Part shown: piece by piece, positions 1-64,000 of the stretch
How positions within the stretch are numbered: the first letter of the stretch is position 1
How the letters are laid out: each line of letters begins with the position of its first letter
Source: a virus
Reading direction: 5' to 3' (one strand)
IMG/VR virus record: IMGVR_UViG_3300043449_002710
Span: 159,261 to 223,260 of that record
Length of the DNA: 64,000 nucleotides
Program-made: the position numbers and the translations under genes
The notes under the pieces: model-generated
What the model was told of the DNA's origin: nothing
The model's input: the letters and a program-made list of their open reading frames with translations, nothing else
Database searches by the model: none

Positions 1-409
1 GCCCACGCCAAGACTCTTGCCAAGGCCCTTCTGTAATAGGTTTTTTGTAGGCGTTGTTTTGTTGAACTTTGTCTAAAGCTTTCAGATCCGTTTTGAGCTG
101 AAGGAAAAGATTGTCGGGCTGGTTTTCGTGCTTCTTTTGCTCCCAAAGGTCTAGGCTAAGCTTGGAGGCAAGCTTGTTCCAGCCACCATGCTCTAGGCAG
201 CTCCAGCACCGAAACCCACCTACTGAAACCCTCCCGGGAATGTTTTGAAGCGCAATCCCAAGAGATGGGTTGTGGTCGTCATGAAAAGGACAAAGAATCT
301 TGGCCTCAGTGGGTTTGGACAAATCCACTGCGGGTAAACGAGCAAGTTGTTGTCGAATAAAGCTGACTTTATCCATCGGATAATACAGATGTCCTTGTGA
401 GGCAGCCAT
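1..409 (-). CDS. DNA primase, N-terminal zinc-binding part (runs off window)
   Basis: The frame opens at ATG 409 and runs off the left edge, giving 136 residues. It holds a DnaG-type CHC2 zinc finger: CPFHDDHNPSL supplies C40 and H43, and CWSC followed by LEHGGW supplies C68 and C71. In DnaG-type primases this finger reads the template while a TOPRIM core makes RNA primers; the core would lie outside the window. The overlapping frame starting at 414 is a shadow. The DnaB-type helicase at 48140-49489 is a likely partner. The fold call is firm from the spacing; activity is inferred. Confidence 0.8.
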   Translation of the reverse strand, partial: MAASQGHLYYPMDKVSFIRQQLARLPAVDLSKPTEAKILCPFHDDHNPSLGIALQNIPGRVSVGGFRCWSCLEHGGWNKLASKLSLDLWEQKKHENQPDNLFLQLKTDLKALDKVQQNNAYKKPITEGPWQESWRG

Positions 410-444
410 CCCATGAAAGACAGGCTTGCGCAACCCCTAAGGCT

Positions 445-699
445 TCACCAGCGCCTCAAGGGGCAGGATTCGCGTTCTTTGCCCACCTTGGCTGCAACTA
501 GACATCCGCAGCGATTACAGGCCTCTTGAGATGGATTAAAATAAGGACAGGATCGGCAAAGACCAATCCTTCTTTCCGTTAACTCCAAGGCCGAAGGGGC
601 TTGTCCTGACTCTAAAGCCAACCGCCGAGCCGAAGCCGCATTTAAAGCAGGTACAGAAGATAAAGGCGCAGTCTTGCGCCCCCCACAGCAATAACCCAT
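445..699 (-). CDS. Small Cys-rich putative zinc protein
   Basis: This 84-residue protein has a CCGG near its start and a C-terminal cluster CRSCPYF...CNRCGCL...ESCPL, with four or more cysteines placed for zinc binding. I chose the ATG at 699 because GAGG lies five bases upstream; a longer frame to 738 would overlap the terminator hairpin at 705-744. The C-terminal cluster matches that of the gene at 53493-53726 (CSVCPKY...CLECLCY...QCPDKWW), so the two are paralogous modules with different N-termini. Function is unknown. Confidence 0.65.
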   Translation of the reverse strand: MGYCCGGRKTAPLSSVPALNAASARRLALESGQAPSALELTERRIGLCRSCPYFNPSQEACNRCGCLVAAKVGKERESCPLRRW

Positions 700-704
700 T
701 TGAA

Positions 705-744
705 CCTCAAAAAAGAAAGGGTAGGTGCCCGAAAGCACCTACCC
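705..744 (-). terminator. Rho-independent terminator after the fibre gene
   Basis: A perfect 10-bp stem (719-728 with 735-744) and a 6-base loop are followed, on the minus strand, by a T-rich run. It lies 25 bases past the stop of the fibre gene at 770-3184. Confidence 0.85.
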
Positions 745-769
745 CCCATTTTACCGATTCGCCAATAAA

Positions 770-3184
770 TCAGATCCGGTAAGCACCGCTGACGTAGAGG
801 ATGTCCCCAGCTTCAAGAGCTTCTGGACCGCCTGTAGCCACGTCATTTGCGAAGGTGACCACTGTGACGCCACCCACAACCGAGAGGGTGTAATCGTCGC
901 TAGCACCTGCGTTCAACATGAGGCGACCCACGTTGACAACCAACGAATCCACTTCGTAGTTGTGAGCGAGAGTCACAGCCTGCAAGCTGATTTCAGCAGC
1001 GCCGAGAACGTGCTTTTCTTTATCGAAGAGATAATGATCTGCTTCGAGAGAGAGAACACGAGAACTCAAGCTACCTTCAGCAATCATAGCGCGGCTGTAC
1101 TCGTCGGCGACTGCTCCGTAGAGCGAGGTCTCAGCGATAACAGCGCGGCTATACTCGTCGGCAACTGCACCAGCGCTGATTGCAGCCAAAGACTGTTCAG
1201 CGATGTAAGCACGGCTGTACTCAGCAGCGACTGCTCCATAGAGCGAGGTCTCAGCGATAACAGCACGGCTATACTCTTCTGCCACAGAAGCTGTGCCCAA
1301 CATTGCCAAGGACTGCTCAGCAATATAAGCGCGGCTATACTCAGCGGCGACTGCTCCGTAGAGCGAGGTCTCAGCGATAACAGCACGGCTATACTCTTCT
1401 GCCACAGAAGCTGTGCCCAACATTGCCAAGGACTGTTCAGCGATGTAGGCACGGCTATACTCAGCAGCGAGATTAGCTTGGAGTGTAGTCTCAGCCAAGT
1501 ATGCCCGGGTATATTCAGCGGCAATCGCTGCTTGGCCAGAGCCTTCAACCACAGTCAACTGCTTCAAGTTAACAGCATCACCTAGTTGATTGCCATCTGC
1601 TACTTCAACAATTCTCCTATTGTGAATCCAGATTCTATCTAAATAACCATAAGAGATAGCTGGAGAACCACCCCCATCACTAAATGTTCTGTTAGAAACA
1701 TCCCAGTTAGCGGTCGTTCCAACTTGGACATAATTCGCATAAAGAGCATTAAATGCAGTAGCCCCACTACCAATAGCAAGACCACCAACCCCGGCCACAA
1801 TACTACCGGTCATCGTACCGCCAGCCAAAGGAAGCTTGGTTGCTTCAGCGGCAAATGCACGGCTGTACTCAGCAGCAAGATTAGCTTGGAGTGTTGTTTC
1901 AGCTAAAACAGCACGGCTATACTCTGCTACCAGATTAGCCTGGAGTGTTGTCTCAGCCAAAACAGCGCGGCTGTATTCATTGGTGATGCTGTTCAGAACA
2001 TTCGTCGAGACAGTCAACTGATCGCCAACTGTGGTGATTGTTGTACCATCAACCAGAACATTCAGAATGTTTCCAGACCAAGCCAAAGCCACACCGGCTT
2101 CAATAGCGCCTGGGCCAGCAAACTCAATCCAGCTAGAGGATGTCGAGCTGTAAACGTAGTTGTGACCGAAAGAATACGAATTATCTTCGTTCACAAATAC
2201 GGCTTGGCCGTTATTCGGAGTGATAGTGGTGTAAGTCAGCGGAGAAAGAGTAGCGACAACAACGATGTCGTTTTCTTTACCTGCCAAGCCACCAGTTGCT
2301 GTTCCACCTTCAAAAGCAACACCAAAGCGATCACCAACTGCAACCAGACCTAAGTCCACCCAAACAGAGCCCACGGCGTCCCAACGGACAGCGTGGCCTT
2401 CTAAACCAGTCCAAGCACCTGTGGCAGTGGCTGCAACGATGTAGACAAGTTTAGGATCTGGGGAACCCGGAGGTGTTGCCAGATTATCGGAGATCAGGTT
2501 TGGATCGAGGATCGGATCGAGCCAAACAAGGCCGTTGACGACAGCGTCGAGCTGAGCTTTGTTCACAGCATCGTAAGCATTCACACCGTCAGCCAGATTG
2601 ATGATCTTCTGACGGGTTTCGCTGTTCATGTCGAGAGCGCCTGTCATCGGACGTGTGCCATCGAGCAGCAAGAAGGTCGCTTCGGCGGCAAGTGCGCGGC
2701 TAACTTCCGAATCCAGACCCATCTGCAGGGTGGTTTCAGCTAAAACAGCGCGGCTATACTCGTCGGCAACTGCACCAGCACCACTGGAGGCCAGAGATTG
2801 CTCGGCAAGGAAAGCCCGGCTGTACTCAGCGGCAACCGCTGCGTAGAGTGATGTCTCAGCTACGACAGCGCGGGTGGTTTCTTCATCTAAACTGCCAGAG
2901 AGAACTGTCAGATTAGAATCCAGATTACCTGCCAAGGTGTTGAGGCTTTGTTCTGCGATATAAGCGCGGCTGTACTCAGCGGCGAGATTAGCTTGGAGTG
3001 TAGCTTCGGCCAAAACAGCGCGGCTATACTCTTCACCCAAGGCTACCTGCAAAGAACCTTCAACCAGAGAGGCGCGAGTAATCTCAGCGTCCAACTGGCT
3101 AGTTAGAGCGATGGAACTATCGACTTTAGAAGCGTCGATTGCTCCATCGAGGATAAATTTTCTTTTGATTTGAGACACTGACAT
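770..3184 (-). CDS. Tail fibre-like protein with repeated coiled-coil motif
   Basis: An 804-residue protein built from many copies of an 18-residue unit such as EYSRAVLAETTLQANLAA, in two blocks (about residues 35-190 and 400-715). The blocks flank globular segments containing LAGGTMTGSIV and RPMTGALDMN, which are typical of phage tail fibres. The last 90 residues look like a beta-rich tip. The start has a strong AAGGAG site. The same EYSRA repeat occurs in the proteins at 13206 and 58704, so these fibre proteins share a trimerising stalk module. The receptor is unknown. Confidence 0.75.
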   Translation of the reverse strand: MSVSQIKRKFILDGAIDASKVDSSIALTSQLDAEITRASLVEGSLQVALGEEYSRAVLAEATLQANLAAEYSRAYIAEQSLNTLAGNLDSNLTVLSGSLDEETTRAVVAETSLYAAVAAEYSRAFLAEQSLASSGAGAVADEYSRAVLAETTLQMGLDSEVSRALAAEATFLLLDGTRPMTGALDMNSETRQKIINLADGVNAYDAVNKAQLDAVVNGLVWLDPILDPNLISDNLATPPGSPDPKLVYIVAATATGAWTGLEGHAVRWDAVGSVWVDLGLVAVGDRFGVAFEGGTATGGLAGKENDIVVVATLSPLTYTTITPNNGQAVFVNEDNSYSFGHNYVYSSTSSSWIEFAGPGAIEAGVALAWSGNILNVLVDGTTITTVGDQLTVSTNVLNSITNEYSRAVLAETTLQANLVAEYSRAVLAETTLQANLAAEYSRAFAAEATKLPLAGGTMTGSIVAGVGGLAIGSGATAFNALYANYVQVGTTANWDVSNRTFSDGGGSPAISYGYLDRIWIHNRRIVEVADGNQLGDAVNLKQLTVVEGSGQAAIAAEYTRAYLAETTLQANLAAEYSRAYIAEQSLAMLGTASVAEEYSRAVIAETSLYGAVAAEYSRAYIAEQSLAMLGTASVAEEYSRAVIAETSLYGAVAAEYSRAYIAEQSLAAISAGAVADEYSRAVIAETSLYGAVADEYSRAMIAEGSLSSRVLSLEADHYLFDKEKHVLGAAEISLQAVTLAHNYEVDSLVVNVGRLMLNAGASDDYTLSVVGGVTVVTFANDVATGGPEALEAGDILYVSGAYRI

Positions 3185-3304
3185 GAATAATTCTCCTTAC
3201 AGACCTACCTTGTCTGCATTTAGGTTATTGGCGATGCGATACCACAATTAAAAATAAGACTGTTTTAAAAGATGGTTAAAAGAAATTGGGACTGAAATAA
3301 ATAG

Positions 3305-3412
3305 GCTACTAAGAAAAATCCGGAAAGAGTTAAGGCGTACTACAAAGCCAGAATATACTCTGAAAAAGAAAAGGCAGAAGCTAGAGAACGCGCTCGTTTT
3401 GTGGCGAATTAA
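3305..3412 (+). pseudogene. Possible remnant of an HNH-associated NPERV repeat
   Basis: Between a TAG and a TAA there are 35 codons reading KKNPERVKAYYKAR and then EKAEARERAR. The pattern resembles the NPE(R/K)V..Y repeats found upstream of some phage HNH endonuclease domains. It has no start codon and no HNH motif, so at best it is a relic. Confidence 0.25.
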
Positions 3413-3520
3413 CAATCGGTAACAGAACAGAACAGTAACTATCTCCATTCAAGATTATAGGCCCTACGTTTTTCCTTAGATTCGTCTTCAGAAGACACTA
3501 TTTTTTAACCTCAAATAATA

Positions 3521-3553
3521 TTGGTCCTTTGAGGAACAACCCCAAAGGACCAA
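3521..3553 (-). terminator. Terminator-like hairpin after the 253-residue gene
   Basis: An 11-bp perfect inverted repeat (3521-3531 with 3543-3553) with an 11-base loop lies just past the stop of the minus gene 3565-4326. The T-run on the minus strand is weak. Apart from this and the relic at 3305-3412, the gap 3185-3564 holds nothing I can recognise. Confidence 0.6.
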
Positions 3554-3564
3554 AAATTCAAGAT

Positions 3565-4326
3565 TCAAGATTTTTTCACTAATTGACGTGCATATTCTTT
3601 TGAGCCGTAAGCTTCTTCGAAATACTTCTGAAGCTTAGCGGATTCGTTTGGAGCTTTTTCAGCAGCTTGCGCTTGAAGATCCAAAACCGCTTCTTTGGCG
3701 ATCACGGCTTCCTTGCCTTCTTTGGTCTTGGCTTTGAAGCCGCCTTTGATGGAAGCTGTGATTTCGAGAGGCTGAACTTCGCCTTTGAAGTAAGCTTTCA
3801 CTAAATCGCCTGCGCCGATCATCTCTTTGGCAATCGCAACAGAGGCGAGAGAGACTGAAGGGGTTTCGGTAACGAACATCCGGTTACGGCGAGCAGCAAT
3901 GATCTGCTCGATGTTTTCTTTGCCGATCTTGGCTAGGACTTTCTTACCGTCCTGATCTTTGACTTCCCAGTGGTCGCCCAAGGCATTGTCGAGGTACATC
4001 ATGCCTGCAATCACAGGGGTCATCTTCGACTTGTCCTGAGCTTCGCTCATTTCACGAGTCGGGACATTGAGCTTGGCCACGATCGAAACCGAGGTCGGCT
4101 TGATCGAGCAAGAAGCCATGACTGGCATGATCTTGCCTTCGAAAGTCTTGGCGAAAAAGCGTTCAATGTCATCACCCTTGGGGCGACCGAGCTTCGGTTC
4201 ATATTCAATCAGAACGTGTGCGGAAACGGCATCCAATTTTTGGAAGTCCGCAATGTCCAAGTCCCCTCTGACGCCTGTAGCGAAAGAGGCTGCGACGACT
4301 TTTTTGTAGACCCTGTCAAAATTCAT
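3565..4326 (-). CDS. Unrecognised 253-residue phage protein
   Basis: I do not recognise a family. The protein is soluble in appearance, with alternating beta-like and Lys/Ala-rich helical segments and no membrane segment. Its N-terminus (MNFDRVYKKVVAAS) is loosely like the YP tag shared by many small proteins here, but it lacks the proline. It starts at ATG 4326 behind an AAGGAG site, with a GGTTATTATTAAA promoter-like element upstream at 4364-4380 and a terminator-like hairpin after it, so it may be its own transcription unit. It sits between the fibre and the tape measure gene, so a virion role is plausible. Confidence 0.7.
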   Translation of the reverse strand: MNFDRVYKKVVAASFATGVRGDLDIADFQKLDAVSAHVLIEYEPKLGRPKGDDIERFFAKTFEGKIMPVMASCSIKPTSVSIVAKLNVPTREMSEAQDKSKMTPVIAGMMYLDNALGDHWEVKDQDGKKVLAKIGKENIEQIIAARRNRMFVTETPSVSLASVAIAKEMIGAGDLVKAYFKGEVQPLEITASIKGGFKAKTKEGKEAVIAKEAVLDLQAQAAEKAPNESAKLQKYFEEAYGSKEYARQLVKKS

Positions 4327-4363
4327 TTCCGTCTCCTTGAAGAACTTTAATCAAAAACTTTTT

Positions 4364-4380
4364 CTAATTTAATAATAACC
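4364..4380 (-). promoter_or_regulatory. GGTTATTATT-type promoter-like element
   Basis: On the minus strand GGTTATTATTAAATTAG lies about 40 bases before the start at 4326. It is one copy of an element seen upstream of at least a dozen genes here, always oriented toward the gene. Confidence 0.4.
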
Positions 4381-4394
4381 TATGTTTTAAAGCG

Positions 4395-6986
4395 TTAACG
4401 CGCACCAACACCTAATCGGTTATTGGTGTTAAACTGTTGAGTTGCGGCTGTACCAATATCGAGCACAAGCTTTTGTGTTTGAGATGTTCCAACAATCTGT
4501 CCGTTCACATAGATGGGTGGAGCGGCTGCATTGGTAACAGCCCCAGGTACGGCGGTCGGAGATGCGGCAGACATCGGCATTGGTGCCTGGGCAACTGGTG
4601 TCGCAGCTATTTCCCCAGAATAGGCAGTTGGGACTTTTGGAACTAAAATAGTTTTCTTGGATTCAACCGGAAAAATTTGATCTATTGTTTTAGAACTAGC
4701 CAAATTAACTGAATCGGAAATATTTTCTACTGAGTTCTCTAAAAGATTTTTTTCACTGGCGGATCTTAATTTATTAATTTGCTCTAGAAGAGGGGCAACC
4801 ATTTTTTCATGCCGAGCCTTTTCGTAAGCTCTGTCTTCTGGTGTTTTAGCTTTTTTTAACCTCTCCAAATAATTTTGATCTTCAATGTCTTTTTTAGCAG
4901 AGTATTCTTCGATTTGTTTGTTTCGGCTGTATTGGTCAAAAATAGATAATCCCATCGATGCGGCTGCGGCAACACCAACAGCGGTCGCCCCGCCTGAAAA
5001 CTTTGCTATCAATAAACCTAGAATTCCAGCTACACCAACCGAAATTTTACCTACGTTAGTATCTAACGCAGTTATAGCTTGTTGCAAACCTCCGCCAGTT
5101 AACCAAGTTCTGGCGACATTCTTTTTCTTCTCTTCTTCCGCAATTTGCTTCATTTTTTCTTCAGAGCCTTGAAGGTTATCTAATTTCTCTTGTAAATGTG
5201 CGGCCAAAGATTGGTCTCCCTTGGATTTAGCTATTTCTAAATCTTTTTTAACCGCCTCAATCGCTTCTTCTCGCTTCTTTTTAATCTGTTCTTCAGAGGT
5301 GCCTAGAGCTTTCTTTTCTTTCTCCATCAGAATGCCTTCGATTTTCTTTTTCAATTCGAACCGATGCTCTTCTTTTTTATAGTATTCAGCAGATGCCTCT
5401 TCCATCCCGTACATAAGCTTAATCTGCTCTTTGCTGAGATTTTTAAAATTGTTTGCTTGCTCCGTCGCTTGCTTGCCGAGCTTTGCTTGTTGAACCATTT
5501 GATCCGCAACTAGCGGATCTGTAATTCCATAAATTTGTTGAATCGCTTGGACTGCGTTAGCGCCACTTTTTGAAACAATGTCATTGATGGATTTTTCCAT
5601 AGCTTCAATGCCCACCCCAGTATCTTGTAGTAAGCGTTGAACCATTTGTTGTTTAGTATACTCAGAAGCTTTATTGCTTGGGCTCATGATTGCAGCAATT
5701 TGTTTAGAAAGCCCAGGCTTGGCAGCCTCTAGTTGATCCCGCAAAGCCCCTGTAATATTTGAACCCGCCATTGAAGCTCGGATCGTTTTTGAGAGATCTC
5801 TGCCAGATAAAATTCTAGTCCAATCGGGGGCTTCTGTAGTCAACTTTTTGATGTAAGTTGTAGCGCCTTTCAGAGAAGCTTCGTAACTATAACCTTGAGC
5901 TTGCAAAGCCACCATGTTTTTGGTGATCATTTTTGCTAGTAAATCTTGCTCCTGAGCGCCGGATTGCGATTCTCTAGCTAAATCAAAAATAACTTTGGTG
6001 ACATCTCTACCGATGATTACTGTTTTTTGTAATTCTGTGTTCGTGCTCTGAGTAATGTCACGGATGTTTTTTAAAACCATAGCAGATTGAGTGCCTGTTC
6101 TTCCGAATTTTAAATTCGCTTCCACAACATAATCTGTAGCATCGCCCAAGGATACTTGGAGAGCGGAAGCTAAGTAACCGGTAACCTCGGTGAGGTTTTC
6201 CATGCTCTCAGCGGAATGATCAGACCAAGCTGTGATTTGAGAGAATCTTTTGAAGGAATCAGCAGTTTCTTCGGCTGAAATACCCAAACCCGCCATAGCT
6301 ATTTGAGCTTTTCCCAGACTCCAACTGTAATCCTTTGCTCTATCTGCTAAAACCTTAAAGTCATCGTTTATATTTCCAGTCATCCCGATGAATGAACCGG
6401 AAGTGAGAGAAATATCTACTACGTCTTGTACTGCTCTACCCGCGCCTTTCAGCCCTGAAATCAATCTTTCAGTAGAAAGAATCCACCCGAGAGCCTGAGC
6501 CACACCGGAAGAAAAAAGCTTTCCTAAAAGACCAACCGATTTTTTTGTTTCTTCTAAAGCTCCTTTTTGAGCTTTTATCTGCCGCTCAGTAATGCTGAGT
6601 TGAGCTTCTTCTTTTCTGATCTTTTCACCCAAAGCTTCCAAGGATTTTTTTTCTAAGGCTAAGCGCTCCTTAAGGTCTTTAGTTTCTTCTTCCTTGGCCG
6701 ATTCAATGCTTTTTTCAAGTTCTTTGATTTTATCAAGTTGAGAAATTCTATCTACATAAAGCTTAGATAGCTTTCCCTCGATAACCAAAGCTTCTTTAGA
6801 CCCTTTGGCGATAGCATCGTAAATGGATGCCAAAGTGTTGAGCTGCTTAGATGCTGCTGTTGCCCCAGTTTTGGCTGCCTCCGCTGCTTTTCTGGCAAAG
6901 ACATCTGCAGTAGCTTCAGCCGATTTGATGGTCGCTTCTAAGCCTTTGATCGCGGCATTAGCTTGATCTATATTCTTCTCAGCCAT
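4395..6986 (-). CDS. Probable tail tape measure protein
   Basis: An 863-residue protein with a long coiled coil at about residues 1-160, an alpha-helical body, and a Gly/Ala-rich hydrophobic stretch near residues 630-680 containing VGVAGILGLLIAKF. It ends in a Pro/Ala-rich tail. Long helical proteins with central hydrophobic segments in a tail gene cluster are typical of tape measure proteins, which set tail length and enter the host envelope. Its ATG overlaps the previous stop by one base (TAATG), indicating coupling to the 361-residue gene. The sequence shows no enzymatic domain. Another large virion protein is the main alternative. Confidence 0.65.
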   Translation of the reverse strand: MAEKNIDQANAAIKGLEATIKSAEATADVFARKAAEAAKTGATAASKQLNTLASIYDAIAKGSKEALVIEGKLSKLYVDRISQLDKIKELEKSIESAKEEETKDLKERLALEKKSLEALGEKIRKEEAQLSITERQIKAQKGALEETKKSVGLLGKLFSSGVAQALGWILSTERLISGLKGAGRAVQDVVDISLTSGSFIGMTGNINDDFKVLADRAKDYSWSLGKAQIAMAGLGISAEETADSFKRFSQITAWSDHSAESMENLTEVTGYLASALQVSLGDATDYVVEANLKFGRTGTQSAMVLKNIRDITQSTNTELQKTVIIGRDVTKVIFDLARESQSGAQEQDLLAKMITKNMVALQAQGYSYEASLKGATTYIKKLTTEAPDWTRILSGRDLSKTIRASMAGSNITGALRDQLEAAKPGLSKQIAAIMSPSNKASEYTKQQMVQRLLQDTGVGIEAMEKSINDIVSKSGANAVQAIQQIYGITDPLVADQMVQQAKLGKQATEQANNFKNLSKEQIKLMYGMEEASAEYYKKEEHRFELKKKIEGILMEKEKKALGTSEEQIKKKREEAIEAVKKDLEIAKSKGDQSLAAHLQEKLDNLQGSEEKMKQIAEEEKKKNVARTWLTGGGLQQAITALDTNVGKISVGVAGILGLLIAKFSGGATAVGVAAAASMGLSIFDQYSRNKQIEEYSAKKDIEDQNYLERLKKAKTPEDRAYEKARHEKMVAPLLEQINKLRSASEKNLLENSVENISDSVNLASSKTIDQIFPVESKKTILVPKVPTAYSGEIAATPVAQAPMPMSAASPTAVPGAVTNAAAPPIYVNGQIVGTSQTQKLVLDIGTAATQQFNTNNRLGVGAR

Positions 6987-8071
6987 TAGCGCCTCTTGTA
7001 CTGATCAGCATTCATGGTCTGATCGATCACATTGTCAGAAAGCCCAAAAACATCTCGCAATAATAATTTGAGTGTATGAGAAGAACCCGTAAATAGAAGG
7101 TTTGCCTCCTCGGACTGTTCTTCATAATCCACGATCTTAGTTGTGTTTTCAGTTAACCCCTCTTTGGAAAGCCAATCGGATAATTTTTGACGATCCACTG
7201 GGATCGTTTCAATAGAGATCTTGCTCAGGGGTATGGCTCTTTTTAGGGTTTGAACTTTCTCGGGTTCTTCTTGAGTCTTTTTCTGCTCTTCTGTTTTCGT
7301 TTTCTGAACTAAGGGCTTCCCACTTTTGATCTTTTTGATGGCGTCTTCTTTGAATCCGATCTTTTTAAGAAGCTCTTCTGCGAGATCCTTAGGTCCACTA
7401 TAAGAAAGTTCTTTGGTGTCCTTGTCAAAGTGGATGGAGTCAGGCCCGTCAAAATAAAAATCCTTGTCCTGATAAAAGCGAGTGACCAAGGTTTCAATCT
7501 GGTCCTCGGTCTTTGGGCTCAAAAGATTTTCTGAATGAACTAAGACCGTAAACTGAATGTCAGCTAATTGGTTGGCTTGCTCTTTCTTAGCTTGTTCAAG
7601 AAGCTTATTAGCTTCATTTTCTTTCATTCCAAAAGAATTGAGCAACGACTCGGCAATATCCAAAGGACCTTGGTAGCTGAGTTTTAAGCTCTCGGGCTCG
7701 AACTTGACATCATTGGGGCTATCAAATCGTAACCTGTTCTCCGTGTAGAAAAGAGCTACTTTTTTCTCGATCTCCTGGGGAGTCTTGGGTGTGGATAGTT
7801 TCTCTGGAGTAAGCTTAACTTGAAACTCTATTTTATCCTTAGAGCGCTCCACTCGGAGCAATCGCTCCAGCTCTTCGGGCTCTAAATCCAGAAGATTTCT
7901 CTTTTGTAACAATTCTCTGACCCAAGGCGAGTCTTTAGTTTGAGTATACCGTGTCTTAATCTTGTTAACTAAATCGTCTATTTTACCAGCCAACACCCGT
8001 TGGAAAGCTCGGGTGCTTTTGGTGTCGGCGGAACCTGTCAGAAAATGCAAAAGGGTATTCCTTGAAGGCAT
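6986..8071 (-). CDS. Tail-cluster protein with three internal repeats
   Basis: 361 residues. Two clear repeats of about 80 residues (near 83-165 and 175-250) share the pattern I-x-F-x-V ... F-Y ... L-x-Y-x-G-P ... A-E-x-L-L, for example LKLSYQGPLDIAESLL and ELSYSGPKDLAEELL. A weaker third copy near 285-350 has LLFTGSSHTLKLLL. A charged Lys/Glu linker precedes the third copy. I do not recognise the family. Its place between the tape measure gene and the two upstream genes suggests a tail assembly or baseplate role. Confidence 0.7.
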   Translation of the reverse strand: MPSRNTLLHFLTGSADTKSTRAFQRVLAGKIDDLVNKIKTRYTQTKDSPWVRELLQKRNLLDLEPEELERLLRVERSKDKIEFQVKLTPEKLSTPKTPQEIEKKVALFYTENRLRFDSPNDVKFEPESLKLSYQGPLDIAESLLNSFGMKENEANKLLEQAKKEQANQLADIQFTVLVHSENLLSPKTEDQIETLVTRFYQDKDFYFDGPDSIHFDKDTKELSYSGPKDLAEELLKKIGFKEDAIKKIKSGKPLVQKTKTEEQKKTQEEPEKVQTLKRAIPLSKISIETIPVDRQKLSDWLSKEGLTENTTKIVDYEEQSEEANLLFTGSSHTLKLLLRDVFGLSDNVIDQTMNADQYKRR

Positions 8072-8080
8072 ATATTAAAA

Positions 8081-8506
8081 CTAACCTTCACCTGTCGGGA
8101 CTTTGGGAAGTTTCTTTTGCCCGAAGAAATCCAAGAACTCTTGCGGAGAAACCTTCGAAAGATCGACCACCACTTCATTGGGCGCTTTTTTATAGCCTGA
8201 GGGTAATACCATTCCAGCACTGCCAACCATCCGCATCAAACCTTCCCTGAACTCGGGTCGGATCGCAAAGGCCAAAGGCACAAGCACCTTATCGGCATTC
8301 TTGTATTCAGCGGATTCCCCATTTTTTTTACCCCAGGACCTAATCTCACCGGCTGAGAAAGTGGTGCCCAGCAAGCGACCGATCTGGCCCAAGCGTTCGT
8401 TCTCAACTTCCTTGACCCAGAAATAAAGAAAGGCTCTTTCCTCTAGGCTTAGGTCCCTTAGTTCTTCCCAGCTACGGTTGGTGGCGGCCCAAAGATACCC
8501 GAGCAC
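8081..8506 (-). CDS. Tail-cluster protein, perhaps made by -1 frameshift
   Basis: The frame yields 141 residues from a GTG at 8506, but that GTG has no well-placed ribosome site and the only earlier AAGGA is about 16 bases away. The frame stays open upstream, through AVKATKDDPELSV, to the end of the 385-residue gene, where a CCCTTTG heptamer lies. Reading on by a -1 shift would fuse this protein to the upstream one, as known for tail assembly chaperones near tape measure genes. The protein is helical (SLEERAFLYFWVKEVE) and has no recognised motif. Confidence 0.65.
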   Translation of the reverse strand: MLGYLWAATNRSWEELRDLSLEERAFLYFWVKEVENERLGQIGRLLGTTFSAGEIRSWGKKNGESAEYKNADKVLVPLAFAIRPEFREGLMRMVGSAGMVLPSGYKKAPNEVVVDLSKVSPQEFLDFFGQKKLPKVPTGEG

Positions 8507-8535
8507 CGAAAGCTCGGGATCGTCCTTGGTCGCCT

Positions 8536-9693
8536 TTACTGCAAAGGGAGGGCTTCTACCTCAGAGGTCAAACCACGATCATCCATGGGGATGCCATGGA
8601 TCTGGCAGAAGACTGGCACTCCTTTTTCCACCGCCAAGTCATAAACTTCTTTGCAGTCATCTACAGGGCAGGTGAACTTTCTTTGCTTAGGATCAAAAGA
8701 GGATTTCAGTCCCAAGTCTTTGAAAGAAACTTCAAAGGCGGTGTAGATTTTTTCAACCAAGTTAGGATTAAAGGGGAACAAATTGTCCAGGGAGGGTTCT
8801 CCTTGGTACATCTCGATCAAGGTTTGGGCAGTCAGGATTCTAACCTCCGTGGGAGGATTCAAAGGGTCTTTGACCGAACCTTCTGGAACTAATTCAAGCA
8901 CTTCAGCAATCGGCATTTTCTCAACTCGAACAATACCTGTGGCTGCCGTACAAAGCTTCAGCATCATTTTGACTGCTTCAGTTTGACCCGCTACTTCTTG
9001 GATCTTATTGAGAACCCAAGGATAAACAGAAGACGGTGGAGGTAGAAGCTCGAAACCCACGTCTTCAACTATCACTTCCACGGGCTTTACTCTTTCAAGT
9101 GAAAGTTTCTCGCGCATCTTTTTCAAGACCGGATTCACTTCTTTTTTGAAAGTCTTTGGGGTTGCCGCTGCCTGCGGCTGCGATTGTTGTTGCTGGGCTG
9201 CTTCTTTTTCAGCCTTTCTTTGTAGTTCGAGTTTTCTTTTTTTCAATTCCAATTCTTTCAACTCGATCTCAAGCAGTTCTTCTTCAGTCAAATTACTACC
9301 TTCTTCCAAAGCTTTGGGTTCTGATGCTGGGGTTTTTTCCACGGGTTCCACTTTCTGTTCTAATTTTTTGCCCTTAGTCTTGAGTAATTCTTCTACTGTG
9401 ATCCCTCGTTCTTTGGCGATCTCTCGCAAAGCGTACTCATTCAACTCAGGATCAAATTTTCGAGTTTGATTCCCGGCAAAAGGTTCCTCGGGCTTTGCCT
9501 TTTCTTCCATGTATTTTGAAACTTGATCTTGGGGAATCACCGGGAAAGGAGCAGGAGTAGGATCGCCTAGATCTTTTCTTTTATTAGTAGGGCGCTCTGG
9601 CATCTTGGGCTTTGAAGGCTGAAAATCATCCACCACAGGACGTGCATCTTTAAATCGACTACCCATGGTCTGCTTGATCTTTTCGTCATCCAT
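8536..9693 (-). CDS. Tail-cluster protein with coiled coil and C-terminal zinc finger
   Basis: 385 residues: a Pro-rich N-terminus, a charged coiled coil at about residues 135-175 (EELLEIELKELELKKRKL), a globular domain at about 200-330, and a zinc-finger-like end with CPVDDC and CQIHG near 349-371. It is the first gene of the minus-strand run toward the tape measure gene. Its last codons carry CCCTTTG directly before the TAA, a candidate slippery site. A structural or chaperone role in tail assembly is inferred from position only. Confidence 0.7.
   Translation of the reverse strand: MDDEKIKQTMGSRFKDARPVVDDFQPSKPKMPERPTNKRKDLGDPTPAPFPVIPQDQVSKYMEEKAKPEEPFAGNQTRKFDPELNEYALREIAKERGITVEELLKTKGKKLEQKVEPVEKTPASEPKALEEGSNLTEEELLEIELKELELKKRKLELQRKAEKEAAQQQQSQPQAAATPKTFKKEVNPVLKKMREKLSLERVKPVEVIVEDVGFELLPPPSSVYPWVLNKIQEVAGQTEAVKMMLKLCTAATGIVRVEKMPIAEVLELVPEGSVKDPLNPPTEVRILTAQTLIEMYQGEPSLDNLFPFNPNLVEKIYTAFEVSFKDLGLKSSFDPKQRKFTCPVDDCKEVYDLAVEKGVPVFCQIHGIPMDDRGLTSEVEALPLQ
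8542..8548 (-). promoter_or_regulatory. Candidate -1 frameshift heptamer CCCTTTG
   Basis: On the minus strand the zero frame reads ..C CCT TTG CAG TAA, which fits X XXY YYZ. A -1 slip leads into the open frame of 8081-8506 without a stop. Confidence 0.45.
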
Positions 9694-9775
9694 CTACTAA
9701 CACTCCGCAATAAGTTATCTGCTCGATGTCAGATATTTTACTAATTTCGGTAAATCTTAATCAGAAGGACTTGAA

Positions 9776-10000
9776 ATGAGCAGGTTGCGACTTGAACTAG
9801 GAAAAATCTATCAAACCTTAGGGGCTGGTACTGTCACGATTATCGAAAAGAAAATCACGGGCAGAAAAATCTTCACTGGCCAGCTTCAAGACGGAACCTT
9901 GATTCAATATTTCAGAAACGGAAGATTCTCCAATGCCTCTCAAAGAAAGGGAGGCCATCGTTTTGACATTGTCATAAAGCCTGTAGAAGTTTATCAATAG
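9776..10000 (+). CDS. Small beta-rich protein
   Basis: 74 residues, probably a small beta barrel (GTVTIIEKKITGRKIF then DGTLIQYFRNGRF). The start has AAGGAC six bases upstream. It is divergent from the gene at 9693 and its end overlaps the nucleotidyltransferase gene on the other strand by 29 bases. No family is recognised and the function is unknown. Confidence 0.6.
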   Translation: MSRLRLELGKIYQTLGAGTVTIIEKKITGRKIFTGQLQDGTLIQYFRNGRFSNASQRKGGHRFDIVIKPVEVYQ

Positions 10001-10844
10001 CCCCTGATTCGTGTGCTTTGGCAAGCAATTTTAAGAATTCACAATAGCCTGCCTGATCCAAATACTTCCAGATCACTTCGGCGGGCTGAAATCTCTCAAA
10101 TCTTCCCACATTCCGATCCAAGACAAACTTCTTTCGAAGCTCATCGTGCATCTTTTTTCTGCCTTGCCAAACCTCAACAAACTCTTCCACCAATCGATCC
10201 ACGGCTTGTTTGACCGACAGCTTCTGAGTTTCAATCCTCTCGTCCACGATTTCAGGATCTCTTGGGTTTTCTTTCTGGGCTTGCAGGGCTTTCTTAAGGA
10301 CCGACCATTGCCTAGAAACATTCCCCATCAAAAGATCGATTTCTTCGGCTTTCTTTTCGGCCATTTCAATGATGGGCTTAAAATAAATCTCAGGATCAAA
10401 GTCCTTTGGAAGAATCAAAGGAGGAAGCTTCCAGCGATCCCGCATCACATCGTAGGAGGCATCGGCAACCTCAACTTGCTCGGTCTGATCCGATGGCTTC
10501 ACAAAAAGATGGATGACATATCCAGCCCAGGGAATCTCGACATTCTTGAAAGCCTCTTGAAGAATCTCTTCATCGCCTTTGAATTTTTCCCAATCAATGT
10601 AGCACGAACAGTCAATGTCAGCGCCGCTGTGATACTGATAAGTCGCCGCTCCGCCATACAACATGACGCCAATCAGATCCGCCCCAAACTTTTTTAGTCG
10701 GTAGCGAGCTTCTTTGAGAATCTCTGCGCGAAGCTTGGGCTGAAGCCTAGGGAGCGGCTTATCTTCTTCATAAAGCCACACCTCTGGCGGAAGAGTCTTG
10801 CGCGGAAAATCTAAAATCCCAGCTTCAATTACGTGAGCGGCCAT
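9972..10844 (-). CDS. Predicted nucleotidyltransferase-fold protein
   Basis: 290 residues. The segment LYGGAATYQYHSGADIDC near residues 63-80 matches the nucleotidyltransferase superfamily signature: a Gly-Gly/Ser helix start, then D-x-D metal ligands. A third acidic residue is not assigned with confidence. The C-terminal half is helical and charged. Such proteins transfer nucleotides to RNA, proteins or small molecules; the substrate here is unknown. The start at 10844 lies directly behind a GAGTTATTTTAAG element, with no clear ribosome site. Confidence 0.7.
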   Translation of the reverse strand: MAAHVIEAGILDFPRKTLPPEVWLYEEDKPLPRLQPKLRAEILKEARYRLKKFGADLIGVMLYGGAATYQYHSGADIDCSCYIDWEKFKGDEEILQEAFKNVEIPWAGYVIHLFVKPSDQTEQVEVADASYDVMRDRWKLPPLILPKDFDPEIYFKPIIEMAEKKAEEIDLLMGNVSRQWSVLKKALQAQKENPRDPEIVDERIETQKLSVKQAVDRLVEEFVEVWQGRKKMHDELRKKFVLDRNVGRFERFQPAEVIWKYLDQAGYCEFLKLLAKAHESGAIDKLLQAL

Positions 10845-10860
10845 AACTTAAAATAACTCT
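10841..10860 (-). promoter_or_regulatory. GAGTTATTTTAAG promoter-like element
   Basis: On the minus strand GAGTTATTTTAAGTT runs straight into the ATG at 10844. It is a close match to the recurring element of this window. Confidence 0.45.
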
Positions 10861-10931
10861 AGGGATCAAGTTTCCTGGGGTGGGCATCCTAATTGCTTGA
10901 TATAAATACGGTTTTTAAAAAAACTTCCCTG

Positions 10932-10960
10932 TTGACTGTCTTTATAAATATATTTATATT
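10932..10960 (+). promoter_or_regulatory. Sigma70-like promoter, leaderless geometry
   Basis: TTGACT, a 17-base spacer and TATATT end six bases before the ATG at 10967, so the predicted transcript starts at or near the start codon. Confidence 0.55.
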
Positions 10961-10966
10961 GATAAT

Positions 10967-11740
10967 ATGACAATGCGTAAGATTCAAATTTTTGAGCAAG
11001 ACCAAAAGTACCGCAAAGACTTGAGCGATTTTTTGATTATGGTCCATGGGGCCAAGAGCACCGAGGATGCTTCCGTTTTGGAAGTTCCAGAGGAATTGGA
11101 CGTGGATGCTTTTCACGGCATCAAGTTGGTGGACACCAATGCGCCCAAGCTGCCGCTCATCCAACCTGCGGTTCCGTTCAAGGATCGGCATCCTGAGGTG
11201 GTCGAATGGCTCAATAACTACAAAGGCAATTTTGAATTTTACTTGAGCTTAAAGTCTCAGCTTGAAGCCAAAGGCAGTTTGTCTGAAAAGCAGGTCGATG
11301 CGGTCAAACGTGCTATCGATAAGGACGTGCAGCGAGCGAGCAAACGGACTTTATCCACAAGTTCTCAAACCGTTCGCTTGTCTTTGTCTGCAGGCGAGAT
11401 TTTGTTGATCTCCAAATTCTTCGCCCGAAAGCTTGCTGAGCAAGCAGGTGCAATCCGCCCACACTATGTCTTTGAGGTTTTATCCGTCGAAGCAGAGACT
11501 GAGAAAGCTTACAAAGTGAAGCTCCGCATGACTGCTCAACGGACCAGCCATTGCGGAGTTTGCGGTTTGACTCTGACGAATCCCGAGTCGGTGGCGGCAG
11601 GTATTGGACCGATTTGCGCTGAAAATACCGGAATCTCTTTCGGGGCTAATTCGTCCTTGGAACTAGCCGAAGCTTTAAAAGAAACCCGCGAGATCGATAC
11701 TTGGCTACCTAAGAGCGTGATCAAATCGAGGCTGTCTTAA
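10967..11740 (+). CDS. Protein with C-terminal treble-type zinc motif
   Basis: 257 residues. The C-terminal part carries [19 protein letters not shown] and then PIC (near residues 191-214). This pattern is common in phage and bacterial proteins of the DUF6011 type, a small zinc-binding module. The N-terminal two thirds are helical and unrecognised. No ribosome site precedes the ATG, and a sigma70-like promoter sits six bases upstream, so a leaderless mRNA is likely. The stop overlaps the convergent fibre gene by four bases. The role is unknown. Confidence 0.7.
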
Positions 11741-13155
11741 TAAAACTCCTCAATAATGATGCAACCAGAACCGCCGTTGCCACCTTTACCTGAACCCGAG
11801 CCACCGCCTGTACCACCCGCACCGACTGTGTAATTAAAAGTTACACCAGTATAGGGAATAATTGCACAGATATAGCCACCTGCGCCACCACCAGAACCCC
11901 CATAATAAGTCGTCCCACCTTCAGCCGGGGCACTACTTCCGCCGCCACCGCCACCACTACCGGTATTATTGCTGGCATCGGTTGGGGAGGTCAATCCACC
12001 ACCGCCTGGACCATTTCCACCAAAAAAACTGTTTCCACCGGGTTGTCCCGCTAAAACCGTCGCGGCAGCAGTGCCGCCGCCATTCCATGTGGCATAACCA
12101 GTGCCAGCACTACCAATGACGTTACAAATGACTGTTACACCCGTATAGGCTACGGTCCCACCAGTTCCGCCATTTCTACTAGAGGATGTGGCGGCGTTCC
12201 CAGAATATGCGGTGAGCGCTATAGTTCCGGCCCCATTTGAAAACACAGTATCGACACCATCCGTGCCGTAAGCTAGAGATATTCCACCGCCAGTACCACC
12301 ACCACCACCACCGACCATCTGAATCCGAATATACTTTGCCGTACTCGGCATGGTGTAGGTTCCAGCTCCAAGCGTTGTTATATAGTGAATAGTCGGTACA
12401 GTAGCTGATCCACCACTGCCTGTGGGTCCGGTAGGGCCAACATTGCCCGTAGCGCCCGTAGCGCCCGTGGGGCCCGTGGGGCCTGTAGCGCCCACACCTG
12501 TCGGGCCGGTAGGGCCAACTAAACTGGCTCCCGTGGGTCCGGTAGGACCAACTGCACCCTCTGCGCCTGTCGCGCCCGTAGGGCCTACATCTCCTACAGC
12601 CCCTGTCGGGCCTACCGCACCATCTAAGCCTGCCGAGCCGGTCGCGCCCACCGGTCCTTCCAATCCTGTAGGACCAACTGCGCCTGTGGGGCCAACTGCG
12701 CCTGTGGGGCCAACTGCGCCTGTGGGGCCTGTCACCCCGCGCATCCCAGTCGGGCCGGTCGCCCCTCGTGGACCTAAAGGACCACTGGGTCCCATCGGTC
12801 CTGTCGCGCCCACTGTTCCTGTCGGGCCAACCGCTCCAACCGATCCTGTAGGACCAACCGTGCCACTAGGGCCTGTCGGCCCAGTGGGTCCAAGAGGTCC
12901 CGTGGGGCCAGGAATCTGCACAGGACCCGTGGGGCCTGTCGGTCCTGTCGGTCCTGTCGGACTAGGACCAGAATTCGAAAAGACATCAAAAATTAGAGGG
13001 TCATATGTGGTGTTGATCGCGGCGTTATATTGAGTCTGCGTGATCAAAAAATCGGATAAAGCGGGTACGACCAAATTTTCAGAGGTCAGCCCATAGCTTA
13101 AAACAAAAGTTTGCTGCAGTTCTGTCTTGTTACGAATCGTCCCGTAGTAAGCCAT
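11737..13155 (-). CDS. Collagen-like fibre protein with Gly-rich tip
   Basis: 472 residues. The first ~70 residues ([17 protein letters not shown]...) match the N-terminus of the gene at 14600-15964, so they are probably a shared attachment domain. Next come about 190 residues of Gly-Pro-Thr/Gly-x-y triplets, which form collagen-type triple helices. The C-terminus holds a domain with [12 protein letters not shown] and several Gly-rich loops, as in phage fibre tips. The ribosome site is GGGGAT. It probably forms a trimeric appendage. The plus-strand Gly-Pro-Val frame at 12422-13033 is its shadow. Confidence 0.8.
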
Positions 13156-13164
13156 TGTGATCCC

Positions 13165-13180
13165 CTATAGATAATAACCT
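13165..13180 (-). promoter_or_regulatory. GGTTATTATC-type promoter-like element
   Basis: On the minus strand AGGTTATTATCTATAG lies just before the GGGGAT ribosome site of the collagen-like gene starting at 13155. Confidence 0.4.
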
Positions 13181-13205
13181 CAGGGGGATTTGGTATTTGT
13201 TTGAA

Positions 13206-13667
13206 CTACGCGAGGTAATAAATCCGCAAGCGATCCGAAGTGTCCAAGACGGATTGAAGGCCTTTGCCATCCCAACTTAAAAAATCATCAGACACAATAA
13301 AATCTTCGTCATAAGTAGCTGGACCGCCGCCGCTAAAAATATCCACCAAAACTTTATTGGGTTCTTTGGGTGCCAATGGAAGAGAGAGACCTTTATCCAA
13401 AAGCATCTGGCCAGTGATTTGTGGGTAAATGCAAACTTGCTGAATCGAATTACTTTCGATTAAACTTTGAAGAGATTGTTCGGCTGCGATAGCGCGAGAA
13501 GTCTCTACAGCGGTGAGATCGCCATCTTCTATGGCGTCTTTCAGAGTTTTATTGACTAAGTTGGCAGAAACAAAAATTTTGTAGTCAGGAGGTAGACTTG
13601 AAGCATCTAGTCCTAGATCCAACAACTCGGCTAAACTTTTGATATCTTCATTCTGAATCTTAGACAT
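13206..13667 (-). CDS. Small fibre-associated protein with EYSRA-like motif
   Basis: 153 residues. It has one ETSRAIAAEQSLQSLIE segment, the same coiled-coil unit that repeats in the fibre at 770-3184, followed by a beta-rich C-terminal domain. It lies between two collagen-like genes, so it is probably another component of the fibre network. The terminator at 13701-13740 separates it from the upstream gene, so it may need its own promoter. Confidence 0.65.
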   Translation of the reverse strand: MSKIQNEDIKSLAELLDLGLDASSLPPDYKIFVSANLVNKTLKDAIEDGDLTAVETSRAIAAEQSLQSLIESNSIQQVCIYPQITGQMLLDKGLSLPLAPKEPNKVLVDIFSGGGPATYDEDFIVSDDFLSWDGKGLQSVLDTSDRLRIYYLA

Positions 13668-13700
13668 ACCGAGCCTTTTACCAAAATTGAATTTTTGTGA

Positions 13701-13740
13701 AAAACTTAATCCCGCTAGCTATGACGCGGGATTAAGTTTT
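13701..13740 (-). terminator. Strong terminator between fibre genes
   Basis: A perfect 15-bp stem (13701-13715 with 13726-13740) and a 10-base loop have A and T runs at the ends, so it could work on both strands. It ends the minus gene 13748-14587. Confidence 0.9.
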
Positions 13741-13747
13741 TTCCTAA

Positions 13748-14587
13748 TTAGACTAAATACCAGCAAATCAATTCTTGACCTACGACAGGTGCTGTACCGA
13801 AAGTTAGAGCACTTGCTGTCACCGTATATTGGTCTAAACCAGGACCTTGAGCAACAAGAAGCCCGTTTCTGAAAACCAAAACAAACCCTGCTGCATTCGG
13901 AGTGTGAGTCAAAGTAAATTCAGTTGTTGATCCGTTTCCAGCAAAGACTTCTTGATAGGGAACATAAGATCCGGCAGGGCCCGCAGGGCCGGTGGGTCCA
14001 ACAGCTCCATCAGCACCCGCAGGGCCCGCAGGGCCAGTAGGGCCGTCTAAACCCGCAGGGCCGGTGGGTCCAACAGCTCCATCAGCACCCGCAGGGCCCG
14101 CAGGGCCAGTAGGGCCGTCTAAACCCGCAGGGCCAGTAGGGCCCACCAGACTAACTGGATCAATGAAAGCACGATTGTTAATAGATTGCAGTTTAGTCTG
14201 AAGAGGTTCGGAAATAAGTTGAAGTGAAACAGATCCGATTTCGATCAGCTTTTTATTTAAAGAAGTTCTACCAATAAAAGCTGTTCCTGCAGCAGGTCCA
14301 TTGAGATCTTCCGCGCCTTCGTCGTCCCAGATCGAATGAACCCGAATACCGTTTGTAGTAGCCCCAGGATAAGCCGAGGTTCCCACATCTTCAATCGTGA
14401 CAATTTTCCATCGATTGTAAGTCCCGAAAAACGGGCTCTCATCAACAAAAGCGTCTCCGATTTGAACGTCTGTAACAGACCAACCTTCTAATGTAGAGTC
14501 AATGACTTCCCCGATGACTTCCCAAATACCAGAGCCGAGATCGGAAGCGCCTACGATATCAAATCGAGCATTAAACTTTTTAGACAT
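13748..14587 (-). CDS. Fibre protein with short collagen-like segment
   Basis: 279 residues. A beta-rich N-terminal domain of about 145 residues is followed by a 50-residue Gly-Pro collagen-like segment and a C-terminal domain of about 80 residues ([20 protein letters not shown]...) of a kind often seen at the ends of phage fibres. The collagen part is a 24-residue unit repeated twice, exact at DNA level (72 bases each), which points to recent duplication or unequal exchange. The gene ends at a strong terminator. Confidence 0.75.
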
Positions 14588-14599
14588 GGTAAGCCTCTA

Positions 14600-15964
14600 T
14601 TAGAAAGCCAATTTTAATACGCAAGTCACACCTGAGGTTAAACCGTTAATAGTAAGCCTATCAAAGCCAGCAGAAATTGTGGCCGCAACAGCAACAGTTG
14701 CTCCCGAATCTTCTCTCCAAGCGTGATAATTAGGACGCCAAGCATTGGCTGCACTCGTATTGGTGCCAGCTCCACCGCTTGTTCCATATACAACCGTGAA
14801 TTGAGTTCCACCGATTGTCGCCATTGGGAGTCTGATTCTGGCGGAAATCAAATTCACCCCGGCTGGAATTGTAAAAGTTCCAATAGCACCAACGCGAGCA
14901 AAAGTTATCCCACTGCCGTCTGCGAAAACTTCCACCTCTTCATTAGCTGTAGAAGAAGCTATATAACGAGAAAGCGATGCCCCACCACCGCCACCTACGG
15001 TAGTCCAACTCGTGTCGTAATCAGAGGCAGAATTTTTGGTTAATACTTGCCCCATCGAACCACCGGTTGGAACACCTGCACCCGTAGGGCCGGTGGGTCC
15101 TGCTGATCCAGCGGTTCCATTTGCGCCCGCAGGGCCGGTGGGTCCAACAGCTCCATCAGCGCCCGCAGGGCCGGTGGGTCCAACAGCTCCATCAGCGCCC
15201 GCAGGGCCGGGGGGTCCAATAGCTCCATCAGCGCCCGCAGGGCCAACATCACCCTGAGGGCCTGTTGGGCCTCCCGCAGGTCCAGGTTCGCCTTGAGGCC
15301 CCGTAGGGCCCGTATCCCCTACCGCGCCAATCGGTCCTGCCGGGCCCGTAGGTCCAACTTCGCCTGCCGGGCCGGTGGGGCCAGCCGCGCCGTCAGCTCC
15401 AGGGGCACCCGGCGCACCAGGAGAGCCAGGAGAGCCCGCAATGCCGGAGGGGCCCATATCCCCTTGAGGGCCTGTAGGGCCAGTAGGTCCCGCATCGCCA
15501 TCAAAACCCGCAGGGCCTGTCGGTCCCACAGGGCCAGTAGCTCCATCAGCGCCCGCAGGGCCAGTAGCTCCATCAGCGCCCGCAGGGCCAGTAGCTCCAT
15601 CAGCGCCCGCAGGGCCTGTTGGGCCTCCTGCCGGACCCGGCTCGCCTTGGGGGCCCGTAGAACCATTTGCGCCTGCAGGGCCTGTCGGGCCTGCAGATCC
15701 AGCATTACCCGCAGGGCCTGTCGGTCCCGTAGGTCCGGTTGCTCCAGGTTGTGGAGTTGGGGGAGGTGGGATAGGATCGCCTTCTAAAATGATTTCAAAA
15801 ATCAAATGGTCATATTGAGTAGCGGAAGCCACTTCGAGTTGATCAAAAGTCAAAGGATAAAGACCAAAAGCAGGGACACTTAAGGACTCTTGATAAGTCG
15901 AGTAAGCCAAGGTGAAAACTTGCGGGATACCCGTTTTATTTCTAATGTTCGCTACGTATGCCAT
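14600..15964 (-). CDS. Long collagen-like fibre protein
   Basis: 454 residues. The N-terminal ~65 residues ([17 protein letters not shown]...) match the collagen-like gene at 11737-13155. Then come about 240 residues of Gly-x-y triplets with GPTGPAG and GADGATGPA units, and a C-terminal beta-rich domain of about 130 residues. Tandem 27-base copies occur near 15548-15615, which makes length variation likely. The ribosome site is GAGGGAG. A trimeric fibre or whisker is the likely role. Confidence 0.8.
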
Positions 15965-15992
15965 TCTTTTTCTCCCTCAAAATTAAAAATTT

Positions 15993-16358
15993 TTACGGTG
16001 CTGTATAATTCAAAACTTGTTTGGGTGTGAGCGGTGCCCCATTGTCTTGCTGAACCTGCAGCACGTTTTCATAAATCAAGTCTAAGAGTCGGGTTAAAAA
16101 ACTTACATCCCCACCATTACGAGCATTGCTCACCAAGACTTCAAAGTCGGCGTCTTCGATCAAAAAAGTTTCACCGGGTCTAAGGTTAATTTGGAAAGCA
16201 CTCCCATTCCGAATCGGATCTGCCGAGGAAGCGTTAATCGGTCTTGGGATCAAAACATTCGAGATCGGCCCTAACTGAAGAGCAAAGGCATTTGCTGGGG
16301 CCGTGCTAATAACCGGGTGTGAAGCAAGGGCAGTTGGGGTAAAAGAAATGTTAACCAC
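15993..16358 (-). CDS. Small beta-rich virion-type protein
   Basis: About 121 residues from GTG 16358, chosen because GGGAGAGG lies ahead of it; a TTG at 16376 would add six residues but overlap that site. The sequence is beta-rich (FQINLRPGETFLIEDADFEVLV) with a helical C-terminus and has no recognised family. It is the first gene of the minus-strand fibre cluster, behind a GAGTTATTTT element, so a virion role is likely. Confidence 0.6.
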   Translation of the reverse strand: MVNISFTPTALASHPVISTAPANAFALQLGPISNVLIPRPINASSADPIRNGSAFQINLRPGETFLIEDADFEVLVSNARNGGDVSFLTRLLDLIYENVLQVQQDNGAPLTPKQVLNYTAP

Positions 16359-16370
16359 AAGTTTTTCCTC

Positions 16371-16387
16371 TCCCAAGAAAATAACTC
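16371..16387 (-). promoter_or_regulatory. GAGTTATTTTC-type promoter-like element
   Basis: On the minus strand GAGTTATTTTCTTGGGA precedes the start at 16358 and would drive the fibre cluster. Confidence 0.45.
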
Positions 16388-16434
16388 AATTTTTGTCTCG
16401 GTCCTCTTTTGAATAGAATCGTTATTCTTTATAT

Positions 16435-17400
16435 ATGTCCACTTTACGAGGTCCAGGACCGGTTCGAAGTTTAAGGCAAGCCATAGAAGACCGAAACGCG
16501 AAATTCTCCCGCACAGAAGTCTTAGAGGATGAACCGTACAAGCAAGCTCTAGAACAGCTCCTCCCTCAAATCGCAGCCGAAAGTGAACAAGCAGCCAAAC
16601 CCGCAAGAGTCCCGTTTCTTTATTATCGGAAAAAAAGAATGGGCAGGCGCTGCTCTTGTTTCCACATCGAAACTTCTCCAGACGCAAATTGTCAGATTTG
16701 TTTTGGCTGTGGCTATGTCGGCGGTTGGGATTTACACGGCTGTCGATCCGAATGGATTGATGTGACCCAAGAAAATTTAAGATTGGTCAATCTTCAAGCC
16801 GATACCCAAGCAGGGACTAGACCAGTCTATTTCACCATGGAGGATGGAACAAACAGATCTTTCTTGGAACTCGATTTAGAGATTGTCAGAAACATCAAAA
16901 AAACCCAATGCCTTCAGATCGCGGTTGGAAACAAACGTAGGGGGGCTTCAGTCGATGCTTTTGTAAAAGCATCGGGGGATTTGAATTTTGTTCCGCTCAC
17001 GGAAGCTAATTTGGATGCTAGGCTAAATGAGAGTAAGCTTTCTTTTCGAATCGAATTGAATAGAAACAATACTACAGTCGAATCCCCTAGACTCAGCCAT
17101 GTCTTAATTCGATATCAATTAGTCCCAGAGATTAGAATGTACGGAGATATGAATCTTGGGGATAATGCTTTTGAGTTAGGAGATCTCGGTTTCTTCGATT
17201 CGTTTTCCACCTTGAATGTCTACGTCCCACCTAGCTTTGATCAGATTAACAATGAAGACTTTTTGATTCGGCAATCCGACCAAAAACGATTCAAAGTCAC
17301 GCGGTTTCAACGCAATGCTCCACTCGAAGTATTAACAAGTCACATGGTCACAGCTCGGCTTCTGATCCCTGGAACAGATTCTTTGATTTATTTTCCTTGA
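16435..17400 (+). CDS. Virion structural-type protein with Cys cluster
   Basis: 321 residues. Residues near 70-95 read RRCSCFHIETSPDANCQIC and then FGCGYVGGW. This Cys pattern, followed by Gly-x-Gly-x-x-Gly-Gly, occurs in structural proteins of large myovirus-like phages and probably binds a metal. The rest is beta-rich, as in baseplate or neck proteins. The start lacks a clear ribosome site and follows a TTATTCTTTATAT element directly. It is divergent from the fibre cluster. The exact position in the particle is unknown. Confidence 0.65.
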   Translation: MSTLRGPGPVRSLRQAIEDRNAKFSRTEVLEDEPYKQALEQLLPQIAAESEQAAKPARVPFLYYRKKRMGRRCSCFHIETSPDANCQICFGCGYVGGWDLHGCRSEWIDVTQENLRLVNLQADTQAGTRPVYFTMEDGTNRSFLELDLEIVRNIKKTQCLQIAVGNKRRGASVDAFVKASGDLNFVPLTEANLDARLNESKLSFRIELNRNNTTVESPRLSHVLIRYQLVPEIRMYGDMNLGDNAFELGDLGFFDSFSTLNVYVPPSFDQINNEDFLIRQSDQKRFKVTRFQRNAPLEVLTSHMVTARLLIPGTDSLIYFP

Positions 17401-17437
17401 TCGTTTTTAGCGGTAGATAATTTGGTTAATAGTATTC

Positions 17438-18499
17438 ATGCCGCTCAAGATCGCCGTTTACGCTATAGCGAAAAACGAAGAAAAAAATATTTCAAGTTGG
17501 TTGGAAAACACAAAAAATGCAGATTTCCGATTGGTCTGTGACACTGGAAGTACAGACAAAACCTTGGAGATATTGAAAGAAAACAATATCGAAACTTGCC
17601 AGATTACAGTCAGCCCTTGGCGGTTTGACATTGCTCGTAATACCGCGCTGAATCTTCTACCTTCCGATATTGATGTCTGCATTTGGCAAGACTTTGACGA
17701 AACTTTCAATCCGAACTGGAGAGAAGAATTGGAAAAGAATTGGGTGGGTGGGACCACGACCGTCTATCACAAGTATCGAAACAACAATTCTTCCTGGCAA
17801 TGGCACAGCAAAATCCACGCAAGACACTACTGCATTTGGGCAGGCTGCGTACACGAAACATTGAAATGGTCTTGTCCCGAAAAAGATATCTGGATTGCAG
17901 AGATCTATCTAGATGAAAAGCAAGACCTAGAAAAAGACCGATCCGGTTACTTGAAGCTTTTGGAAAAGAAAATATCGGAAGGGGATAACCATTGGAGAAC
18001 TTTTTATTTCCTATCCTCCGAGTATCAAAAAATTGAAAATTGGAATCAGGACATAGCTTATAAGATAAAAAGCTTCCAGTTTTGCCAAGACGGAGGAGTC
18101 TCCAAATCCTACATCGCAAGAAACATCGCTATTTCTTACCAGCAGTTAAAAAACTGGTCGGAAGCTGAGAAGTGGTTAAAGACGGGATTGGATGAAAGCG
18201 AAGAAAGAGAAACTCTTTTTGCCTTAGCCTATTTGTATTACGCACAGAAAAAATGGGGCGAATGCTACATCTACTCCAAAAAGTGCCTTGAAAAAAAAGA
18301 AAGAAGAGACGGATTCACTTTCGATGCGAGAGCCTGGGGAGAATCGCCTTTCGATTTAGCGGCTTTATCCGCCTACAATTTGGAAATGTATTCAGAAGCT
18401 TGTTCTTTGGGGAAGAAAGCCCTTGAATTAAAGCCCAACGACCCTAGACTTCTTTTAAATCTCAGAATGTACGAGAACAAAAATGGTCAATCGCGCTAA
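17438..18499 (+). CDS. Family 2-like glycosyltransferase with C-terminal helical repeats
   Basis: 353 residues. The N-terminal part (AVYAIAKNEEKNISSWL, CDTGSTDKTLEI, WQDFDE) matches GT-A family 2 glycosyltransferases; the D-x-D is replaced by DFDE. The C-terminal half resembles TPR helices (residues ~200-340). It overlaps the next gene by 17 bases and shares its architecture, so the pair arose by duplication. Targets could be phage DNA, virion proteins or host surface; the sequence does not say. Confidence 0.75.
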   Translation: MPLKIAVYAIAKNEEKNISSWLENTKNADFRLVCDTGSTDKTLEILKENNIETCQITVSPWRFDIARNTALNLLPSDIDVCIWQDFDETFNPNWREELEKNWVGGTTTVYHKYRNNNSSWQWHSKIHARHYCIWAGCVHETLKWSCPEKDIWIAEIYLDEKQDLEKDRSGYLKLLEKKISEGDNHWRTFYFLSSEYQKIENWNQDIAYKIKSFQFCQDGGVSKSYIARNIAISYQQLKNWSEAEKWLKTGLDESEERETLFALAYLYYAQKKWGECYIYSKKCLEKKERRDGFTFDARAWGESPFDLAALSAYNLEMYSEACSLGKKALELKPNDPRLLLNLRMYENKNGQSR

Positions 18500-19586
18500 G
18501 ACTTGTGTTTATGCCATCTGTTTGAATGAGATTAAATTCGTGGACGCTTTCATGAAGCATTCGAGTGAAGCGGATTTAATTCTCGTTTGTGATACCGGAT
18601 CGACGGACGGAACTGCAGAGAGGTTAAAAGAACTCGGAGCTACAGTTCATCGCATCACTCAAAAACCTTGGCGCTTTGACGTGCCTAGGAATACGGCGCT
18701 GAGCCTTGTACCTAGTGACATCGACATCTGCCTCAGTATCGACTTAGACGAGCAGCTTCAGCCTGGGTGGAGCGCCGCTTTAGAAAAAGTGTGGCAAGAG
18801 AAACAAGGAACAATCAAGCGGGTGTCCTATGACTACACTTGGAATTGGAAAGCAGACGGAACGCCCGATGTCAGATTCTTTACCGATAAGATCCACCATC
18901 GCCATGGTTACCGCTGGAAGCACCCTTGTCACGAAACTCTGTATTGGGAAGGAGAAGGGTCTGAGGTTTATGTTCAGATCCCTGAGATCAAGCTCCATCA
19001 CTTTGCCGACCCTACAAAAAGCCGAAGCCAGTATCTGCATTTATTGAAGCTTGCCGTCGAAGAAGACCCCAATGGGGATCGGATGCGGCACTACTACGCT
19101 CGCGAGCTAATGTTCAAAGGTCAGTACGAAGAAGCCATTAAGCACTTTGAGCATCATTTGAAAATGCCCCAAGCTACTTGGAAAGAGGAGCGCTGCGCAA
19201 GCTTGAGATTCATTGCTCGTTGCCACAGGTATCTAGGCAGAAAAGATCTCAGCCAAGAATGGGCCATCAAAGCGATTTTGGAGTTATCTACGACCCGCGA
19301 GCCTTGGTTGGACTTGGCTCAATCCGCCTATTTCAATCAGGACTGGCCCACTTGCTTTTGGGCTGCCACCAAATGCTTGGGCATTCAAAACAAGACTTTG
19401 AGTTACATTGCGGATGCGAGCGCCTGGGGATTTGAACCTTATGACTTGGCTGGGATTAGCGCATGGCATCTGGGCTTAAAAGAAAAAGCCAAGGAATATA
19501 GCCTAGAAGCCTACAAACGGTTTCAAGATAACCGATTAAAAGCCAACTGTTTAGTCTTAGGATGGAAGCCTGACGAATTACCTTAA
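18483..19586 (+). CDS. Family 2-like glycosyltransferase, paralogue of the previous gene
   Basis: 367 residues with the same layout as 17438-18499: VYAICLNEIKFVDAF, CDTGSTDGTAERL, PWRFDVPRNTAL, and an acidic SIDLDEQ in the D-x-D position. TPR-like helices make up the C-terminal half. The 17-base overlap implies co-transcription and coupled translation. The two enzymes may add successive sugars; this is inference. Confidence 0.75.
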   Translation: MVNRAKTCVYAICLNEIKFVDAFMKHSSEADLILVCDTGSTDGTAERLKELGATVHRITQKPWRFDVPRNTALSLVPSDIDICLSIDLDEQLQPGWSAALEKVWQEKQGTIKRVSYDYTWNWKADGTPDVRFFTDKIHHRHGYRWKHPCHETLYWEGEGSEVYVQIPEIKLHHFADPTKSRSQYLHLLKLAVEEDPNGDRMRHYYARELMFKGQYEEAIKHFEHHLKMPQATWKEERCASLRFIARCHRYLGRKDLSQEWAIKAILELSTTREPWLDLAQSAYFNQDWPTCFWAATKCLGIQNKTLSYIADASAWGFEPYDLAGISAWHLGLKEKAKEYSLEAYKRFQDNRLKANCLVLGWKPDELP

Positions 19587-19587
19587 G

Positions 19588-19600
19588 GGTTATTTTTTAG
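19588..19600 (+). promoter_or_regulatory. GGTTATTTTTTAG promoter-like element
   Basis: This is a clean copy of the recurring element, ending four bases before the ATG at 19604. Confidence 0.45.
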
Positions 19601-19603
19601 AGT

Positions 19604-21172
19604 ATGAGAGCCTACTTTAAATTCCCCACCCTTGCTGCGATTGTTCTAGGGCGTAATGTTGTCAACGTTCCTGGGATTGAGGACTTTGTCGAAAAATTCG
19701 AGCAAAACGATCCAAGAATCGACAACTGGCTGAAGCGGAATCTGAGGAATTGGCTCATCAAGGATTACGACCGTTTCAGGCAGATCACACACCAAGAAGG
19801 AAACCCCGACTGGGTAGGCAAGGCCTTGGAGCGCGGTGAGAAAGTCTATGAAGTCAGACTTGATCGAGAGATCTTTGACAAGATCTCTCATGTGATCGAT
19901 TGGTTCAAATCGGACGACTCGCCTAAAAGGCTGGATGCCGTAACGGTGCCCGAAGCCCTCAAGCAATCGGACGCCTGGACTGAGAAGCTTACCAAAAAGA
20001 AAGTCGATCAAGGGATTGCTCTTGCGGGAGAAGAGATTTTTAAAAAGTACGGTGACGGGTATTCTTGGCGCAAATTGGTTTCCGAAGAAGCTTTGGTTCT
20101 TGAAGGAAAGAAAATGGGCCATTGCGTGGGCGGTTACTGGAGTTCTGTGCAATCAGGGGAGACCGAGATCCTTTCCTTACGCGACCCTAAAAACGAACCT
20201 CACTGCACAGTTGAAATTAGCCACAACGAAGTACGTCAAATCAAAGGCAAGCAAAACAAATCGGTCATCAAAGAGTATTGGTCTTATGCACAAGACCTTT
20301 TGAAAACTTTGAAAGAAAACGGCGTTTATGTCGGTGCTAACAACTTATCCAATATTGGTCTCTATGAGATCGATGGAAAGATTGTCACTTTCAAAGAACT
20401 TGTAGCAAACCTAGACTTAGTGAAAGCTCTTTTGAAAAAACATTTCGGTATTGATGTGACGGATGAAATGCAAGTCCAAGTTACCGAAGATGGAATTGAA
20501 GTCGGATCTAAATTTGTGGATATCCTTTTGGGGTTTTTGCCTCTTCCACGTAGACAAATTGAAGCCTATAAAAATCTCATGGAGGATTCTTACGACACAG
20601 AATTTTCCATTCACGACCACGATGTCACCGATCTCTATGACTATGTAGAAAAGCATTACCCCAAGGCTTACAAAAGATTGGTGAAGCTTCTTGAAAGTGT
20701 CGCAACCGAGGAAGAAGCTAAAAACGAAGACTACTTGAGCCACCGCTCGGCAAGCACTTTCTTGAAGGTGTATTCCGATGAATTGCAGCCGATTTATGAT
20801 GCCGCGATCTCAGGAATCTCTGACGGCTGGAGTGTTGGAACACAAGACGCTGCTCACAAATACGTCAAAGATAAATTGTCGGAGTACGGTTGGCTGTGCG
20901 ATTCCTATACTTCCGAAGATGGAGACGGTACAGTTTGGCTTCATCTCAGTTCTAGCGCAATTGCGGATGGTTATTTAGGTGATCTCTACAAAGACCCCTA
21001 CGGAAGAAGAGATGGCTTTAATAGCGAATTCGATGAAGAAGTTGCCAAGGAGCGCTTTGTCGATGCGCTATTTGAGAATGGTTTCCTAAATCAAGCGGAT
21101 ATGGCGAGTAAGAAAAAATTAAAATCCGCTTTGGAGTATCCGGCTTTGGGAAAAATCCTAACTAGATTTTAA
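19604..21172 (+). CDS. PcfJ-like domain protein carrying YP tags at both ends
   Basis: 522 residues. Residues ~150-215 match the PcfJ-like domain of phages and plasmids: LVLEGKKMGHCVGGYW, EILSLRDPKNEPHCTVEI, QIKGKQNK. The function of that domain is unknown. The N-terminus (MRAYFKFPTLAAIVL) and the C-terminus (LEYPALGKILTRF) both carry the YP tag shared by small proteins in this window. The C-terminal half is unrecognised. No strong ribosome site precedes the ATG; the GGTTATTTT element abuts it. Confidence 0.75.
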   Translation: MRAYFKFPTLAAIVLGRNVVNVPGIEDFVEKFEQNDPRIDNWLKRNLRNWLIKDYDRFRQITHQEGNPDWVGKALERGEKVYEVRLDREIFDKISHVIDWFKSDDSPKRLDAVTVPEALKQSDAWTEKLTKKKVDQGIALAGEEIFKKYGDGYSWRKLVSEEALVLEGKKMGHCVGGYWSSVQSGETEILSLRDPKNEPHCTVEISHNEVRQIKGKQNKSVIKEYWSYAQDLLKTLKENGVYVGANNLSNIGLYEIDGKIVTFKELVANLDLVKALLKKHFGIDVTDEMQVQVTEDGIEVGSKFVDILLGFLPLPRRQIEAYKNLMEDSYDTEFSIHDHDVTDLYDYVEKHYPKAYKRLVKLLESVATEEEAKNEDYLSHRSASTFLKVYSDELQPIYDAAISGISDGWSVGTQDAAHKYVKDKLSEYGWLCDSYTSEDGDGTVWLHLSSSAIADGYLGDLYKDPYGRRDGFNSEFDEEVAKERFVDALFENGFLNQADMASKKKLKSALEYPALGKILTRF

Positions 21173-21173
21173 A

Positions 21174-21202
21174 TTGACTTATTAAGTCAATTAAGTTAAA
21201 AT
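21174..21202 (+). promoter_or_regulatory. Sigma70-like promoter with palindrome, leaderless geometry
   Basis: TTGACT, 17 bases and TAAAAT end six bases before the GTG at 21209. The -35 box lies in a perfect 7-bp palindrome (21174-21180 with 21184-21190), a possible operator. Confidence 0.6.
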
Positions 21203-21208
21203 TCTCCT

Positions 21209-21655
21209 GTGGCAAAAAAAACTCGCCTTAAAAACTATCCGAGTCTTGAAATGGTTTTATCCATGGCCTTTAGTCGGGACCGTTGGGTGGACAAAGTTAG
21301 GCACCGGTTAGAGGGGGCTTTGGGCGAATACGCCAAGCAGAAGTTTGCCGAAGCCATTGGATACACGGGTTGGGATTGGACCATTGAAGTAGAAACGATT
21401 CTGGCAGGTGTTTCGGACTTAATGAACACTAAAAAAGTTCAAACCAAAACAAAATTTGACCGCAAAAAAGCTTTCCAAGAAGCTTACCAAGATGCTCAGG
21501 GCAGTTATGATCAAATCGTCCACGCTCGAAACACCTTGTGTAGAGAGCATCCATTCAACATGGAACAATACCAAAGAATTAGGCTTGTAAAACTAGATGC
21601 CGATACTTTGCTTAGAGAAATGGTTCTTAAATTTCTCCCGGGGATTTTGAATTAA
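21209..21655 (+). CDS. YP-tagged small protein
   Basis: 148 residues from GTG. It begins MAKKTRLKNYPSLEMVL, a clear copy of the YP tag, and continues as an alpha-helical, basic protein without known motifs. No ribosome site is visible, and a sigma70-like promoter lies six bases upstream, so the mRNA is probably leaderless and made early. It heads a short group with the HTH protein at 21703. Confidence 0.65.
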   Translation: MAKKTRLKNYPSLEMVLSMAFSRDRWVDKVRHRLEGALGEYAKQKFAEAIGYTGWDWTIEVETILAGVSDLMNTKKVQTKTKFDRKKAFQEAYQDAQGSYDQIVHARNTLCREHPFNMEQYQRIRLVKLDADTLLREMVLKFLPGILN

Positions 21656-21664
21656 ACACGCCAC

Positions 21665-21693
21665 TTGACCTGCTAAGTCATTTGATATAACAT
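21665..21693 (+). promoter_or_regulatory. Sigma70-like promoter before the HTH gene
   Basis: TTGACC, 17 bases and TAACAT end nine bases before the ATG at 21703. TTGACC..CTAAGTCA resembles the palindrome at 21174-21190, so the same regulator may bind both. Confidence 0.5.
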
Positions 21694-21702
21694 TGCTATA
21701 GC

Positions 21703-22287
21703 ATGTCTTACTCTAAAAAGTTGATTCAGATTAGGTCCAAGAAAAACTGGAGCCAGGAAAAGCTGGCCTCCCACCTGAATGTCAGTTTCGCTACCGTGAA
21801 TCGATGGGAAAATGAAAAATCTGAACCGCAAAGAGAAGCCAGAGAGTCGATTGATGTTTTGTGGGGAAGCCTACAAGAAGAAAACTACCCTGCCCTCAAC
21901 CAAGTCCTCGCGCATTCGAAAAGATCCAAGCTCACCATTCTTTTGGACGAGAACCTTTTTCAGCTCAAGCCAGCCCTAAAAGACTCTGGGTTTAAAGTCA
22001 TCTTAATGAAAAAAGGAACCTCCGACGAGGAGATTAGGGAGCTTGCCGAAGGCACTGCCATCCTCACAACTAATTCCAAAGACTTTATTCCCCACGCTGT
22101 CGCGGACGATTTCGATGTCATCTCGGCGGAACTGATCAAGTTCATCGATACTGAGCCCACTCGTAAAAACCAGACGGTTCAAAAGATAGCCAAAGCCATT
22201 CGAGAAAGTGGGATGGTTTTCACCCGTGGTAATTTCAATTTAGTCGTCCGAGATGACGGATCTTACGAACTCAAACCTTTAGTCTAA
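21703..22287 (+). CDS. XRE-type HTH fused to a PIN-like (DUF5615-type) domain
   Basis: 194 residues. Residues ~6-45 form an HTH of the Cro/CI type (WSQEKLASHLNVSFATVNRW). A YP tag (ENYPALNQVLAHSKRS) follows near 62-78. The rest resembles DUF5615 PIN-like proteins: LTILLDENLF, an acidic pair, and ILTTNSKDF. Those families usually belong to toxin-antitoxin or RNase-fold systems; activity here is unproven. Palindromic boxes at its own promoter suggest autoregulation. Confidence 0.65.
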   Translation: MSYSKKLIQIRSKKNWSQEKLASHLNVSFATVNRWENEKSEPQREARESIDVLWGSLQEENYPALNQVLAHSKRSKLTILLDENLFQLKPALKDSGFKVILMKKGTSDEEIRELAEGTAILTTNSKDFIPHAVADDFDVISAELIKFIDTEPTRKNQTVQKIAKAIRESGMVFTRGNFNLVVRDDGSYELKPLV

Positions 22288-22293
22288 GTTGAG

Positions 22294-22860
22294 TCACTTC
22301 TTAGGCCGCTTAGCTTTAAAGAAAGCTCTCCCTAAGCAAATGGCATCTGCAATGTCGTTGTCTTTGATTTTTAACTCCAGGCCATACATGGCGTTAGCAG
22401 CCCTGACGGACAGGTGCTTTTTAGTAACCCTGCCACGCTTTTTACCGGCTGAGACTTGGCGGTTATTTTTCAGATCCTCTTTGCTCATCCGAAGCTCTAA
22501 GAGCTTTCTCCACTCGCTCGGATCGAGGTAATGAACCTTGACCCCCACAGCCCTAAAGTTCTCCAAAACCGCTTTATGGGTAAATTCTAGGATACGCTGG
22601 GTATGCCTGTTTTTTCCACGTACTGTATTCTCAGCCACTACTTGATCGGGCTTGTACTTACCCCAAAGTTCCATCACCTTGTGAGCCATCTTGTTTGAGG
22701 CATCTAGGATGTTGTAAGGGTACTCGGGCATCTTCTCAGGGTAGCCGTTGACGTTGAAGTTGGGGACCGAGATTTCGATCACCCCAAAATCTCCTAGGTT
22801 ATCATCCTTGATAACTGCCCACCCTGTCGATGTACTTAAATCGAGCGCTAGAATTTTCAC
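22294..22860 (-). CDS. RuvC-like Holliday junction nuclease
   Basis: 188 residues with the RNase H-like RuvC layout: MKILALDLSTSTGWAV supplies the first Asp (D7), VVAEN gives the Glu near 76, and NDIADAICLGRAF near 168-180 gives the late Asp residues. The family cuts four-way DNA junctions; phages use it to resolve branched DNA before packaging. It is convergent with the HTH gene and follows the coiled-coil gene at 22873 by 12 bases, so both are probably co-transcribed. Confidence 0.75.
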   Translation of the reverse strand: MKILALDLSTSTGWAVIKDDNLGDFGVIEISVPNFNVNGYPEKMPEYPYNILDASNKMAHKVMELWGKYKPDQVVAENTVRGKNRHTQRILEFTHKAVLENFRAVGVKVHYLDPSEWRKLLELRMSKEDLKNNRQVSAGKKRGRVTKKHLSVRAANAMYGLELKIKDNDIADAICLGRAFFKAKRPKK

Positions 22861-22872
22861 ACTGATGTTTTA

Positions 22873-23283
22873 CTAATCCACTTTGGATTTCAAAGCGCCC
22901 GACTCCATGTGCTTTCTGAGAGTCTTCATCATGAGCTTGCACTTCTTGCCGCGATCCTTGATCTCTTGCCGCCAGGATTTCACGTAGTAAGCGAGATCCT
23001 CTTTGGCTTGAAGATGATCTTGAGTCATGTGGTTGAGCTTCACTTCTTCAAGCTTTCTTTTAGCCTCAATCACATCGGGTTCTTGCTCAAGCTTTTCCTT
23101 GTGCGCTTTCAGTTCTTCTTCGAGGTCGAGCTTCTTGGCGTCATTCTTGAGCATCTCTTTGGACCGCTCAAGCATCAGTTGCTCACGAGCAGCTTCAATC
23201 GCCAAATCCTCAGGCTTCATGGCGTTGATCGCGTCCACGACTTCCTGAGGAAGGTCACCCTTCTTCTTAGGTTTCTTAGCCAT
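22873..23283 (-). CDS. Coiled-coil protein
   Basis: 136 residues, highly charged and almost wholly helical, with a long coiled coil at about residues 28-100. No family is recognised. It lies just upstream of the RuvC-like gene in the same direction. Confidence 0.6.
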   Translation of the reverse strand: MAKKPKKKGDLPQEVVDAINAMKPEDLAIEAAREQLMLERSKEMLKNDAKKLDLEEELKAHKEKLEQEPDVIEAKRKLEEVKLNHMTQDHLQAKEDLAYYVKSWRQEIKDRGKKCKLMMKTLRKHMESGALKSKVD

Positions 23284-23364
23284 GCTTCCCCCTAGGCTCT
23301 CTCAAATTGATTTTGAAATCACGCTAGGGGATTTCGGATCGTCTGTCAAATCAAAGAACCCGAC

Positions 23365-23853
23365 TCACCGCTTCTTAAGCTTGGCCTTTTTCATGGTCGG
23401 GTATTCCATCTCCGCTTTAGCGCGAGCTTTTTTAGCTAAAGTTTCTTTTTCCTTTTTAGTCAACCGCTTCACTTTGGCTTTAGAAGCTTTTGCTCTTTTT
23501 CCCTTTTTGACTTTGGCTTCGATGACTTCCGAAACAGAAGCAAAGATCGAGGCAAGTCCTGGGTAGCGATTGGAATCCACTTGAACCTTGGTCACCATTT
23601 CTTTGACTGCACCACTTTTCTTCACAAGATTCTCCAGTACGGGTTCAATCGCTTCCAAGGCTTCGTCTGCCCACTTGCGGTCGAGATCCTTGGTGGTTTC
23701 TTCAAGCTGATCGTAAGGAACAAAAGATTGCTCCCAACGAGCGCTGCGCTCGGCACTAACTTCGGCTTTGACAGCCTTTGCCCAGTGAACCCACGCCTCG
23801 TGAAAAACTTCAGCCAAGGATTCTTTGATCTGATCTTTTGTTTCTTTGTCCAT
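23365..23853 (-). CDS. RyR-domain-like protein with basic tail
   Basis: About 162 residues from ATG 23853, chosen because GAGG sits eight bases upstream and overlaps the previous stop region. Residues ~10-75 (HEAWVHWAKAVKA, RWEQSFVPYDQLEE, KDLDRKWADEAL) match the RyR-like domain found in phages. The C-terminal third is Lys-rich and ends EMEYPTMKKAKLKKR, a possible degenerate C-terminal YP tag. Function is unknown. It is coupled to the 1220-residue gene. Confidence 0.65.
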   Translation of the reverse strand: MDKETKDQIKESLAEVFHEAWVHWAKAVKAEVSAERSARWEQSFVPYDQLEETTKDLDRKWADEALEAIEPVLENLVKKSGAVKEMVTKVQVDSNRYPGLASIFASVSEVIEAKVKKGKRAKASKAKVKRLTKKEKETLAKKARAKAEMEYPTMKKAKLKKR

Positions 23854-23861
23854 TTTAAACC

Positions 23862-26800
23862 TCAAACATCTTCGTAGGTGCCGTCTTCGAAAAGAATGCC
23901 CACATGATAGCCTTTGTCGATGTGCTCTTCGGCGAGATCCATGGCTTCTTCGTAGGTTTTAACTTTGACTTCTTTTTTTCCTTCACCTTTTTTATCAAGG
24001 ATGACAGTCAGTTCTTCATCTTTCGCGGAAGCTTCTGCCTGATTGTCATATTTCTCGATGATCGACCCGATGTCAGTATACAAGAATTTATTCTTTTCTC
24101 GGTCATATACAACGGTCAAGTTGTAGGTATCGCCCGAGTTAATATACTGAAATCTTGGACGGGTCGGATTGCTTTCATTCGGGTCGTAGGCTTCCACACC
24201 GTGGTATCCCACTAAATCAGAAACGTGCTCCAAGATATTTTCGACATAGCTAGCTGGGTTATAAGTATTGTGCTTTTTGTCGTAATATCTTTCGCCGTTC
24301 TCATAGGCTTTTTTAGCTTCAGCCATGGCCGCTTTCAATTCTTCCAAGGTGGTTGAGGCTTGCGTTTTATAATAAGAAGACTCCACAACAGATATCTGAA
24401 TATCCCCAATAATCTTCTTAATGGTTTCAATCGCCAAATTCGGATCGACCTTACCTGGAATCTTAAGAATGCTATCGTCGTCAAAGGAGATGCCAGAGAC
24501 GCCTAAAGCTTTCTCGATTTTTTTGATCTGATCCAAAGAGACTTTGTCAAAACCAATTTTGAGTGCAAAAGCGGTTTCTGAAGCAGAGGCTTGCGTTTTA
24601 TAAGAAGACTCCGCAGTGAATCCGTCAAACCAATCACCGAACTCTTCGGTGTGTTTGACATTCTCAGGTTTTTCACAAGTCTTAGAGCTAGTCTCGTCGT
24701 CGTTGCACCACTCTTTCGCTTCTTCCAAAGACAGCCCTTTTTTCATGACTTTTTGAGGGTGGCCTTCTTTATAAAAGCGAACGATCTTGTAGGTTTTTTC
24801 TTCTTCTTCTTCTTCCTCGTCTTCATCTGAGGAGGCTTCAATTTTCTCGCTAGAAAGGTATTCCACCAAGTCGTCAGCCACAACCGATCCATCGGCTTCG
24901 ATCACGACCGGAACACCGGCTTCTGGATCTTCACCCATGGACTCAGCCCAGAAGATATAGACTTCATCGGGTTTAGCGGCATACTCGACCCCACGCTGAA
25001 CTTCCATCAGGTCTGGGAGATCGCCCACTTTGGGTTCTTCGATGATGGTTTCATTTCCGGCCTTATCGACCAGGATGAGCTGGCAGCCTTCCATCACCTC
25101 GTCATCACCAAGCTGAAAGTAGTCTCCACGATTAGAGGAAACTTCATCTCCGTTCTCATCGATGAGAACAGCGCTCTTATACTTCACAGCGGGGTTTTCT
25201 TTAACTGGGCCTGAGAAGAAAAAATCTTTCACCCAGAGGCGATCAATCTTGTCGCTGTCTTTGAACACGTCGATGTAAGTGCCTTGATACTTATCGAATT
25301 CGCGGTGTTCGCATTCAAAGCCATGCTTCTCAAGTTCTTTACAGATCTTGTCAAAAGTCTCGTGATCGTAATCCTGATCGGCTTCGCCAGTGGCTTCAAT
25401 CCGAACAGCGGCTTGCACCGAAGATTTGCTGGTCAATTCCATAGTGTTGCCTTTGTCGTCCTCAATGTGTTTTCCGAACGGGCTAGAGTCTTTGACCCAT
25501 TTCCAGTTGCCGGTCCCAAAAAACTTGTTTGCTTTGATTTCGGCAGCTTTAGTTGGATCGCCAGAGATCAAAACCTCCCAAGGCTTTCCGATCTTAGCGG
25601 AGTCTTCGTCATAGATATGGATGCGGTCGAATTCTTTGGCAAGATTCGGGAAAGGATCGGACTCCGCCGACTTGACGGCTTTTTTGGCGGCAGATTCCAT
25701 TTTGTAAGGGCTCACATTGCCGTGATCACTCACGTACCAAACGTTAGGCCAAAAGTTATGCTTTTGCATCCAAGCCTTGGCAGCGGCTTCTGCTTCCTCT
25801 GCCGTATTGAACTCGCCAAGGAATTCCCCATTTTTAATAGAGACAGAAATCTTTGATCCTAGTGGGCCTGAGTCAGAAAAAATAATGTCCTGGTCGTCAG
25901 GTTGATCATCTTGAAATTCTTCTTCTTCGGATTCTTCTTCTTCGGATTCTTCCGTAGCCGAAAGAACACCGTGTTCATAAACGTCTTCAGCAAATTGATC
26001 GAAATCCATCCGATCTTCGATTGAATAGTCTTGATCGAGTTTGTACTGCTGGTACATGGATTCAAGCTCTGTGAGGTTTTCTTTTAACCAAGCTTCAAAA
26101 TCGGTTAGTTCTTCCACGAGTTCTCCGCCTTCCCAGTCTTCTTCAGCACCACTTTTAACTTTGTTTTCAGTCTTGGCTGTCCACATATCTTGGTTCTCGC
26201 TGTCTTCTGGCTTGGTGGTGATGATCAGAGAGTTCCCATCCACGTCACTCCACTCTGGAATAAGAGTGGGGTAGGTTTTCTTGGTTTTGAATCTCCAGAA
26301 AAAATCCGTAAGGTTATCCGCAAACTTTTCTACTCTATGCGGGTCAGCCAAGATGTCTCCGAGTTCCAAAGCCATCTTACCTTCGCCAAGCTCTTTCAAA
26401 GAGTATTCACCGTGGAGTTCTTTATCCAAAAAGATTTCCAACGTGGTTTTGAACTTCTTCAAATCCGAATCCGAATCGTCTTCGGCTCCACCCACAGCTT
26501 GATTTCCATTTTTAGGCAGCCTAACCATTCGGCTGTGTCCGGTGAAACCAAATTTCTTATAAAATGTTCTTAATTTTGAAATCGGCATTTTGTTTTTCTC
26601 TTTAGGTACGGGCTGTAAATCAAGAATCACGCCATACTTATCCGCTAAATCTACAATAAACTGCATTGCTCTTGTGCCTTGGCCTTGTCTTGGTTCTAAG
26701 GCTTGAATCCACTTCAGAGCAACTGAGCGTTCCCCTTTGGGTCCACCCAGCCAAGGTCTCAACTCGATCACCGCTTCATTGTTAAAAATTCTAATTTTAT

Positions 26801-27524
26801 TTTCAAATGGGTGTGGCTGGGTTTTTCCCCAGACATCCTTCATAAATTTATCAATATTATCCGACTTCAAATCGGCTGGGCTAGCCTCTTGATCTGTTCG
26901 CAAGCGGAGTTTAAGTTTTTGAGTTTCGGAAGAGGTCAGCATCTTTACACTCTTTCCAAACTTGTCTTTAAGATGAGATGCGACTAGCCCCAAAAGATTC
27001 TTATTAAAAGGGGCATCCCTGTCATCGGATGCGAATTTCTTAATGCCCATTTTAGCAAGCTTGGTCCAGTCCAAAAGGGCTTTAGCTTCAGGGGCCGCTT
27101 CCTTCTTGTGCTTCTCGGCCAAGGCTTTGGCCATCTCAGAGATCTCTTCGTCTCGGGCGATTTGGTTCACTAGATCCCTGACCTGATCCCGATAGCCGCC
27201 TGGAAGCTTCTCTGGCATCGAAGTGTTGAAAAACTCTTCTGGCTTCTGCTCGATCTTCCAACCCGAGGAACTGGCAATTTGTTCCAAGTATTTGGTGTGC
27301 TTCGAGGTGGTTCGAGAATACTTCTTCTCGTTGACGTAGAGAAGATCGCTTGGCGCATCGCGTTTAGCGATAATGGTGCGATAGCTGTAAAGGGTGTCGC
27401 CCTTGGCCCAGATGATATCTCCGTCTTTGCCTACGCTTTCGCCGGTAGATAACCAAGAACGAATCAAGCCTTCTTCTTTGGCCCCAGCCATAGCCTTCTC
27501 AGCCACAATCTTTTGTCTTGCCAT
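23862..27524 (-). CDS. Large modular protein with a GNAT-like domain
   Basis: 1220 residues made of small modules joined by acidic or Ala/Ser linkers. Residues ~235-345 resemble a GNAT acetyltransferase fold (EPRQGQGTRAMQFI, then FYKKFGFTGHSRMVRL). Near 910-975 a small module begins KTYKIVRFYKEGHP and ends with WFDGF, a type seen singly in other phages. Linkers ESSYKTQASA (~975) and ESSYYKTQAST (~1053) are near-identical, also at DNA level. The last ~55 residues form another module. It could be a polyprotein or a multi-domain injected virion protein; both are inference. Confidence 0.65.
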   Translation of the reverse strand: MARQKIVAEKAMAGAKEEGLIRSWLSTGESVGKDGDIIWAKGDTLYSYRTIIAKRDAPSDLLYVNEKKYSRTTSKHTKYLEQIASSSGWKIEQKPEEFFNTSMPEKLPGGYRDQVRDLVNQIARDEEISEMAKALAEKHKKEAAPEAKALLDWTKLAKMGIKKFASDDRDAPFNKNLLGLVASHLKDKFGKSVKMLTSSETQKLKLRLRTDQEASPADLKSDNIDKFMKDVWGKTQPHPFENKIRIFNNEAVIELRPWLGGPKGERSVALKWIQALEPRQGQGTRAMQFIVDLADKYGVILDLQPVPKEKNKMPISKLRTFYKKFGFTGHSRMVRLPKNGNQAVGGAEDDSDSDLKKFKTTLEIFLDKELHGEYSLKELGEGKMALELGDILADPHRVEKFADNLTDFFWRFKTKKTYPTLIPEWSDVDGNSLIITTKPEDSENQDMWTAKTENKVKSGAEEDWEGGELVEELTDFEAWLKENLTELESMYQQYKLDQDYSIEDRMDFDQFAEDVYEHGVLSATEESEEEESEEEEFQDDQPDDQDIIFSDSGPLGSKISVSIKNGEFLGEFNTAEEAEAAAKAWMQKHNFWPNVWYVSDHGNVSPYKMESAAKKAVKSAESDPFPNLAKEFDRIHIYDEDSAKIGKPWEVLISGDPTKAAEIKANKFFGTGNWKWVKDSSPFGKHIEDDKGNTMELTSKSSVQAAVRIEATGEADQDYDHETFDKICKELEKHGFECEHREFDKYQGTYIDVFKDSDKIDRLWVKDFFFSGPVKENPAVKYKSAVLIDENGDEVSSNRGDYFQLGDDEVMEGCQLILVDKAGNETIIEEPKVGDLPDLMEVQRGVEYAAKPDEVYIFWAESMGEDPEAGVPVVIEADGSVVADDLVEYLSSEKIEASSDEDEEEEEEEKTYKIVRFYKEGHPQKVMKKGLSLEEAKEWCNDDETSSKTCEKPENVKHTEEFGDWFDGFTAESSYKTQASASETAFALKIGFDKVSLDQIKKIEKALGVSGISFDDDSILKIPGKVDPNLAIETIKKIIGDIQISVVESSYYKTQASTTLEELKAAMAEAKKAYENGERYYDKKHNTYNPASYVENILEHVSDLVGYHGVEAYDPNESNPTRPRFQYINSGDTYNLTVVYDREKNKFLYTDIGSIIEKYDNQAEASAKDEELTVILDKKGEGKKEVKVKTYEEAMDLAEEHIDKGYHVGILFEDGTYEDV
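24355..24384 (-). repeat. Linker-coding direct repeat, copy 1
   Basis: GAGGCTTGCGTTTTATAA.. is shared with 24586-24612 and differs by a 3-base insertion. It encodes the KTQAS linker of the 1220-residue protein. Confidence 0.7.
24586..24612 (-). repeat. Linker-coding direct repeat, copy 2
   Basis: This is the second copy of the linker repeat, about 230 bases from the first; the interval encodes one ~75-residue module. Confidence 0.7.
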
Positions 27525-27555
27525 TCGAGTATTCCCTAAGTCGTTTGAATTGCTA

Positions 27556-27570
27556 CTAAGAAAATAACTC
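27556..27570 (-). promoter_or_regulatory. GAGTTATTTTCTTAG promoter-like element
   Basis: It lies about 30 bases before the start of the 1220-residue gene and points into it. Confidence 0.45.
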
Positions 27571-27661
27571 GGCTTTACTCGTCTTTGACCTGAACCCCCC
27601 AGGCAACCCCACCCCTAAAAACGAACTCAGAATTAGTAAAATCAACCCCAAGGGGAAGCGC

Positions 27662-28507
27662 ATGAGATCGGGGTTAGAAAATAAAAAGCATATCGTTTGC
27701 TATTCTGGTGGGCACTCTTCGGCTCTAGTCGCGGTGGAAGTCGTTCGCAAGTACGGCAAAGAAAACGTGATCCTGCTCAATCACGATATCCACGCATCCG
27801 TCGAGAGCGAAGACATCAAGAGATTCAAGAAAGAAGTAGCCGATTACCTCGAACTTGAAATCACCTACGCCAATCACCCCGATTGGGACAGTAAAGATCA
27901 GTTTGACGTTGTTCGCGAGGCCAATGCTTTCAAGGTCGGAAACGGCACCGCCCTTTGTACCAACCGCCTCAAGACCGCCCCTTTTGACAAGTACCTGAAA
28001 GAGAACTTCCCAGTCGAAACGGATGGCGAAAGCCCTTGTGTGATCTATTACGGGTTTGACGCCAATGAGCCAGCGCGTATTTTGAGGCGAAGCTCGATCC
28101 TAGGAACCAAGGGCTATTTGACAGCCTTCCCCTTGGCCCATTGGCCAAGGACGATTCAGTCCACAAAAGAGATCGGAATTGAGCCACCCAACACTTACAA
28201 TCAATTCAAACACGCCAATTGTATTGGTTGCCTGAAAGCTGGCCGCCAGCACTGGTACATCGTCTACTGCACAAGGCCCGATCTCTGGGAGAAAGCCAAA
28301 AGCACCGAGGACGCGATCGGATACTCGATCATCAAAGACATTTACTTAGACGAACTCGAACCCAAGTTTGAGCTGATGAAAAAAGTAGGGGTGGTTCCGA
28401 CCGAGCATCTTCACCACAAGACTTTCTGGAAACAGGTCGCCGACCAACTCAAGCAAAGTATGAGCGAAGAAGAGAAGTCCGAGAAACCTTGCGAGTGCGT
28501 GTTCTAA
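27662..28507 (+). CDS. PAPS reductase-family PP-loop protein
   Basis: 281 residues. HIVCYSGGHSSALVAVEV at the N-terminus is the PP-loop that binds ATP or a nucleotide sulfate. Cysteines near the middle (TALCTN, CIGCLKAG) and the C-terminal CECVF could hold a metal cluster. The superfamily includes PAPS reductases and tRNA- or DNA-sulfur enzymes; phage members have no settled role. The ribosome site is AAGGGGAAG. The next gene starts within its stop (TAATG), so the two are coupled. Confidence 0.75.
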   Translation: MRSGLENKKHIVCYSGGHSSALVAVEVVRKYGKENVILLNHDIHASVESEDIKRFKKEVADYLELEITYANHPDWDSKDQFDVVREANAFKVGNGTALCTNRLKTAPFDKYLKENFPVETDGESPCVIYYGFDANEPARILRRSSILGTKGYLTAFPLAHWPRTIQSTKEIGIEPPNTYNQFKHANCIGCLKAGRQHWYIVYCTRPDLWEKAKSTEDAIGYSIIKDIYLDELEPKFELMKKVGVVPTEHLHHKTFWKQVADQLKQSMSEEEKSEKPCECVF

Positions 28508-29352
28508 TGAAAAAAATATTCGTGAGCTTCTCAGGCGGCAGGTCTTCTGCCTTGATGTGCAAAATCGTTTTGGAAAAATACCCGGACTCCGAAAAAGTCT
28601 TCGTGTTTGCCAATACCGGAGAGGAGCACCCCAAGACCTTGGACTTTGTTCACCAAGTCGATCAGCACTTGGGTTTGAACTTGGTTTGGGTCGAGGCTCA
28701 AGTCGAAAGAGCGGGTAAGGGATGCACCCACAGGATCGTCAATTATGAAACCGCATCTCGAAAAGGCGAGCCCTTCGAAGCGGTCATCTCCAAATACGGC
28801 ATTCCCAACAAGTCTTATTCACACTGCACTCGCGAGATGAAATTAAACCCCATGTACTCTTATCTCGACAGCATTGGATGGAAAAGAGGGGATTACTTCA
28901 TCGCTATTGGCATCCGAGCGGATGAGCCCAAGCGAATCCAAAAGACTGCAGAGAAGAAGAAAATCTTCTACCCATTGGTAGATGCAGGGATCGACAAACA
29001 AGACGTTTTGGATTTCTGGGAGAGTATGCCTTTTAATCTAGAGATCCCAGAGCACTATGGGAACTGCAAAACGTGCTGGAAGAAATCGGACAAAAAGCAC
29101 GTGATGCTGATCAAAGAACACCCCGAGTGGTATGACTTCTTTTCGCGCATGGAAAAAGAATATGGCCTAGTCAAAGGCTTGCGCCAAAACGATACGGGGT
29201 CTAGAACCTTCTTTCGGATGAAACGATCCGTTTCAGACATGATCGCTTTGGCCCAGGCAGTTGAAAAACCCAACCTTTTGGAACTCAACAGACCAGATGA
29301 AAACAGCGGATGTTCGGAAAGCTGCGAGGTGACTTTCGATGATCAAGAGTAA
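28507..29352 (+). CDS. Second PAPS reductase-family PP-loop protein
   Basis: 281 residues from ATG 28507, which overlaps the previous stop. The PP-loop reads FVSFSGGRSSALMCKIV. Cysteines at SHCTREMK and at GNCKTCWKK are placed as in the family's metal- or substrate-binding region. Two tandem, diverged members in one operon suggest a heteromeric or two-step enzyme, for instance in base or RNA modification; this is inference. The upstream in-frame ATG at 28489 lies inside the previous gene and is less likely. Confidence 0.75.
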   Translation: MKKIFVSFSGGRSSALMCKIVLEKYPDSEKVFVFANTGEEHPKTLDFVHQVDQHLGLNLVWVEAQVERAGKGCTHRIVNYETASRKGEPFEAVISKYGIPNKSYSHCTREMKLNPMYSYLDSIGWKRGDYFIAIGIRADEPKRIQKTAEKKKIFYPLVDAGIDKQDVLDFWESMPFNLEIPEHYGNCKTCWKKSDKKHVMLIKEHPEWYDFFSRMEKEYGLVKGLRQNDTGSRTFFRMKRSVSDMIALAQAVEKPNLLELNRPDENSGCSESCEVTFDDQE

Positions 29353-29677
29353 GATGCACACCTTTTGGTGCAAGATCTATATCGCAGGGCCAATCGATAT
29401 CGCCAAACAGCTTTTGCGAGAGGAATGCTCCAAGGGCCTTTGTGTGACGATCGAACCTACTTGGTATATTTACACAGGCGGGGAAGAAGCTGGCTATGTG
29501 GTTGGTCTTATCCAATATCCGAGATTTCCAAACTCTCAGGAAAACATCTTAACTAGGACTATTGAGATTGCCGAAATGTTGATGGAAAAAACCTACCAAT
29601 CTTCGGCATCCGTCATGACCCCAGAAGAGACTTTCTACTTAGAATCCAATAGCATCCGAAAATCCTCCCATTCTTGA
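29339..29677 (+). CDS. Conserved-looking small phage protein
   Basis: 112 residues, beginning MIKSKMHTFWCKIYIAG and containing GLCVTIEPTWYIYTGGEE and then VGLIQYPRFP. I remember similar Trp/Tyr/Gly-rich proteins in large phages but know no function. GAGGTGA lies correctly before the ATG, inside the end of the preceding gene, so it belongs to the PP-loop operon. Confidence 0.65.
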   Translation: MIKSKMHTFWCKIYIAGPIDIAKQLLREECSKGLCVTIEPTWYIYTGGEEAGYVVGLIQYPRFPNSQENILTRTIEIAEMLMEKTYQSSASVMTPEETFYLESNSIRKSSHS

Positions 29678-29702
29678 CTTTTTTGGTTTCATCCGGTACT
29701 CT
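29674..29702 (+). promoter_or_regulatory. Sigma70-like promoter, leaderless geometry
   Basis: TTGACT, 17 bases and TACTCT end exactly six bases before the ATG at 29709. Confidence 0.55.
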
Positions 29703-29708
29703 TTAAAA

Positions 29709-30263
29709 ATGAAGAAGTATCCCACAGTTACAAAGGTTTTGACGCCTTTACGAGTAGAAGAACCTACTTGGACTCGTGAGAGCTTGCTTCAGAATTTCCG
29801 CCAACGCTCACGCGCCTTAGGCCGTTTGTCTCAAGGGCAAACTAGGATCGAAAGCCTTTATCCCAACGAGCACTTCTCCGATGATGACGTGGCGTTTGGG
29901 TATCTCACGAATTCTCAGGTCGTTGTCGCCTCCGATTTTGAAACCGAAGAGAAGGTCGCAGTCGGCTACATCGCTCATGTAGTGATGCTCGTGGCTTTGG
30001 GTTATGCCAAAGACGAAAACGATACGCACCCTAAGATTGACTATAAGGTTCGTGGGATCGTCAAAGCGGCTTTGCATCGCGATGTCATCTTTTGGGAAAC
30101 TCCAGAGGAACTTCTTTCGGACCCCGATCGGTTCTTTGCCCTTCAGAGCTGCTTGAATGAACTTCTAGATCGTGGGCTCATCTCTTCTGCCAACAAAGTC
30201 TATGGCGCTGGCACTGGCGCTACTCCCTCGCTCGGAACAGTAGGCCAACTTTTGAAAGCCTAA
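29709..30263 (+). CDS. YP-tagged protein
   Basis: 184 residues starting MKKYPTVTKVLTPL, one of the clearest tag copies. The remainder is globular (SDDDVAFGYLTNSQVVVAS, YIAHVVMLVALGYA) and unrecognised. No ribosome site is seen; the promoter six bases upstream implies a leaderless transcript. It is followed by two more tagged genes at 30296 and 31153, so three tagged proteins are made together. Confidence 0.7.
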   Translation: MKKYPTVTKVLTPLRVEEPTWTRESLLQNFRQRSRALGRLSQGQTRIESLYPNEHFSDDDVAFGYLTNSQVVVASDFETEEKVAVGYIAHVVMLVALGYAKDENDTHPKIDYKVRGIVKAALHRDVIFWETPEELLSDPDRFFALQSCLNELLDRGLISSANKVYGAGTGATPSLGTVGQLLKA

Positions 30264-30295
30264 GTGGTGCTTATTGTTTATAACAAGGCACTACC

Positions 30296-31156
30296 ATGAC
30301 TAAACTTAGTGAAAAGAAATACCCTGCTCTCAATAGGATTTTAAGCAGCAACAGCCTGATGATCAACATCGACGGCAAACTTTACACCCCCGAGCAACTC
30401 GACCAGATGGAAGGCGAGGAGATCAAGATCGAGGGCGATCTGATTTTACCCGATCATCTCGGGCTCACTCGATTTCCTGCCTGGGTATCTCGATGCGTGG
30501 TCTTAGGTAGTTTTTTATGCCCTCGGAACCGGCTCACTTCACTCGAAGGTGCTCCGCAAAGCGTAGGTGGGGATTTTATCTGCTACGATAATCAACTCAC
30601 GACTTTGAAAGGTGGCCCACAAAAGGTGGGCGGGAATTTTTTGTGCGACTCCAATCAACTCACGACTTTGGAAGGGGCTCCTAAAAAAGTGGGTAAAGAT
30701 TTTTCCTGCGCTAGAAACAATCTCACGAACCTCAAAGGCGCACCTCAAAAAATAAACGGCGTTTTTCATTGCGATCAAAACCAACTCACTTCACTCGAAG
30801 GTGCCCCGCAATCAGCGGGAAGTTTTTATTGTACCTCCAACCAGCTCACTACCCTTCGAGGCGCTCCCCAAGTAATCGAAAGTTTTGATTGCACCGACAA
30901 TCAACTGGTGAGTTTAGAAGGCGCACCTGAAAAAACCAGTAAGAGTTTTCGTTGTGGCGTAAACAAGCTCACTAGCCTCAAGGGCGCACCTAAAGAAGTG
31001 GGCTGGGAGTTTGCTTGCTTTGAGAACCAACTCACTTCACTCGAAGGTGCTCCAGCAAAAGTGGGGTGGGGTTTTGACTGCTCCAAGAACGCTAAAAAGT
31101 TCACCAAAAAAGACGTTCAAAACGTCTGTCAGGTGGGTTTGAAAATAAAGGTATGA
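30296..31156 (+). CDS. YP-tagged leucine-rich-repeat-like protein
   Basis: 286 residues. The N-terminus MTKLSEKKYPALNRIL is a tag copy. From about residue 65 there are roughly eleven repeats of about 20 residues with the pattern N-Q-L-T-S/T-L-E/K-G-A-P-x-x-V-G-x-F-x-C. They form a leucine-rich-repeat-like solenoid of a kind seen in large phages. Each repeat has a conserved Cys. Such solenoids usually bind proteins; the partner is unknown. The stop overlaps the next start (ATGA). Confidence 0.75.
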   Translation: MTKLSEKKYPALNRILSSNSLMINIDGKLYTPEQLDQMEGEEIKIEGDLILPDHLGLTRFPAWVSRCVVLGSFLCPRNRLTSLEGAPQSVGGDFICYDNQLTTLKGGPQKVGGNFLCDSNQLTTLEGAPKKVGKDFSCARNNLTNLKGAPQKINGVFHCDQNQLTSLEGAPQSAGSFYCTSNQLTTLRGAPQVIESFDCTDNQLVSLEGAPEKTSKSFRCGVNKLTSLKGAPKEVGWEFACFENQLTSLEGAPAKVGWGFDCSKNAKKFTKKDVQNVCQVGLKIKV

Positions 31157-31608
31157 GTATGAAAAGTTTGAATAAAAGAAAGTTCCCAAAGCTGTCAAAA
31201 GTATTAAGCTACATCGACAAAGCCGTCCCCAAAGAAATGTGTGACTGTGGTGCGACCTCCACGGGAAGCAACATGCACTCGACTTGGTGCAAAGGCGTGA
31301 AACCGGCTGAAGCTTCTAGCCAAGAGATCGAGAAGCTGGCCAAAAAATTCAGCGAGCTTTTGCGCTCGGATCATACCGCCGAAGAGATGGAAGAAGTGAT
31401 TGAAAAAAATCGCGAGCACAAGGCCAACGGAGATAATGGGATCTGCGCTACCCACGATATCTGTGACGCCAACATGGTCATGCTCGATGCTTTTAAAAGC
31501 GTCACCGGCAGAGAACCTAGCTTTTTAACAGACTCCGAAAACGAAGCCGATATGCCGCTTTGGAACAAAGCTTGGGAATTAGCCAAAGCTAATGAGTTCT
31601 GGGTCTAA
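31153..31608 (+). CDS. YP-tagged small Cys-containing protein
   Basis: 151 residues. The start MSMKSLNKRKFPKLSKVL is a tag copy with Phe in the aromatic place. CDCGATSTGSNMHSTWC near residues 33-49 could bind a metal. The rest is helical and unrecognised. It is coupled to the solenoid gene by a 4-base overlap and converges on the endonuclease gene with a 4-base overlap. Confidence 0.7.
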   Translation: MSMKSLNKRKFPKLSKVLSYIDKAVPKEMCDCGATSTGSNMHSTWCKGVKPAEASSQEIEKLAKKFSELLRSDHTAEEMEEVIEKNREHKANGDNGICATHDICDANMVMLDAFKSVTGREPSFLTDSENEADMPLWNKAWELAKANEFWV

Positions 31609-33419
31609 TCATCTAGGCATTTAACGTATTTGGCTTGACCCGCGTCATAGATCTTGTACCAGCCAAGTTCCTGTGCGTGCTGTGCTTGGGTTAATTTTCT
31701 CTCATCCATGTTTGCTCGACAGCGCAAGCGGTTAAAAGTGTTAACCCCATCTGTCCATTGCCATCCTAGTGTTGTCTTCTCAAGGTGAAAGCCGTGCTCC
31801 AAAAGATGTTTTCCTGTCCCATACCGAAGATCCACGTAGTTGATAATTTCCCCCTTTTTAAATTGAGAGATTTCTAAAGCTTTTTTAAGAAGTCTAGAAA
31901 AGCCTCCAACTACAGAAATAAAAGGCTTGGTGCAAAACCGACTGACGTGGAACTCTTGGCCCACAACACGATAACTCATGGCAGCTATAATTTCCCCCCG
32001 GTAACTTAGCGCTAAAGACTTTGCCGGAGTATAACCCATGAGATGGTTGGTATGGAAAAAAGCTTTTGCGTCGAATTCAGAAGTGATCTCGCATTTTCTA
32101 GCGAAAATCTTTTCCGAGTTTTTACCCAGAGCATTCCAAACAATCGATTTTACGATATCTGGTTTTTGGCGGATCTCATCCTCACGGAATTGAAAAAGTC
32201 TTTTTCCGTACTTTTTAAAAAGTTCTCTCCTCTTCAGGTGAGAATACTTATCCTCTACCCGAATTTCGGAGTGCCAAAAAATACCATCGGCTTCTAAATA
32301 GATATCCTCTGTTAATTTAAAGTCTGGTTTTATTTTAGATTTTTCTGGTAATAACCATTCGGGGGTAGCACCGTATCTAGTTATTTCTAATAGATCAGCT
32401 ACTTTTTCTTCTAATTTTCTAAGGGTAACCGCTCGCGCAGGGTGACCGTGCCCCATTAACACCGAGTTTGGTTTTGCCCACCATTCCCCATATTTCTCAT
32501 CTATAAAACGAGCGGGTTCCAGAGATTTTTTATAGGTAGAAAAGTCTAAAGTCACATGAGGGAATAATTTTTTAATGCGTTCTTGCACTTGTTCTGGAGG
32601 TATAATCGCTTTTTGACGTTGTCTTGCTTGATGTCTTCTATTTTTGTGTAGCATTAGCCTTTGTGGTTGGACCCACCATTCACCGTACTCGACATCTATA
32701 AAACGAGCCTTTGTTGTTACATTTACAAAAGTAGATTCATCGAGTGTTATTTCAGGCCGGTTTGAAAGAGCTTTTTTTACGTCCTCGATCGTATAAACGG
32801 GATTGCCAGTTCTTTTTGGGTGGCACTGCCCCTTCATGATGTTGTTTGGAAACGCCCACCATTCACCGTATTCGTCATCAACAAACAAAGCTTTCTTATC
32901 CACGGACTCATAAGTCTCTTCTACCAATCGCATAAAAGGCCTACTCGGGTACTTCTGATAGCCTTCTTGGATGCGTCTCTGAACCTCGGCTGCGGGTAGT
33001 GCTCGAATAAAAGCGTCCCGCTTAGGGTGCTTGGTTTGATGGTGCTTGATTACAAATTGAGGCTCTGCCCAATACTCTCCAAACTTTTCATCAATGAACC
33101 GCGCCTGGATAGAAAGGCCTTTGTAGGTGGACTCGTCCAGCCGCATATAGGGATGAATCCGAATCACTTCTGCCTGGATTTCGTCAACGGTCAAGCCGCG
33201 TTGATTTTTGAGCCTCTTCGGATGCTGCTTTTTACCCCTAAGAATCTCAGCAGGAACAGCCTCAAATTCCCCATGCTCGGAGTCCCTAAATCGAATTCGA
33301 GTCGCGGTATTGACATACTCCCCAAAATCAAAACTTAGGTGAGGTTGCGGGGGGACTGTTTCAGATCCCTTGTGGATTCTTTCTAAGATCTCTTGAGGGC
33401 TTTTTGGTTTTACTGCCAT
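31605..33419 (-). CDS. Endonuclease with five N-terminal repeats (probable homing type)
   Basis: 604 residues. Residues ~25-345 hold five repeats of about 65 residues with the pattern L-D-x-S-T-Y ... A-R-F-I-D-x-x-Y-G-E-W-W-A-x-P ... H-P-x-R, likely DNA-contacting. Residues ~345-450 resemble a VSR/PD-(D/E)xK nuclease: KPDFKLTEDIYLEADG, then FKKYGKRLFQFREDEI. The last ~140 residues (LALSYRGEIIAAMSY, SRFCTKPFISVVGGFSRL) are a domain often found with such nucleases in phages. A free-standing homing endonuclease is the best reading. It lies next to the protease gene, a possible target neighbourhood. Confidence 0.7.
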   Translation of the reverse strand: MAVKPKSPQEILERIHKGSETVPPQPHLSFDFGEYVNTATRIRFRDSEHGEFEAVPAEILRGKKQHPKRLKNQRGLTVDEIQAEVIRIHPYMRLDESTYKGLSIQARFIDEKFGEYWAEPQFVIKHHQTKHPKRDAFIRALPAAEVQRRIQEGYQKYPSRPFMRLVEETYESVDKKALFVDDEYGEWWAFPNNIMKGQCHPKRTGNPVYTIEDVKKALSNRPEITLDESTFVNVTTKARFIDVEYGEWWVQPQRLMLHKNRRHQARQRQKAIIPPEQVQERIKKLFPHVTLDFSTYKKSLEPARFIDEKYGEWWAKPNSVLMGHGHPARAVTLRKLEEKVADLLEITRYGATPEWLLPEKSKIKPDFKLTEDIYLEADGIFWHSEIRVEDKYSHLKRRELFKKYGKRLFQFREDEIRQKPDIVKSIVWNALGKNSEKIFARKCEITSEFDAKAFFHTNHLMGYTPAKSLALSYRGEIIAAMSYRVVGQEFHVSRFCTKPFISVVGGFSRLLKKALEISQFKKGEIINYVDLRYGTGKHLLEHGFHLEKTTLGWQWTDGVNTFNRLRCRANMDERKLTQAQHAQELGWYKIYDAGQAKYVKCLDD

Positions 33420-33424
33420 AAATA

Positions 33425-33441
33425 CTCTTATTATTAGTTAT
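33425..33441 (+). promoter_or_regulatory. CTTATTATTAG promoter-like element
   Basis: CTTATTATTAGTTAT runs into the ATG at 33442 and matches the recurring element except for its first bases. Confidence 0.4.
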
Positions 33442-34209
33442 ATGGATAATAGGACTATAGTTTTAGGAAGCACAGTGTCAACCGAAGAAACGCGCATCTG
33501 TAAGCTAGATGACGTTCGAAATCAGAATTTTGTTTTAGCTGCGGAAACGAGTGCTGGGCCTTTAAGCAAGACCTTTTTAGAAATCGATTATTCATGGCTT
33601 CCTCTCTGTGCTGACACCTATAAGATTTCTCCGAACATCCAAGACTATGTTTTTGTTCAGGTTCCAATTATAACAAGCGATACTCCAAATCGCAATCTTC
33701 AAAGTTTTCCATTTTTAGAAATTAGTTCCTGGGACGTGAATCAGGGCTCTCCAGTTTATAAAACTTTCGTAGGTAAACCCACCTACACCAACCACAAAAA
33801 CAACACGATCCCGCATCTTGCCAAAGGCGTTCATTTCGACTCAGCCCTCCAGTACGTTCCTAAGTACGACATCTACAAGATCAACGTGCTTTTGGGATTT
33901 GATAAGTCAAAAGATCCGGGCCTGTGTGAAGCGATCCTGAAGAACAAAGGCGTCACCGGCTACTCGATGGGCAGCATGGTGAGTACCTTCCTTGATTCTG
34001 TTACTGGGAAATATATCGGTCTCAACGATCCCGAGTACAAAAAACATCGAGGCGCAATCGACAAAGCAACAGGAAGACTTCGCTACTTGTCTTGTATCGG
34101 AGCCACCTTCTTTGAAACTTCGTGCTTAGGAGATTTCGGTCGAGGCGACCCAGGGGAGCCACCGGCTGATTCAGAAGCTAACAATTTGAATTCATTCGTC
34201 TTTTTGTAA
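33442..34209 (+). CDS. Prohead protease-like protein (T4-type family)
   Basis: 255 residues. FVGKPTYTNHKNNTIPHL near residues 110-127 and KGVTGYSMGSMV near 168-179 match the His and Ser motifs of the prohead proteases of large myoviruses. The usual Cys pair after the Ser motif is not obvious, and a Cys is at LSCIG. In this family the enzyme trims scaffold and head proteins during capsid maturation. No ribosome site is visible. Among the YP-tagged genes it offers a possible processing enzyme for them; that link is inference. Confidence 0.65.
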   Translation: MDNRTIVLGSTVSTEETRICKLDDVRNQNFVLAAETSAGPLSKTFLEIDYSWLPLCADTYKISPNIQDYVFVQVPIITSDTPNRNLQSFPFLEISSWDVNQGSPVYKTFVGKPTYTNHKNNTIPHLAKGVHFDSALQYVPKYDIYKINVLLGFDKSKDPGLCEAILKNKGVTGYSMGSMVSTFLDSVTGKYIGLNDPEYKKHRGAIDKATGRLRYLSCIGATFFETSCLGDFGRGDPGEPPADSEANNLNSFVFL

Positions 34210-34240
34210 TTACGGTCTGGATCTCTTGAAAGCAAACAAC

Positions 34241-34269
34241 TTGACATTCCGCGTTATGTTTGGTACTTT
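34241..34269 (+). promoter_or_regulatory. Sigma70-like promoter
   Basis: TTGACA, 17 bases and TACTTT lie 23 bases before the ATG at 34293, which has its own GAGG site. Confidence 0.55.
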
Positions 34270-34292
34270 AACCAAAAGGATTGAGGTTTGAG

Positions 34293-34433
34293 ATGATCCA
34301 CGCAAATAAATATCCCGTAGTTGCAAAGGCCCTAAAGTCCAAGAAAAAGTCCGAGAAAAAGTCCGATAAAAATTACACTTTAAGCGTTTTGCCTTTCAGC
34401 GCATCACGGGCTATACCTTGGTTAATAAAATGA
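34293..34433 (+). CDS. Truncated YP-tag gene
   Basis: 46 codons: MIHANKYPVVAKALKSKKK, a Lys/Ser-rich stretch and then about 20 residues that look like random read-through. The promoter, GAGG site and tag are intact, but the body is missing; the frame runs into the 3' end of the opposite-strand gene 34373-34639. It looks like a tagged gene cut off by a rearrangement. Confidence 0.5.
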   Translation: MIHANKYPVVAKALKSKKKSEKKSDKNYTLSVLPFSASRAIPWLIK

Positions 34434-34639
34434 TGCTTTGCTAAGATTTCGTTGTTTTCATCGTCACTGTTGCACAGCTCAGTTCCGTAGGTTGTTGTAG
34501 CGATTTGCTCCAACGCCTCCCGAAGCTTCTCTACCTCCATCGCTTGCTTGACGACTCTTCTAAAAACACCGGGATCAATCCTAGTGTGGTCGCGGTCGTT
34601 GTAAAGTTCGTTCAGTTCTTCCATAGAAAGATCGGTCAT
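34373..34639 (-). CDS. Small coiled-coil protein
   Basis: 88 residues from ATG 34639, which has GGAGG six bases upstream. The sequence (EVEKLREALEQIATTTY, IARDALKG) resembles the short accessory coiled coils common in phage early regions. It lies between the truncated tag gene and the methyltransferase fragment and probably arrived with that segment. Confidence 0.6.
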   Translation of the reverse strand: MTDLSMEELNELYNDRDHTRIDPGVFRRVVKQAMEVEKLREALEQIATTTYGTELCNSDDENNEILAKHHFINQGIARDALKGKTLKV

Positions 34640-34666
34640 TTGTCCTCCAGTGCTGCCTTGGCTTTT

Positions 34667-34927
34667 GTGCCTATTTCTGTCATCCGGTTTAGCAACCCCA
34701 ATAATAGTAGATTCCACCCTACCGAAAAACCCGTCCCACTTCTGGAATACCTAATCCGAACTTACACAAACGAGGATGAAACCGTTCTGGATAACTGCAT
34801 GGGTTCAGGCTCAACCGGCGTAGCGGCGGTGAACACAAACCGCCGTTTCATCGGGATTGAAAAAGAGTTGAAGTATTTTGAGATCGCCAAAAAACGGATC
34901 AACGATGCCAAACCTATGTTCCCGTAA
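34667..34927 (+). pseudogene. C-terminal fragment of a DNA (N4/N6) methyltransferase
   Basis: 86 residues at most. RFHPTEKPVPLLEYLIRT and DETVLDNCMGSGSTGVA are the target-recognition-side and AdoMet-binding motif I of beta-class DNA methyltransferases. The catalytic D/N-P-P-Y motif, which comes earlier in this class, is missing. Similarity seems to begin near PISVIRFSN. The fragment cannot be an active enzyme alone. The upstream part appears replaced by the segment that carries 34373-34639. Confidence 0.7.
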
Positions 34928-34945
34928 TCATTGACCTATTTATTG

Positions 34946-34981
34946 AGGGCAGGTGAAATCTAGTATCCCGCCCTTTTTTTA
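34946..34981 (+). terminator. Terminator after the methyltransferase fragment
   Basis: An 8-bp stem with one mismatch (34946-34953 with 34967-34974) is followed by TTTTTTT. Confidence 0.65.
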
Positions 34982-35147
34982 TTATTACACCAAAAAAACC
35001 CACTCGAAATACATTGATACTCCGGTGCGGTTTCAAGCGGCCAGGCTTTACACGACTCAGATGAATGCCGAGCGAGTCTGCTGGACCGTAGCTCACCTCA
35101 TTTGCTTGAAGGAAGGCTACGAGCCGCAAGGTCCGATCGAGATTTAA
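34953..35147 (+). CDS. Possible small protein, start uncertain
   Basis: The frame gives 64 residues from a GTG inside the terminator hairpin. The C-terminal part (RVCWTVAHLICLKEGYEP) looks coding, but no convincing start or ribosome site exists; ATG 35061 would give 28 residues. It overlaps the convergent glycosyltransferase gene by four bases. Confidence 0.35.
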   Translation: MKSSIPPFFYYYTKKTHSKYIDTPVRFQAARLYTTQMNAERVCWTVAHLICLKEGYEPQGPIEI

Positions 35148-35719
35148 AAACGAATGTTATAAGTGATGTGTGGGGAGAAATGAAACTTCCCACCTTTTTG
35201 TTCGATCGCTAAAAGGAGCATGAAGTCTTCTGCGCCGCTATTAAAGAATCTCAAGGAATGCTTATCTAAGAAGCTTTTCCTAACCGCAAAAGAGATCCCA
35301 GTTTGCATAATCATGGGCTTTTGAATTCCTAACCTAGGAATAACGTTCGTGTCCGAAGGATCGTAGCTCATTCTAAACATCACCACGTCATAGTCTTGGT
35401 TGGCCAATTCTTGAAGCTTCTCGATATAATCTGGTCTGAAAGTATCGTCGTCATCCAAAAAACAGACCCACTCAGTGGCTGCAAAGTCTAATAAAACATT
35501 ACGAACCGAACCACCATGATTTAACCCGCCTCCGACTTTGGGCAGAAAGAAGTAAGAAATCCTAGGATCTTGCACAGTGAGATCTGAAACCGCTTCTTTT
35601 TTCAGGCCATCAAACCCCACGGCAGCCAACCAGTTGGGGTTGGTCTGTGAGATCAAGGAATTCAGAGTTCTGGTGATTGTTTTTCTTCCGATGCTTGGGA
35701 TGATGACAGTGACGCTCAT
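35144..35719 (-). CDS. Family 2 glycosyltransferase
   Basis: 191 residues. MSVTVIIPSIGRKTITRTL and VCFLDDDDTF (the D-x-D metal site near residues 90-96) are typical of GT-A family 2 enzymes. It is shorter than most of the family but has the core fold. Its ATG overlaps the stop of the upstream gene (ATGA), so it is translated with 35716-35940. It probably transfers a sugar to a phage or host target. Confidence 0.8.
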   Translation of the reverse strand: MSVTVIIPSIGRKTITRTLNSLISQTNPNWLAAVGFDGLKKEAVSDLTVQDPRISYFFLPKVGGGLNHGGSVRNVLLDFAATEWVCFLDDDDTFRPDYIEKLQELANQDYDVVMFRMSYDPSDTNVIPRLGIQKPMIMQTGISFAVRKSFLDKHSLRFFNSGAEDFMLLLAIEQKGGKFHFSPHITYNIRF

Positions 35720-35940
35720 GCAGGGGTTTTACTAAAAACGAACCATTGCGGTTTTCTGTCATCTTGAATTTGAATGGTATCGTCATCAATAGCAAAGGGA
35801 TTTTGACCACCCACGTTATACCACACGCCAAAAAGCGTCAACGGAGCAGAAGACTTGATTTCCCAGATCTTAAAAGCAACATCGAGCATGGATCGGTGGC
35901 GGATTAAATTGCCTGGAATAAAAATAGTAGTTTCAGCCAT
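35716..35940 (-). CDS. Small beta-rich protein of the sugar cluster
   Basis: 74 residues from ATG 35940, starting MAETTIFIPGNLIRHRSM. No ribosome site is seen and a terminator hairpin ends two bases upstream, so its expression must start inside or read through that hairpin. Its stop overlaps the glycosyltransferase start. No family is recognised. Confidence 0.55.
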   Translation of the reverse strand: MAETTIFIPGNLIRHRSMLDVAFKIWEIKSSAPLTLFGVWYNVGGQNPFAIDDDTIQIQDDRKPQWFVFSKTPA

Positions 35941-35981
35941 AAAAAGAGGCAGGCTAGGGGAAATGGCAACCCTAACCTGCC
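35941..35981 (-). terminator. Terminator between cupin and small gene
   Basis: On the minus strand a 12-bp stem (35948-35959 with 35970-35981, one G-T pair) is followed by TCTTTTT. It ends transcripts of the cupin gene. Confidence 0.7.
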
Positions 35982-36010
35982 ATTGAGCACGAAGGTTTTT
36001 GCCCTTGATG

Positions 36011-36328
36011 CTACCAAGCCCCCGACTGTTGCAGATAATTTTCGGAACCCATTCCCGTTGAGGAGATCTCAACTACTTCTGTCTCTGCGAGGGCTTTTAA
36101 ATGCTGTATCAGTTCTGGCTGCGCGTGGAAAGAATCTCCTGGGCCCAAGATTTGTTTTTCACTCGTTTGTTCTAATTCCACTTCCCCAGAGATAATCAGA
36201 AGGGATTTTTCTTCGCCGTAAGAAAAGCAAAGAGTTTGGTTTTTATATAAATGCAAAACTTTAGCTGTGTACTTCTCCGCCTGAGCCCAAATCACTTCAA
36301 AACCCCAAGGTTTTGTGACCTTCTCCAT
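36011..36328 (-). CDS. Cupin, phosphomannose isomerase type II-like
   Basis: 105 residues. KPWGFEVIWAQ at the start and ILGPGDSFHAQPELIQHL near 60-77 match the small cupins related to the isomerase part of type II mannose-6-phosphate isomerases. The usual histidine trio is only partly present. GGGGGAAG precedes the ATG. Together with the glycosyltransferase at 35144 it suggests sugar supply or modification; the substrate is not known. Confidence 0.7.
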   Translation of the reverse strand: MEKVTKPWGFEVIWAQAEKYTAKVLHLYKNQTLCFSYGEEKSLLIISGEVELEQTSEKQILGPGDSFHAQPELIQHLKALAETEVVEISSTGMGSENYLQQSGAW

Positions 36329-36398
36329 AGCTAGCTTCCCCCATTATATATTTTTCTTTAATTCCTACAGCATTGGAATAGGTTTAGCAACTTAGAGA

Positions 36399-36426
36399 TT
36401 GACTTAACGAAGTTATAGGATAAAAA
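36399..36426 (+). promoter_or_regulatory. Sigma70-like promoter upstream of the regulator gene
   Basis: TTGACT, 16 bases and TAAAAA lie upstream of the two repeats at 36436-36525 and the gene at 36549. Confidence 0.45.
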
Positions 36427-36435
36427 TTACCCTTT

Positions 36436-36525
36436 CGAAGAATCAATTAGTTAACTCGATTGACTGAGATTCTTCGGCACTCAAACAAAGAATCAATAGT
36501 TAACCTAGTGGTTGACTGAGATTCC
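36436..36525 (+). repeat. Two direct repeats with inverted ends (operator or leader RNA)
   Basis: Two copies about 49 bases apart share AGAATCAA..TAGTTAAC and TTGACTGAGATTC. The first can fold as a 9-bp perfect stem (36436-36444 with 36468-36476). They lie between the promoter and the regulator gene at 36549, so they could be operator sites or a structured leader. Confidence 0.55.
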
Positions 36526-36548
36526 ACCCTTCTACAAGGAGCTAAGGG

Positions 36549-37040
36549 ATGTCAGAAGAAATGAAAGTCCAGCAACAGGACACTTGGGCGGTCATGCAAA
36601 CAAAGGCCGCAAACACCAACGCAAAAGAATCCATTATCAAAGGCGATCCAGTTCTTTGTTACCCATGTATGCGGGTCAATAAAGAATATAAGCTTTGCTC
36701 TTCCTACTGCAATAAATGTAACCGAGGCTTTTGTCATCACCATGGCAATTTCCAGCGTGGTGCGGGGATTTGCATCTACTGTGGTATGACAAAAAACGAA
36801 GTTGTGTCATTGGTCAAGAGTTTCAAATCCGTCAGGATCTTAGATAAAGAGGACGCAGCGGATCTGATCGAGAAGGCTTATTCTTTGCTTAAAAGTACGC
36901 CGGTTGAGTTAAGGACCCAAGCTTTTGAATTATTGGATCAAGGGTTAGACGCGCCCGAGATCGCTCAAAAGCTGGGGTTAAGAACTCAGCAAGTGGCGGC
37001 CTGGAGAGCGCATCGCACCAGGAAAACCTATTCGTCCTGA
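36549..37040 (+). CDS. Zinc-finger and HTH regulator-like protein
   Basis: 163 residues. The N-terminal half has many Cys/His residues in pairs: CYPC, CSSYCNKC, FCHHHG, CIYC (near residues 37-78), enough for two zinc sites. The C-terminal part (DAPEIAQKLGLRTQQVAAW) is an HTH typical of sigma- or ParB-like DNA binders. AAGGAG precedes the ATG. Repeats in its leader suggest autoregulation. It is likely a transcription regulator; targets are unknown. Confidence 0.7.
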   Translation: MSEEMKVQQQDTWAVMQTKAANTNAKESIIKGDPVLCYPCMRVNKEYKLCSSYCNKCNRGFCHHHGNFQRGAGICIYCGMTKNEVVSLVKSFKSVRILDKEDAADLIEKAYSLLKSTPVELRTQAFELLDQGLDAPEIAQKLGLRTQQVAAWRAHRTRKTYSS

Positions 37041-37052
37041 TTGACCCTCTTA

Positions 37053-37081
37053 CCCTCAGGGGATTATCCCCTGGGGGTTTT
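37053..37081 (+). terminator. Terminator shared by convergent genes
   Basis: An 11-bp stem (37053-37063 with 37067-37077, one G-T pair) with a 3-base loop is followed by TTTT on the plus strand. The loop is the stop codon of the opposite clamp loader gene. Confidence 0.8.
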
Positions 37082-38056
37082 CATTGCCCAAGCTTTCAGA
37101 TGCGCGGTGGGCTTTTCTGACAGCGACAAAAACTCTGCGTAAAGGGTACTGAAAAATCCCATCCTCTTAGCGGATAGGTCCACTGCCCCTTGCCAAACCA
37201 GTCTTTCCACTTGGGTTTGAATTAAAAGAAGTTCCTTGGAAGACAAAGCGGGATTCAATCCGGCGCTCACCATCCAAGAGGCTTCCAAATAGCGAAGCAT
37301 CTTGTCGAAAAAGAGTTTCCGATTTTCGTCTTTAACAGCCTGAGAATACAAAAAAAGCTTTTTAGTGTTGTTTTCAACTAAAGCTTGAAAGAAATTCTCG
37401 ACAACCAAGATCTCTTGAAGCAACGGGCTTTCTTGACCTTCGGTTGCATAGGCATTGCTCTCGGCCAATGCGATGGCTCTACCCGGGTTACCAGAAGCCA
37501 CTTCAACGATTGTCGCAATGGTGACTGGCTTCAACTCGGCGGGCAACCCCGAGAGGATCTCAATCATCGCATCTTCGTCATAATCCGAGAGCTTGATCTC
37601 GTAGAAGCGGCGTTTGAATGTGGGCAAAAGCTGCTCGGGGTTTGAAGTGCAAGCCACCACAATCGTTGAAGCAGGAAGTTGCTCTAGAGGGGTTAAAAAA
37701 GCTTGCTGAGCATTAGAAACCATTTGATGGCATTCGTCTAAGATCAATACCCGGTACTTGCCGCGCACTGGCGAGAAATTCAGAGTGTCCACGAGATTTC
37801 GAGCGTCTTCTAGCGTTCTCATACTCGCGCAGTTGATCTCTTGGATATCGTTAGGATGCGCCCCTAAGCTTTGGCAGACGGCAATCCCTAAAGTCGTTTT
37901 GCCTAATCCCGATCCGCCTGTGATCATGAGGTTTCGAGACACTTGCCCTTCTGGGACTCCGCGCACCCAAGAGAGCACGCGCTCTTTCACATCGGCTGAA
38001 CAAAACACGTATTGATCAAGTTTCGGACGATACGTTCTAAGACCGTTAGCTAACAC
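37064..38056 (-). CDS. Clamp loader large subunit, AAA+ ATPase
   Basis: About 330 residues from GTG 38056, which has AAGGAG five bases upstream; the ATG at 38128 would add 24 poor residues. GGSGLGKTT (Walker A), VLILDECHQ (Walker B), ACTSN (sensor 1) and FKRRF (arginine finger) follow in order. This is the pattern of DnaX / T4 gp44-type clamp loaders, which open the sliding clamp onto DNA. The candidate clamp lies at 49497-50690. A small zinc protein gene lies 10 bases upstream in the same direction. Confidence 0.8.
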   Translation of the reverse strand: MLANGLRTYRPKLDQYVFCSADVKERVLSWVRGVPEGQVSRNLMITGGSGLGKTTLGIAVCQSLGAHPNDIQEINCASMRTLEDARNLVDTLNFSPVRGKYRVLILDECHQMVSNAQQAFLTPLEQLPASTIVVACTSNPEQLLPTFKRRFYEIKLSDYDEDAMIEILSGLPAELKPVTIATIVEVASGNPGRAIALAESNAYATEGQESPLLQEILVVENFFQALVENNTKKLFLYSQAVKDENRKLFFDKMLRYLEASWMVSAGLNPALSSKELLLIQTQVERLVWQGAVDLSAKRMGFFSTLYAEFLSLSEKPTAHLKAWAMKTPRG

Positions 38057-38066
38057 TGATACTCCT

Positions 38067-38312
38067 TTAATAAACAAATCCGCATTTTTTGACTTGGAAA
38101 GCTTTGGACCTGCGTCCCATGCGAACATAGGTTTTCATACATTTGCTATGAATACCGTTCAGCGCCTGAGTCGGTTTTTTACAAACATCACAAGATCTTG
38201 TGTTTTTTATGGCTTCTAAAGTTTTCCTACACCGAATGTGAGTGCCGGATAAGGCTTGAGTCGGTTTATTACAAACCTCGCAATACTGAAATTTCTGTCT
38301 ATAATCGTCCAT
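38067..38312 (-). CDS. Small protein with duplicated zinc motif
   Basis: 81 residues from ATG 38312 behind GAGG. Two copies of C-x-x-C-[N/K]-K-P-T-Q-A-L-x-G-x-H-x-x-C (near residues 11-28 and 41-58) show an internal duplication; each has three Cys and one His for zinc. It is co-directional with and close to the clamp loader gene. Function is unknown. Confidence 0.65.
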   Translation of the reverse strand: MDDYRQKFQYCEVCNKPTQALSGTHIRCRKTLEAIKNTRSCDVCKKPTQALNGIHSKCMKTYVRMGRRSKAFQVKKCGFVY

Positions 38313-38362
38313 CAATAAACCTCAAACCGGTTTTGTCTGGAATTTGAAATTCTCACCAACAG

Positions 38363-38375
38363 GGTTATTTTAAAG
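38363..38375 (+). promoter_or_regulatory. GGTTATTTTAAAG promoter-like element
   Basis: This copy of the recurring element lies 19 bases before the ATG at 38395. Confidence 0.45.
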
Positions 38376-38394
38376 GGCAAGGAATCCTCTATCT

Positions 38395-38643
38395 ATGCCC
38401 AATGATTTTGCCAAGCTGAAAGAAATTCTTAACACTGCATCCGCTCCTAGGGCCACACTGAAGATTTTTAAAGACGGCCACGTGGTTTCCGAAGCAGAAG
38501 CTTTGGAATTAGAGCAAGAAGTTCAAGCCAGGGAAGAAGCTTTAGCAGCCAGCTTATCTTTTGACGAAATCATTTCCGCTTTAGTTGACGAAGATTGTTT
38601 AGACATTGCTAAAAAATTGCACGAGATTTTGCTGGAGAATTAA
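38395..38643 (+). CDS. Small helical protein
   Basis: 82 residues, acidic and helical, starting MPNDFAKLKEILNTAS, which resembles the YP tag in length and helix but lacks Tyr-Pro. It is the first of a plus-strand group behind a GGTTATTTT element. The next ATG follows its stop directly. Unrecognised. Confidence 0.6.
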   Translation: MPNDFAKLKEILNTASAPRATLKIFKDGHVVSEAEALELEQEVQAREEALAASLSFDEIISALVDEDCLDIAKKLHEILLEN

Positions 38644-39378
38644 ATGTCTGATTTTAAAAAACTTTTAGATAGATTTGAAGACCACGAAAACAACCTGAAG
38701 GAACTCGGAAACGCGCTGGTCTTGAAATACCCTCAATCAAAAAACTTGATTGAACTGGCTCAAGAACTTGGGGTGGCTATCGAAGGGTTAAATGCGCTGA
38801 AAACTCAGCTCGGCCAAGCCATTCACGAAGCCGAAAGTCAGTCAGCCATGCTTTCGGACTTAAACGATCAGATGATGAAATCCGAGATCTACCAGCTTCT
38901 TTCTGAGCGCGATAAGAAAAAGCTCTCCGAGTATTTAATCCAGCAAAAAAAGGGATTGGCCACCGAGGAAGAACTCGAAGCTTTTGTGAAACAATCCTTA
39001 GAACAGAAATCGGAAACAGAACTCTTATCGGAGTTTTCCAAAGCCCATATTTTAGAACTCGGTCGATCCATCGTAGACGGTGAAGGAAACGAGTTTGAGG
39101 CTTATAAAGCGGGGACGGATATCTTAATCGAGCAATTCAGAGATCCGGCCAAAAAAACCGAGATCGTGAACGATTTAGCCAAGATTTTGCTGAAAGAATC
39201 TCCCGCGACAATCGTGAAGCTTTTTTTCTCCCCGGCTTTCAAACAAATTGAACAACCCAGAATGGAGATCGACCCGATTCCCATGATCTCCCCACAAGAG
39301 GAACCCGTGGAAGGTCCGGCTCAGATCCCAAATCCTAAAACCGTGCCTGCTCCAGAACCCGAGGCCGCCCCGGTATAG
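38644..39378 (+). CDS. Helical protein with Pro-rich tail
   Basis: 244 residues, mostly charged helices with coiled-coil tendency, then a Pro/Glu-rich tail from about residue 205 (PIPMISPQEEPVEGPAQIP). It starts immediately after the previous stop. No family is recognised. Its length and composition would suit a scaffold or internal head protein, but nothing proves it. Confidence 0.6.
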   Translation: MSDFKKLLDRFEDHENNLKELGNALVLKYPQSKNLIELAQELGVAIEGLNALKTQLGQAIHEAESQSAMLSDLNDQMMKSEIYQLLSERDKKKLSEYLIQQKKGLATEEELEAFVKQSLEQKSETELLSEFSKAHILELGRSIVDGEGNEFEAYKAGTDILIEQFRDPAKKTEIVNDLAKILLKESPATIVKLFFSPAFKQIEQPRMEIDPIPMISPQEEPVEGPAQIPNPKTVPAPEPEAAPV

Positions 39379-39384
39379 TAGAGT

Positions 39385-40965
39385 ATGAAACTTTTTCACG
39401 GCACGTCTTCAAAAAAGCTTTCGATAATAAAAAAAGATGGGCTTTTAAATCCTTTTTTAACCAACGATATTAAATTAGCCGAATACTATGCGGATCTGAC
39501 TAGCGAGATGGATGAATCCTCCCCTGTTATCCTTGAAGTTGAAGTTAATAAAAATTTCCTCGTTTACGACAAAGCTGCAATGGATGAGCCTGTTTTAGTG
39601 CCAGAAAAACAAAGAGATCAAGCTTGGGAAAAAGCAGCAAGAGAACACCCAGAGTGGGTGAAAAATGGTTTTATTTGTATCCCAAAAAACGCTTGGGAGT
39701 ATTCTTTAGTTGGTGTGCATTCGGTGCAGTACCGTGGAATTATCCCCGCCAATAAAATTAAAAATAAAGACCCCTCTATCCTGTCCAAAAAATATACAGG
39801 TGCCCCTTCTGTAGACAGCTATCCTGTCACCACTTCTATATTGCGTAGCGGCATAGAAATTGATACATCAGGGATGTGGACGAAAAAGAAATCAGCCAGA
39901 AATTTTACAATGCACTCCTTAGACACAAAGACGAGTACATCAAAATCTTGGGCAAAGAGAAGTACGAGCAATCAATTGCCGAACTTCGCAATCGTCTTGA
40001 CTCGATCGAGTCCCACAAAAAAATTTTGGAAGAGATTAGGAACCTGCCCGAATCCGAGCGATCGAAAATCAATAACTACAGCAGCCTTATCGCCTACCTT
40101 GAAAAACTTTGAAGTAAGGGCAGATTCCTTAGGTGGCCCGGGCTACGGGCTCTCCCAACCCAGCCCCCATCAAAACGGATCGGACACTCCGGTCAGGGAG
40201 GATTCTCTCCCAGCAGGGGCCCCGATGGCCATCCACGAGATGAATCGACGCGGGGTGGAAGTCAAAGAAGCGCTCATGATTCGGCCTTATTATTTAGATA
40301 TGAAGACTCAAACCCCGAAAAAACAATATCCCACACTTTCTGCCATCTTAGCAGCCGAAGCCAAGGAAGAAAGAACCTTGGAAGAAGCTGAGAAGGCTCA
40401 GGGCATGGAAAAGCTTGGGATTGCTTCCCCGGAAGAGTTTGCGGTTAAGTTCAAGGGGAAGCTTCAAGAGTTGGCCGAGGAACATGGGATTGGGGATGCC
40501 ATCGCTTACAGCTTCCGCTCTCGTAAGATCGAACTGATCGGAAGCGATGCCATCCTGCTTCTCGATTACGACATGAACGCTCTTTACACTCGTCCCATGT
40601 ACCCGGTCGATGTGGACGGCATGATTGAACTCGATGAAGAAGACCTCGAATCCGAAGAGACAGAAGAGACAGAAGAGACAGAAACAGAAGAGACAGAAGA
40701 ACCTGAAGCCGAAGAAACAGAAGAAGCTGAATCCGCCGTTCACGCTGGCATGAATCTTTCTCCAGATGAGCCTTTCGACGACGAAACTTCTGCAGAAGAG
40801 TTCAATGAATGGCTTCACAAGTTGCGTCAGGTTTGGGAGTCCTACGAAGGAAAACCAGTTCCCCATTTCGGCAAAGCAGATGAAGATGGCGGTGCCAATT
40901 ATCGTAAGGACTGGGCAAATTTAGTTCAGGCAATGGAAAAGTTTTTAATCGCTTATTACGGATGA
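39385..40965 (+). CDS. Long open frame: ADP-ribosyltransferase-like domain, then a second gene in frame
   Basis: The frame is open for 526 codons but probably is not one protein. Residues 1-160 look like an ADP-ribosyltransferase-fold domain (MKLFHGTSSKKLSIIKKDG, DIKLAEYYADL); the third catalytic residue is not assigned. From codon ~165 to 242 the composition turns Ser/Thr/Lys-rich while a good helical protein appears in the -1 frame (39876-40112). From ATG 40300 a tagged acidic protein begins. I read this as an ART gene with a frame break, followed by a separate gene at 40300. Confidence 0.45.
   Translation: MKLFHGTSSKKLSIIKKDGLLNPFLTNDIKLAEYYADLTSEMDESSPVILEVEVNKNFLVYDKAAMDEPVLVPEKQRDQAWEKAAREHPEWVKNGFICIPKNAWEYSLVGVHSVQYRGIIPANKIKNKDPSILSKKYTGAPSVDSYPVTTSILRSGIEIDTSGMWTKKKSARNFTMHSLDTKTSTSKSWAKRSTSNQLPNFAIVLTRSSPTKKFWKRLGTCPNPSDRKSITTAALSPTLKNFEVRADSLGGPGYGLSQPSPHQNGSDTPVREDSLPAGAPMAIHEMNRRGVEVKEALMIRPYYLDMKTQTPKKQYPTLSAILAAEAKEERTLEEAEKAQGMEKLGIASPEEFAVKFKGKLQELAEEHGIGDAIAYSFRSRKIELIGSDAILLLDYDMNALYTRPMYPVDVDGMIELDEEDLESEETEETEETETEETEEPEAEETEEAESAVHAGMNLSPDEPFDDETSAEEFNEWLHKLRQVWESYEGKPVPHFGKADEDGGANYRKDWANLVQAMEKFLIAYYG
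39876..40112 (+). CDS. Helical 78-residue frame, perhaps the end of the ART gene
   Basis: This frame begins at a GTG and reads DEKEISQKFYNALLRHKDEY... ending SLIAYLEKL. It looks like real protein, while the overlapping frame of 39385-40965 does not. No proper ribosome site precedes the GTG. Either a frameshift separates it from the ART domain or it is made by re-initiation. Confidence 0.5.
   Translation: MDEKEISQKFYNALLRHKDEYIKILGKEKYEQSIAELRNRLDSIESHKKILEEIRNLPESERSKINNYSSLIAYLEKL
40285..40299 (+). promoter_or_regulatory. CTTATTATTTAG promoter-like element
   Basis: CTTATTATTTAGAT runs into ATG 40300 and supports a gene start there. Confidence 0.35.
40300..40965 (+). CDS. YP-tagged acidic protein
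   Basis: 221 residues from ATG 40300. It starts MKTQTPKKQYPTLSAIL, a tag copy. A globular middle (DAIAYSFRSRKIELIGSDA) is followed by a Glu/Thr repeat near residues 118-145 and a C-terminal helical part. The acidic run is encoded by short imperfect DNA repeats and may vary in length. The stop is four bases before the next tagged gene. Function is unknown. Confidence 0.65.
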   Translation: MKTQTPKKQYPTLSAILAAEAKEERTLEEAEKAQGMEKLGIASPEEFAVKFKGKLQELAEEHGIGDAIAYSFRSRKIELIGSDAILLLDYDMNALYTRPMYPVDVDGMIELDEEDLESEETEETEETETEETEEPEAEETEEAESAVHAGMNLSPDEPFDDETSAEEFNEWLHKLRQVWESYEGKPVPHFGKADEDGGANYRKDWANLVQAMEKFLIAYYG

Positions 40966-40969
40966 TCCA

Positions 40970-41251
40970 ATGAAAAATCTTAAAAAATACCCTACCCTTT
41001 CCAAAGTCTTGGCCGCCAAATCCACCGTTCAAGCGGGCAATTGGGATATCACAGCCGAAGACTTGGTGGACTTCACCAATAATGTCGAGCCTCTTTACTT
41101 AGAAGCTCAGTCGATGCGGACCATGCGCCAAGCCGAAGCTTTGGCAGAAGAAGTCATCGACGCTTATAAAAAACAATCCCCAGGACATAAGATTGTGACC
41201 GATGTTTCGGAACTTGCCGAGGCGCTCTGGGCTGAATTCAAATCTCAATAA
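40970..41251 (+). CDS. YP-tagged small protein
   Basis: 93 residues starting MKNLKKYPTLSKVLAAKS, the closest match to the tag consensus. After a short link (TVQAGNW) comes a helical domain. It is part of a run of small plus-strand genes (40300-41796) of which three are tagged. No known family. Confidence 0.7.
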   Translation: MKNLKKYPTLSKVLAAKSTVQAGNWDITAEDLVDFTNNVEPLYLEAQSMRTMRQAEALAEEVIDAYKKQSPGHKIVTDVSELAEALWAEFKSQ

Positions 41252-41268
41252 GGGAAGAGGAAATAGTT

Positions 41269-41499
41269 ATGATGCAAAAATTGATGAAGGGTTTGATGAA
41301 CAAAAACCTCAAAGTGAAAAAAGCGCCAAACGTTACTGGCACTGTTTGTATTCACTTTCCTAATCCAGAGATTCAGGATTTTCAGATCACCGGTTTTGAA
41401 GTCGTGGATATTTTCGGTCGCATCGGCATGTCCGTTGAAGATGTGAAAAAATCCAATATCCAAGCTTTGATCCATCGTGGCGATTTGATCGTGGTCTAA
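41269..41499 (+). CDS. Small unrecognised protein
   Basis: 76 residues with a basic N-terminus (MMQKLMKGLMNKNLKVKK) and a beta-rich remainder. GGAAGAGG precedes the ATG. It lies between two tagged genes but lacks the tag. Confidence 0.6.
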   Translation: MMQKLMKGLMNKNLKVKKAPNVTGTVCIHFPNPEIQDFQITGFEVVDIFGRIGMSVEDVKKSNIQALIHRGDLIVV

Positions 41500-41502
41500 G
41501 AC

Positions 41503-41796
41503 ATGAAAAAATACGAAACCGTAGAAAAAGTTATCGCCGTTTCAACAAAAGCTGACGTGTTTAAAGGCGATTTAGGTTATCTCGCTTTGTCACAAAAAGA
41601 AGCAAAGCCTTCTGAATTTTACAGAAGCTTAGAAAAATTTGTGACCATGCTCGCACCTGATCAGGAAGCCGCGAGTGAATGGCTGCAGAAATCCAACCTC
41701 GATATCGAAAACGGGGATAGCTATTACGTCTACGAGGTCAGCATTAAGCTGGTCGGAGAAAAGACGTACTCTAAAGACGAGGAAATGGAAGAGTAA
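41503..41796 (+). CDS. Small protein with degenerate YP tag
   Basis: 97 residues starting MKKYETVEKVIAVS, which keeps the tag pattern but has Glu for Pro. The body is mixed and ends in an acidic tail. It follows the previous stop by three bases. Unrecognised. Confidence 0.6.
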   Translation: MKKYETVEKVIAVSTKADVFKGDLGYLALSQKEAKPSEFYRSLEKFVTMLAPDQEAASEWLQKSNLDIENGDSYYVYEVSIKLVGEKTYSKDEEMEE

Positions 41797-41817
41797 GACT
41801 TTTGGTAAAACACGGGC

Positions 41818-42597
41818 ATGAAACCTTCGCCTGTGTCTCGCCACGCTCTGGCTATCGTGATTGTCACCATCTGCCGAGAGAGTCTTCTTAGAGCTGTTCG
41901 ATCCATTTTTGCGCAAACGCTTTCTCTTCCGATCCAAGTTTTAATTGGTGTGGATCATGACCCAGACCACAGAGCTTCGGATCTGAAAGCTTTACTAGAA
42001 CAAGAACGTCCAGAGCACATCAAACTGACCTGGGTGGACTTGGGTTACTCCACCTCTCGTCGCCACGGTGGGCCCCACCCCTGCTATTTCGGGGGATCTT
42101 TGCGCTCCGCATTAACCTTCTTGGCGGATTCTGAGATCGTCATGTATCTAGACGATGACGACTGGCTCGCTGAGAGCCATAGCGAAGACATCTTAAAAGC
42201 CATCGAGGGTAAAAGCTGGGCCTTCTCCTACTGCACGTATGCCGATAGCAATCTGAGCCAAGGCCTTTGCGTGGATGAGATTGAAAGCGTGGGGGTCGGC
42301 AAAGGCGTCTTTCAAAAACACTACAACGGATTTGTCAGGCCAAGTGGCTTAGCTTTGAATAAGTTAAAGCTTTCCCCGATCCTCCATCTTTGGGCGGATT
42401 CACCTTTCCCTACCGGAGATGGCGAGGACCGCTTGATCTTCAACCAGTTAAAGACCCAGCCACACGGCTGTACTGAAAAAGCGACAGTCTATTACGCTCT
42501 CGATCCAAAAGACGGAATGCACTCGCTGAGAGTTCAATTCATGCGGCAAAAAGGGATCGAATTTAAGTCCGAACAAAAAGACGGCTCCGTTAGATAA
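41818..42597 (+). CDS. Family 2 glycosyltransferase
   Basis: 259 residues. LAIVIVTICRESLLRAV and IVMYLDDDDWLAE (the D-x-D site near residues 105-117) are GT-A family 2 features. Ten bases separate it from the next sugar gene, so they form one unit. Its acceptor is unknown. Confidence 0.8.
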   Translation: MKPSPVSRHALAIVIVTICRESLLRAVRSIFAQTLSLPIQVLIGVDHDPDHRASDLKALLEQERPEHIKLTWVDLGYSTSRRHGGPHPCYFGGSLRSALTFLADSEIVMYLDDDDWLAESHSEDILKAIEGKSWAFSYCTYADSNLSQGLCVDEIESVGVGKGVFQKHYNGFVRPSGLALNKLKLSPILHLWADSPFPTGDGEDRLIFNQLKTQPHGCTEKATVYYALDPKDGMHSLRVQFMRQKGIEFKSEQKDGSVR

Positions 42598-42606
42598 GGG
42601 ATCAAC

Positions 42607-43986
42607 ATGACAAAACCCAAGCTTACCGATGTCACGCTCATTATTGTGGATTGTGTCAATTATGAAAGAGCGCGAAAGGTATTTGAGCACTCCCTATCTC
42701 AATTTGATTTTGGGGCTGCTTTCTTTCTCACCGATGAACCCAAGAATCCTGGGGATGTCGGAATCGAGAAGATCAAAAGCTTAAAAGAGTATTCCAAGTT
42801 CATGGTGAAGAACCTGACAGATTACTTTCAGACCAGCCACTGTCTGGTGATTCAGTGGGATGGATTCATCATCAACCCGCAATCTTGGGACGCTGAATTT
42901 TTAAAGTACGATTACATCGGCGCTCCGTGGCCAAGCTATCTTTTGGACAAAGGCAAGGACTACAATGTCGGAAACGGCGGGTTCTCCTTGAGAAGCAAAA
43001 AATTGCAGGATCTTTTGAAGGCTCTGCCTTACGAGGTCACCGAACCTGAGGACGCTTATATCTGTAAGTTCTACAGAAAAGAACTCGAAGAGAACGGAAT
43101 GGTCTTTGCGCCAACTGAAGTCGCCTCGAAGTTCAGCGTGGAGAGCGGAAAAATCCAAGACCAGTTCGGGCAGCATGGAAGACCATTTGGGTCTAAGATC
43201 TCCTCACCTAAGATCAGCACCCTGATCAACTACTGTACCAACGATTACAAATTCATCGGTGCTTGCATTCGAAGCGTTCAAGAGATCTCTGAAGAGGTGG
43301 TGGTTTCCTACTGCAGTCACTTCTTGAACGGCGATCCAGAAGATCGAGAACTAATCGAAAAGACGATTGCTGAAAATCCGCAAGCCAAGTTCGTGGAGTT
43401 TCCATATAGCCCACATCGTTATTCGAAGACTACCTTCTGGCATAACCGAGGCAGAGCCGAGGCCTATCAGGCTTTGGAAAACAAGAACGTGGATTGGTTA
43501 TTGGTATTGGATGCAGATGAAGTGGCTGATCCCATCTTCAACGAGACTGTTTCTAGCCTGCTTGAAAATAGCAAATACGATGCGATGCGGATCTTGAGCT
43601 ATTGGTACTATCGGGATCTTTGCTGGCAAGCGCAACAACATGAAGACAGCGCTTTGCTCTTAAGAAACGGGCCCCATGTGGATTTTGGTTTTTTCTTAAA
43701 CTGTCCCTCCGAGCGTTTGAGCCTGATGAAAAACAAAGCTGCGCACGGGTTTCACATCAACTGGCTTGGAACAAAGTACCCCCTTTTCCATCACTACTCT
43801 TGGGCACGAACCAAAGAAGAGATGCACAGGAAAATCAAAGGCTGGGCTCACTTAGGGGACAAGGGACGAGACTGGCCTGGGATGATTGAAAAAGAGTTTT
43901 CTCGGGAGTTTGATGAAAATTGCCGCGACTATGTGCATGGGTACACCTACAAAAAGGTGGAACCAGTTCCCTACTTCAAGTCATAA
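42607..43986 (+). CDS. Two-domain protein: DUF5672-like plus glycosyltransferase-like
   Basis: 459 residues. The first ~195 match the DUF5672 pattern (LVIQWDGFIINPQSWDAEF, YDYIGAPWP, VGNGGFSLRSKKL), found in predicted sugar-transfer proteins. The second half has a GT-A-like fold (VDWLLVLDADEVADP supplies D-x-D) and a His/Trp-rich end. A fusion of two sugar-modifying domains is likely. It follows another glycosyltransferase and overlaps the HNH gene on the other strand by six bases. Confidence 0.7.
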   Translation: MTKPKLTDVTLIIVDCVNYERARKVFEHSLSQFDFGAAFFLTDEPKNPGDVGIEKIKSLKEYSKFMVKNLTDYFQTSHCLVIQWDGFIINPQSWDAEFLKYDYIGAPWPSYLLDKGKDYNVGNGGFSLRSKKLQDLLKALPYEVTEPEDAYICKFYRKELEENGMVFAPTEVASKFSVESGKIQDQFGQHGRPFGSKISSPKISTLINYCTNDYKFIGACIRSVQEISEEVVVSYCSHFLNGDPEDRELIEKTIAENPQAKFVEFPYSPHRYSKTTFWHNRGRAEAYQALENKNVDWLLVLDADEVADPIFNETVSSLLENSKYDAMRILSYWYYRDLCWQAQQHEDSALLLRNGPHVDFGFFLNCPSERLSLMKNKAAHGFHINWLGTKYPLFHHYSWARTKEEMHRKIKGWAHLGDKGRDWPGMIEKEFSREFDENCRDYVHGYTYKKVEPVPYFKS

Positions 43987-44514
43987 TTTCTTCCATTGAT
44001 CCACGATCCCTTTGCGGCGGCATCGTTTTCTTCTGCGCTGTTCTCGGGTCTTGGATCGATGGCAGACCAAACACAAGGTTTGGAGATTATTTAATCCACA
44101 CGACCCCCCGCCTTCGGCCACCGGGAGAATGTGATCCATTTCATACCAGTGCTTATCGAGGTGAAAACCGAATTTGTATTTACGTCGATACTGCCTGACT
44201 AAATCCAAATAAATCTCCTCACTCTCAAGTCTGACCGCTGTCAAAACCTCCCTAAGCTTCTCTGTGTCCAATCCACAAGAAGCGCAAACCCCTTTGTCTC
44301 GTTTGAACACCTGCTCGCGAGCATAGGAGGAGTTGGACCGGATTTTATATTCGTGCATACAGATGGGATCACCGCAGAAGGTCTTCATGGGCGGGTCCAA
44401 TTCCTTGGAACACCAATGGCAGAGATTCTTGCCGTTGGGTCCAACCCTCTCCTGTACCGTCCAAGCCGATGCCAAGGTACGTTGAAATTTATTTTTGTAA
44501 TCTGCGCTTCTCAT
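43981..44514 (-). CDS. HNH endonuclease
   Basis: 177 residues. A Cys-rich N-terminal zinc part (CHWCSKEL, CGDPIC, CASCG) precedes WYEMDHILPVAEGG and LQTLCLVCHRSKT, the HNH motif with its zinc cysteines. It is probably a free-standing homing-type nuclease. A decay of the neighbouring frames (44561-45038) is consistent with mobile-gene activity nearby but does not prove it. Confidence 0.8.
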   Translation of the reverse strand: MRSADYKNKFQRTLASAWTVQERVGPNGKNLCHWCSKELDPPMKTFCGDPICMHEYKIRSNSSYAREQVFKRDKGVCASCGLDTEKLREVLTAVRLESEEIYLDLVRQYRRKYKFGFHLDKHWYEMDHILPVAEGGGSCGLNNLQTLCLVCHRSKTREQRRRKRCRRKGIVDQWKKL

Positions 44515-44538
44515 CCAAAAGTTTTAACCAAAACGATT

Positions 44539-44551
44539 AGTTTATTTTTAG
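44539..44551 (+). promoter_or_regulatory. AGTTTATTTTTAG promoter-like element
   Basis: It lies ten bases before the ATG at 44561 and resembles the recurring element with one extra T. Confidence 0.35.
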
Positions 44552-44560
44552 GGGGTATTG

Positions 44561-45038
44561 ATGCAAACTCCAAAAGTAAAAAAACCTCGTTTTTCAAAAC
44601 TAGACCCAGAAAGGGTCGGAAAACAGTTTTTCTGGCAGCCCTAAATTTATCAATGAGTTTTGCATTAAAGATAAGATCACCCCGGCGATGATCTATAGGC
44701 TTCAAAACCCTCGTTACAAGCAGGCTAGATTCTTGGCCGTTTGGAAAGATCCCCAGACCGACCTTTTAAAGAAGTTGGAACTGACCACGGCGGAGATGAA
44801 ACACGAGCGATATCAGAGGGCCGTTCATTGTCGCGTGTGCGCTAGCGTTGTCTTCAGCCAAGGTAAAAATATTTCTAATTGGTGCTCTTGCGGGAACGTT
44901 TGCGTTGAAGGGGGTAAAACCTTTTTTAAATGGTGGGGAGATGATAGTCACGCTAAAGTCGTTCTTCTCGATCTCATCGATGAGATCATCCTCGGTGAAG
45001 ATCTTGCAATACCCCCGGTCGATCAAATTGAGTTTTAA
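44561..45038 (+). pseudogene. Zinc-ribbon protein gene broken by a frameshift
   Basis: ATG 44561 with a G-rich site opens a 27-codon frame (MQTPKVKKPRFSKLDPERV...) that stops at 44644. The +1 frame continues without a start as KFINEFCIKDKITPAM... to 45038. The C-terminal part CRVCASVVF...CSCGNVCVEGG matches a phage zinc-ribbon family (DUF7695-like). The break lies at a run of five T. A single-base change, a sequencing error or a programmed shift are all possible. The shorter ORF from ATG 44688 is the default call. Confidence 0.55.
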
Positions 45039-45086
45039 AATCATCTATTATCTTTATTAAGGTAAGGGCGGAGAAATTTTTGAGAG

Positions 45087-45176
45087 ATGAAAGAAAACAC
45101 CGACATCACCTATTTTGTCATCGTCTTGATGACGTTGCTGAGCTTATTCTTAGCCAATGCTCTCTTTCGCATGTAA
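45087..45176 (+). CDS. Tiny single-pass membrane protein
   Basis: 29 residues: a polar start (MKENTDI) and a hydrophobic segment of about 20 residues containing FVIVLMTLLSLFLANAL. It overlaps the start of the HNH gene by 20 bases, suggesting coupling. Small membrane proteins can affect lysis or the envelope, but there is no specific evidence. Confidence 0.45.
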   Translation: MKENTDITYFVIVLMTLLSLFLANALFRM

Positions 45177-45663
45177 TATTTGTCGAAATGTTTTCCCTTC
45201 GTCTTTGGCCAATGAACACCATCGAGTACCTAAATCTCTAGGTGGCAGCGACGATCCTTCCAATCTAGTGCTGCTCTGCTCAGGTTGTCACCAGCATTTA
45301 CACTCTGTGTCCTATATGATCGTCAACCCCAAGCGCCGACACGAGGTGGACCCTGCCACCGCCGCTCTTTTCCCAAATGATTTGCAGGCGAAAAAAAAGT
45401 TCCTGGAGTTTTCATCGTTGGTCGCCAAAGAGATGGCGCTCAAAAAGGAGATCAAAAAGAATCCCACCGAAGAGGTCCGAACGGTCCTAGAGCTTCCGGT
45501 CCTCTACATGGAGCTGCTTCGGCTCTCTGGTTATGACATGCCAAGTAAAACCGGGAAAGCAGCCGGGGTTGGTCGGATCATCCGCTTTTGGATCGCAGAC
45601 CAGCTCAGCAAAAAGTTCCCATTGCGTCGAGCCGAGATCGAAGCCTTAAGAAAACCAAAGTAA
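45157..45663 (+). CDS. HNH nuclease-domain protein
   Basis: 168 residues. CNICRNVF, then EHHRVPKSLGGSDDPSNLV and LCSGCHQHLH form a compact HNH domain at residues 6-50. The C-terminal ~110 residues are helical and basic. It may be a homing-type or packaging-related nuclease; no terminase-linked gene is adjacent. Confidence 0.7.
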   Translation: MLSFACNICRNVFPSSLANEHHRVPKSLGGSDDPSNLVLLCSGCHQHLHSVSYMIVNPKRRHEVDPATAALFPNDLQAKKKFLEFSSLVAKEMALKKEIKKNPTEEVRTVLELPVLYMELLRLSGYDMPSKTGKAAGVGRIIRFWIADQLSKKFPLRRAEIEALRKPK

Positions 45664-45759
45664 AGTAACGCTTAGCGGCATGTTAAAACGCAATTAATTT
45701 AATGCAGAAGTGAAATTTAATTCGCAGTTTGCAATTTTTTCCCTCAACATTTTTCCATC

Positions 45760-46689
45760 ATGTTCATGGAAAGAATTCGGCGGCTGGCAATGGACTGGGG
45801 TAAATCTCCGCAGGCACTAGATGGAGTGGCGCGTGAATCCCTCTTTTACGGGATGCGTCTTGAAACCAAACCAGGAAGATTAAAACAAGAACTCAAGCGT
45901 GTGGGGATCGATTCGAAACTGGCCACGCCCTTGTGGAGTGGGAACTACTACTTGTTATTAACCTTGCCTGAGATTCTCATTAAGAAGAATTCCAAGATCC
46001 CGTGTCTAGAGGATTACCTTTTCGCCAAGAAAACCCTCAAGCGCCCTCACCTATCGGTTTTAAGAAAACGATTTAAAAACATCCCAAACGCCTCTCGCGA
46101 AGACATGATTCAAAAGCTATTGAGAACCATTAAGCGAGAATCCTACCGGGGCAGGTATTTGACGCAATTTGATCGGATGTATGAAAAGAAAGCGGACATC
46201 CATCACGATCTGATTTGCGAAGCTTTGGCGGTGATGAACAAAGAGTGGACCAACTTCAAAAATCACAATCAAGTGGAGATGCTCAATTACCTCTCTTACT
46301 GCGTGGGGACAAAAGCAGACACCTATCTATCTGCTACCACACCAAAGATGAAACGCGCTCATCTAGAGGACCCCTCTGAATTAGAAGCCTTAATCAATGC
46401 GCAAAAAGAAGATGACTTGAACTGGGATAACACGCCCGCTTCCCACATGCTGCAACAAGATCTTCAGCAAATGTTGTCTAAAGAAGCTTACTTAGGTGTT
46501 GCTCTTTTAATGGATTTTGCTGAACCTGAGCAAAAAAATAAATTTGAAAAAAGCCTAAAGGAACGTGGTTTTAACAGGCAGCAGCTCTCTCATAGCAAAT
46601 TAAAACTTTTAATTGAGCGGTATTTGGGTGTAAAGGTTTTTCAAAATCTAAGAAATTCAGAAGAATTAAGCCAGTATCTTCGCAGTTAA
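45760..46689 (+). CDS. Unrecognised helical protein (sigma-like at best)
   Basis: 309 residues, helical and basic. The part DLICEALAVMNKEW and then EMLNYLSYCVGTKADTYL loosely recalls region 2 of sigma factors, and the C-terminus could hold an HTH. This is weak. The start used is ATG 45760; a second ATG lies two codons later. No ribosome site is clear. It begins a plus-strand unit with 46694. Confidence 0.6.
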   Translation: MFMERIRRLAMDWGKSPQALDGVARESLFYGMRLETKPGRLKQELKRVGIDSKLATPLWSGNYYLLLTLPEILIKKNSKIPCLEDYLFAKKTLKRPHLSVLRKRFKNIPNASREDMIQKLLRTIKRESYRGRYLTQFDRMYEKKADIHHDLICEALAVMNKEWTNFKNHNQVEMLNYLSYCVGTKADTYLSATTPKMKRAHLEDPSELEALINAQKEDDLNWDNTPASHMLQQDLQQMLSKEAYLGVALLMDFAEPEQKNKFEKSLKERGFNRQQLSHSKLKLLIERYLGVKVFQNLRNSEELSQYLRS

Positions 46690-46693
46690 ACCT

Positions 46694-47074
46694 ATGACCG
46701 AAATCTCAGAATCTAGGCTAGAAGAAGTAGTCGATATCTTTTTAAAAGAAGCTAAACTGCCGCGCCCTCAAGGCTGGTCTAAGAGCGATGATATCGCGTT
46801 AAAACGCCGATGCTTGTCCGCTTTTTTGATAGCTATCAATCGACTGACTCCAGTTCAAACCGTGCAGGATTTCAACTTACCTCGGTTGATGGGGGAAGCT
46901 AAAATCCCAGAGATTATTCCAGTAGATAATAAAAGCGTTGTAACAGTTGAAGCCGTCACAACAGTTGTTGAAGCGGTGGTTCAACCCAAGGTTACCAAAG
47001 CTAGAAAATCTCACGCCGGAAGAACACGAATCTCTTTGAAAGAAACCACATCAAATAAAGCACCTGACTGCTGA
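46694..47074 (+). CDS. Unrecognised small protein
   Basis: 126 residues: a helical N-terminal domain, a Val/Thr-rich linker (VVTVEAVTTVVEAVV) and a basic C-terminus. The last 64 bases overlap the 3' end of the opposite-strand virion-type gene, an unusually long convergent overlap. Confidence 0.55.
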   Translation: MTEISESRLEEVVDIFLKEAKLPRPQGWSKSDDIALKRRCLSAFLIAINRLTPVQTVQDFNLPRLMGEAKIPEIIPVDNKSVVTVEAVTTVVEAVVQPKVTKARKSHAGRTRISLKETTSNKAPDC

Positions 47075-48042
47075 TTAAAATTCCCAGCATTCAATGGGGC
47101 TGTCGTGTGCCGAATCACTTGAAGCTGAAAAGTCCCAAGCTTTCTCGGGGTCAGGATTTGAGACTGCGGTTCATAGGTTGCGATATTCGGATCTGAAATA
47201 ATCACTCGATGAAATTCGGGCTGAAAGGTTTCAAAATAAACCTTCACGCTGTCATTGATCGCAATGGTCTCTGGGGCAATAATCGTGGGCGGAGTATCCG
47301 CAATGTAATCCCGAGGGGAAACTGAGCCCACTCCTTGGCCGCCTATTTTATCCACGGCTTGTTTTACTTTGACGGTGTCCTCAAAAATAATATCTGGAAT
47401 TTCGATAGAAAAAGTCCAGATCTTGTCTTTCGGATCGTCTGAGACGTTGTCTTGGGAAACCGTGCCTAGCTTGGGAGATCCCAAAGTCATCACCCAGGTT
47501 TCACCCAAGTCTCGGTTGCCTGTGATCAAGTTGCCCCCGGCTAGAAACCGCAGCTCCCCAAAAAGAACGGAAAGAAGACCGTGCAAAAAATCGGTCGAGG
47601 ATTGATCCCGGGTTCCTGCCACCACCAAAATCGAGAGCTGTCGCACGATTTGAAGCGTCCCGTACCAGCTCCCTTGGAGGATATGTGCTCGCTCAATCCC
47701 TGTAAAGTTGGTGGGAACGTACTCAAAAGCGGAGTCCACAATGAGGATTGCGGGCAACTCCCGATGGATTTGCTCAAACAACCGAGCTAGTTGAGTCTTT
47801 CTTAAAGTGGGATCTGTTGTGGGGTCGAAAGACTTGTCCACAATATATTGTAGGCCCATTTTAGTCACAGTCTCATAAAGGCTTCGATTGCCTCCTACTG
47901 GACTCATGAAGCTTTCTATGTAACGCTGAATCCCCGATTTCACGATAGTTTTGATGTGATCGACCGTGTAGCTCTGAACTGCCTCTTGGACAGATTGAGC
48001 TACTTTTCGATTCAGGTAACCGTCTGGGGGAGAGTTTGCCAT
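47011..48042 (-). CDS. Virion structural-type protein
   Basis: 343 residues. The N-terminal ~140 residues are helical; the C-terminal part is beta-rich with an Ig-like look near residues 255-343 (NDSVKVYFETFQPEFHRV, LGTFQLQVIRHT). A minus-strand gene directly behind a GGTTATTTTTATAAGG element, it is likely late and structural, for example neck or sheath-associated. No family is recognised. Confidence 0.6.
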   Translation of the reverse strand: MANSPPDGYLNRKVAQSVQEAVQSYTVDHIKTIVKSGIQRYIESFMSPVGGNRSLYETVTKMGLQYIVDKSFDPTTDPTLRKTQLARLFEQIHRELPAILIVDSAFEYVPTNFTGIERAHILQGSWYGTLQIVRQLSILVVAGTRDQSSTDFLHGLLSVLFGELRFLAGGNLITGNRDLGETWVMTLGSPKLGTVSQDNVSDDPKDKIWTFSIEIPDIIFEDTVKVKQAVDKIGGQGVGSVSPRDYIADTPPTIIAPETIAINDSVKVYFETFQPEFHRVIISDPNIATYEPQSQILTPRKLGTFQLQVIRHTTAPLNAGNFNQQSGALFDVVSFKEIRVLPA

Positions 48043-48044
48043 AC

Positions 48045-48060
48045 CTTATAAAAATAACCT
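48045..48060 (-). promoter_or_regulatory. GGTTATTTTTATAAGG promoter-like element
   Basis: It ends two bases before the ATG at 48042. It is one of the best copies and could double as a weak ribosome site (AAGG). Confidence 0.45.
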
Positions 48061-48139
48061 GTCCGAACCCTCGCTTGCCGAGCCCGGGTATTTTTGTTAC
48101 TCCCAACAACTCTGCAACAACGTAAACGTGTGGGACTAG

Positions 48140-49489
48140 ATGAACACTTTTGACCCGGTATTGGAAACCCGGATTATCAAAACGATTCTCGAACAAAAGG
48201 ATTCTTTGTTCTTGATCAACCTCTCTTCGGATTGGTTTGGCCTCCCCACAACTCGCGAGATCTGGGAGCGCATCTCTTCGCTCAAAGCCAACGGAAAACA
48301 GATCCCAAAAACCATCACATTTGCAAGTGACCCGGTTTTGTCCGAGGACGCACGAACCTTGCTCCAAGGCGATGTCGAGCCTTTTGATGCGAGCGATTCC
48401 GAGCAGGCCATGGAGCAGCTCAACCACTACAGACAAGGCCGAGTCATCTCAGCGATGGCTAAAAAAGTGGTGGATCTGATGAGCGACCCTCAAGGCGACA
48501 TCGCCCAGGCTAAACAGGTCATGGAAAGATCCTTGGCCGCCTTGCAGAATGCGGATTTCTCTCAAGACTTTTTAACCTATGGCTATGAAAGTTTTAAGGC
48601 TCTCGATTTTTACGACACCGTCATGAACAAGAACTTGGCAGACAGGTTCATGAAGACAGGATTTTCTTTTATTGATTCTCAGCAAGGGGGATTGGGTAGA
48701 GGAAGACTTTACACTTTGGGTGCGCCCTCAGGTGGAGGCAAATCCACTTTAGGTAATCAGCTAGGCGTCAATATGTATCTCGGCGGGATTTCTCCTTTCG
48801 AAGTCTTTCATAAAAAGAAGTCTCCGCTCGGATGCTATTCCGTGAGTTATAACTCTTTCGAGTTAGGTCGTGAGGAATGCCTTCTCAGAACCCAAGCCAA
48901 TGCCACGCGCATCCCGCATGACAGATTCCAGCTTCAGAATCTTTCCCCGGCTGAGCGAACCAAGTCCGATCGGATCTATGCCCAGCTTTTGGCTCATGGG
49001 GAAGCCTACAACAAGCGGCTAGAGTATAACTGCCCCTCCAAGGATATCAATACACCGCAATTGATCTCCATGATTGAGCCTCTTTCTTTTGATGTGGTGA
49101 TCGTGGACTATATCAATCTGATGGCCCCCATTAACCCAAAAGAAGGTTTGTGGTGGAATATCGGCGAAGCTTTCCGCTTGTGGAAACGTTTTGCCGAGCG
49201 CACCCGATGCGCCGTGATCATGCTCGTGCAGGTGGATGAAGAAACCAAAGACATCAAGTATGCCAAATCCATTAGGCATCACTCAGACGGAGTCTGGGTC
49301 TGGGATTATGGTGACGTGGAAAAAGAGACCGGGATCATCGAAATCAAACAAACAAAATTAAGAAATTTTAAGCCTGGGAATTTTAACCTTGCCGCAGAAT
49401 TTGAATTTTGCGCATTTAATGAATCTCACGGGATGGGAGCAGATTCTTCGAATCCAACCTCGGCGAGCATTCCGCCCATGAATTTATGA
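48140..49489 (+). CDS. Replicative DNA helicase, DnaB family
   Basis: 449 residues. LYTLGAPSGGGKSTLGNQL (Walker A, near residues 190-208), VVIVDYINLMAP (Walker B) and VIMLVQVDEE fit the RecA-like core of DnaB / T4 gp41 helicases. The N-terminal ~150 residues match the usual helical collar. It unwinds the fork and recruits primase, here the partial gene at 1-409. The start lacks a clear ribosome site. The candidate clamp gene follows by seven bases. Confidence 0.85.
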   Translation: MNTFDPVLETRIIKTILEQKDSLFLINLSSDWFGLPTTREIWERISSLKANGKQIPKTITFASDPVLSEDARTLLQGDVEPFDASDSEQAMEQLNHYRQGRVISAMAKKVVDLMSDPQGDIAQAKQVMERSLAALQNADFSQDFLTYGYESFKALDFYDTVMNKNLADRFMKTGFSFIDSQQGGLGRGRLYTLGAPSGGGKSTLGNQLGVNMYLGGISPFEVFHKKKSPLGCYSVSYNSFELGREECLLRTQANATRIPHDRFQLQNLSPAERTKSDRIYAQLLAHGEAYNKRLEYNCPSKDINTPQLISMIEPLSFDVVIVDYINLMAPINPKEGLWWNIGEAFRLWKRFAERTRCAVIMLVQVDEETKDIKYAKSIRHHSDGVWVWDYGDVEKETGIIEIKQTKLRNFKPGNFNLAAEFEFCAFNESHGMGADSSNPTSASIPPMNL

Positions 49490-49496
49490 GGAAGCC

Positions 49497-50690
49497 ATGA
49501 GCACCACCGCTATTCCACAAATCGAGATCCCAGTAAAACCTTTTTCCATCTTTATCAAGTCGGCTTACCAGTGGTTGTCTAAAACCAACGACACTAAAAA
49601 GAATCGGTTGGAACTCAGGCTCTTCAAAGAAGATGACTGCCTTCATGTCTCCGTGGGTTTGGATTCAAGTTACATGGAAGCGGTTTTAGAGGCACAAGCT
49701 TCCGCACTGAACGAGCCTATCTTTTTAGACTTATCCCACTTATCTAGCTACCAGTTTGATTCGGAACCTTTGTATCTGGTGATCCCTAAAAAAACAGAGA
49801 CTACAAACAACATCGAAAAAAGGGCTCAGTTCAAAGCACAAGGACATAACTTTCGAATTCCGATCCTGCCTGGAAAGACCTGGGAAAAGAACGAGCAAGA
49901 TTTAAGTGAGTTTGAGAAGACAGCCGGATTTAATATTTCCAAACAAGCGTTTGATTCGATTCATCCCTTTTTGAAACTTCCAGATTCCTTTGACCAGAAA
50001 AAGCCCGCCCGGGTTGCCTTTGAGAAAATCTCAGACAATAAGTTTCAGTGCTATTCGGATGATCAATTCGGATCTTTTTGGCATTGTTTCGAAACACAAG
50101 ACTTCTCGCCATTAAACGAATTTCAAAGGCTCGTTCTTTTGAATGACTTTCTTTTGCCTTATAAAAAGATCGACGAGTTCACCTCGCTCACGGTCAAGCA
50201 ATCGGATCGGGTCTCGTTCGCTGAGATTCATGGGTTGAGTAACGGGTTTAAAAAGCTTCGATGGTTGCAGCCCAACTACGTGGGCTACATGGAGAATATC
50301 CCAGCGGCAGTAAAAGAAGTTCGAGCTAAGATCGATTCCAGCTTGACGTTTGATACGGCTGAGTTTTTGAACAACGTGGAAAAGGCCACCATCTTTTTCA
50401 AGGGCGAGGATTATCAACAGATCCCCCTGGAGTTCAGTGTGATTGAATCGAGTTATGCGCTAGCGGCAAGAACGACAGATAGTGAAATGCTGAGAGAGGG
50501 GAAAATTCTGAATACAGCCACAAGCTCTTTGCGTTTGAATTTCCAAGCCTCTTGCTTGACCGATTACTTGCGCTGTCTGGATCGCTCCCAAGAATTGAAT
50601 ATGGAAATTCTTACAGGCGGGGTCATCATCTACCAAAAATTACAAAATGAAAAAGACATCTTGTACTGGTTGCCGACTCGTACCGGGTAA
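49497..50690 (+). CDS. Probable DNA sliding clamp
   Basis: 397 residues, near the length of DnaN. The C-terminal part (SCLTDYLRCLDRSQELNME, then DILYWLPTRTG) matches the end of beta clamps, where a final strand follows a buried helix. Three similar-sized beta-rich domains seem present, but the first two are too diverged to assign by eye. Its neighbours (helicase before it, SbcD-type nuclease after) and the clamp loader at 37064 support the call. Confidence 0.55.
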   Translation: MSTTAIPQIEIPVKPFSIFIKSAYQWLSKTNDTKKNRLELRLFKEDDCLHVSVGLDSSYMEAVLEAQASALNEPIFLDLSHLSSYQFDSEPLYLVIPKKTETTNNIEKRAQFKAQGHNFRIPILPGKTWEKNEQDLSEFEKTAGFNISKQAFDSIHPFLKLPDSFDQKKPARVAFEKISDNKFQCYSDDQFGSFWHCFETQDFSPLNEFQRLVLLNDFLLPYKKIDEFTSLTVKQSDRVSFAEIHGLSNGFKKLRWLQPNYVGYMENIPAAVKEVRAKIDSSLTFDTAEFLNNVEKATIFFKGEDYQQIPLEFSVIESSYALAARTTDSEMLREGKILNTATSSLRLNFQASCLTDYLRCLDRSQELNMEILTGGVIIYQKLQNEKDILYWLPTRTG

Positions 50691-50698
50691 AAAAGAAC

Positions 50699-51226
50699 AT
50701 GCGCGTAAAAAAGAAAAAAGCAAAGAAGCGGGCTCTTCGAATAAAGAAACCAGTCCATAAAAAACGACCGGCTAAACCAGCTAAGAAAGCGATCTCAAAA
50801 ACGAGCACCTCATTTAGCCGTTCGACTTTGAGAGAGATCGAGCAGGTGGCTCAGTCCGCGCCTTTTAAGAAGATTGTGCAGGGTAAAAATTACCTCTACT
50901 TTTCTTTACAGCCCACGCAAGAAGAGATCACAATCAAAGCGGTCTACAAAAAGCCGCACCTGAAATGTTATGCGGTCAAAAACTTTAAAAAATCCATCAT
51001 TGCGTACATCGTGCAGCTTAGTAAGAAGCCTCAAGATATTTGTATTCACGAGTTTGGGGTGGCTATTTTTTACTCGAAAGTTTCCAAGGCAAAGAATAAG
51101 AAAGTGAACTTCGATTATAAAAATTTAAAAGTTCCCTTTTCGGATGCGAAGTTTCGTATTATTGCGCTCGATTCAAAAGATTATTTTGTTTCGGTAAAAT
51201 GGCGAAGCAATAACCCCACTGAATAG
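50699..51226 (+). CDS. Protein with strongly basic N-terminus
   Basis: 175 residues. The first ~45 are Lys/Arg-rich (KKKKAKKRALRIKK), likely binding nucleic acid; the rest is a beta-rich domain without known motif. It lies between clamp and nuclease genes, so a replication-associated role is plausible. Confidence 0.6.
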   Translation: MRVKKKKAKKRALRIKKPVHKKRPAKPAKKAISKTSTSFSRSTLREIEQVAQSAPFKKIVQGKNYLYFSLQPTQEEITIKAVYKKPHLKCYAVKNFKKSIIAYIVQLSKKPQDICIHEFGVAIFYSKVSKAKNKKVNFDYKNLKVPFSDAKFRIIALDSKDYFVSVKWRSNNPTE

Positions 51227-51243
51227 CACCTTGGAGTAGCCGT

Positions 51244-51495
51244 ATGAACGTACAAGTCATGAATACCCAGCTCAAAGATTTGATTCGGCAAAAAGTTTTG
51301 TCCATGGCCGAACGCGAAGAACTTGAACCCGACATGGATTGGAACTTGGTCAATGAACTCTCAGAATTCATCATTGCACTGACCTTAGGCCATGTCGAAA
51401 AAGCTTTCAGGCAAGTCGATGCCAACTTGGCTAACAAAGTCGTAAGCCTTGCCCGCACCCGAGTAGAGACTCCTAAAGAACAGGCTACCCCATGA
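51244..51495 (+). CDS. Small helical protein
   Basis: 83 residues, helical and acidic. Its stop overlaps the nuclease start by four bases (ATGA), so both are co-translated. Function is unknown. Confidence 0.6.
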   Translation: MNVQVMNTQLKDLIRQKVLSMAEREELEPDMDWNLVNELSEFIIALTLGHVEKAFRQVDANLANKVVSLARTRVETPKEQATP

Positions 51496-52523
51496 AATTT
51501 TTGCACACTTCGGATTTCCACGCCGGTAGCGGTCGAAGGTTGGTGAAGATCAACAAGACCGACCCACTGGCTTATCTGAAGCGAACACAATGGCACTGGA
51601 GAAAAGTGGTGGAGATCGCTCGTGAGCGACAGGTGGATTTTGCCATCATTGCGGGAGATCTTTTTGAGGATGCCTCCACCACGATCGAAGAGCTTTTGGC
51701 TCTTTACTCGGTGCTGACTGAATTCGGGGAAGTTTGCCCTGTGATTGTCACCCCAGGAAACCACGACGAAACTCGGGTCGGGGAATTTCAACAAAGCTAT
51801 CTCAAGCTTCTTGGGATCAAAAACATCCATGTGACCATGGGGAAGCCCGAAAGTTTAACCATGCCCGGGAATATCCGAGTCTTGGCCTGCCCATGGACAG
51901 GGATTAAAAAACAAGATGAGTTTGATGCCTACCTTCAAGAGCATTATAGCGGAGAAGAGATCGTCATCTTACACGAATGCTTTGCCAAGATCACAACGGA
52001 TACCGGGTGGGTGGCGAAGCTTGGGGTACAGATTCCTGACATTAGTGGAGTAAAATATTTCGCCTGTGGGGATATCCACAAAAAACAGAGACTCTCTTTG
52101 CCGCACGCTTGGTATTCTGGTGCTCCGGGGCAATGGAACTTTGGAGATAAACCGAATAAGGGGGTCCTGATCGTTGATACAGATCAGTATGAGTGGACAC
52201 CTGAATTTGTACCGATCCGATCAGAAATAGAGCTGCATCAGATTACGGACCTTTCTCAAATCCCAGAGCACAGCTCGCACTGGTATCAGTTCCACGTGGA
52301 ACCAAGTGCTATTCCCTCTTTCTTACCTGAGTGCGTAAAAGATATGGATATCAAAGCCGCCAAAATCGAAGCACCTGTGGTAATGTCCACGGCCCTAGAA
52401 AAAGACGAAATCACTCTTTCCATCGATTATTCCGATGGGGTGGATGAGATCTTAGGGGCGGCTGGATTTGATGGTGCTTTAATCCAAGAGATAAAAACAG
52501 AAATCCAAAGGGTGACACAATGA
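51492..52523 (+). CDS. SbcD/Mre11-type nuclease
   Basis: 343 residues. The metallophosphoesterase motifs appear in order: HTSDFHAG, AGDLFED, TPGNHDE, LHECF and ACGDIHKK. This is the SbcD / T4 gp47 family, which with an SMC-like partner (SbcC/gp46) trims DNA ends during recombination. The partner is not in this window. It overlaps the genes on both sides by four bases, so this is one operon. Confidence 0.8.
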   Translation: MKFLHTSDFHAGSGRRLVKINKTDPLAYLKRTQWHWRKVVEIARERQVDFAIIAGDLFEDASTTIEELLALYSVLTEFGEVCPVIVTPGNHDETRVGEFQQSYLKLLGIKNIHVTMGKPESLTMPGNIRVLACPWTGIKKQDEFDAYLQEHYSGEEIVILHECFAKITTDTGWVAKLGVQIPDISGVKYFACGDIHKKQRLSLPHAWYSGAPGQWNFGDKPNKGVLIVDTDQYEWTPEFVPIRSEIELHQITDLSQIPEHSSHWYQFHVEPSAIPSFLPECVKDMDIKAAKIEAPVVMSTALEKDEITLSIDYSDGVDEILGAAGFDGALIQEIKTEIQRVTQ

Positions 52524-52840
52524 CTAAGAAAACCGTGACTTTAGTAGATCTTTTACAATTAGTTGAACTCTTGCGCGGAAGCGAAGTTCGTTTAGGCGAA
52601 GAGGGCAATGAACTGATTCTAGCTTTAGCTAAAAACAATCTTCCTAGCGATCTCGATGAAGCATTGGAGATGATCGAAGAGGATTGGCTCTACCTCGAAG
52701 ACCAAGAAGGAGAAGTGGACTCCGAAGAGGAAGAGGAGAGCGAAGATGAGGATGTGGATGCGGAGGACGAAGAAGACTTCGAATCCTTGGAAGATATAGA
52801 AGAAGAAGAAGAAGAAGAAAACGACGACGAAGAATATTGA
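52520..52840 (+). CDS. Very acidic small protein
   Basis: 106 residues. The C-terminal half is almost all Glu/Asp (about residues 58-106). Such tails can mimic DNA or bind basic proteins. The acidic run is encoded by GAA/GAG repeats and may vary in length. Coupled to the nuclease gene by a 4-base overlap. Confidence 0.6.
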   Translation: MTKKTVTLVDLLQLVELLRGSEVRLGEEGNELILALAKNNLPSDLDEALEMIEEDWLYLEDQEGEVDSEEEEESEDEDVDAEDEEDFESLEDIEEEEEEENDDEEY

Positions 52841-52844
52841 TCAA

Positions 52845-53060
52845 TCAAGAAACTGGCATCAATCTCTTGGCGTGATGAGATCTCAAAATGACTTCATGTC
52901 TACGGCGATGAAAAAGATCCGAAGCTTTCTTGGCGGATTCGTAAATCAAATCCAATTGAGTTTGATCCAAACCCCCATGTCTTTTCCCAAGACTCGCGGC
53001 GAAATACAATACCTGAAGGGATTGTCCCAGTTGTTCTAAAAAAAGCTCTTCGTCGTTCAT
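52845..53060 (-). CDS. Small unrecognised protein
   Basis: 71 residues, helical, with a His/Arg-rich end (FHRRRHEVILRSHHAKRL). It converges on the acidic gene with four bases between the stops. No family recognised. Confidence 0.5.
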   Translation of the reverse strand: MNDEELFLEQLGQSLQVLYFAASLGKRHGGLDQTQLDLIYESAKKASDLFHRRRHEVILRSHHAKRLMPVS

Positions 53061-53136
53061 ATTTTGGGTGTCTATAGCAAAAGTAGAGAAACCTTAAAAA
53101 CAAATTTAAAAAAAATTTACGGTTAATGATTCTTAA

Positions 53137-53337
53137 ATGCTTCAAATAATTCTTCACAACCTTCGACTTACGCTCACAGATTTTCTTTTGGCTTTGGCGT
53201 TGAGAGTAATTCCCAAAGACACCCAAGAAGCATTTTTGCTTGCAAAATGCCTTCAATTTTATCTATCTAAAGTCAAATCCCTTGAGCTTGAAAAAGCAGC
53301 AGACAAGTCTCAAGGTGCAGCGAATTTCCCAGAGTGA
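53137..53337 (+). CDS. Small protein with hydrophobic N-terminus
   Basis: 66 residues. The first ~26 (MLQIILHNLRLTLTDFLLAL) are hydrophobic enough for one membrane helix; the rest is polar. No ribosome site is visible. The next ~155 bases to 53492 hold no gene I can support. Confidence 0.4.
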   Translation: MLQIILHNLRLTLTDFLLALALRVIPKDTQEAFLLAKCLQFYLSKVKSLELEKAADKSQGAANFPE

Positions 53338-53492
53338 CTTATGGCAATGGGATACATGGAGAAATTTGCGGCTACTCATGTGGTTGTCTAGGACCCCACG
53401 CCTAGCGACACTCTTGGCAACTAATCCAAGCGACAGATGGAAGCCAAGCGTGGTTGGGAGACGCGACAGAGGGAAACCTCACTCCCAAAACT

Positions 53493-53726
53493 TTACCACC
53501 ACTTGTCTGGGCACTGAGCCTCAATTAATTTTGTTTTTACTTTCATATAACAAAGACATTCCAGGCAGAGATCCCGCTTTTTATCGTACTTCGGGCAAAC
53601 GCTACAGATTTGAAGTCGTTCTTGGGTCACCTTGTTGGTGATTGTGGTTCTTCGAGTAAACAGAAATCGCCAAATCACACGCGCCCAAGTTTGCACGGCA
53701 AGACGGACTGCTTTTATCAACCTCAT
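53493..53726 (-). CDS. Membrane-proximal Cys-rich protein, paralogue of 445-699
   Basis: 77 residues. A basic, Trp-containing, partly hydrophobic N-terminus (AVQTWARVIWRFLF) is followed by CSVCPKYDKKRDLCLECLCY and QCPDKWW. The Cys spacing is the same as in 445-699. It probably binds zinc and may sit at the membrane. Divergent from the tubulin-like gene. Confidence 0.6.
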   Translation of the reverse strand: MRLIKAVRLAVQTWARVIWRFLFTRRTTITNKVTQERLQICSVCPKYDKKRDLCLECLCYMKVKTKLIEAQCPDKWW

Positions 53727-53755
53727 AGGTTTCCTCTACTATTTAAAATAAACGC

Positions 53756-53770
53756 CATTATTTTAGTAAA
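53756..53770 (+). promoter_or_regulatory. CATTATTTTAG promoter-like element
   Basis: It lies about 23 bases before the tubulin-like gene, ahead of its GAGGAG ribosome site. Confidence 0.35.
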
Positions 53771-53793
53771 AAGATTGAAGAGGAGACTTCCCA

Positions 53794-54915
53794 ATGACCG
53801 AAGAAATCATGGATTTGCCAGATATCGAAACCCCAGATCCAGAAGTCTATACGAAGTCTGAGCCTGAGGTGGAAGAAGATCTCAAGAAAACAGCCATCTC
53901 GTTTGGTTTCATTGGAGTCGGTCAAGCGGGTGGCAAAATCGCAGCCGAGTTCTACAACTTAGGTTATCGGAAAGTTGTGGCCGTCAACACCACGAAAAAT
54001 GATTTCATGGGTCTTTCCATCCCTACCAATCGGCATCTAGTCGTTGGAGATGGCTCAGGCGCTGGGAAGAAGCCTGAAGTCGGGGCCAAGGCCGTTCAAA
54101 ACGCCAAGGAAGATATCTTGTCGTTGCTTCGGAAAAGCTTTGGCTCGAACGTGGACAAGATCATTGTCATCGCCTCAGGCGGAGGCGGAACCGGAAACGG
54201 TGGCTGCCTAGAGATGATTCAAATCGCTCAAGACTACATGAAAGAGATCCAAAAAAATCCGGCTCGAAATGTCGGGGCTTTGGTGGCTCTTCCTAAAGAC
54301 TCTGAAAAAGGCGCGGCTCAAATTCATTCGGCCATCCTGATGGAAGCTCTGTTTGAAAAAGCCAAAACGGATCTAGCCCCTTTGATCTTGGTCGATAATG
54401 AGCAGATCGCCAAGCAGTGGCCCAACGCTTCGATTGCCCAGGTATTCTCCATGGCCAACAAGAACGTCTGCGGGCTTCTCGACATTTTCAACACGTTGGC
54501 TTGCCGCCCGAGCCAGTACAGCTCGTTTGACAAAGCTGACCTTTGCTCAGTCTTAGACCACGGTGCGGTGATCTTTGGTTCGACCACCCTAAACGATATT
54601 AGTTCAGGGTCAGCCATTTCTGATGCAATCCGCCAAAACCTCCAGAAGGGGATTTTAGTGGAAGGGATCGACTTATCCACCTCCAAAGCCGGGGCTGGTA
54701 TTTTAGTGGGTTCTTCAGAAATCTTAAACACCCTTCCCTCGTCTTATGTGGACGAAGCCTTTAAGACGTTGGCTCGGGTGATGGGTTCGGACAAAAAAAC
54801 CATCACGGTGCATCAAGGGGTGTTTGAAACAACTAAGCCTAAGCTTTTGCTCTACACAATCTGTGGCGGCGTAGAGTTGCCTACCGTGCGTCTTGAAAAA
54901 CTCAAACGGGGTTAA
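53794..54915 (+). CDS. FtsZ/tubulin-like GTPase
   Basis: 373 residues. After a ~33-residue acidic extension, FGFIGVGQAGGKIA (T1 loop, ~37-50) and IASGGGGTGNGG (T4 glycine-rich loop, ~129-140) match the GTP-binding signature of the tubulin/FtsZ/TubZ/PhuZ superfamily. Phage members can form filaments that position DNA or the replication compartment. The catalytic Asp of the T7 loop cannot be fixed by eye. The gene has a good ribosome site. Whether it polymerises is unknown. Confidence 0.75.
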   Translation: MTEEIMDLPDIETPDPEVYTKSEPEVEEDLKKTAISFGFIGVGQAGGKIAAEFYNLGYRKVVAVNTTKNDFMGLSIPTNRHLVVGDGSGAGKKPEVGAKAVQNAKEDILSLLRKSFGSNVDKIIVIASGGGGTGNGGCLEMIQIAQDYMKEIQKNPARNVGALVALPKDSEKGAAQIHSAILMEALFEKAKTDLAPLILVDNEQIAKQWPNASIAQVFSMANKNVCGLLDIFNTLACRPSQYSSFDKADLCSVLDHGAVIFGSTTLNDISSGSAISDAIRQNLQKGILVEGIDLSTSKAGAGILVGSSEILNTLPSSYVDEAFKTLARVMGSDKKTITVHQGVFETTKPKLLLYTICGGVELPTVRLEKLKRG

Positions 54916-54921
54916 AAAACG

Positions 54922-55731
54922 GTGGAGGAGTATTACAAATGCCTGGGGGCTTCTCCGAAGGATACCCCTCAGGAGCTTCGCAGCAAGTGGCTTAAGAAAT
55001 GCCGTGAGCACCACCCCGACAAGGGGGGAGATCCTGCTCAGTTTCGAGCTGCGACTCACGCCTATAAGATGCTCACTGATGCTTCATATCAACAAGAGCA
55101 TAAAAAAGTAGACCTTAGCGACATCCTGACTTTCAATGTCCGAATGCCCGTCTCTTTCGAAGAAGCCTTCTTTGGGAAGAGTTTGGTCTTCACTTGGAAC
55201 CGGATGGAACTTGATCAAACGCTCACGCCGATCCAGCCAGCCGATGGGAAGCTTGAGCCGCTTTCGATCACCCTAGTCATCCCGCCTGGATCGATGCAAG
55301 GGTTGCGTTTTTCAGAAGCGGGCAAGGGCTTGAGGCTAGGCGAGCATGTCGGGGATGTCCAAGTTCAGATCATCGTGCGAGGGCATCCCAAATTCAAAGC
55401 ACAAGACCTCAACATCCTCTCGGAAGAGAAGGTTCCACTAGAGATGCTCTTGCGCGGCGGAAAGATCGACGTGCAGACGATGTTTGGAATCAAGGAGCTG
55501 AAGATTCCCCCAGGCACCCAGCCCGGCGAGCAGCTCAAGATCAAGCATTGCGGGGTGAATAAAAAAGGAGCGCATCTGGTCACAGTCTTACCTATCTTCC
55601 CCACCGGGCAAGACTTAAAAGACAAAAGAACACTCTCGGATCTCGACATCGACTGGACGGTCGAGGAAGAAAAAGAAGATGCCACGCCGAATGAAGACCT
55701 AGAGATGTTCAACGTCTTTCGGAAGATTTAA
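54922..55731 (+). CDS. DnaJ-type co-chaperone
   Basis: 269 residues from GTG 54922. The J domain (residues 1-60) has YYKCLGASPKDTPQEL and the essential HPD at 31-33. It lacks the Cys-rich zinc domain; the remainder matches the two C-terminal peptide-binding domains of DnaJ/CbpA (LVIPPGSMQGLRF, IPPGTQPGEQLKIKHCG). It would stimulate host DnaK. It follows the tubulin-like gene by six bases, so they are probably co-expressed. Confidence 0.8.
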   Translation: MEEYYKCLGASPKDTPQELRSKWLKKCREHHPDKGGDPAQFRAATHAYKMLTDASYQQEHKKVDLSDILTFNVRMPVSFEEAFFGKSLVFTWNRMELDQTLTPIQPADGKLEPLSITLVIPPGSMQGLRFSEAGKGLRLGEHVGDVQVQIIVRGHPKFKAQDLNILSEEKVPLEMLLRGGKIDVQTMFGIKELKIPPGTQPGEQLKIKHCGVNKKGAHLVTVLPIFPTGQDLKDKRTLSDLDIDWTVEEEKEDATPNEDLEMFNVFRKI

Positions 55732-55755
55732 TCTTATCTAGTGCTCGAAATAGAT

Positions 55756-56148
55756 CTAGTGCGCGATATAGATCTCGTGAGCCATCCTAGTCATGAAGCC
55801 CACCAGTTCCTGGATATTCTGATCAGTCGGGTCAACGCCGAACTGCTCTAAGAGATCGTGCGCCTGAGCCAAAGATTGCAGCGTTTCATTTTGAATGAAT
55901 TGCATCAAAGCTTGTGGGTTTTTGGCTTTGACAAAAGCCCCTGGATGGCTCTCGGTATAGGGATCTAAGCCTTGTTTTTTCAGTTCCGAACGGATGCGCT
56001 CATTGGATTTCTGAACCAAAAGATAGGCCTGATCGATCAAAGCATCCGTCTCATTCCCATCGAGGCCAAAATCCGCCAAGACACGCGCTTTCTGCGCAGA
56101 AGTGACAATTTTCTGCAGAGTAGGATACTTCCGAGAGATCGATTTCAT
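55756..56148 (-). CDS. YP-tagged helical protein
   Basis: 130 residues. MKSISRKYPTLQKIVTSAQ is a clear tag copy; the rest is helical and unrecognised. It is the only clear N-terminal tag copy on the minus strand. A short tandem repeat around its stop (near 55735-55775) shows a small duplication. Confidence 0.65.
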   Translation of the reverse strand: MKSISRKYPTLQKIVTSAQKARVLADFGLDGNETDALIDQAYLLVQKSNERIRSELKKQGLDPYTESHPGAFVKAKNPQALMQFIQNETLQSLAQAHDLLEQFGVDPTDQNIQELVGFMTRMAHEIYIAH

Positions 56149-56240
56149 AGGAACCCCTTTTCCTAGAAATACTCTACTTTTTTTGCATCCCGGCTAGCCT
56201 GAAAAATGAAAATAGTGTACTTGAGCTGCGTGGGTGGGAA

Positions 56241-56384
56241 ATGGGTAAAAAACCAATGAAACCACGACAAAAGCACAAAAAGACACCGACCGTCGAAGAG
56301 CGGCGCAAAAGACTCTACCGCCTTTTTAAAAAGGAACGCGCCTTGGCTATAGCAGCCGCCTTAAAGAAAGCTTCCAGTCAATAA
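56241..56384 (+). CDS. Small basic protein
   Basis: 47 residues, Lys/Arg-rich (PMKPRQKHKKTPTVEERRKR), ending in an Ala-rich helix. GGTGGG lies just before the ATG. Likely binds nucleic acid or is a small virion protein; no family. Confidence 0.5.
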   Translation: MGKKPMKPRQKHKKTPTVEERRKRLYRLFKKERALAIAAALKKASSQ

Positions 56385-56400
56385 ATAGTAAATAGAAGGC

Positions 56401-56613
56401 ATGGATAAAATCTATGTCATCTATAAAGATGATTTTGGTTATTTTTTAAAAGCCATCCAGATCGGCGATGGCTTCAAGCTGATCCCCTTAGATGAAATCT
56501 TAGATCGAAGCCAAACCTTGGCTGAGATCCGCACAAAAATTCCGGCCAAAAAAATTGTTCGAATGGAGAGGTTTTCCGTGCCTGATCCTGCCTTCGTGGA
56601 GGCTTGGTTTTAA
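56401..56613 (+). CDS. Small unrecognised protein
   Basis: 70 residues, MDKIYVIYKDDFGYFL..., a small alpha/beta protein. GAAGG precedes the ATG. It follows the small basic gene by 16 bases. Confidence 0.5.
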   Translation: MDKIYVIYKDDFGYFLKAIQIGDGFKLIPLDEILDRSQTLAEIRTKIPAKKIVRMERFSVPDPAFVEAWF

Positions 56614-56671
56614 ATGGACCTTTATCTGCAAATCGCTTGGACTAACGGGTATGGGATTTGTTAGAGTTTTG

Positions 56672-57043
56672 TTAGGTCTTATCAAAAATAATTTGAAGTT
56701 CTTTAAGTAGAGCGGCTTTATTTTCATCAGAAAAACGGTTTTTGAGCTTTTCACGAATAACAATTCTGTCGTAATCAAATATCTCACGCATTTCATCAAC
56801 TTTTGCTGATGAGCTGGATAACTCTAGCTCCGCAATCTCCCTAACTAGCTCCCGTAAACTTGTTCCTTGGACTGTAGAGAAATGTTGAAAAACTTGAGAA
56901 AGAGTCTCAAATCCCTCTTTACTCATACTGTTCTTAACTTCAAGAGAATGACCCAAGCTGTATAAATCAAAATTCTTTTGGTAAACTTTCGCTAAAAAAA
57001 TCACCATATCTTTTAAAATCTGAACCTTTTTTTCTGTTTCCAT
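56672..57043 (-). CDS. Small helical protein
   Basis: 123 residues, helical, charged, no known motif. AGAGG lies before the ATG at 57043. It converges on the plus-strand gene 56401-56613. Confidence 0.55.
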   Translation of the reverse strand: METEKKVQILKDMVIFLAKVYQKNFDLYSLGHSLEVKNSMSKEGFETLSQVFQHFSTVQGTSLRELVREIAELELSSSSAKVDEMREIFDYDRIVIREKLKNRFSDENKAALLKELQIIFDKT

Positions 57044-57650
57044 TACATACGCCTCTTTTAAAGACTACCATTCCAATCGCTTATCATATTTATCGGGTCG
57101 GTTTTGGTCGAACCCAATTAAGTCCGCATGGCTCGGAATGGAAGTCCGTGATGCGAAATCTAAAGCTTCCGCCCGATCGGTGCCACGATGTCTCTCGGAG
57201 TGAACTGAAGAAGCTGAAACAAAAATGGCAAATGGAGAAGGCGCAGCAATCCAGAGAAATTAACTCCAGCGATCCTCAGTTTACGCTAAGCGCAAACTCG
57301 AAGCCTAAAATTTTCCGTTTGACGGCACTTTGAAAATTTCCTAAGCCCAAAAGTCTCTGAACGAAAATTCAGACGGATTTCGTGGCCGCCATGGCCACCA
57401 CTTCGCTGTCGGGGATTCCTCTGCTGGAATCGCCAAGGATGCAAAACCTGGGCAGGAAATTCGTGATCGGGGCCTACAGAACAGTTCGCAGGCCAAACGC
57501 CAGAAGCTCTCGGGTGCGCTCGGGATTGGGGAGGGCGTGAACTCGGTGCGAGATCAGCTCGCGCAAATGCAACCCCAGAAATGCCGATGCTGAATTCATC
57601 GGGCATTACCTCGACGGCTCGGCAAACCCCGGATTGGGATTTTCTTGAAG

Positions 57651-57710
57651 CGACCAGAGGGCACTTCTAGCGGCGATTTTCGCCGTTTAGAATTCGTCCC
57701 TCTCCGGTCG
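57651..57710. ncRNA. Long imperfect hairpin, possible structured RNA
   Basis: Four nested stems pair in order: CGACC with GGTCG, AGAGGG with CCCTCT, TTCTA with TAGAA, and CGGCGA with TCGCCG around a short loop. No T-run follows, so a plain terminator is unlikely. Confidence 0.35.
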
Positions 57711-57940
57711 GCGACCCTGGATTGGTCAACTATTCTTTCTTTTCTGAAATATTCTGGGGAAGATCTGGGGGTTTTCTTCGCGTGCGTGCGTGCGCGTGAG
57801 ACTAGGGCTAAGACTTGAGACTAGGCTTGGGCTCTAGGCGCGAGCGTAGCGAGCGTCTAGGGCACCCGTTCCCGTTCCCCGGGCGAAGCCTACCGATCTC
57901 GCTGAGCGCGAAGCGCGAAGCGAAAGAACCCCCCGCCTTC

Positions 57941-57957
57941 GGGACGCGAAGCGTCCC
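57941..57957. repeat. 7-bp inverted repeat
   Basis: GGGACGC-GAA-GCGTCCC lies in the GC-rich part of the gene-free stretch, flanked by C- and G-runs that could extend the stem. Confidence 0.6.
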
Positions 57958-58140
57958 TGGGGGAACACAAGACAGATTCGTAGGCTTAGGGTATATCCCA
58001 AGACTAAGCTTAAGCTTAAGACCCAAGACTCGCGTACACGCGAAGGGTAGGGGAATGGCGTAGAATACGCGCCCGCGCACGCGAAGCGTAGACAAGGCGT
58101 AAGGGGTAGGCTAAGACTTAGGCTCAGGTCTTCAGCCTAG

Positions 58141-58161
58141 GGTGTCCAGGCTTTGGACACC
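58141..58161. repeat. 8-bp inverted repeat
   Basis: GGTGTCCA and TGGACACC with a 5-base loop form a perfect hairpin in the gene-free stretch. Confidence 0.6.
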
Positions 58162-58635
58162 GGGGTCTCGGGTGACGCTCTAAAATGCCCTAGAATCGAT
58201 TTCTGGGTGTTGCTTGCGGGATAGGTATTGCCTTGGGGTCAAAATTCAAACCTGAGCCAGATCTGTGCGTCTGATGCGAAATGGCGGGATGGGTCTGAGG
58301 CGGAAAACAGGCAGGAGTGAGATTTGAGTTTCAGGAAAGCTCAGGCTGTTTGATTTCCTGAAAATAAAACCAAATCGGTTGAAAAGCAAGAAAAAAATAA
58401 TCGATCTGTTCTCTCAAACGATTGGTTGGGAGCAGAGAGTCAATTTATTCTTTTTAAAATAATATAAGACGAAGCCTTCTCCGAGAGTTAGCCGTCTTCA
58501 TTCAGCACCTCATCACCACCGAAATCTCTCAGAGTTATTAAAATAAATATAAATATATTTGATACTTAAAGAACATTTGTTTGGTCTTTAAAACCTGAAG
58601 CCACCTTAAACAAACTCCAAACTCCTAAGTTATTT

Positions 58636-58670
58636 GGTTATTTTAGCTGAGAAAGATTTCTGGTTATTTT
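58636..58670 (+). promoter_or_regulatory. Two GGTTATTTT promoter-like elements
   Basis: GGTTATTTTAGC and GGTTATTTTTGG lie 26 bases apart, about 35-65 bases before the fibre gene at 58704. Confidence 0.4.
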
Positions 58671-58703
58671 TGGTAAAAAGGGATCTGAAAGGTAGGCGGC
58701 AAA

Positions 58704-60104
58704 GTGTTCATCAACAAATACGCACGTAAGCTTGGGGTGATGGAGTATCTGGGGACGTGGAATGCCTCCACGAATCTGACTTCTTTGGGCACTTCATTGA
58801 CCAGTGGCGTGGGTCAAAAAAATGGATATTTTGTCGTTTTGGTCGGGGGTTCCACGGAATTGGACGGGATCTCGGATTGGAAGCCACAGGACTGGGCCGT
58901 TTTCAACGGAACGCACTGGTTGAAGGACGACAATTCGGAGCCTGTGACCTCGGTGGCTGGCAAGACCGGGGATGTGGTTCTCACAGTGGGGGACATCGGA
59001 GGGTATGAGGCCTCGACCCAGAGCCTGATTGCGGTGGCAGAGACCTCGCTCTATGCGGCGGTAGCTGTCGAGTATAGCCGAGCTGTCTTGGCTGAGACGA
59101 CTCTTCAGACCCACATTGACGCGAAAGTGACGGCCAACGCTGCCATCAGCGGGGCGACTAAAACGAAAATCACTTATGACGCTAAGGGATTGGTGACCGC
59201 AGGGGCGGATGCCAGCTTGGATGACTTAGGGGATGTGGCGATCTCAAACCCCTTGACCGATCAGTTTTTGGCTTTCAACGGCTCCAACTGGATCAATTCG
59301 AGTGGCGCTGTGGTGAACGCAGGCCCTGGGGTGACCTACTTTCTCTCCACAGTCTCAGGTGGGGTATCGGGCTACGAGACGATCTCCAAAACCCCAGACA
59401 CCGCCAGTGAATCCGACGAGACGGTGACCGTCAACAACAACACCGTCTTGTTTCACGCCTATATCTCCGATGCCGCGATCAATAAAACCACGATCGATGC
59501 CGGGATCTGGGAGTTCAATTTCTTCTCTTATGTGAGCACGCTGCACGCCCACTTCGTGGTCGATGTTTATAAAAGGACTTCAGGCGGGACCGAGACTCTG
59601 CTTTTCTCGGTCGAAAGCGGGCTGGTGAACTGGACTTTCATCGATCTGCTCAATGTCACGACCGTTCAACCTCAGTTTACCTGTAATGCGACTGATAAAC
59701 TCGTGGTGAAGATCTCGGGCACGACGACTAAGACCAGCGATGTCGTGCTTCACTTGCTGCATTCGGGAAATACCCATTATTCGCATTTTCATACGCCCTT
59801 GGTGGTTTCGCATAATGATATTGCGGGATTACAAGGCGGGGTTTCCAATGAATATTATCACCTGAGTTCGAGCGAGTACACTGGGGTTGGAAGCGGGGCT
59901 TTTGTCCGGTCGAGTGCCTTAGGTGATTATGTCCCTAAGACCACCACCGTCAACGGACATGCACTGTCTTCAAATGTCACTGTGACTAAATCGGATGTAG
60001 GCCTAGGGAATGTGGATAACACCTCGGACCTAGATAAACCTGTTTCAACTGCCCAGCAGCAAGCCATCGATAAAGCTGCTTATTATTTCGCTATCGTGTT
60101 GTGA
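58704..60104 (+). CDS. Tail fibre-like protein
   Basis: 466 residues from GTG 58704; ATG 58740 is an alternative. The middle has VEYSRAVLAETTLQTHI, the same unit as in the fibre at 770-3184. Near the C-terminus, TTTVNGHALSSNVTVTKSD and VGLGNVDNTSDLDKPVS are typical of phage fibre shafts. It heads a plus-strand fibre cluster. AGGTAGG precedes the GTG. Confidence 0.75.
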   Translation: MFINKYARKLGVMEYLGTWNASTNLTSLGTSLTSGVGQKNGYFVVLVGGSTELDGISDWKPQDWAVFNGTHWLKDDNSEPVTSVAGKTGDVVLTVGDIGGYEASTQSLIAVAETSLYAAVAVEYSRAVLAETTLQTHIDAKVTANAAISGATKTKITYDAKGLVTAGADASLDDLGDVAISNPLTDQFLAFNGSNWINSSGAVVNAGPGVTYFLSTVSGGVSGYETISKTPDTASESDETVTVNNNTVLFHAYISDAAINKTTIDAGIWEFNFFSYVSTLHAHFVVDVYKRTSGGTETLLFSVESGLVNWTFIDLLNVTTVQPQFTCNATDKLVVKISGTTTKTSDVVLHLLHSGNTHYSHFHTPLVVSHNDIAGLQGGVSNEYYHLSSSEYTGVGSGAFVRSSALGDYVPKTTTVNGHALSSNVTVTKSDVGLGNVDNTSDLDKPVSTAQQQAIDKAAYYFAIVL

Positions 60105-60113
60105 GGAGCTACA

Positions 60114-63100
60114 ATGAGAACTTTAATTCAGAATTATACTTTTAATAAGTCTGCTAAACAGATTACCTTTACTGATTACGCCTCAATTGTTTTAGAAAAG
60201 GTTCTTTTAGTAACCGATGTTACAAACAACACAACAATCTATCAAGCAAATGACCCATCTAAAGGCGGGACAATTGCAGGAAATGTTTTAACTTTAACAT
60301 ACGATACAACTGGCTCAAGTTTTGCTAACGGGGATAAACTTCAAGTATTTTATGAAGCCGATGCTGAAAATGTTTCTGTAACTTCTTCTGCACTTCCTAC
60401 TGGAGCGGCAACGGCGGCAAAACAGCCTTCACTTGGTACGGCAGGTACGCCATCAGCAGATGTAATTACAGTGCAGGGGACCACTTCAATGACCCCTGTA
60501 AAAGTCGATGGTTCGGCGGTAACTCAGCCTGTCAGCGGTTCTGTGACCGTTTCAGGTACGGTTACGGCAAATCTAGGAACGATTGACGGTGTTGCAACAG
60601 ATACGACACTTGCTGAGACTCATGGTTCTGTTTCGGGTGGTACTGCCGCTACGAAGTCTGATTTAGCTGGCGGTGTTCATAATTCTTCGGCTCCTTCTTT
60701 AACAAATGGGCAGCAGGCAAGTCTTCAGCTTGATGCTTCTGGCAGTTTGAAAACCACGCTTGAAGGTGGATTTGTAAGCACGCTAAACAGCACCACAACC
60801 CCTCTTTCGGTCAGCGGTGTGTTCACGGGATCGTGGGAAGACGTCACTAACTACGCCTCGATCACTACAATCACAAAGTCGGATGTAGCGAGTACTCTTT
60901 ACGCTGAGTTCTCGCCGGATGGGACAAATGTAGACCGTACCCTCCAGCTCAATGATGGCACTTCTGGAGACATTGGGATTCACACTCTGATTCCTGTCGC
61001 TAAATATTTCCGAATGCGGCTCGTGAATGATGGCTCGTCGCAGACCTACTTACGCCTTCAAGTCCTGTTGAACAAAACAGGCCGCGTCGCGTTGCCAGTT
61101 TCGCGTTTTAACACCGCAATCGGTGAGTACACCGATGTTCTGAACGTGAGAGCCGGGGTGGTGGGCAAGTACAATACGACACCGCCTACTCTGACAGACG
61201 GACAACGCACCGATATTCAGCTCGATAAAAACGGGAGATTGGTGACGAGTTTTGTCGCTTCAGTGAAAGAATCCAGCACTTCAGCGTTGTCTGCTAATGC
61301 GACGTACACAAGTCAGACCTTTGACACTGTTAACGGTCAAAATTTCATGTCGGCTTCTGTGTTCAGTACGACAGACATGCTCATCTACTACGATGAGAGT
61401 TCAGACGGCACGAATTGGGCGACTGTTGACGAATCGTTTGTAAAATCTGGAGAGCACAACGACGCCTCTCACAAAATCTCTTCGCGCTACTGTCGCGTTC
61501 GTGTACAGAATGGAATCGTGGCTAATGCTGGTGGTATTGCAAATCTGTATATTGCAATCTCACAAGATGCGTTCGGTGTGCAGCAAGACGTTGCGTTGGT
61601 CGATCAATTTGGTGGGCGCATTACGTCAGATACGAGTTGGGGTCTGAGAGTTAGAACGCCGCAGGACACTGAAACTTTCGGTGCTGGCATCAATCATGCC
61701 CGAATCTCTCAAGTCTCTGCTAATTTTTCGCAGTCACTAACGTTCAATGATGTAACCCAGACAGTAACTTCGACGGGAACGATCGCAGCAGCGAACGGTT
61801 CGGCGACGTTAGCAACGGGGACAAGTACGTCTTCAACTGCTAAACTAAATTCAAACACCACATTATCATACACTCCTGGTCGCGAAGCTTACGCAGTTTT
61901 CACCGCCGCATTCACAACTCCGACCAACGCCAACTCGTATCAGCGCATCGGTCTTTACGACACGTCGAACGGGTTTTTTGTTGGCTACAGCGGGACGAGC
62001 TTCGGTGTGACGTGGCGGCAAAATGGTGTTGATACGTTCACCGCTCTGACGAGCGCGAACGAAGACACCCTATCAGGGCAAGTGAACTCATTCTTTACTC
62101 GCGGCGGTGTACCCGAAGCTATCGACCCAACTAAAAAGAACATCTACCGCATCCGATTTGGCTGGCTTGGAGCCGCACCAATTCGATTCGAAGTCATGTC
62201 CCCTGATGGGCGCTGGGCCAGATTCCACGTCATTCGCTATCCGAATACTGCTATAAATCCATCGCTGTATTCCATTTCTATTCCGGTCACTGCTGAAGTG
62301 AGCAAGACCACATCAAACGCAACTAATCTTCAGCTCAGTACGTCGTCGTGGGATGCTGGTGTTGTGGATGCACCAGACGTTGATTTGGACTATAACGGCA
62401 CGATCTCTGCTGTGAATGGTGCGGTTACATCACAAACAAAAAGTAAGGGAACTATTTCCTTTTCACTAACAGGAACGTGGTCAGGTACGCTTGTGATTGA
62501 AGCGCACAACGGCGATTCGAGCTGGACACAGGTCACGGGCTACACATCCGCAGGTTCTCCAGTTACCTCGATCACAACCAACCAGTTCTTTTTCGTGAAC
62601 TGCGCCGCTTTCACACAAGTTCGTTTAAGAGCGAGCGCACTCGCATCCGGCTCCGTTACAGTACAGACTACAGCGACACACTCGTTAGTTTCGATCTTCA
62701 CACAAACGGAAGGTAACTCTGCAGCAGGGGTGACTGACACAGGCAATCCGTTAAAGGTGGGGGGTCTTGGTAAGACAACACAGCCCACAGCGGTTACTGA
62801 TGGTCAGAGAACCAATATTTTGACTGATAAGTTGGGTCGAGTAATTGTAGCTCCGGGTCATGTTAGAGATTTGGTAACTCGACAGTACACGCAGCTTACT
62901 AATACGATAACTACAGCCATTGTAACTGCTGTCGCAGCGACCTTTAACGATATAACCACGTTAGTTATCACAAACGCCTCTAACCAATCGGTCAACTTGA
63001 CTTTGGCAGATGGCGCTACTACTGTTGCCGTTTTCAACCTTGCCGCTAACGGTGGTTTAGTATTTAACCCAACTGTTCCTTTAAAACAATCGGCGGTTAA

Positions 63101-63173
63101 TACGGCTTGGAACGCAACGTTGTCAGCTACGGCCACAGTGAACGTGACTGCAATTGCAGTTCAGAATATTTAA
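60114..63173 (+). CDS. Large beta-rich fibre or adhesin protein
   Basis: 1019 residues, Thr/Ser/Ala/Gly-rich, no Cys-rich part and no enzyme motif. It has at least three copies of a short unit such as LTDGQRTDIQLDKNGRL (also LTNGQQASLQLDASGSL and VTDGQRTNILTDKLGRV). The sequence suggests an extended fibre with several beta domains, perhaps for host binding. It follows the previous fibre gene by nine bases. Confidence 0.7.
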   Translation: MRTLIQNYTFNKSAKQITFTDYASIVLEKVLLVTDVTNNTTIYQANDPSKGGTIAGNVLTLTYDTTGSSFANGDKLQVFYEADAENVSVTSSALPTGAATAAKQPSLGTAGTPSADVITVQGTTSMTPVKVDGSAVTQPVSGSVTVSGTVTANLGTIDGVATDTTLAETHGSVSGGTAATKSDLAGGVHNSSAPSLTNGQQASLQLDASGSLKTTLEGGFVSTLNSTTTPLSVSGVFTGSWEDVTNYASITTITKSDVASTLYAEFSPDGTNVDRTLQLNDGTSGDIGIHTLIPVAKYFRMRLVNDGSSQTYLRLQVLLNKTGRVALPVSRFNTAIGEYTDVLNVRAGVVGKYNTTPPTLTDGQRTDIQLDKNGRLVTSFVASVKESSTSALSANATYTSQTFDTVNGQNFMSASVFSTTDMLIYYDESSDGTNWATVDESFVKSGEHNDASHKISSRYCRVRVQNGIVANAGGIANLYIAISQDAFGVQQDVALVDQFGGRITSDTSWGLRVRTPQDTETFGAGINHARISQVSANFSQSLTFNDVTQTVTSTGTIAAANGSATLATGTSTSSTAKLNSNTTLSYTPGREAYAVFTAAFTTPTNANSYQRIGLYDTSNGFFVGYSGTSFGVTWRQNGVDTFTALTSANEDTLSGQVNSFFTRGGVPEAIDPTKKNIYRIRFGWLGAAPIRFEVMSPDGRWARFHVIRYPNTAINPSLYSISIPVTAEVSKTTSNATNLQLSTSSWDAGVVDAPDVDLDYNGTISAVNGAVTSQTKSKGTISFSLTGTWSGTLVIEAHNGDSSWTQVTGYTSAGSPVTSITTNQFFFVNCAAFTQVRLRASALASGSVTVQTTATHSLVSIFTQTEGNSAAGVTDTGNPLKVGGLGKTTQPTAVTDGQRTNILTDKLGRVIVAPGHVRDLVTRQYTQLTNTITTAIVTAVAATFNDITTLVITNASNQSVNLTLADGATTVAVFNLAANGGLVFNPTVPLKQSAVNTAWNATLSATATVNVTAIAVQNI

Positions 63174-63175
63174 TT

Positions 63176-63826
63176 ATGGCGTACACTTTCGATACATCAG
63201 CTTTTCTAGCAGGATCGACTAGCACGTCAATCACAGTTTCGTTAACCCCGACAGCAGGGGCAACGGCGATCGTGTTGGGTATTGCTGTTGGCTCCCCGAA
63301 TCCTCGACAAGGCGGTTCCCCTACTTTTGCCGGAATCCCCATGATCCTATCGACCACTCAAGCCAGTACCGGGTCTAACGGTAACAACGTGGAGATTTGG
63401 TATCTGCCACGACCACCCATCGGTGCAGCGAGCGTGGTGGTTCCGAACACCAGTGCATTAGCTGTGACCGCAGTGGCTGCCTCTTTCAAAGCTGCGGCTG
63501 GGTTAGACTCAGCAGTTGACGCGTTAGGAGGTAGCGGCGGTAACGCGGCCACCCCTACTGCCACCCTCACCACAACTGGCTCAGGGGACGCATTATTTTG
63601 TATTGGTATGTCAGACGGAAGTGCCCTATCCGCACCAACACACACAAATATCACGGCGGGAACTACATCGGTGACGCAGAACCACGCTGTTCAGTACGCG
63701 CTCCAAGCAACGGCTGGCGCGATCACAATGAGCTGGTCTGCGACAACCGGGAAATACTCCATAGCAGCCATCTCTTTAGTAGAGGCTTCGGGAAACCGGG
63801 GGATGATGACTGGAGTTGGGGCTTAG
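63176..63826 (+). CDS. Fibre-cluster protein
   Basis: 216 residues from ATG 63176, two bases after the previous stop. It is Gly/Ala/Thr-rich and beta-like, with SPTFAGIPMILS and VEIWYLPRPP. A second copy of this pattern starts after its stop in another frame (63861 on), so the protein may have been part of a tandem array. Confidence 0.65.
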   Translation: MAYTFDTSAFLAGSTSTSITVSLTPTAGATAIVLGIAVGSPNPRQGGSPTFAGIPMILSTTQASTGSNGNNVEIWYLPRPPIGAASVVVPNTSALAVTAVAASFKAAAGLDSAVDALGGSGGNAATPTATLTTTGSGDALFCIGMSDGSALSAPTHTNITAGTTSVTQNHAVQYALQATAGAITMSWSATTGKYSIAAISLVEASGNRGMMTGVGA

Positions 63827-63860
63827 TGAATCCAGCTCCTACGCTGTTCGCTCTTTCTCA

Positions 63861-64000
63861 GTGGCAAGAACAGCCCCAACAGGAACTTCTTTGGCCCCCA
63901 CTTTTGCAGGCATTGCCTTAACTCAGGTCGGCACTGTCCAAATCTCGGGGGGGGGGGGGGGGAATGGGGCGCAAACGGAGCTTTGGTACTTATTGAATCC
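63861..64000 (+). CDS. Partial second copy of the fibre-cluster domain, with poly-Gly
   Basis: The frame runs to the right edge. It reads LAPTFAGIALTQVGT, then a Gly run from the G16 tract, then AQTELWYLLN, which aligns with SPTFAGIPMILS and VEIWYLPRPP of 63176-63826. GTG 63861 is a possible start, but the frame also continues upstream, so this could be a frameshifted continuation of the previous gene. Confidence 0.45.
   Translation, partial: MARTAPTGTSLAPTFAGIALTQVGTVQISGGGGGNGAQTELWYLLN
63947..63962 (+). repeat. 16-G homopolymer tract
   Basis: Sixteen consecutive G lie inside the frame starting at 63861. The present length keeps the frame open; a change of one base would break it. Confidence 0.85.

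Follow-up and report, generated by a model that had tools for sequence, protein, structure and literature searches.

The internal proteins of phage T4 reach the prohead core by way of an N-terminal capsid-targeting sequence (CTS) of 10-19 residues, which is cut off by gp21 before the proteins are injected; Ip1, Ip2 and Ip3 have this leader alone in common and each block a GmrSD restriction enzyme, so that some of the T4 cargo counters restriction (PMC9026906, PMC12373910). The jumbo phages SPN3US and phiKZ likewise package many proteins, encode a morphogenetic protease and carry propeptides that have been proposed to target the head, but their propeptides are mostly at least 100 residues long and have no common short motif (PMC5694885, PMC10052503). 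These phages belong to another lineage than the one described here, and their propeptides are cleaved at sites of the A/S-x-E type. Polyvalent proteins of phages and conjugative elements, with overlapping domains (ART, GNAT, NUDIX, ArdA), are also predicted to be injected with the DNA; they are large and multidomain, without a described common address peptide (PMC5512222). In contrast, the jumbo phage that we analysed has small proteins, mostly with a single body, that have a tag in common: a peptide of about ten residues with the consensus Tyr-Pro-Thr-Leu-x-Lys-Val-Leu-Ala (KYPTLxKVLA), found on more than 20 otherwise unrelated proteins. Encapsulin cargo-loading peptides are also short and load unrelated cargo into a shell of the HK97 fold, but they differ from this YP tag in sequence, context and shell type. 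Such tags were not mentioned in two jumbo-phage overviews as far as their text was covered by a term search within a limited library (PMC13282480, PMC7824862).

Our sample was a 223,260-bp virus record from IMG/VR, and the window, that is, the stretch of DNA under analysis, comprised its positions 159261-223260 (64,000 nucleotides). A total of 129 kb, namely the window and four other stretches, was read as sequence, and the remaining ~94 kb were covered by pattern search only. Positions below are those of the window, except that g numbers are coordinates in the record. The strict motif [YF]P.[LVI]..[VIA][LIVF] occurred 23 times in the 39,795 residues of called proteins in the 129 kb, compared with 1.4 times on average, and never more than 5, in 200 sets of residue-shuffled proteins. 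A degenerate DNA pattern of the motif gave 23 matches in the whole record versus 4 for the reversed control. When the N-terminal 10-mers of the window were clustered without any prior pattern, the YP peptide formed the top cluster with 7 partners, and shuffled sequences reached at most 2. All four proline codons were in use at the invariant proline, and the mean nucleotide identity between tags was 52%. We concluded that selection on the YP tag works at the level of the protein, because the codons vary in this way while the peptide is kept, and that no copied DNA element is involved.

Most YP tags started 3 to 12 residues from the start of the protein. On the plus strand of the window these were KNYPSLEMVLS (21233-21265, the region near the N-terminus of a 148-aa protein at 21209-21655), KYPTVTKVLTP (29715-29747, at the N-terminus of the 184-aa protein 29709-30263), KYPALNRILSS (30317-30349, at the N-terminus of a 286-aa repeat protein, 30296-31156), KFPKLSKVLSY (31180-31212, on the 151-aa protein 31153-31608), KYPVVAKALKS (34308-34340), QYPTLSAILAA (40324-40356), KYPTLSKVLAA (40985-41017, on the 93-aa protein 40970-41251) and the variant KYETVEKVIAV (41509-41541, on the 97-aa protein 41503-41796). 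On the minus strand, KYPTLQKIVTS (56098-56130) was found on a 130-aa protein at 55756-56148. The tag KYPVVAKALKS belongs to a short basic open reading frame, which starts at ATG 34293 shortly after the prohead protease and may be degenerate, and QYPTLSAILAA belongs to an acidic 221-aa protein that runs from the ATG at 40300 to 40965. In both cases the start in the first-pass annotation was correct, although the mechanical reading frames begin upstream. For the second protein, the mechanical frame 39385-40965 joins an upstream stretch to the tagged gene, and the tag follows a few codons after ATG 40300. An ART domain was considered for this protein and rejected, since the KptA-like match sits in the upstream part of the mechanical frame and the gene starts at 40300.

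All ten tagged sequences that the first-pass annotation had listed were recovered in place or directly beside it, and nine of them hold as tags. The tenth, given there as FKFPTLAAIV and lying on the plus strand as KFPTLAAIVLG (19619-19651), N-terminal in the 522-aa PcfJ-like protein 19604-21172, is doubtful: in alignments it falls on an internal stretch of PcfJ homologues from streptococci, and it may be part of that domain. The same protein also bears a C-terminal tag that had been missed (ALEYPALGKILTRF / EYPALGKILTRF, 21134-21169, plus strand). The title of the first-pass annotation implied that the tag is confined to N-termini, and this did not stand. Three proteins carry it at the C-terminus, namely 19604 (EYPALGKILTRF), g135123 (SYPTVMSVLRG) and g143540 (NYPTISKVIKG), and two carry it internally: NYPALNQVLAH (21883-21915, plus strand) lies between the N-terminal HTH and the DUF5615-like domains of protein 21703-22287, and, in the 166-aa protein 23365-23865, RYPGLASIFAS (23536-23568, minus strand) is at residue 100. 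In protein 21703-22287 a TTG start 8 residues ahead of the tag is possible. Outside the window there are at least nine more tagged proteins, of which two have a C-terminal tag.

The tag is modular, and in protein 31153 the junction is visible. Its first ~53 residues consist of the tag and a Cys-rich module (CDCGATSTGS..MHS.WC), and residues 54-151 match, along nearly the whole length, a complete free-standing 98-aa phage protein (phrog_21393) that occurs in Xanthomonas phages DoCa5 and Mallos. In the paralogue g46630, the first 50 residues are those of 31153 and the body after them is different. A single-sequence structure prediction drew the tag of 31153 as a helix, at low confidence.

The prohead-protease-like gene of the first-pass annotation is a real head maturation protease (33442-34209, plus strand; phrog_18299, E 3.3e-42). 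The profile and the catalytic residues place it in the PaBG/Motura/Saruman/JA29 group (phrog_18299), and His118 and Ser175 were invariant in seven aligned members. Relatives of the protease were found in PaBG, Dickeya JA29, BcepSaruman, Motura, Pori-4, GR11A and mycobacteriophages, and at 63 IMG/VR loci when the alignment was used as query; at 45%, the protease of the related record G001 was among the closest found. The first-pass annotation had suggested searching the whole genome and related phages for the motif. The record gave the 23 matches of the DNA pattern, and in 43 related records (six named phages and 37 IMG/VR records) the YP tag was not enriched. The exact pattern in IMG/VR gave six chance matches and no tagged phage, and no close relatives emerged when they were sought in viral contigs by way of the tagged bodies.

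We subjected the relatives to the same prior-free peptide clustering with shuffled controls, and results showed that several of them bear a tag of their own on about 4 to 11 proteins. Record G032 has KLNAA.RLxA with 10 partners and record G008 has YQGQ.Y.LA with 6, each against at most 2 in shuffles. Motura has EIQAA.RLxA with 8 partners, three of them paralogues, again against at most 2. The remaining cases were EYVNINIESA and IPASVA..LNI in G033 (7 partners versus 2 in shuffles, some of the proteins being paralogues), [KR]KI[TS]VR[IF] in G029 (4 versus 2) and IL..RR[VI].AD in G004 (3 versus 1). A repeated C-terminal motif in G025 was rejected as a tag because it marks a family of paralogues. 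Motura and G032, whose proteases are 54% identical, have the form [IL][QN]AA.RLxA in common, and we therefore consider that the tag is inherited and drifts. The tags of five lineages (KYPTLSKVLA, KLNAATRLAA, EIQAAVRLQA, RILAKRRVQA and KYQGQIYVLA) could be aligned without gaps to the form [basic]-phi-x-[small]-x-x-[KR or Y]-[LVI]-x-[AS]. A recognisable tag was not found in the examined parts of G001, G005, G006, G009, G010, G019 and G034, nor in those of PaBG, Pori-4, GR11A and most of Saruman. The distribution of tags is thus patchy, or some of them have diverged beyond the reach of the clustering method.

A link to the head genes came from the Achromobacter phage Motura, an isolate for which a search of papers gave no virion proteome. 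In its complete 221-kb record the tag pattern of this phage had 12 sites versus 2 in the control, and 11 of the 12 fell between 113 and 145 kb, all on the same strand. This 32-kb block includes the genes for the major capsid protein (MCP; 120.2-121.3 kb) and the protease (123.8-124.5 kb). One Motura site, at 119.9 kb inside the gene adjoining the MCP, may be a chance match. The tagged genes of the window phage are scattered, with no concentration beside the head genes, and the link to the head is therefore weaker for that phage.

In several lineages the tags recurrently end in [LVI]-x-A, which would suit a protease site and suggests that N-terminal tags may be trimmed. Most members have an LxA or LxE in the N-arm of the MCP, near residues 50-68, and the MCP of PaBG has been reported to be ~20% lighter after maturation (PMC7412058). 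The C-terminal tags end in [KR]G or TRF, without the alanine of the supposed cleavage site, and do not fit cleavage of the tag at [LVI]-x-A.

The unrelated bodies claimed for the tagged proteins were confirmed by an all-against-all BLAST of 22 of them with the tag masked, in which only three pairs were similar (31153/g46630, 30296/g40812 and g126652/g127074). These pairs, together with the N-terminal instance of 19604 and its alignment to PcfJ homologues, are what could be said for regarding the motif as a shared N-terminal piece of one homologous domain that spread by gene duplication and has no role in targeting. However, the other tagged proteins were dissimilar once the tag was masked, and the YP tag is therefore not one domain; this explanation, which the first-pass annotation had named as one of two things that could overturn its proposal, is largely refuted, with the exception of the three pairs. 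The C-terminal and internal tags and the low nucleotide identity between tags also argue against it, as do the other lineages, which put different tags on equally varied bodies, and we consider it very improbable. Less probable still is a leader for the translation or stability of late gene products that carries no address. The closeness of most copies to the protein start agrees with such a leader, but the copies elsewhere in the proteins, the conservation of residues rather than codons, and the lack of a tag on most genes do not. Given the unrelated bodies, the selection at the protein level, the varied position and the tag set before an otherwise complete free-standing protein, the YP motif is very likely a sorting tag, as had been proposed.

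A sorting tag could also act within the infected cell, and the main rival to packaging is docking: there, the motif would bind the tagged proteins to a phage or host factor, such as a polymerase, a clamp, a protease adaptor, a condensate or another compartment. Docking motifs typically occur at N-terminal, C-terminal and internal sites alike, the tagged genes of the window phage are scattered, and the phage encodes a tubulin-like GTPase, which makes spatial organisation of the cell conceivable. On the other hand, among the genes read in the window, those recognised as replication or tail genes are without the YP tag, and the tags of Motura concentrate in the block of capsid and protease. The tag-bearing clade is moreover defined by a head gene, though our search was centred on that gene, and the multisubunit RNA polymerase expected of nucleus-forming phages was not found when the whole record was searched with PF00562. 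Taken with these points, docking is unlikely, although it is clearly more credible than either a shared domain or a leader.

Packaging in the capsid followed by injection is the most likely meaning of the tag, at about two in three, and we propose with the same confidence that the YP motif would be a capsid-targeting sequence for injected proteins, similar to the T4 CTS and evolving with the phage lineage. Loading into the capsid is favoured because the protease is real and found in the tag-bearing clade, because of the Motura block and the types of cargo, and because T4 provides a precedent. Like the CTS of IPI, IPII, IPIII and Alt, the YP tag is a peptide of about ten residues on unrelated accessory proteins in a phage with a head maturation protease. 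Unlike it, the YP tag has a different sequence (KYPTLxKVLA as against the MKTYQEFI form), occurs in a different phage clade, is carried by more than 20 proteins as compared with 4 exact or near-exact MKT-[YF]-[QK]-EF copies in T4, does not keep the strict N-terminal position of the CTS, and is probably cleaved after [LVI]-x-A rather than after [LI]-x-E. The system would work like the T4 CTS, yet is no member of it by sequence, position or clade.

Under the capsid-targeting reading, the tag would be a short address peptide, probably helical, with the proline as N-cap, a hydrophobic face of Y-L-V-L and a basic Lys. A partner in the prohead (a scaffold or core protein, or the capsid protein) would bind it during assembly, and the bound cargo would be enclosed in the head and later enter the host together with the DNA. 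Among this cargo would be a predicted SAM lyase and, probably, further takeover proteins, and the head maturation protease probably trims many of the N-terminal tags at their [VI]-L-[AS] end. The arrangement would be the same in the relatives, whose tags would have drifted along with their own receptor. A more general version, to which we give slightly less than an even chance, is that a clade of jumbo phages outside the T4 group uses a position-independent capsid-loading code that drifts with its receptor, such that a gene need only acquire the code for its product to become an injected effector. If this were true, each phage would have its own code, and the code as read from sequence would list the injected counter-defence repertoire. 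The set of injected proteins of a large and poorly known phage group could then be read from the genome sequence, the bodies behind a repeated peptide being candidate injected effectors that are likely to be rich in counter-defence proteins. Targeting in T4 would be a single instance of a strategy that is more general and evolves fast, and new short portable signals would become available for loading proteins into phage heads.

The kinds of cargo can be counted as typical of injected proteins, and most of the bodies are without an assigned function. Protein g143540, with its C-terminal tag, matched the SAM lyase family PF23780 (37.1 bits versus a curated cut-off of 28, E 3.5e-9). S-adenosylmethionine lyase activity takes away the cofactor of restriction-modification enzymes, and this predicted SAM lyase is expected to counter host defence. 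A NUDIX hydrolase is tagged in both G032 and G033, and its bodies are homologous while its tags are different, as expected of an address that is adapted to the individual phage; a GNAT-like protein is also tagged in G032. The three tagged paralogues of Motura have an invariant YR.T, the serine of ILSF and an E-x-E pair, resembling the ADP-ribosyltransferases of the R-S-ExE class, which include T4 Alt. These residues offer a lead to ART identity, for which Pfam, PHROGs and PDB searches gave no match. The SAM-lyase homologue of Campylobacter CP220 may bear a T4-like CTS, of which one narrow pattern gave this single copy.

In G033, an IMG/VR relative that carries a related head maturation protease and a tag of its own, an NAD-dependent DNA ligase with a BRCT domain (positions 4453–6663 of its stretch L165) begins with the peptide MEYIIIAALAKYNK, which is close to the G033 tag. 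Judged from this N-terminus, a replication-type enzyme may be tagged in G033; if so, a purely injected-effector role of the tagged proteins fits less easily. The SAM lyase homologue of Campylobacter phage CP220 (214–843 of stretch L174) has the N-terminus MKFKDYIKSL, which recalls the capsid-targeting sequence of T4 internal proteins. A search with one pattern found this type of N-terminus in a single copy in the CP220 genome.

Two stretches at tagged genes look irregular. The plus-strand region 39385–40300 starts as a KptA-like sequence (FHGTSS...) and continues into a stretch of odd composition, which is in frame with the tagged gene at 40300 and reads into it; a gene that has decayed or undergone a frameshift may lie here. 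At 34293–34927 (+), a tagged basic short ORF is followed, in a different frame, by what looks like the C-terminal part of a DNA methyltransferase, and this region looks degenerate.

The product of 19604–21172 (+) contains a PcfJ-like domain (E = 5e-15), and its C-terminal half matched ArdA weakly (E = 0.0095, under the curated cut-off). A Tubulin/FtsZ-like GTPase (PF00091, E = 8.7e-10) is encoded at 53794–54915 (+), and tblastn of it against 50,697 phage records gave no match. Lastly, several proteins with long collagen-like G-P-T repeats, encoded at 11737–15964 (−), are probably tail fibre parts.

Follow-up and report, generated by a model that had tools for sequence, protein, structure and literature searches.

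A 1220-residue chain of small modules, with a duplicated linker, in a jumbo phage of the PaBG group

The locus and its phage

The stretch of DNA analyzed here (the window, 64,000 nucleotides) corresponds to bases 159,261-223,260 of a viral record of 223,260 bases. Matches of its MCP (G000:130661-131770; phrog_2522, 9e-55; 36% identity to the PaBG MCP) and its terminase (phrog_17415, 3e-115) place this 223-kb jumbo phage in the PaBG group. An earlier note had described a modular ORF of 1220 residues with repeated KTQAS linkers, and both the ORF and the two linkers were confirmed: the reading frame occupies exactly 23862-27524 on the minus strand, starts with ATG and has 0 internal stops. The features discussed below are as follows (window coordinates; residues are those of the 1220-aa protein).

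23365..23865, minus: downstream overlapping gene, 166 aa, RyR-like domain (Pfam RyR, E 5e-6, just under the curated cut-off), with an internal YPGLASIFAS tag
23862..27524, minus: 1220-aa modular protein, uninterrupted ORF
23865..24020, minus: module 13 (residues 1169-1220), beta-beta-alpha-beta, pLDDT 72-85 over most of its length
24012..24041, minus: linker QAEASAKDEE (residues 1162-1171), from sequence, pLDDT mostly <50
24351..24383, minus: linker ESSYYKTQAST (residues 1048-1058), DNA copy of the other KTQAS linker plus one TAT codon, pLDDT <50
24384..24572, minus: module 11 (residues 985-1047), beta-alpha-beta, HMA/Atx1-like, no Cys, AlphaFold pLDDT 70-84
24582..24611, minus: linker ESSYKTQASA (residues 972-981), DNA copy of ESSYYKTQAST
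24609..24794, minus: module 10, the YKIVRF module (residues 911-972), a stand-alone protein in other phages
24798..24845, minus: linker KIEASSDEDEEEEEEE (residues 894-909), from sequence, with the acidic run DEDEEEEEEE at 900
25377..25421, minus: linker SVQAAVRIEATGEAD (residues 702-716), from sequence, one of the six [EQ]A[ST] sites
26511..26807, minus: GNAT-like module (residues 240-338), weak (Pfam Acetyltransf_7, phrog_11975, Atu_ph07)
27222..27398, minus: module 1 (residues 43-101), small-phage-protein family with the motif YSY...YS.TTSKH (phrog_5643, E 1.5e-4; phrog_4264, E 2.1e-4)
33442..34209, plus: phage prohead protease, candidate cleaving enzyme (blastp 4e-27 to JA13_132, 3e-24 to BcepSauron gp085)

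The ORFs neighboring the chain are RyR-like, RuvC-like and PAPS-reductase-like, as partly identified by eye, and are not virion genes. Elsewhere in the genome (G000:128809-140703), several kb separate the MCP gene from its neighbors in relatives, the "virion structural protein" and scaffold-like genes (137837, 138631), and a Mom-like/homing-endonuclease ORF (128809) sits next to it, which suggests an invasion of the head operon. At G000:21257-22678, a 473-aa ORF without a Pfam match contains two stretches that resemble ADP-ribosyltransferase folds by eye (LYHFTPVGQIVGIF, LYHGTSLHSLEKIL) and adjoins ORFs of 1645 and 2451 aa; it, its large neighbors, or all of these are possible candidates for injected effectors.

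Modules with relatives in other phages

Module 10 (residues 910-972) occurs in 56 viral contigs, in most of them as a stand-alone ORF of ~45-90 aa, which bears out the claim that other phages have YKIVRF modules on their own; Tunturi_3 gp107 (86 aa, 39% identity) is one such relative. Many of the stand-alone proteins end in WFDGYxEE (WFDGYxxE), and the chain has WFDGFTAE at this position, followed by a linker, the natural C-terminus of the module coinciding with the start of ESSYKTQASA. Module 10 is a full copy of these proteins, but is embedded here in a 1220-aa chain. In one contig (L160), module 10 is fused to itself in tandem.

Module 1 resembles the small phage proteins of phrog_5643 and phrog_4264, which are small families (79 and 93 positions) or stand at the N-terminus of a 309-aa ORF (L177), whereas here the module is part of a 1220-aa fusion. 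The family is also present in two other records, G007 and G066. In the latter (L177/G066), each of modules 10 and 1 has its own gene, and the two genes are neighbors: the module 10 match covers 7353-7541 and the module 1-like match covers 7585-7746, beginning 44 bases past the former and in a different frame. Residues 240-338, previously described as GNAT-like, match phrog_11975 (E 0.0018) and are 30% identical to an Atu_ph07 protein, and the description is plausible on this similarity, but weak, as Pfam Acetyltransf_7 scores below threshold (E 0.07; 13.9 bits vs. a cut-off of 27).

The 1220-aa protein as a whole has 0 relatives in phages, plasmids, viral contigs, genome contigs, and 50 MCP-related viral records, and module 6 had no match in a scan of viral contigs. 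A second chain is encoded in G007, a jumbo phage with a related MCP (674 aa, 197907-199931). This chain has the module-1 family twice and linkers of its own (NEAEAS/NEATAAT), as well as the highest [EQ]A[ST] density among all ORFs of at least 300 aa in 12 records. Both chains combine the module-1 family with E-A-x-A-S/T linkers; however, the linkers of the 674-aa chain are alike partly through its internal duplication, and its other modules are unmatched to the 1220-aa chain.

AlphaFold was run on single sequences, and the models were mostly poor (mean pLDDT 37 and 44). Residues 985-1047 (pLDDT 70-84) and 1169-1220 (72-85 over most of the segment) are predicted to be compact, and the adjoining linkers fall below 50; modules 11 and 13 are modeled in this way as linker-bounded units. 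Module 11 gave PDB fold matches to copper chaperones (HMA/Atx1; best E 0.039, prob 1.0). The search table carried no region, and the match was placed on residues 985-1047 via predicted secondary structure. Since the module has no cysteines, metal binding is not implied. The model of residues 1-545 was uninformative (mean pLDDT 37), and fold matches from low-confidence parts were disregarded. The older image of "beads on a string" is supported for at least two modules: both stand alone elsewhere and are encoded side by side in another phage, and the modeled domains have linkers at their borders. The fusion architecture is shown for the modules with relatives; most modules are without detectable relatives, and gene fusion is thus shown for two or three only.

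Linkers and a second repeated peptide

The linkers ESSYKTQASA and ESSYYKTQAST have common DNA, GAGTCTTCTTAT+AAAACGCAAGCCTC, and the sole difference within that stretch is one TAT codon (both copies, GAG TCT TCT TAT [TAT] AAA ACG CAA GCC TC). No exact direct repeat in the gene is longer than the 18 nt found in this pair; synonymous resamplings of the protein average 12.4, and 5/200 of them reach 17. All 8 shared codons agree, for which the chance given the same residues is ~10^-3.8. The two linkers are near-identical in DNA, as the earlier note had it. No further copy was found genome-wide at up to 9/36 mismatches, ungapped. Long selection on the peptide would have let synonymous sites drift; the linkers are instead codon-identical, and because every shared codon agrees, the data point to one linker that was recently copied as DNA. 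The identity of the two peptides is accounted for by this duplication.

Module 11, and no other module, lies between the copies of the direct repeat (12 + ~15 nt, with a 3-nt insertion). Such an arrangement would be expected if the linkers were recombination sites, at which repeated DNA allows modules to be gained or lost and the peptide itself has no role. This appears quite improbable as an account of the linkers, as the DNA likeness is limited to one pair and the other [EQ]A[ST] linkers differ; it is, moreover, compatible with a fusion chain.

Apart from the KTQAS pair, the linkers have no more than a loose [EQ]A[ST] core in common, and their DNA is not alike. The core occurs 6 times in the 1220-aa protein, where 1.2-1.4 occurrences are expected (shuffle p 0.0045; Fisher p 0.0013), and 4 of the 9 occurrences of [KR]x[EQ]A[ST] among all predicted proteins of the phage fall in this one, although this pattern was picked after seeing the data. 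The claim that other linkers follow a similar pattern holds in so far as the core is enriched, but the likeness is only loose. The sequence surrounding the sites is not unusually disorder-prone (simple scale, p 0.31). The enrichment exceeds what plain spacers need, which counts against a simple fusion chain; internal duplication may partly account for it.

A different short peptide, YPTLxKVLAS, recurs in this genome. In the form [KR][YF]P[TSA][LV]xK[VI]L(A/S)(S), 10-12 residues long, it is found at the N-terminus, at the C-terminus or in linkers of ~24 otherwise unrelated ORFs. Those in the window lie at 19604-21172, 21209-21655, 21703-22287, 23365-23865, 29709-30263, 30296-31156, 31153-31608, 39385-40965, 40970-41251, 41503-41796, and 55756-56148, and others are found elsewhere in the genome (e.g., G000 46630, 48846, 59500, 125379, 126652, 127074, and 143540). 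The genome has 27 matches above the score cut-off, the few lowest of which are marginal, whereas shuffles yield 0-3; each of 11 related records has 0-4 weaker matches, and the DNA pattern has one exact match in viral_contigs. Unlike the KTQAS linkers of the same genome, the tag is conserved as a peptide while its codons vary freely, which indicates that the peptide is under selection. The tag is similar in logic to the T4 capsid targeting sequence, but is also found at C-termini, and it is probably more surprising than the modular chain. A tagged 162-aa ORF (G000:48846-49334) ends in SRYRTQASTSGFPND, a C-terminal cousin of the KTQAS linker. Two paralogs (G000:46630-47037 and window 31153-31608) have in common the tag, CDCGATSTGSxMHSxWCKGV and a QAS/EAS linker, after which their C-terminal parts are unrelated, a pattern that reads as module shuffling at the linker. 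A link between the tag and QAS sites was considered and dropped, as the 3 [KRSGEN][VTIA][QE]A[SGADT] sites in tagged ORFs are near background by a rough estimate.

Possible processing, packaging and role of the chain

T4-type head maturation relies on the gp21 protease and involves internal proteins with capsid targeting sequences. The present phage is alike in having the protease and an MCP whose N-terminus carries a conserved motif, but its chain carries no N-terminal tag and has linkers that misfit both the MCP motif and published sites. The earlier note had proposed that the chain is a polyprotein cut by the prohead protease, which would act in trans on [KR]x[EQ]|A[ST] linkers and free the beads in the prohead or the cell. 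The phage does encode an intact-looking prohead protease (window 33442-34209), with His and Ser motifs that align across 5 phages. In PaBG, several virion proteins are reportedly processed by the protease, some at multiple sites, and the MCP loses ~20% of its mass in maturation (PMC7412058). The enrichment of [EQ]A[ST] in the 1220-aa protein and in the G007 chain would also suit cleavage, and in KIE|AS, RIE|AT and QAE|AS a Glu precedes Ala, as in T4-type sites; KTQ|AS, on the other hand, has no Glu. Within the otherwise variable N-terminal region of the MCPs of the group (loci L021-L100), GE[ILFV]NA[SGHNY] is kept in nearly all, and GE[ILFV]NA[SG] is a candidate maturation site. In this genome GE[ILFV]NA is found in the MCP only and is absent from the chain. 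The published motifs are [LI]xE for T4 (PMC9026906) and AxE for SPN3US (PMC10052503); [LI]xE and [AS]xE do occur in the chain, but never where the KTQAS, KIEAS, RIEAT, and QAEAS linkers would presumably be cut; the P3 residues of these linkers do not fit. The chain itself contains neither a Pfam peptidase nor an HExxH motif, so an embedded peptidase is absent, and the identity of the KTQAS pair is explained by the recent DNA duplication. Since the MCP, T4 and SPN3US motifs misfit the linkers and a peptidase is absent from the chain, cleavage is unsupported, though not disproved, and we regard the polyprotein as improbable. A broader form of the idea, in which a single specificity, [K/E/R]-[V/I/T]-[L/N/E/Q]|A-[S/G/T], unites MCP EINAG, the tag KVLAS and the linkers KIEAS/KTQAS/RIEAT, and the chain is a prohead-processed cargo polyprotein, is very improbable; were it true, the chain would release several small effectors within the head. 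If the capsid protease did cut the chain, a cargo polyprotein of this sort would be an unusual case for a phage.

Polyvalent proteins, described from phages and conjugative elements, are large chains of unrelated small domains, GNAT included, that have solo versions elsewhere (Iyer et al., 2017, PMC5512222). They are the nearest known class for the 1220-aa chain, which likewise joins several unrelated domains in one long protein, appears to be built from solo versions (modules 1 and 10 have them in related elements), and may include a GNAT-like domain. In its full form, this comparison would have the intact chain enter the virion and be injected along with the DNA, several counter-defense or takeover activities then acting together. 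The G007 chain seemingly lies among head genes, with neighbors identified by eye. However, from the published domain set (ART, MPTase, GNAT, ArdC, etc.) only a weak GNAT is present, no domain having a Pfam match above cut-off; the chain is not located near late or virion genes, its own neighbors (partly assigned by eye) being the RyR-like, RuvC-like and PAPS-reductase-like ORFs; and it has no terminal tag, a potential packaging signal (best score 1.2 vs. 11-30). Injection of the intact chain is accordingly rated unlikely, though less so than cleavage.

On balance, it is somewhat probable that the chain was built up by fusion of small phage genes and functions as one multi-domain protein, in the spirit of "polyvalent proteins". 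In-frame joining would have combined small phage proteins, some of them separate genes in other phages, and short linkers, either acidic or Ala/Ser/Glu/Gln/Lys-rich, would serve as spacers; the KTQAS pair is a single linker that was copied, and the copying may have brought in module 11, which the two copies now flank. We infer that the chain stays intact and has a role in host takeover: acting uncut, it would tether several small activities, made at a fixed ratio, in taking over the host cell.

Jumbo phages encode hundreds of tiny genes of unknown use, and the make-up of such a chain is a plausible guide to those that act jointly, as with modules 1 and 10, which are also gene neighbors elsewhere. 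The chain also offers one construct for testing.
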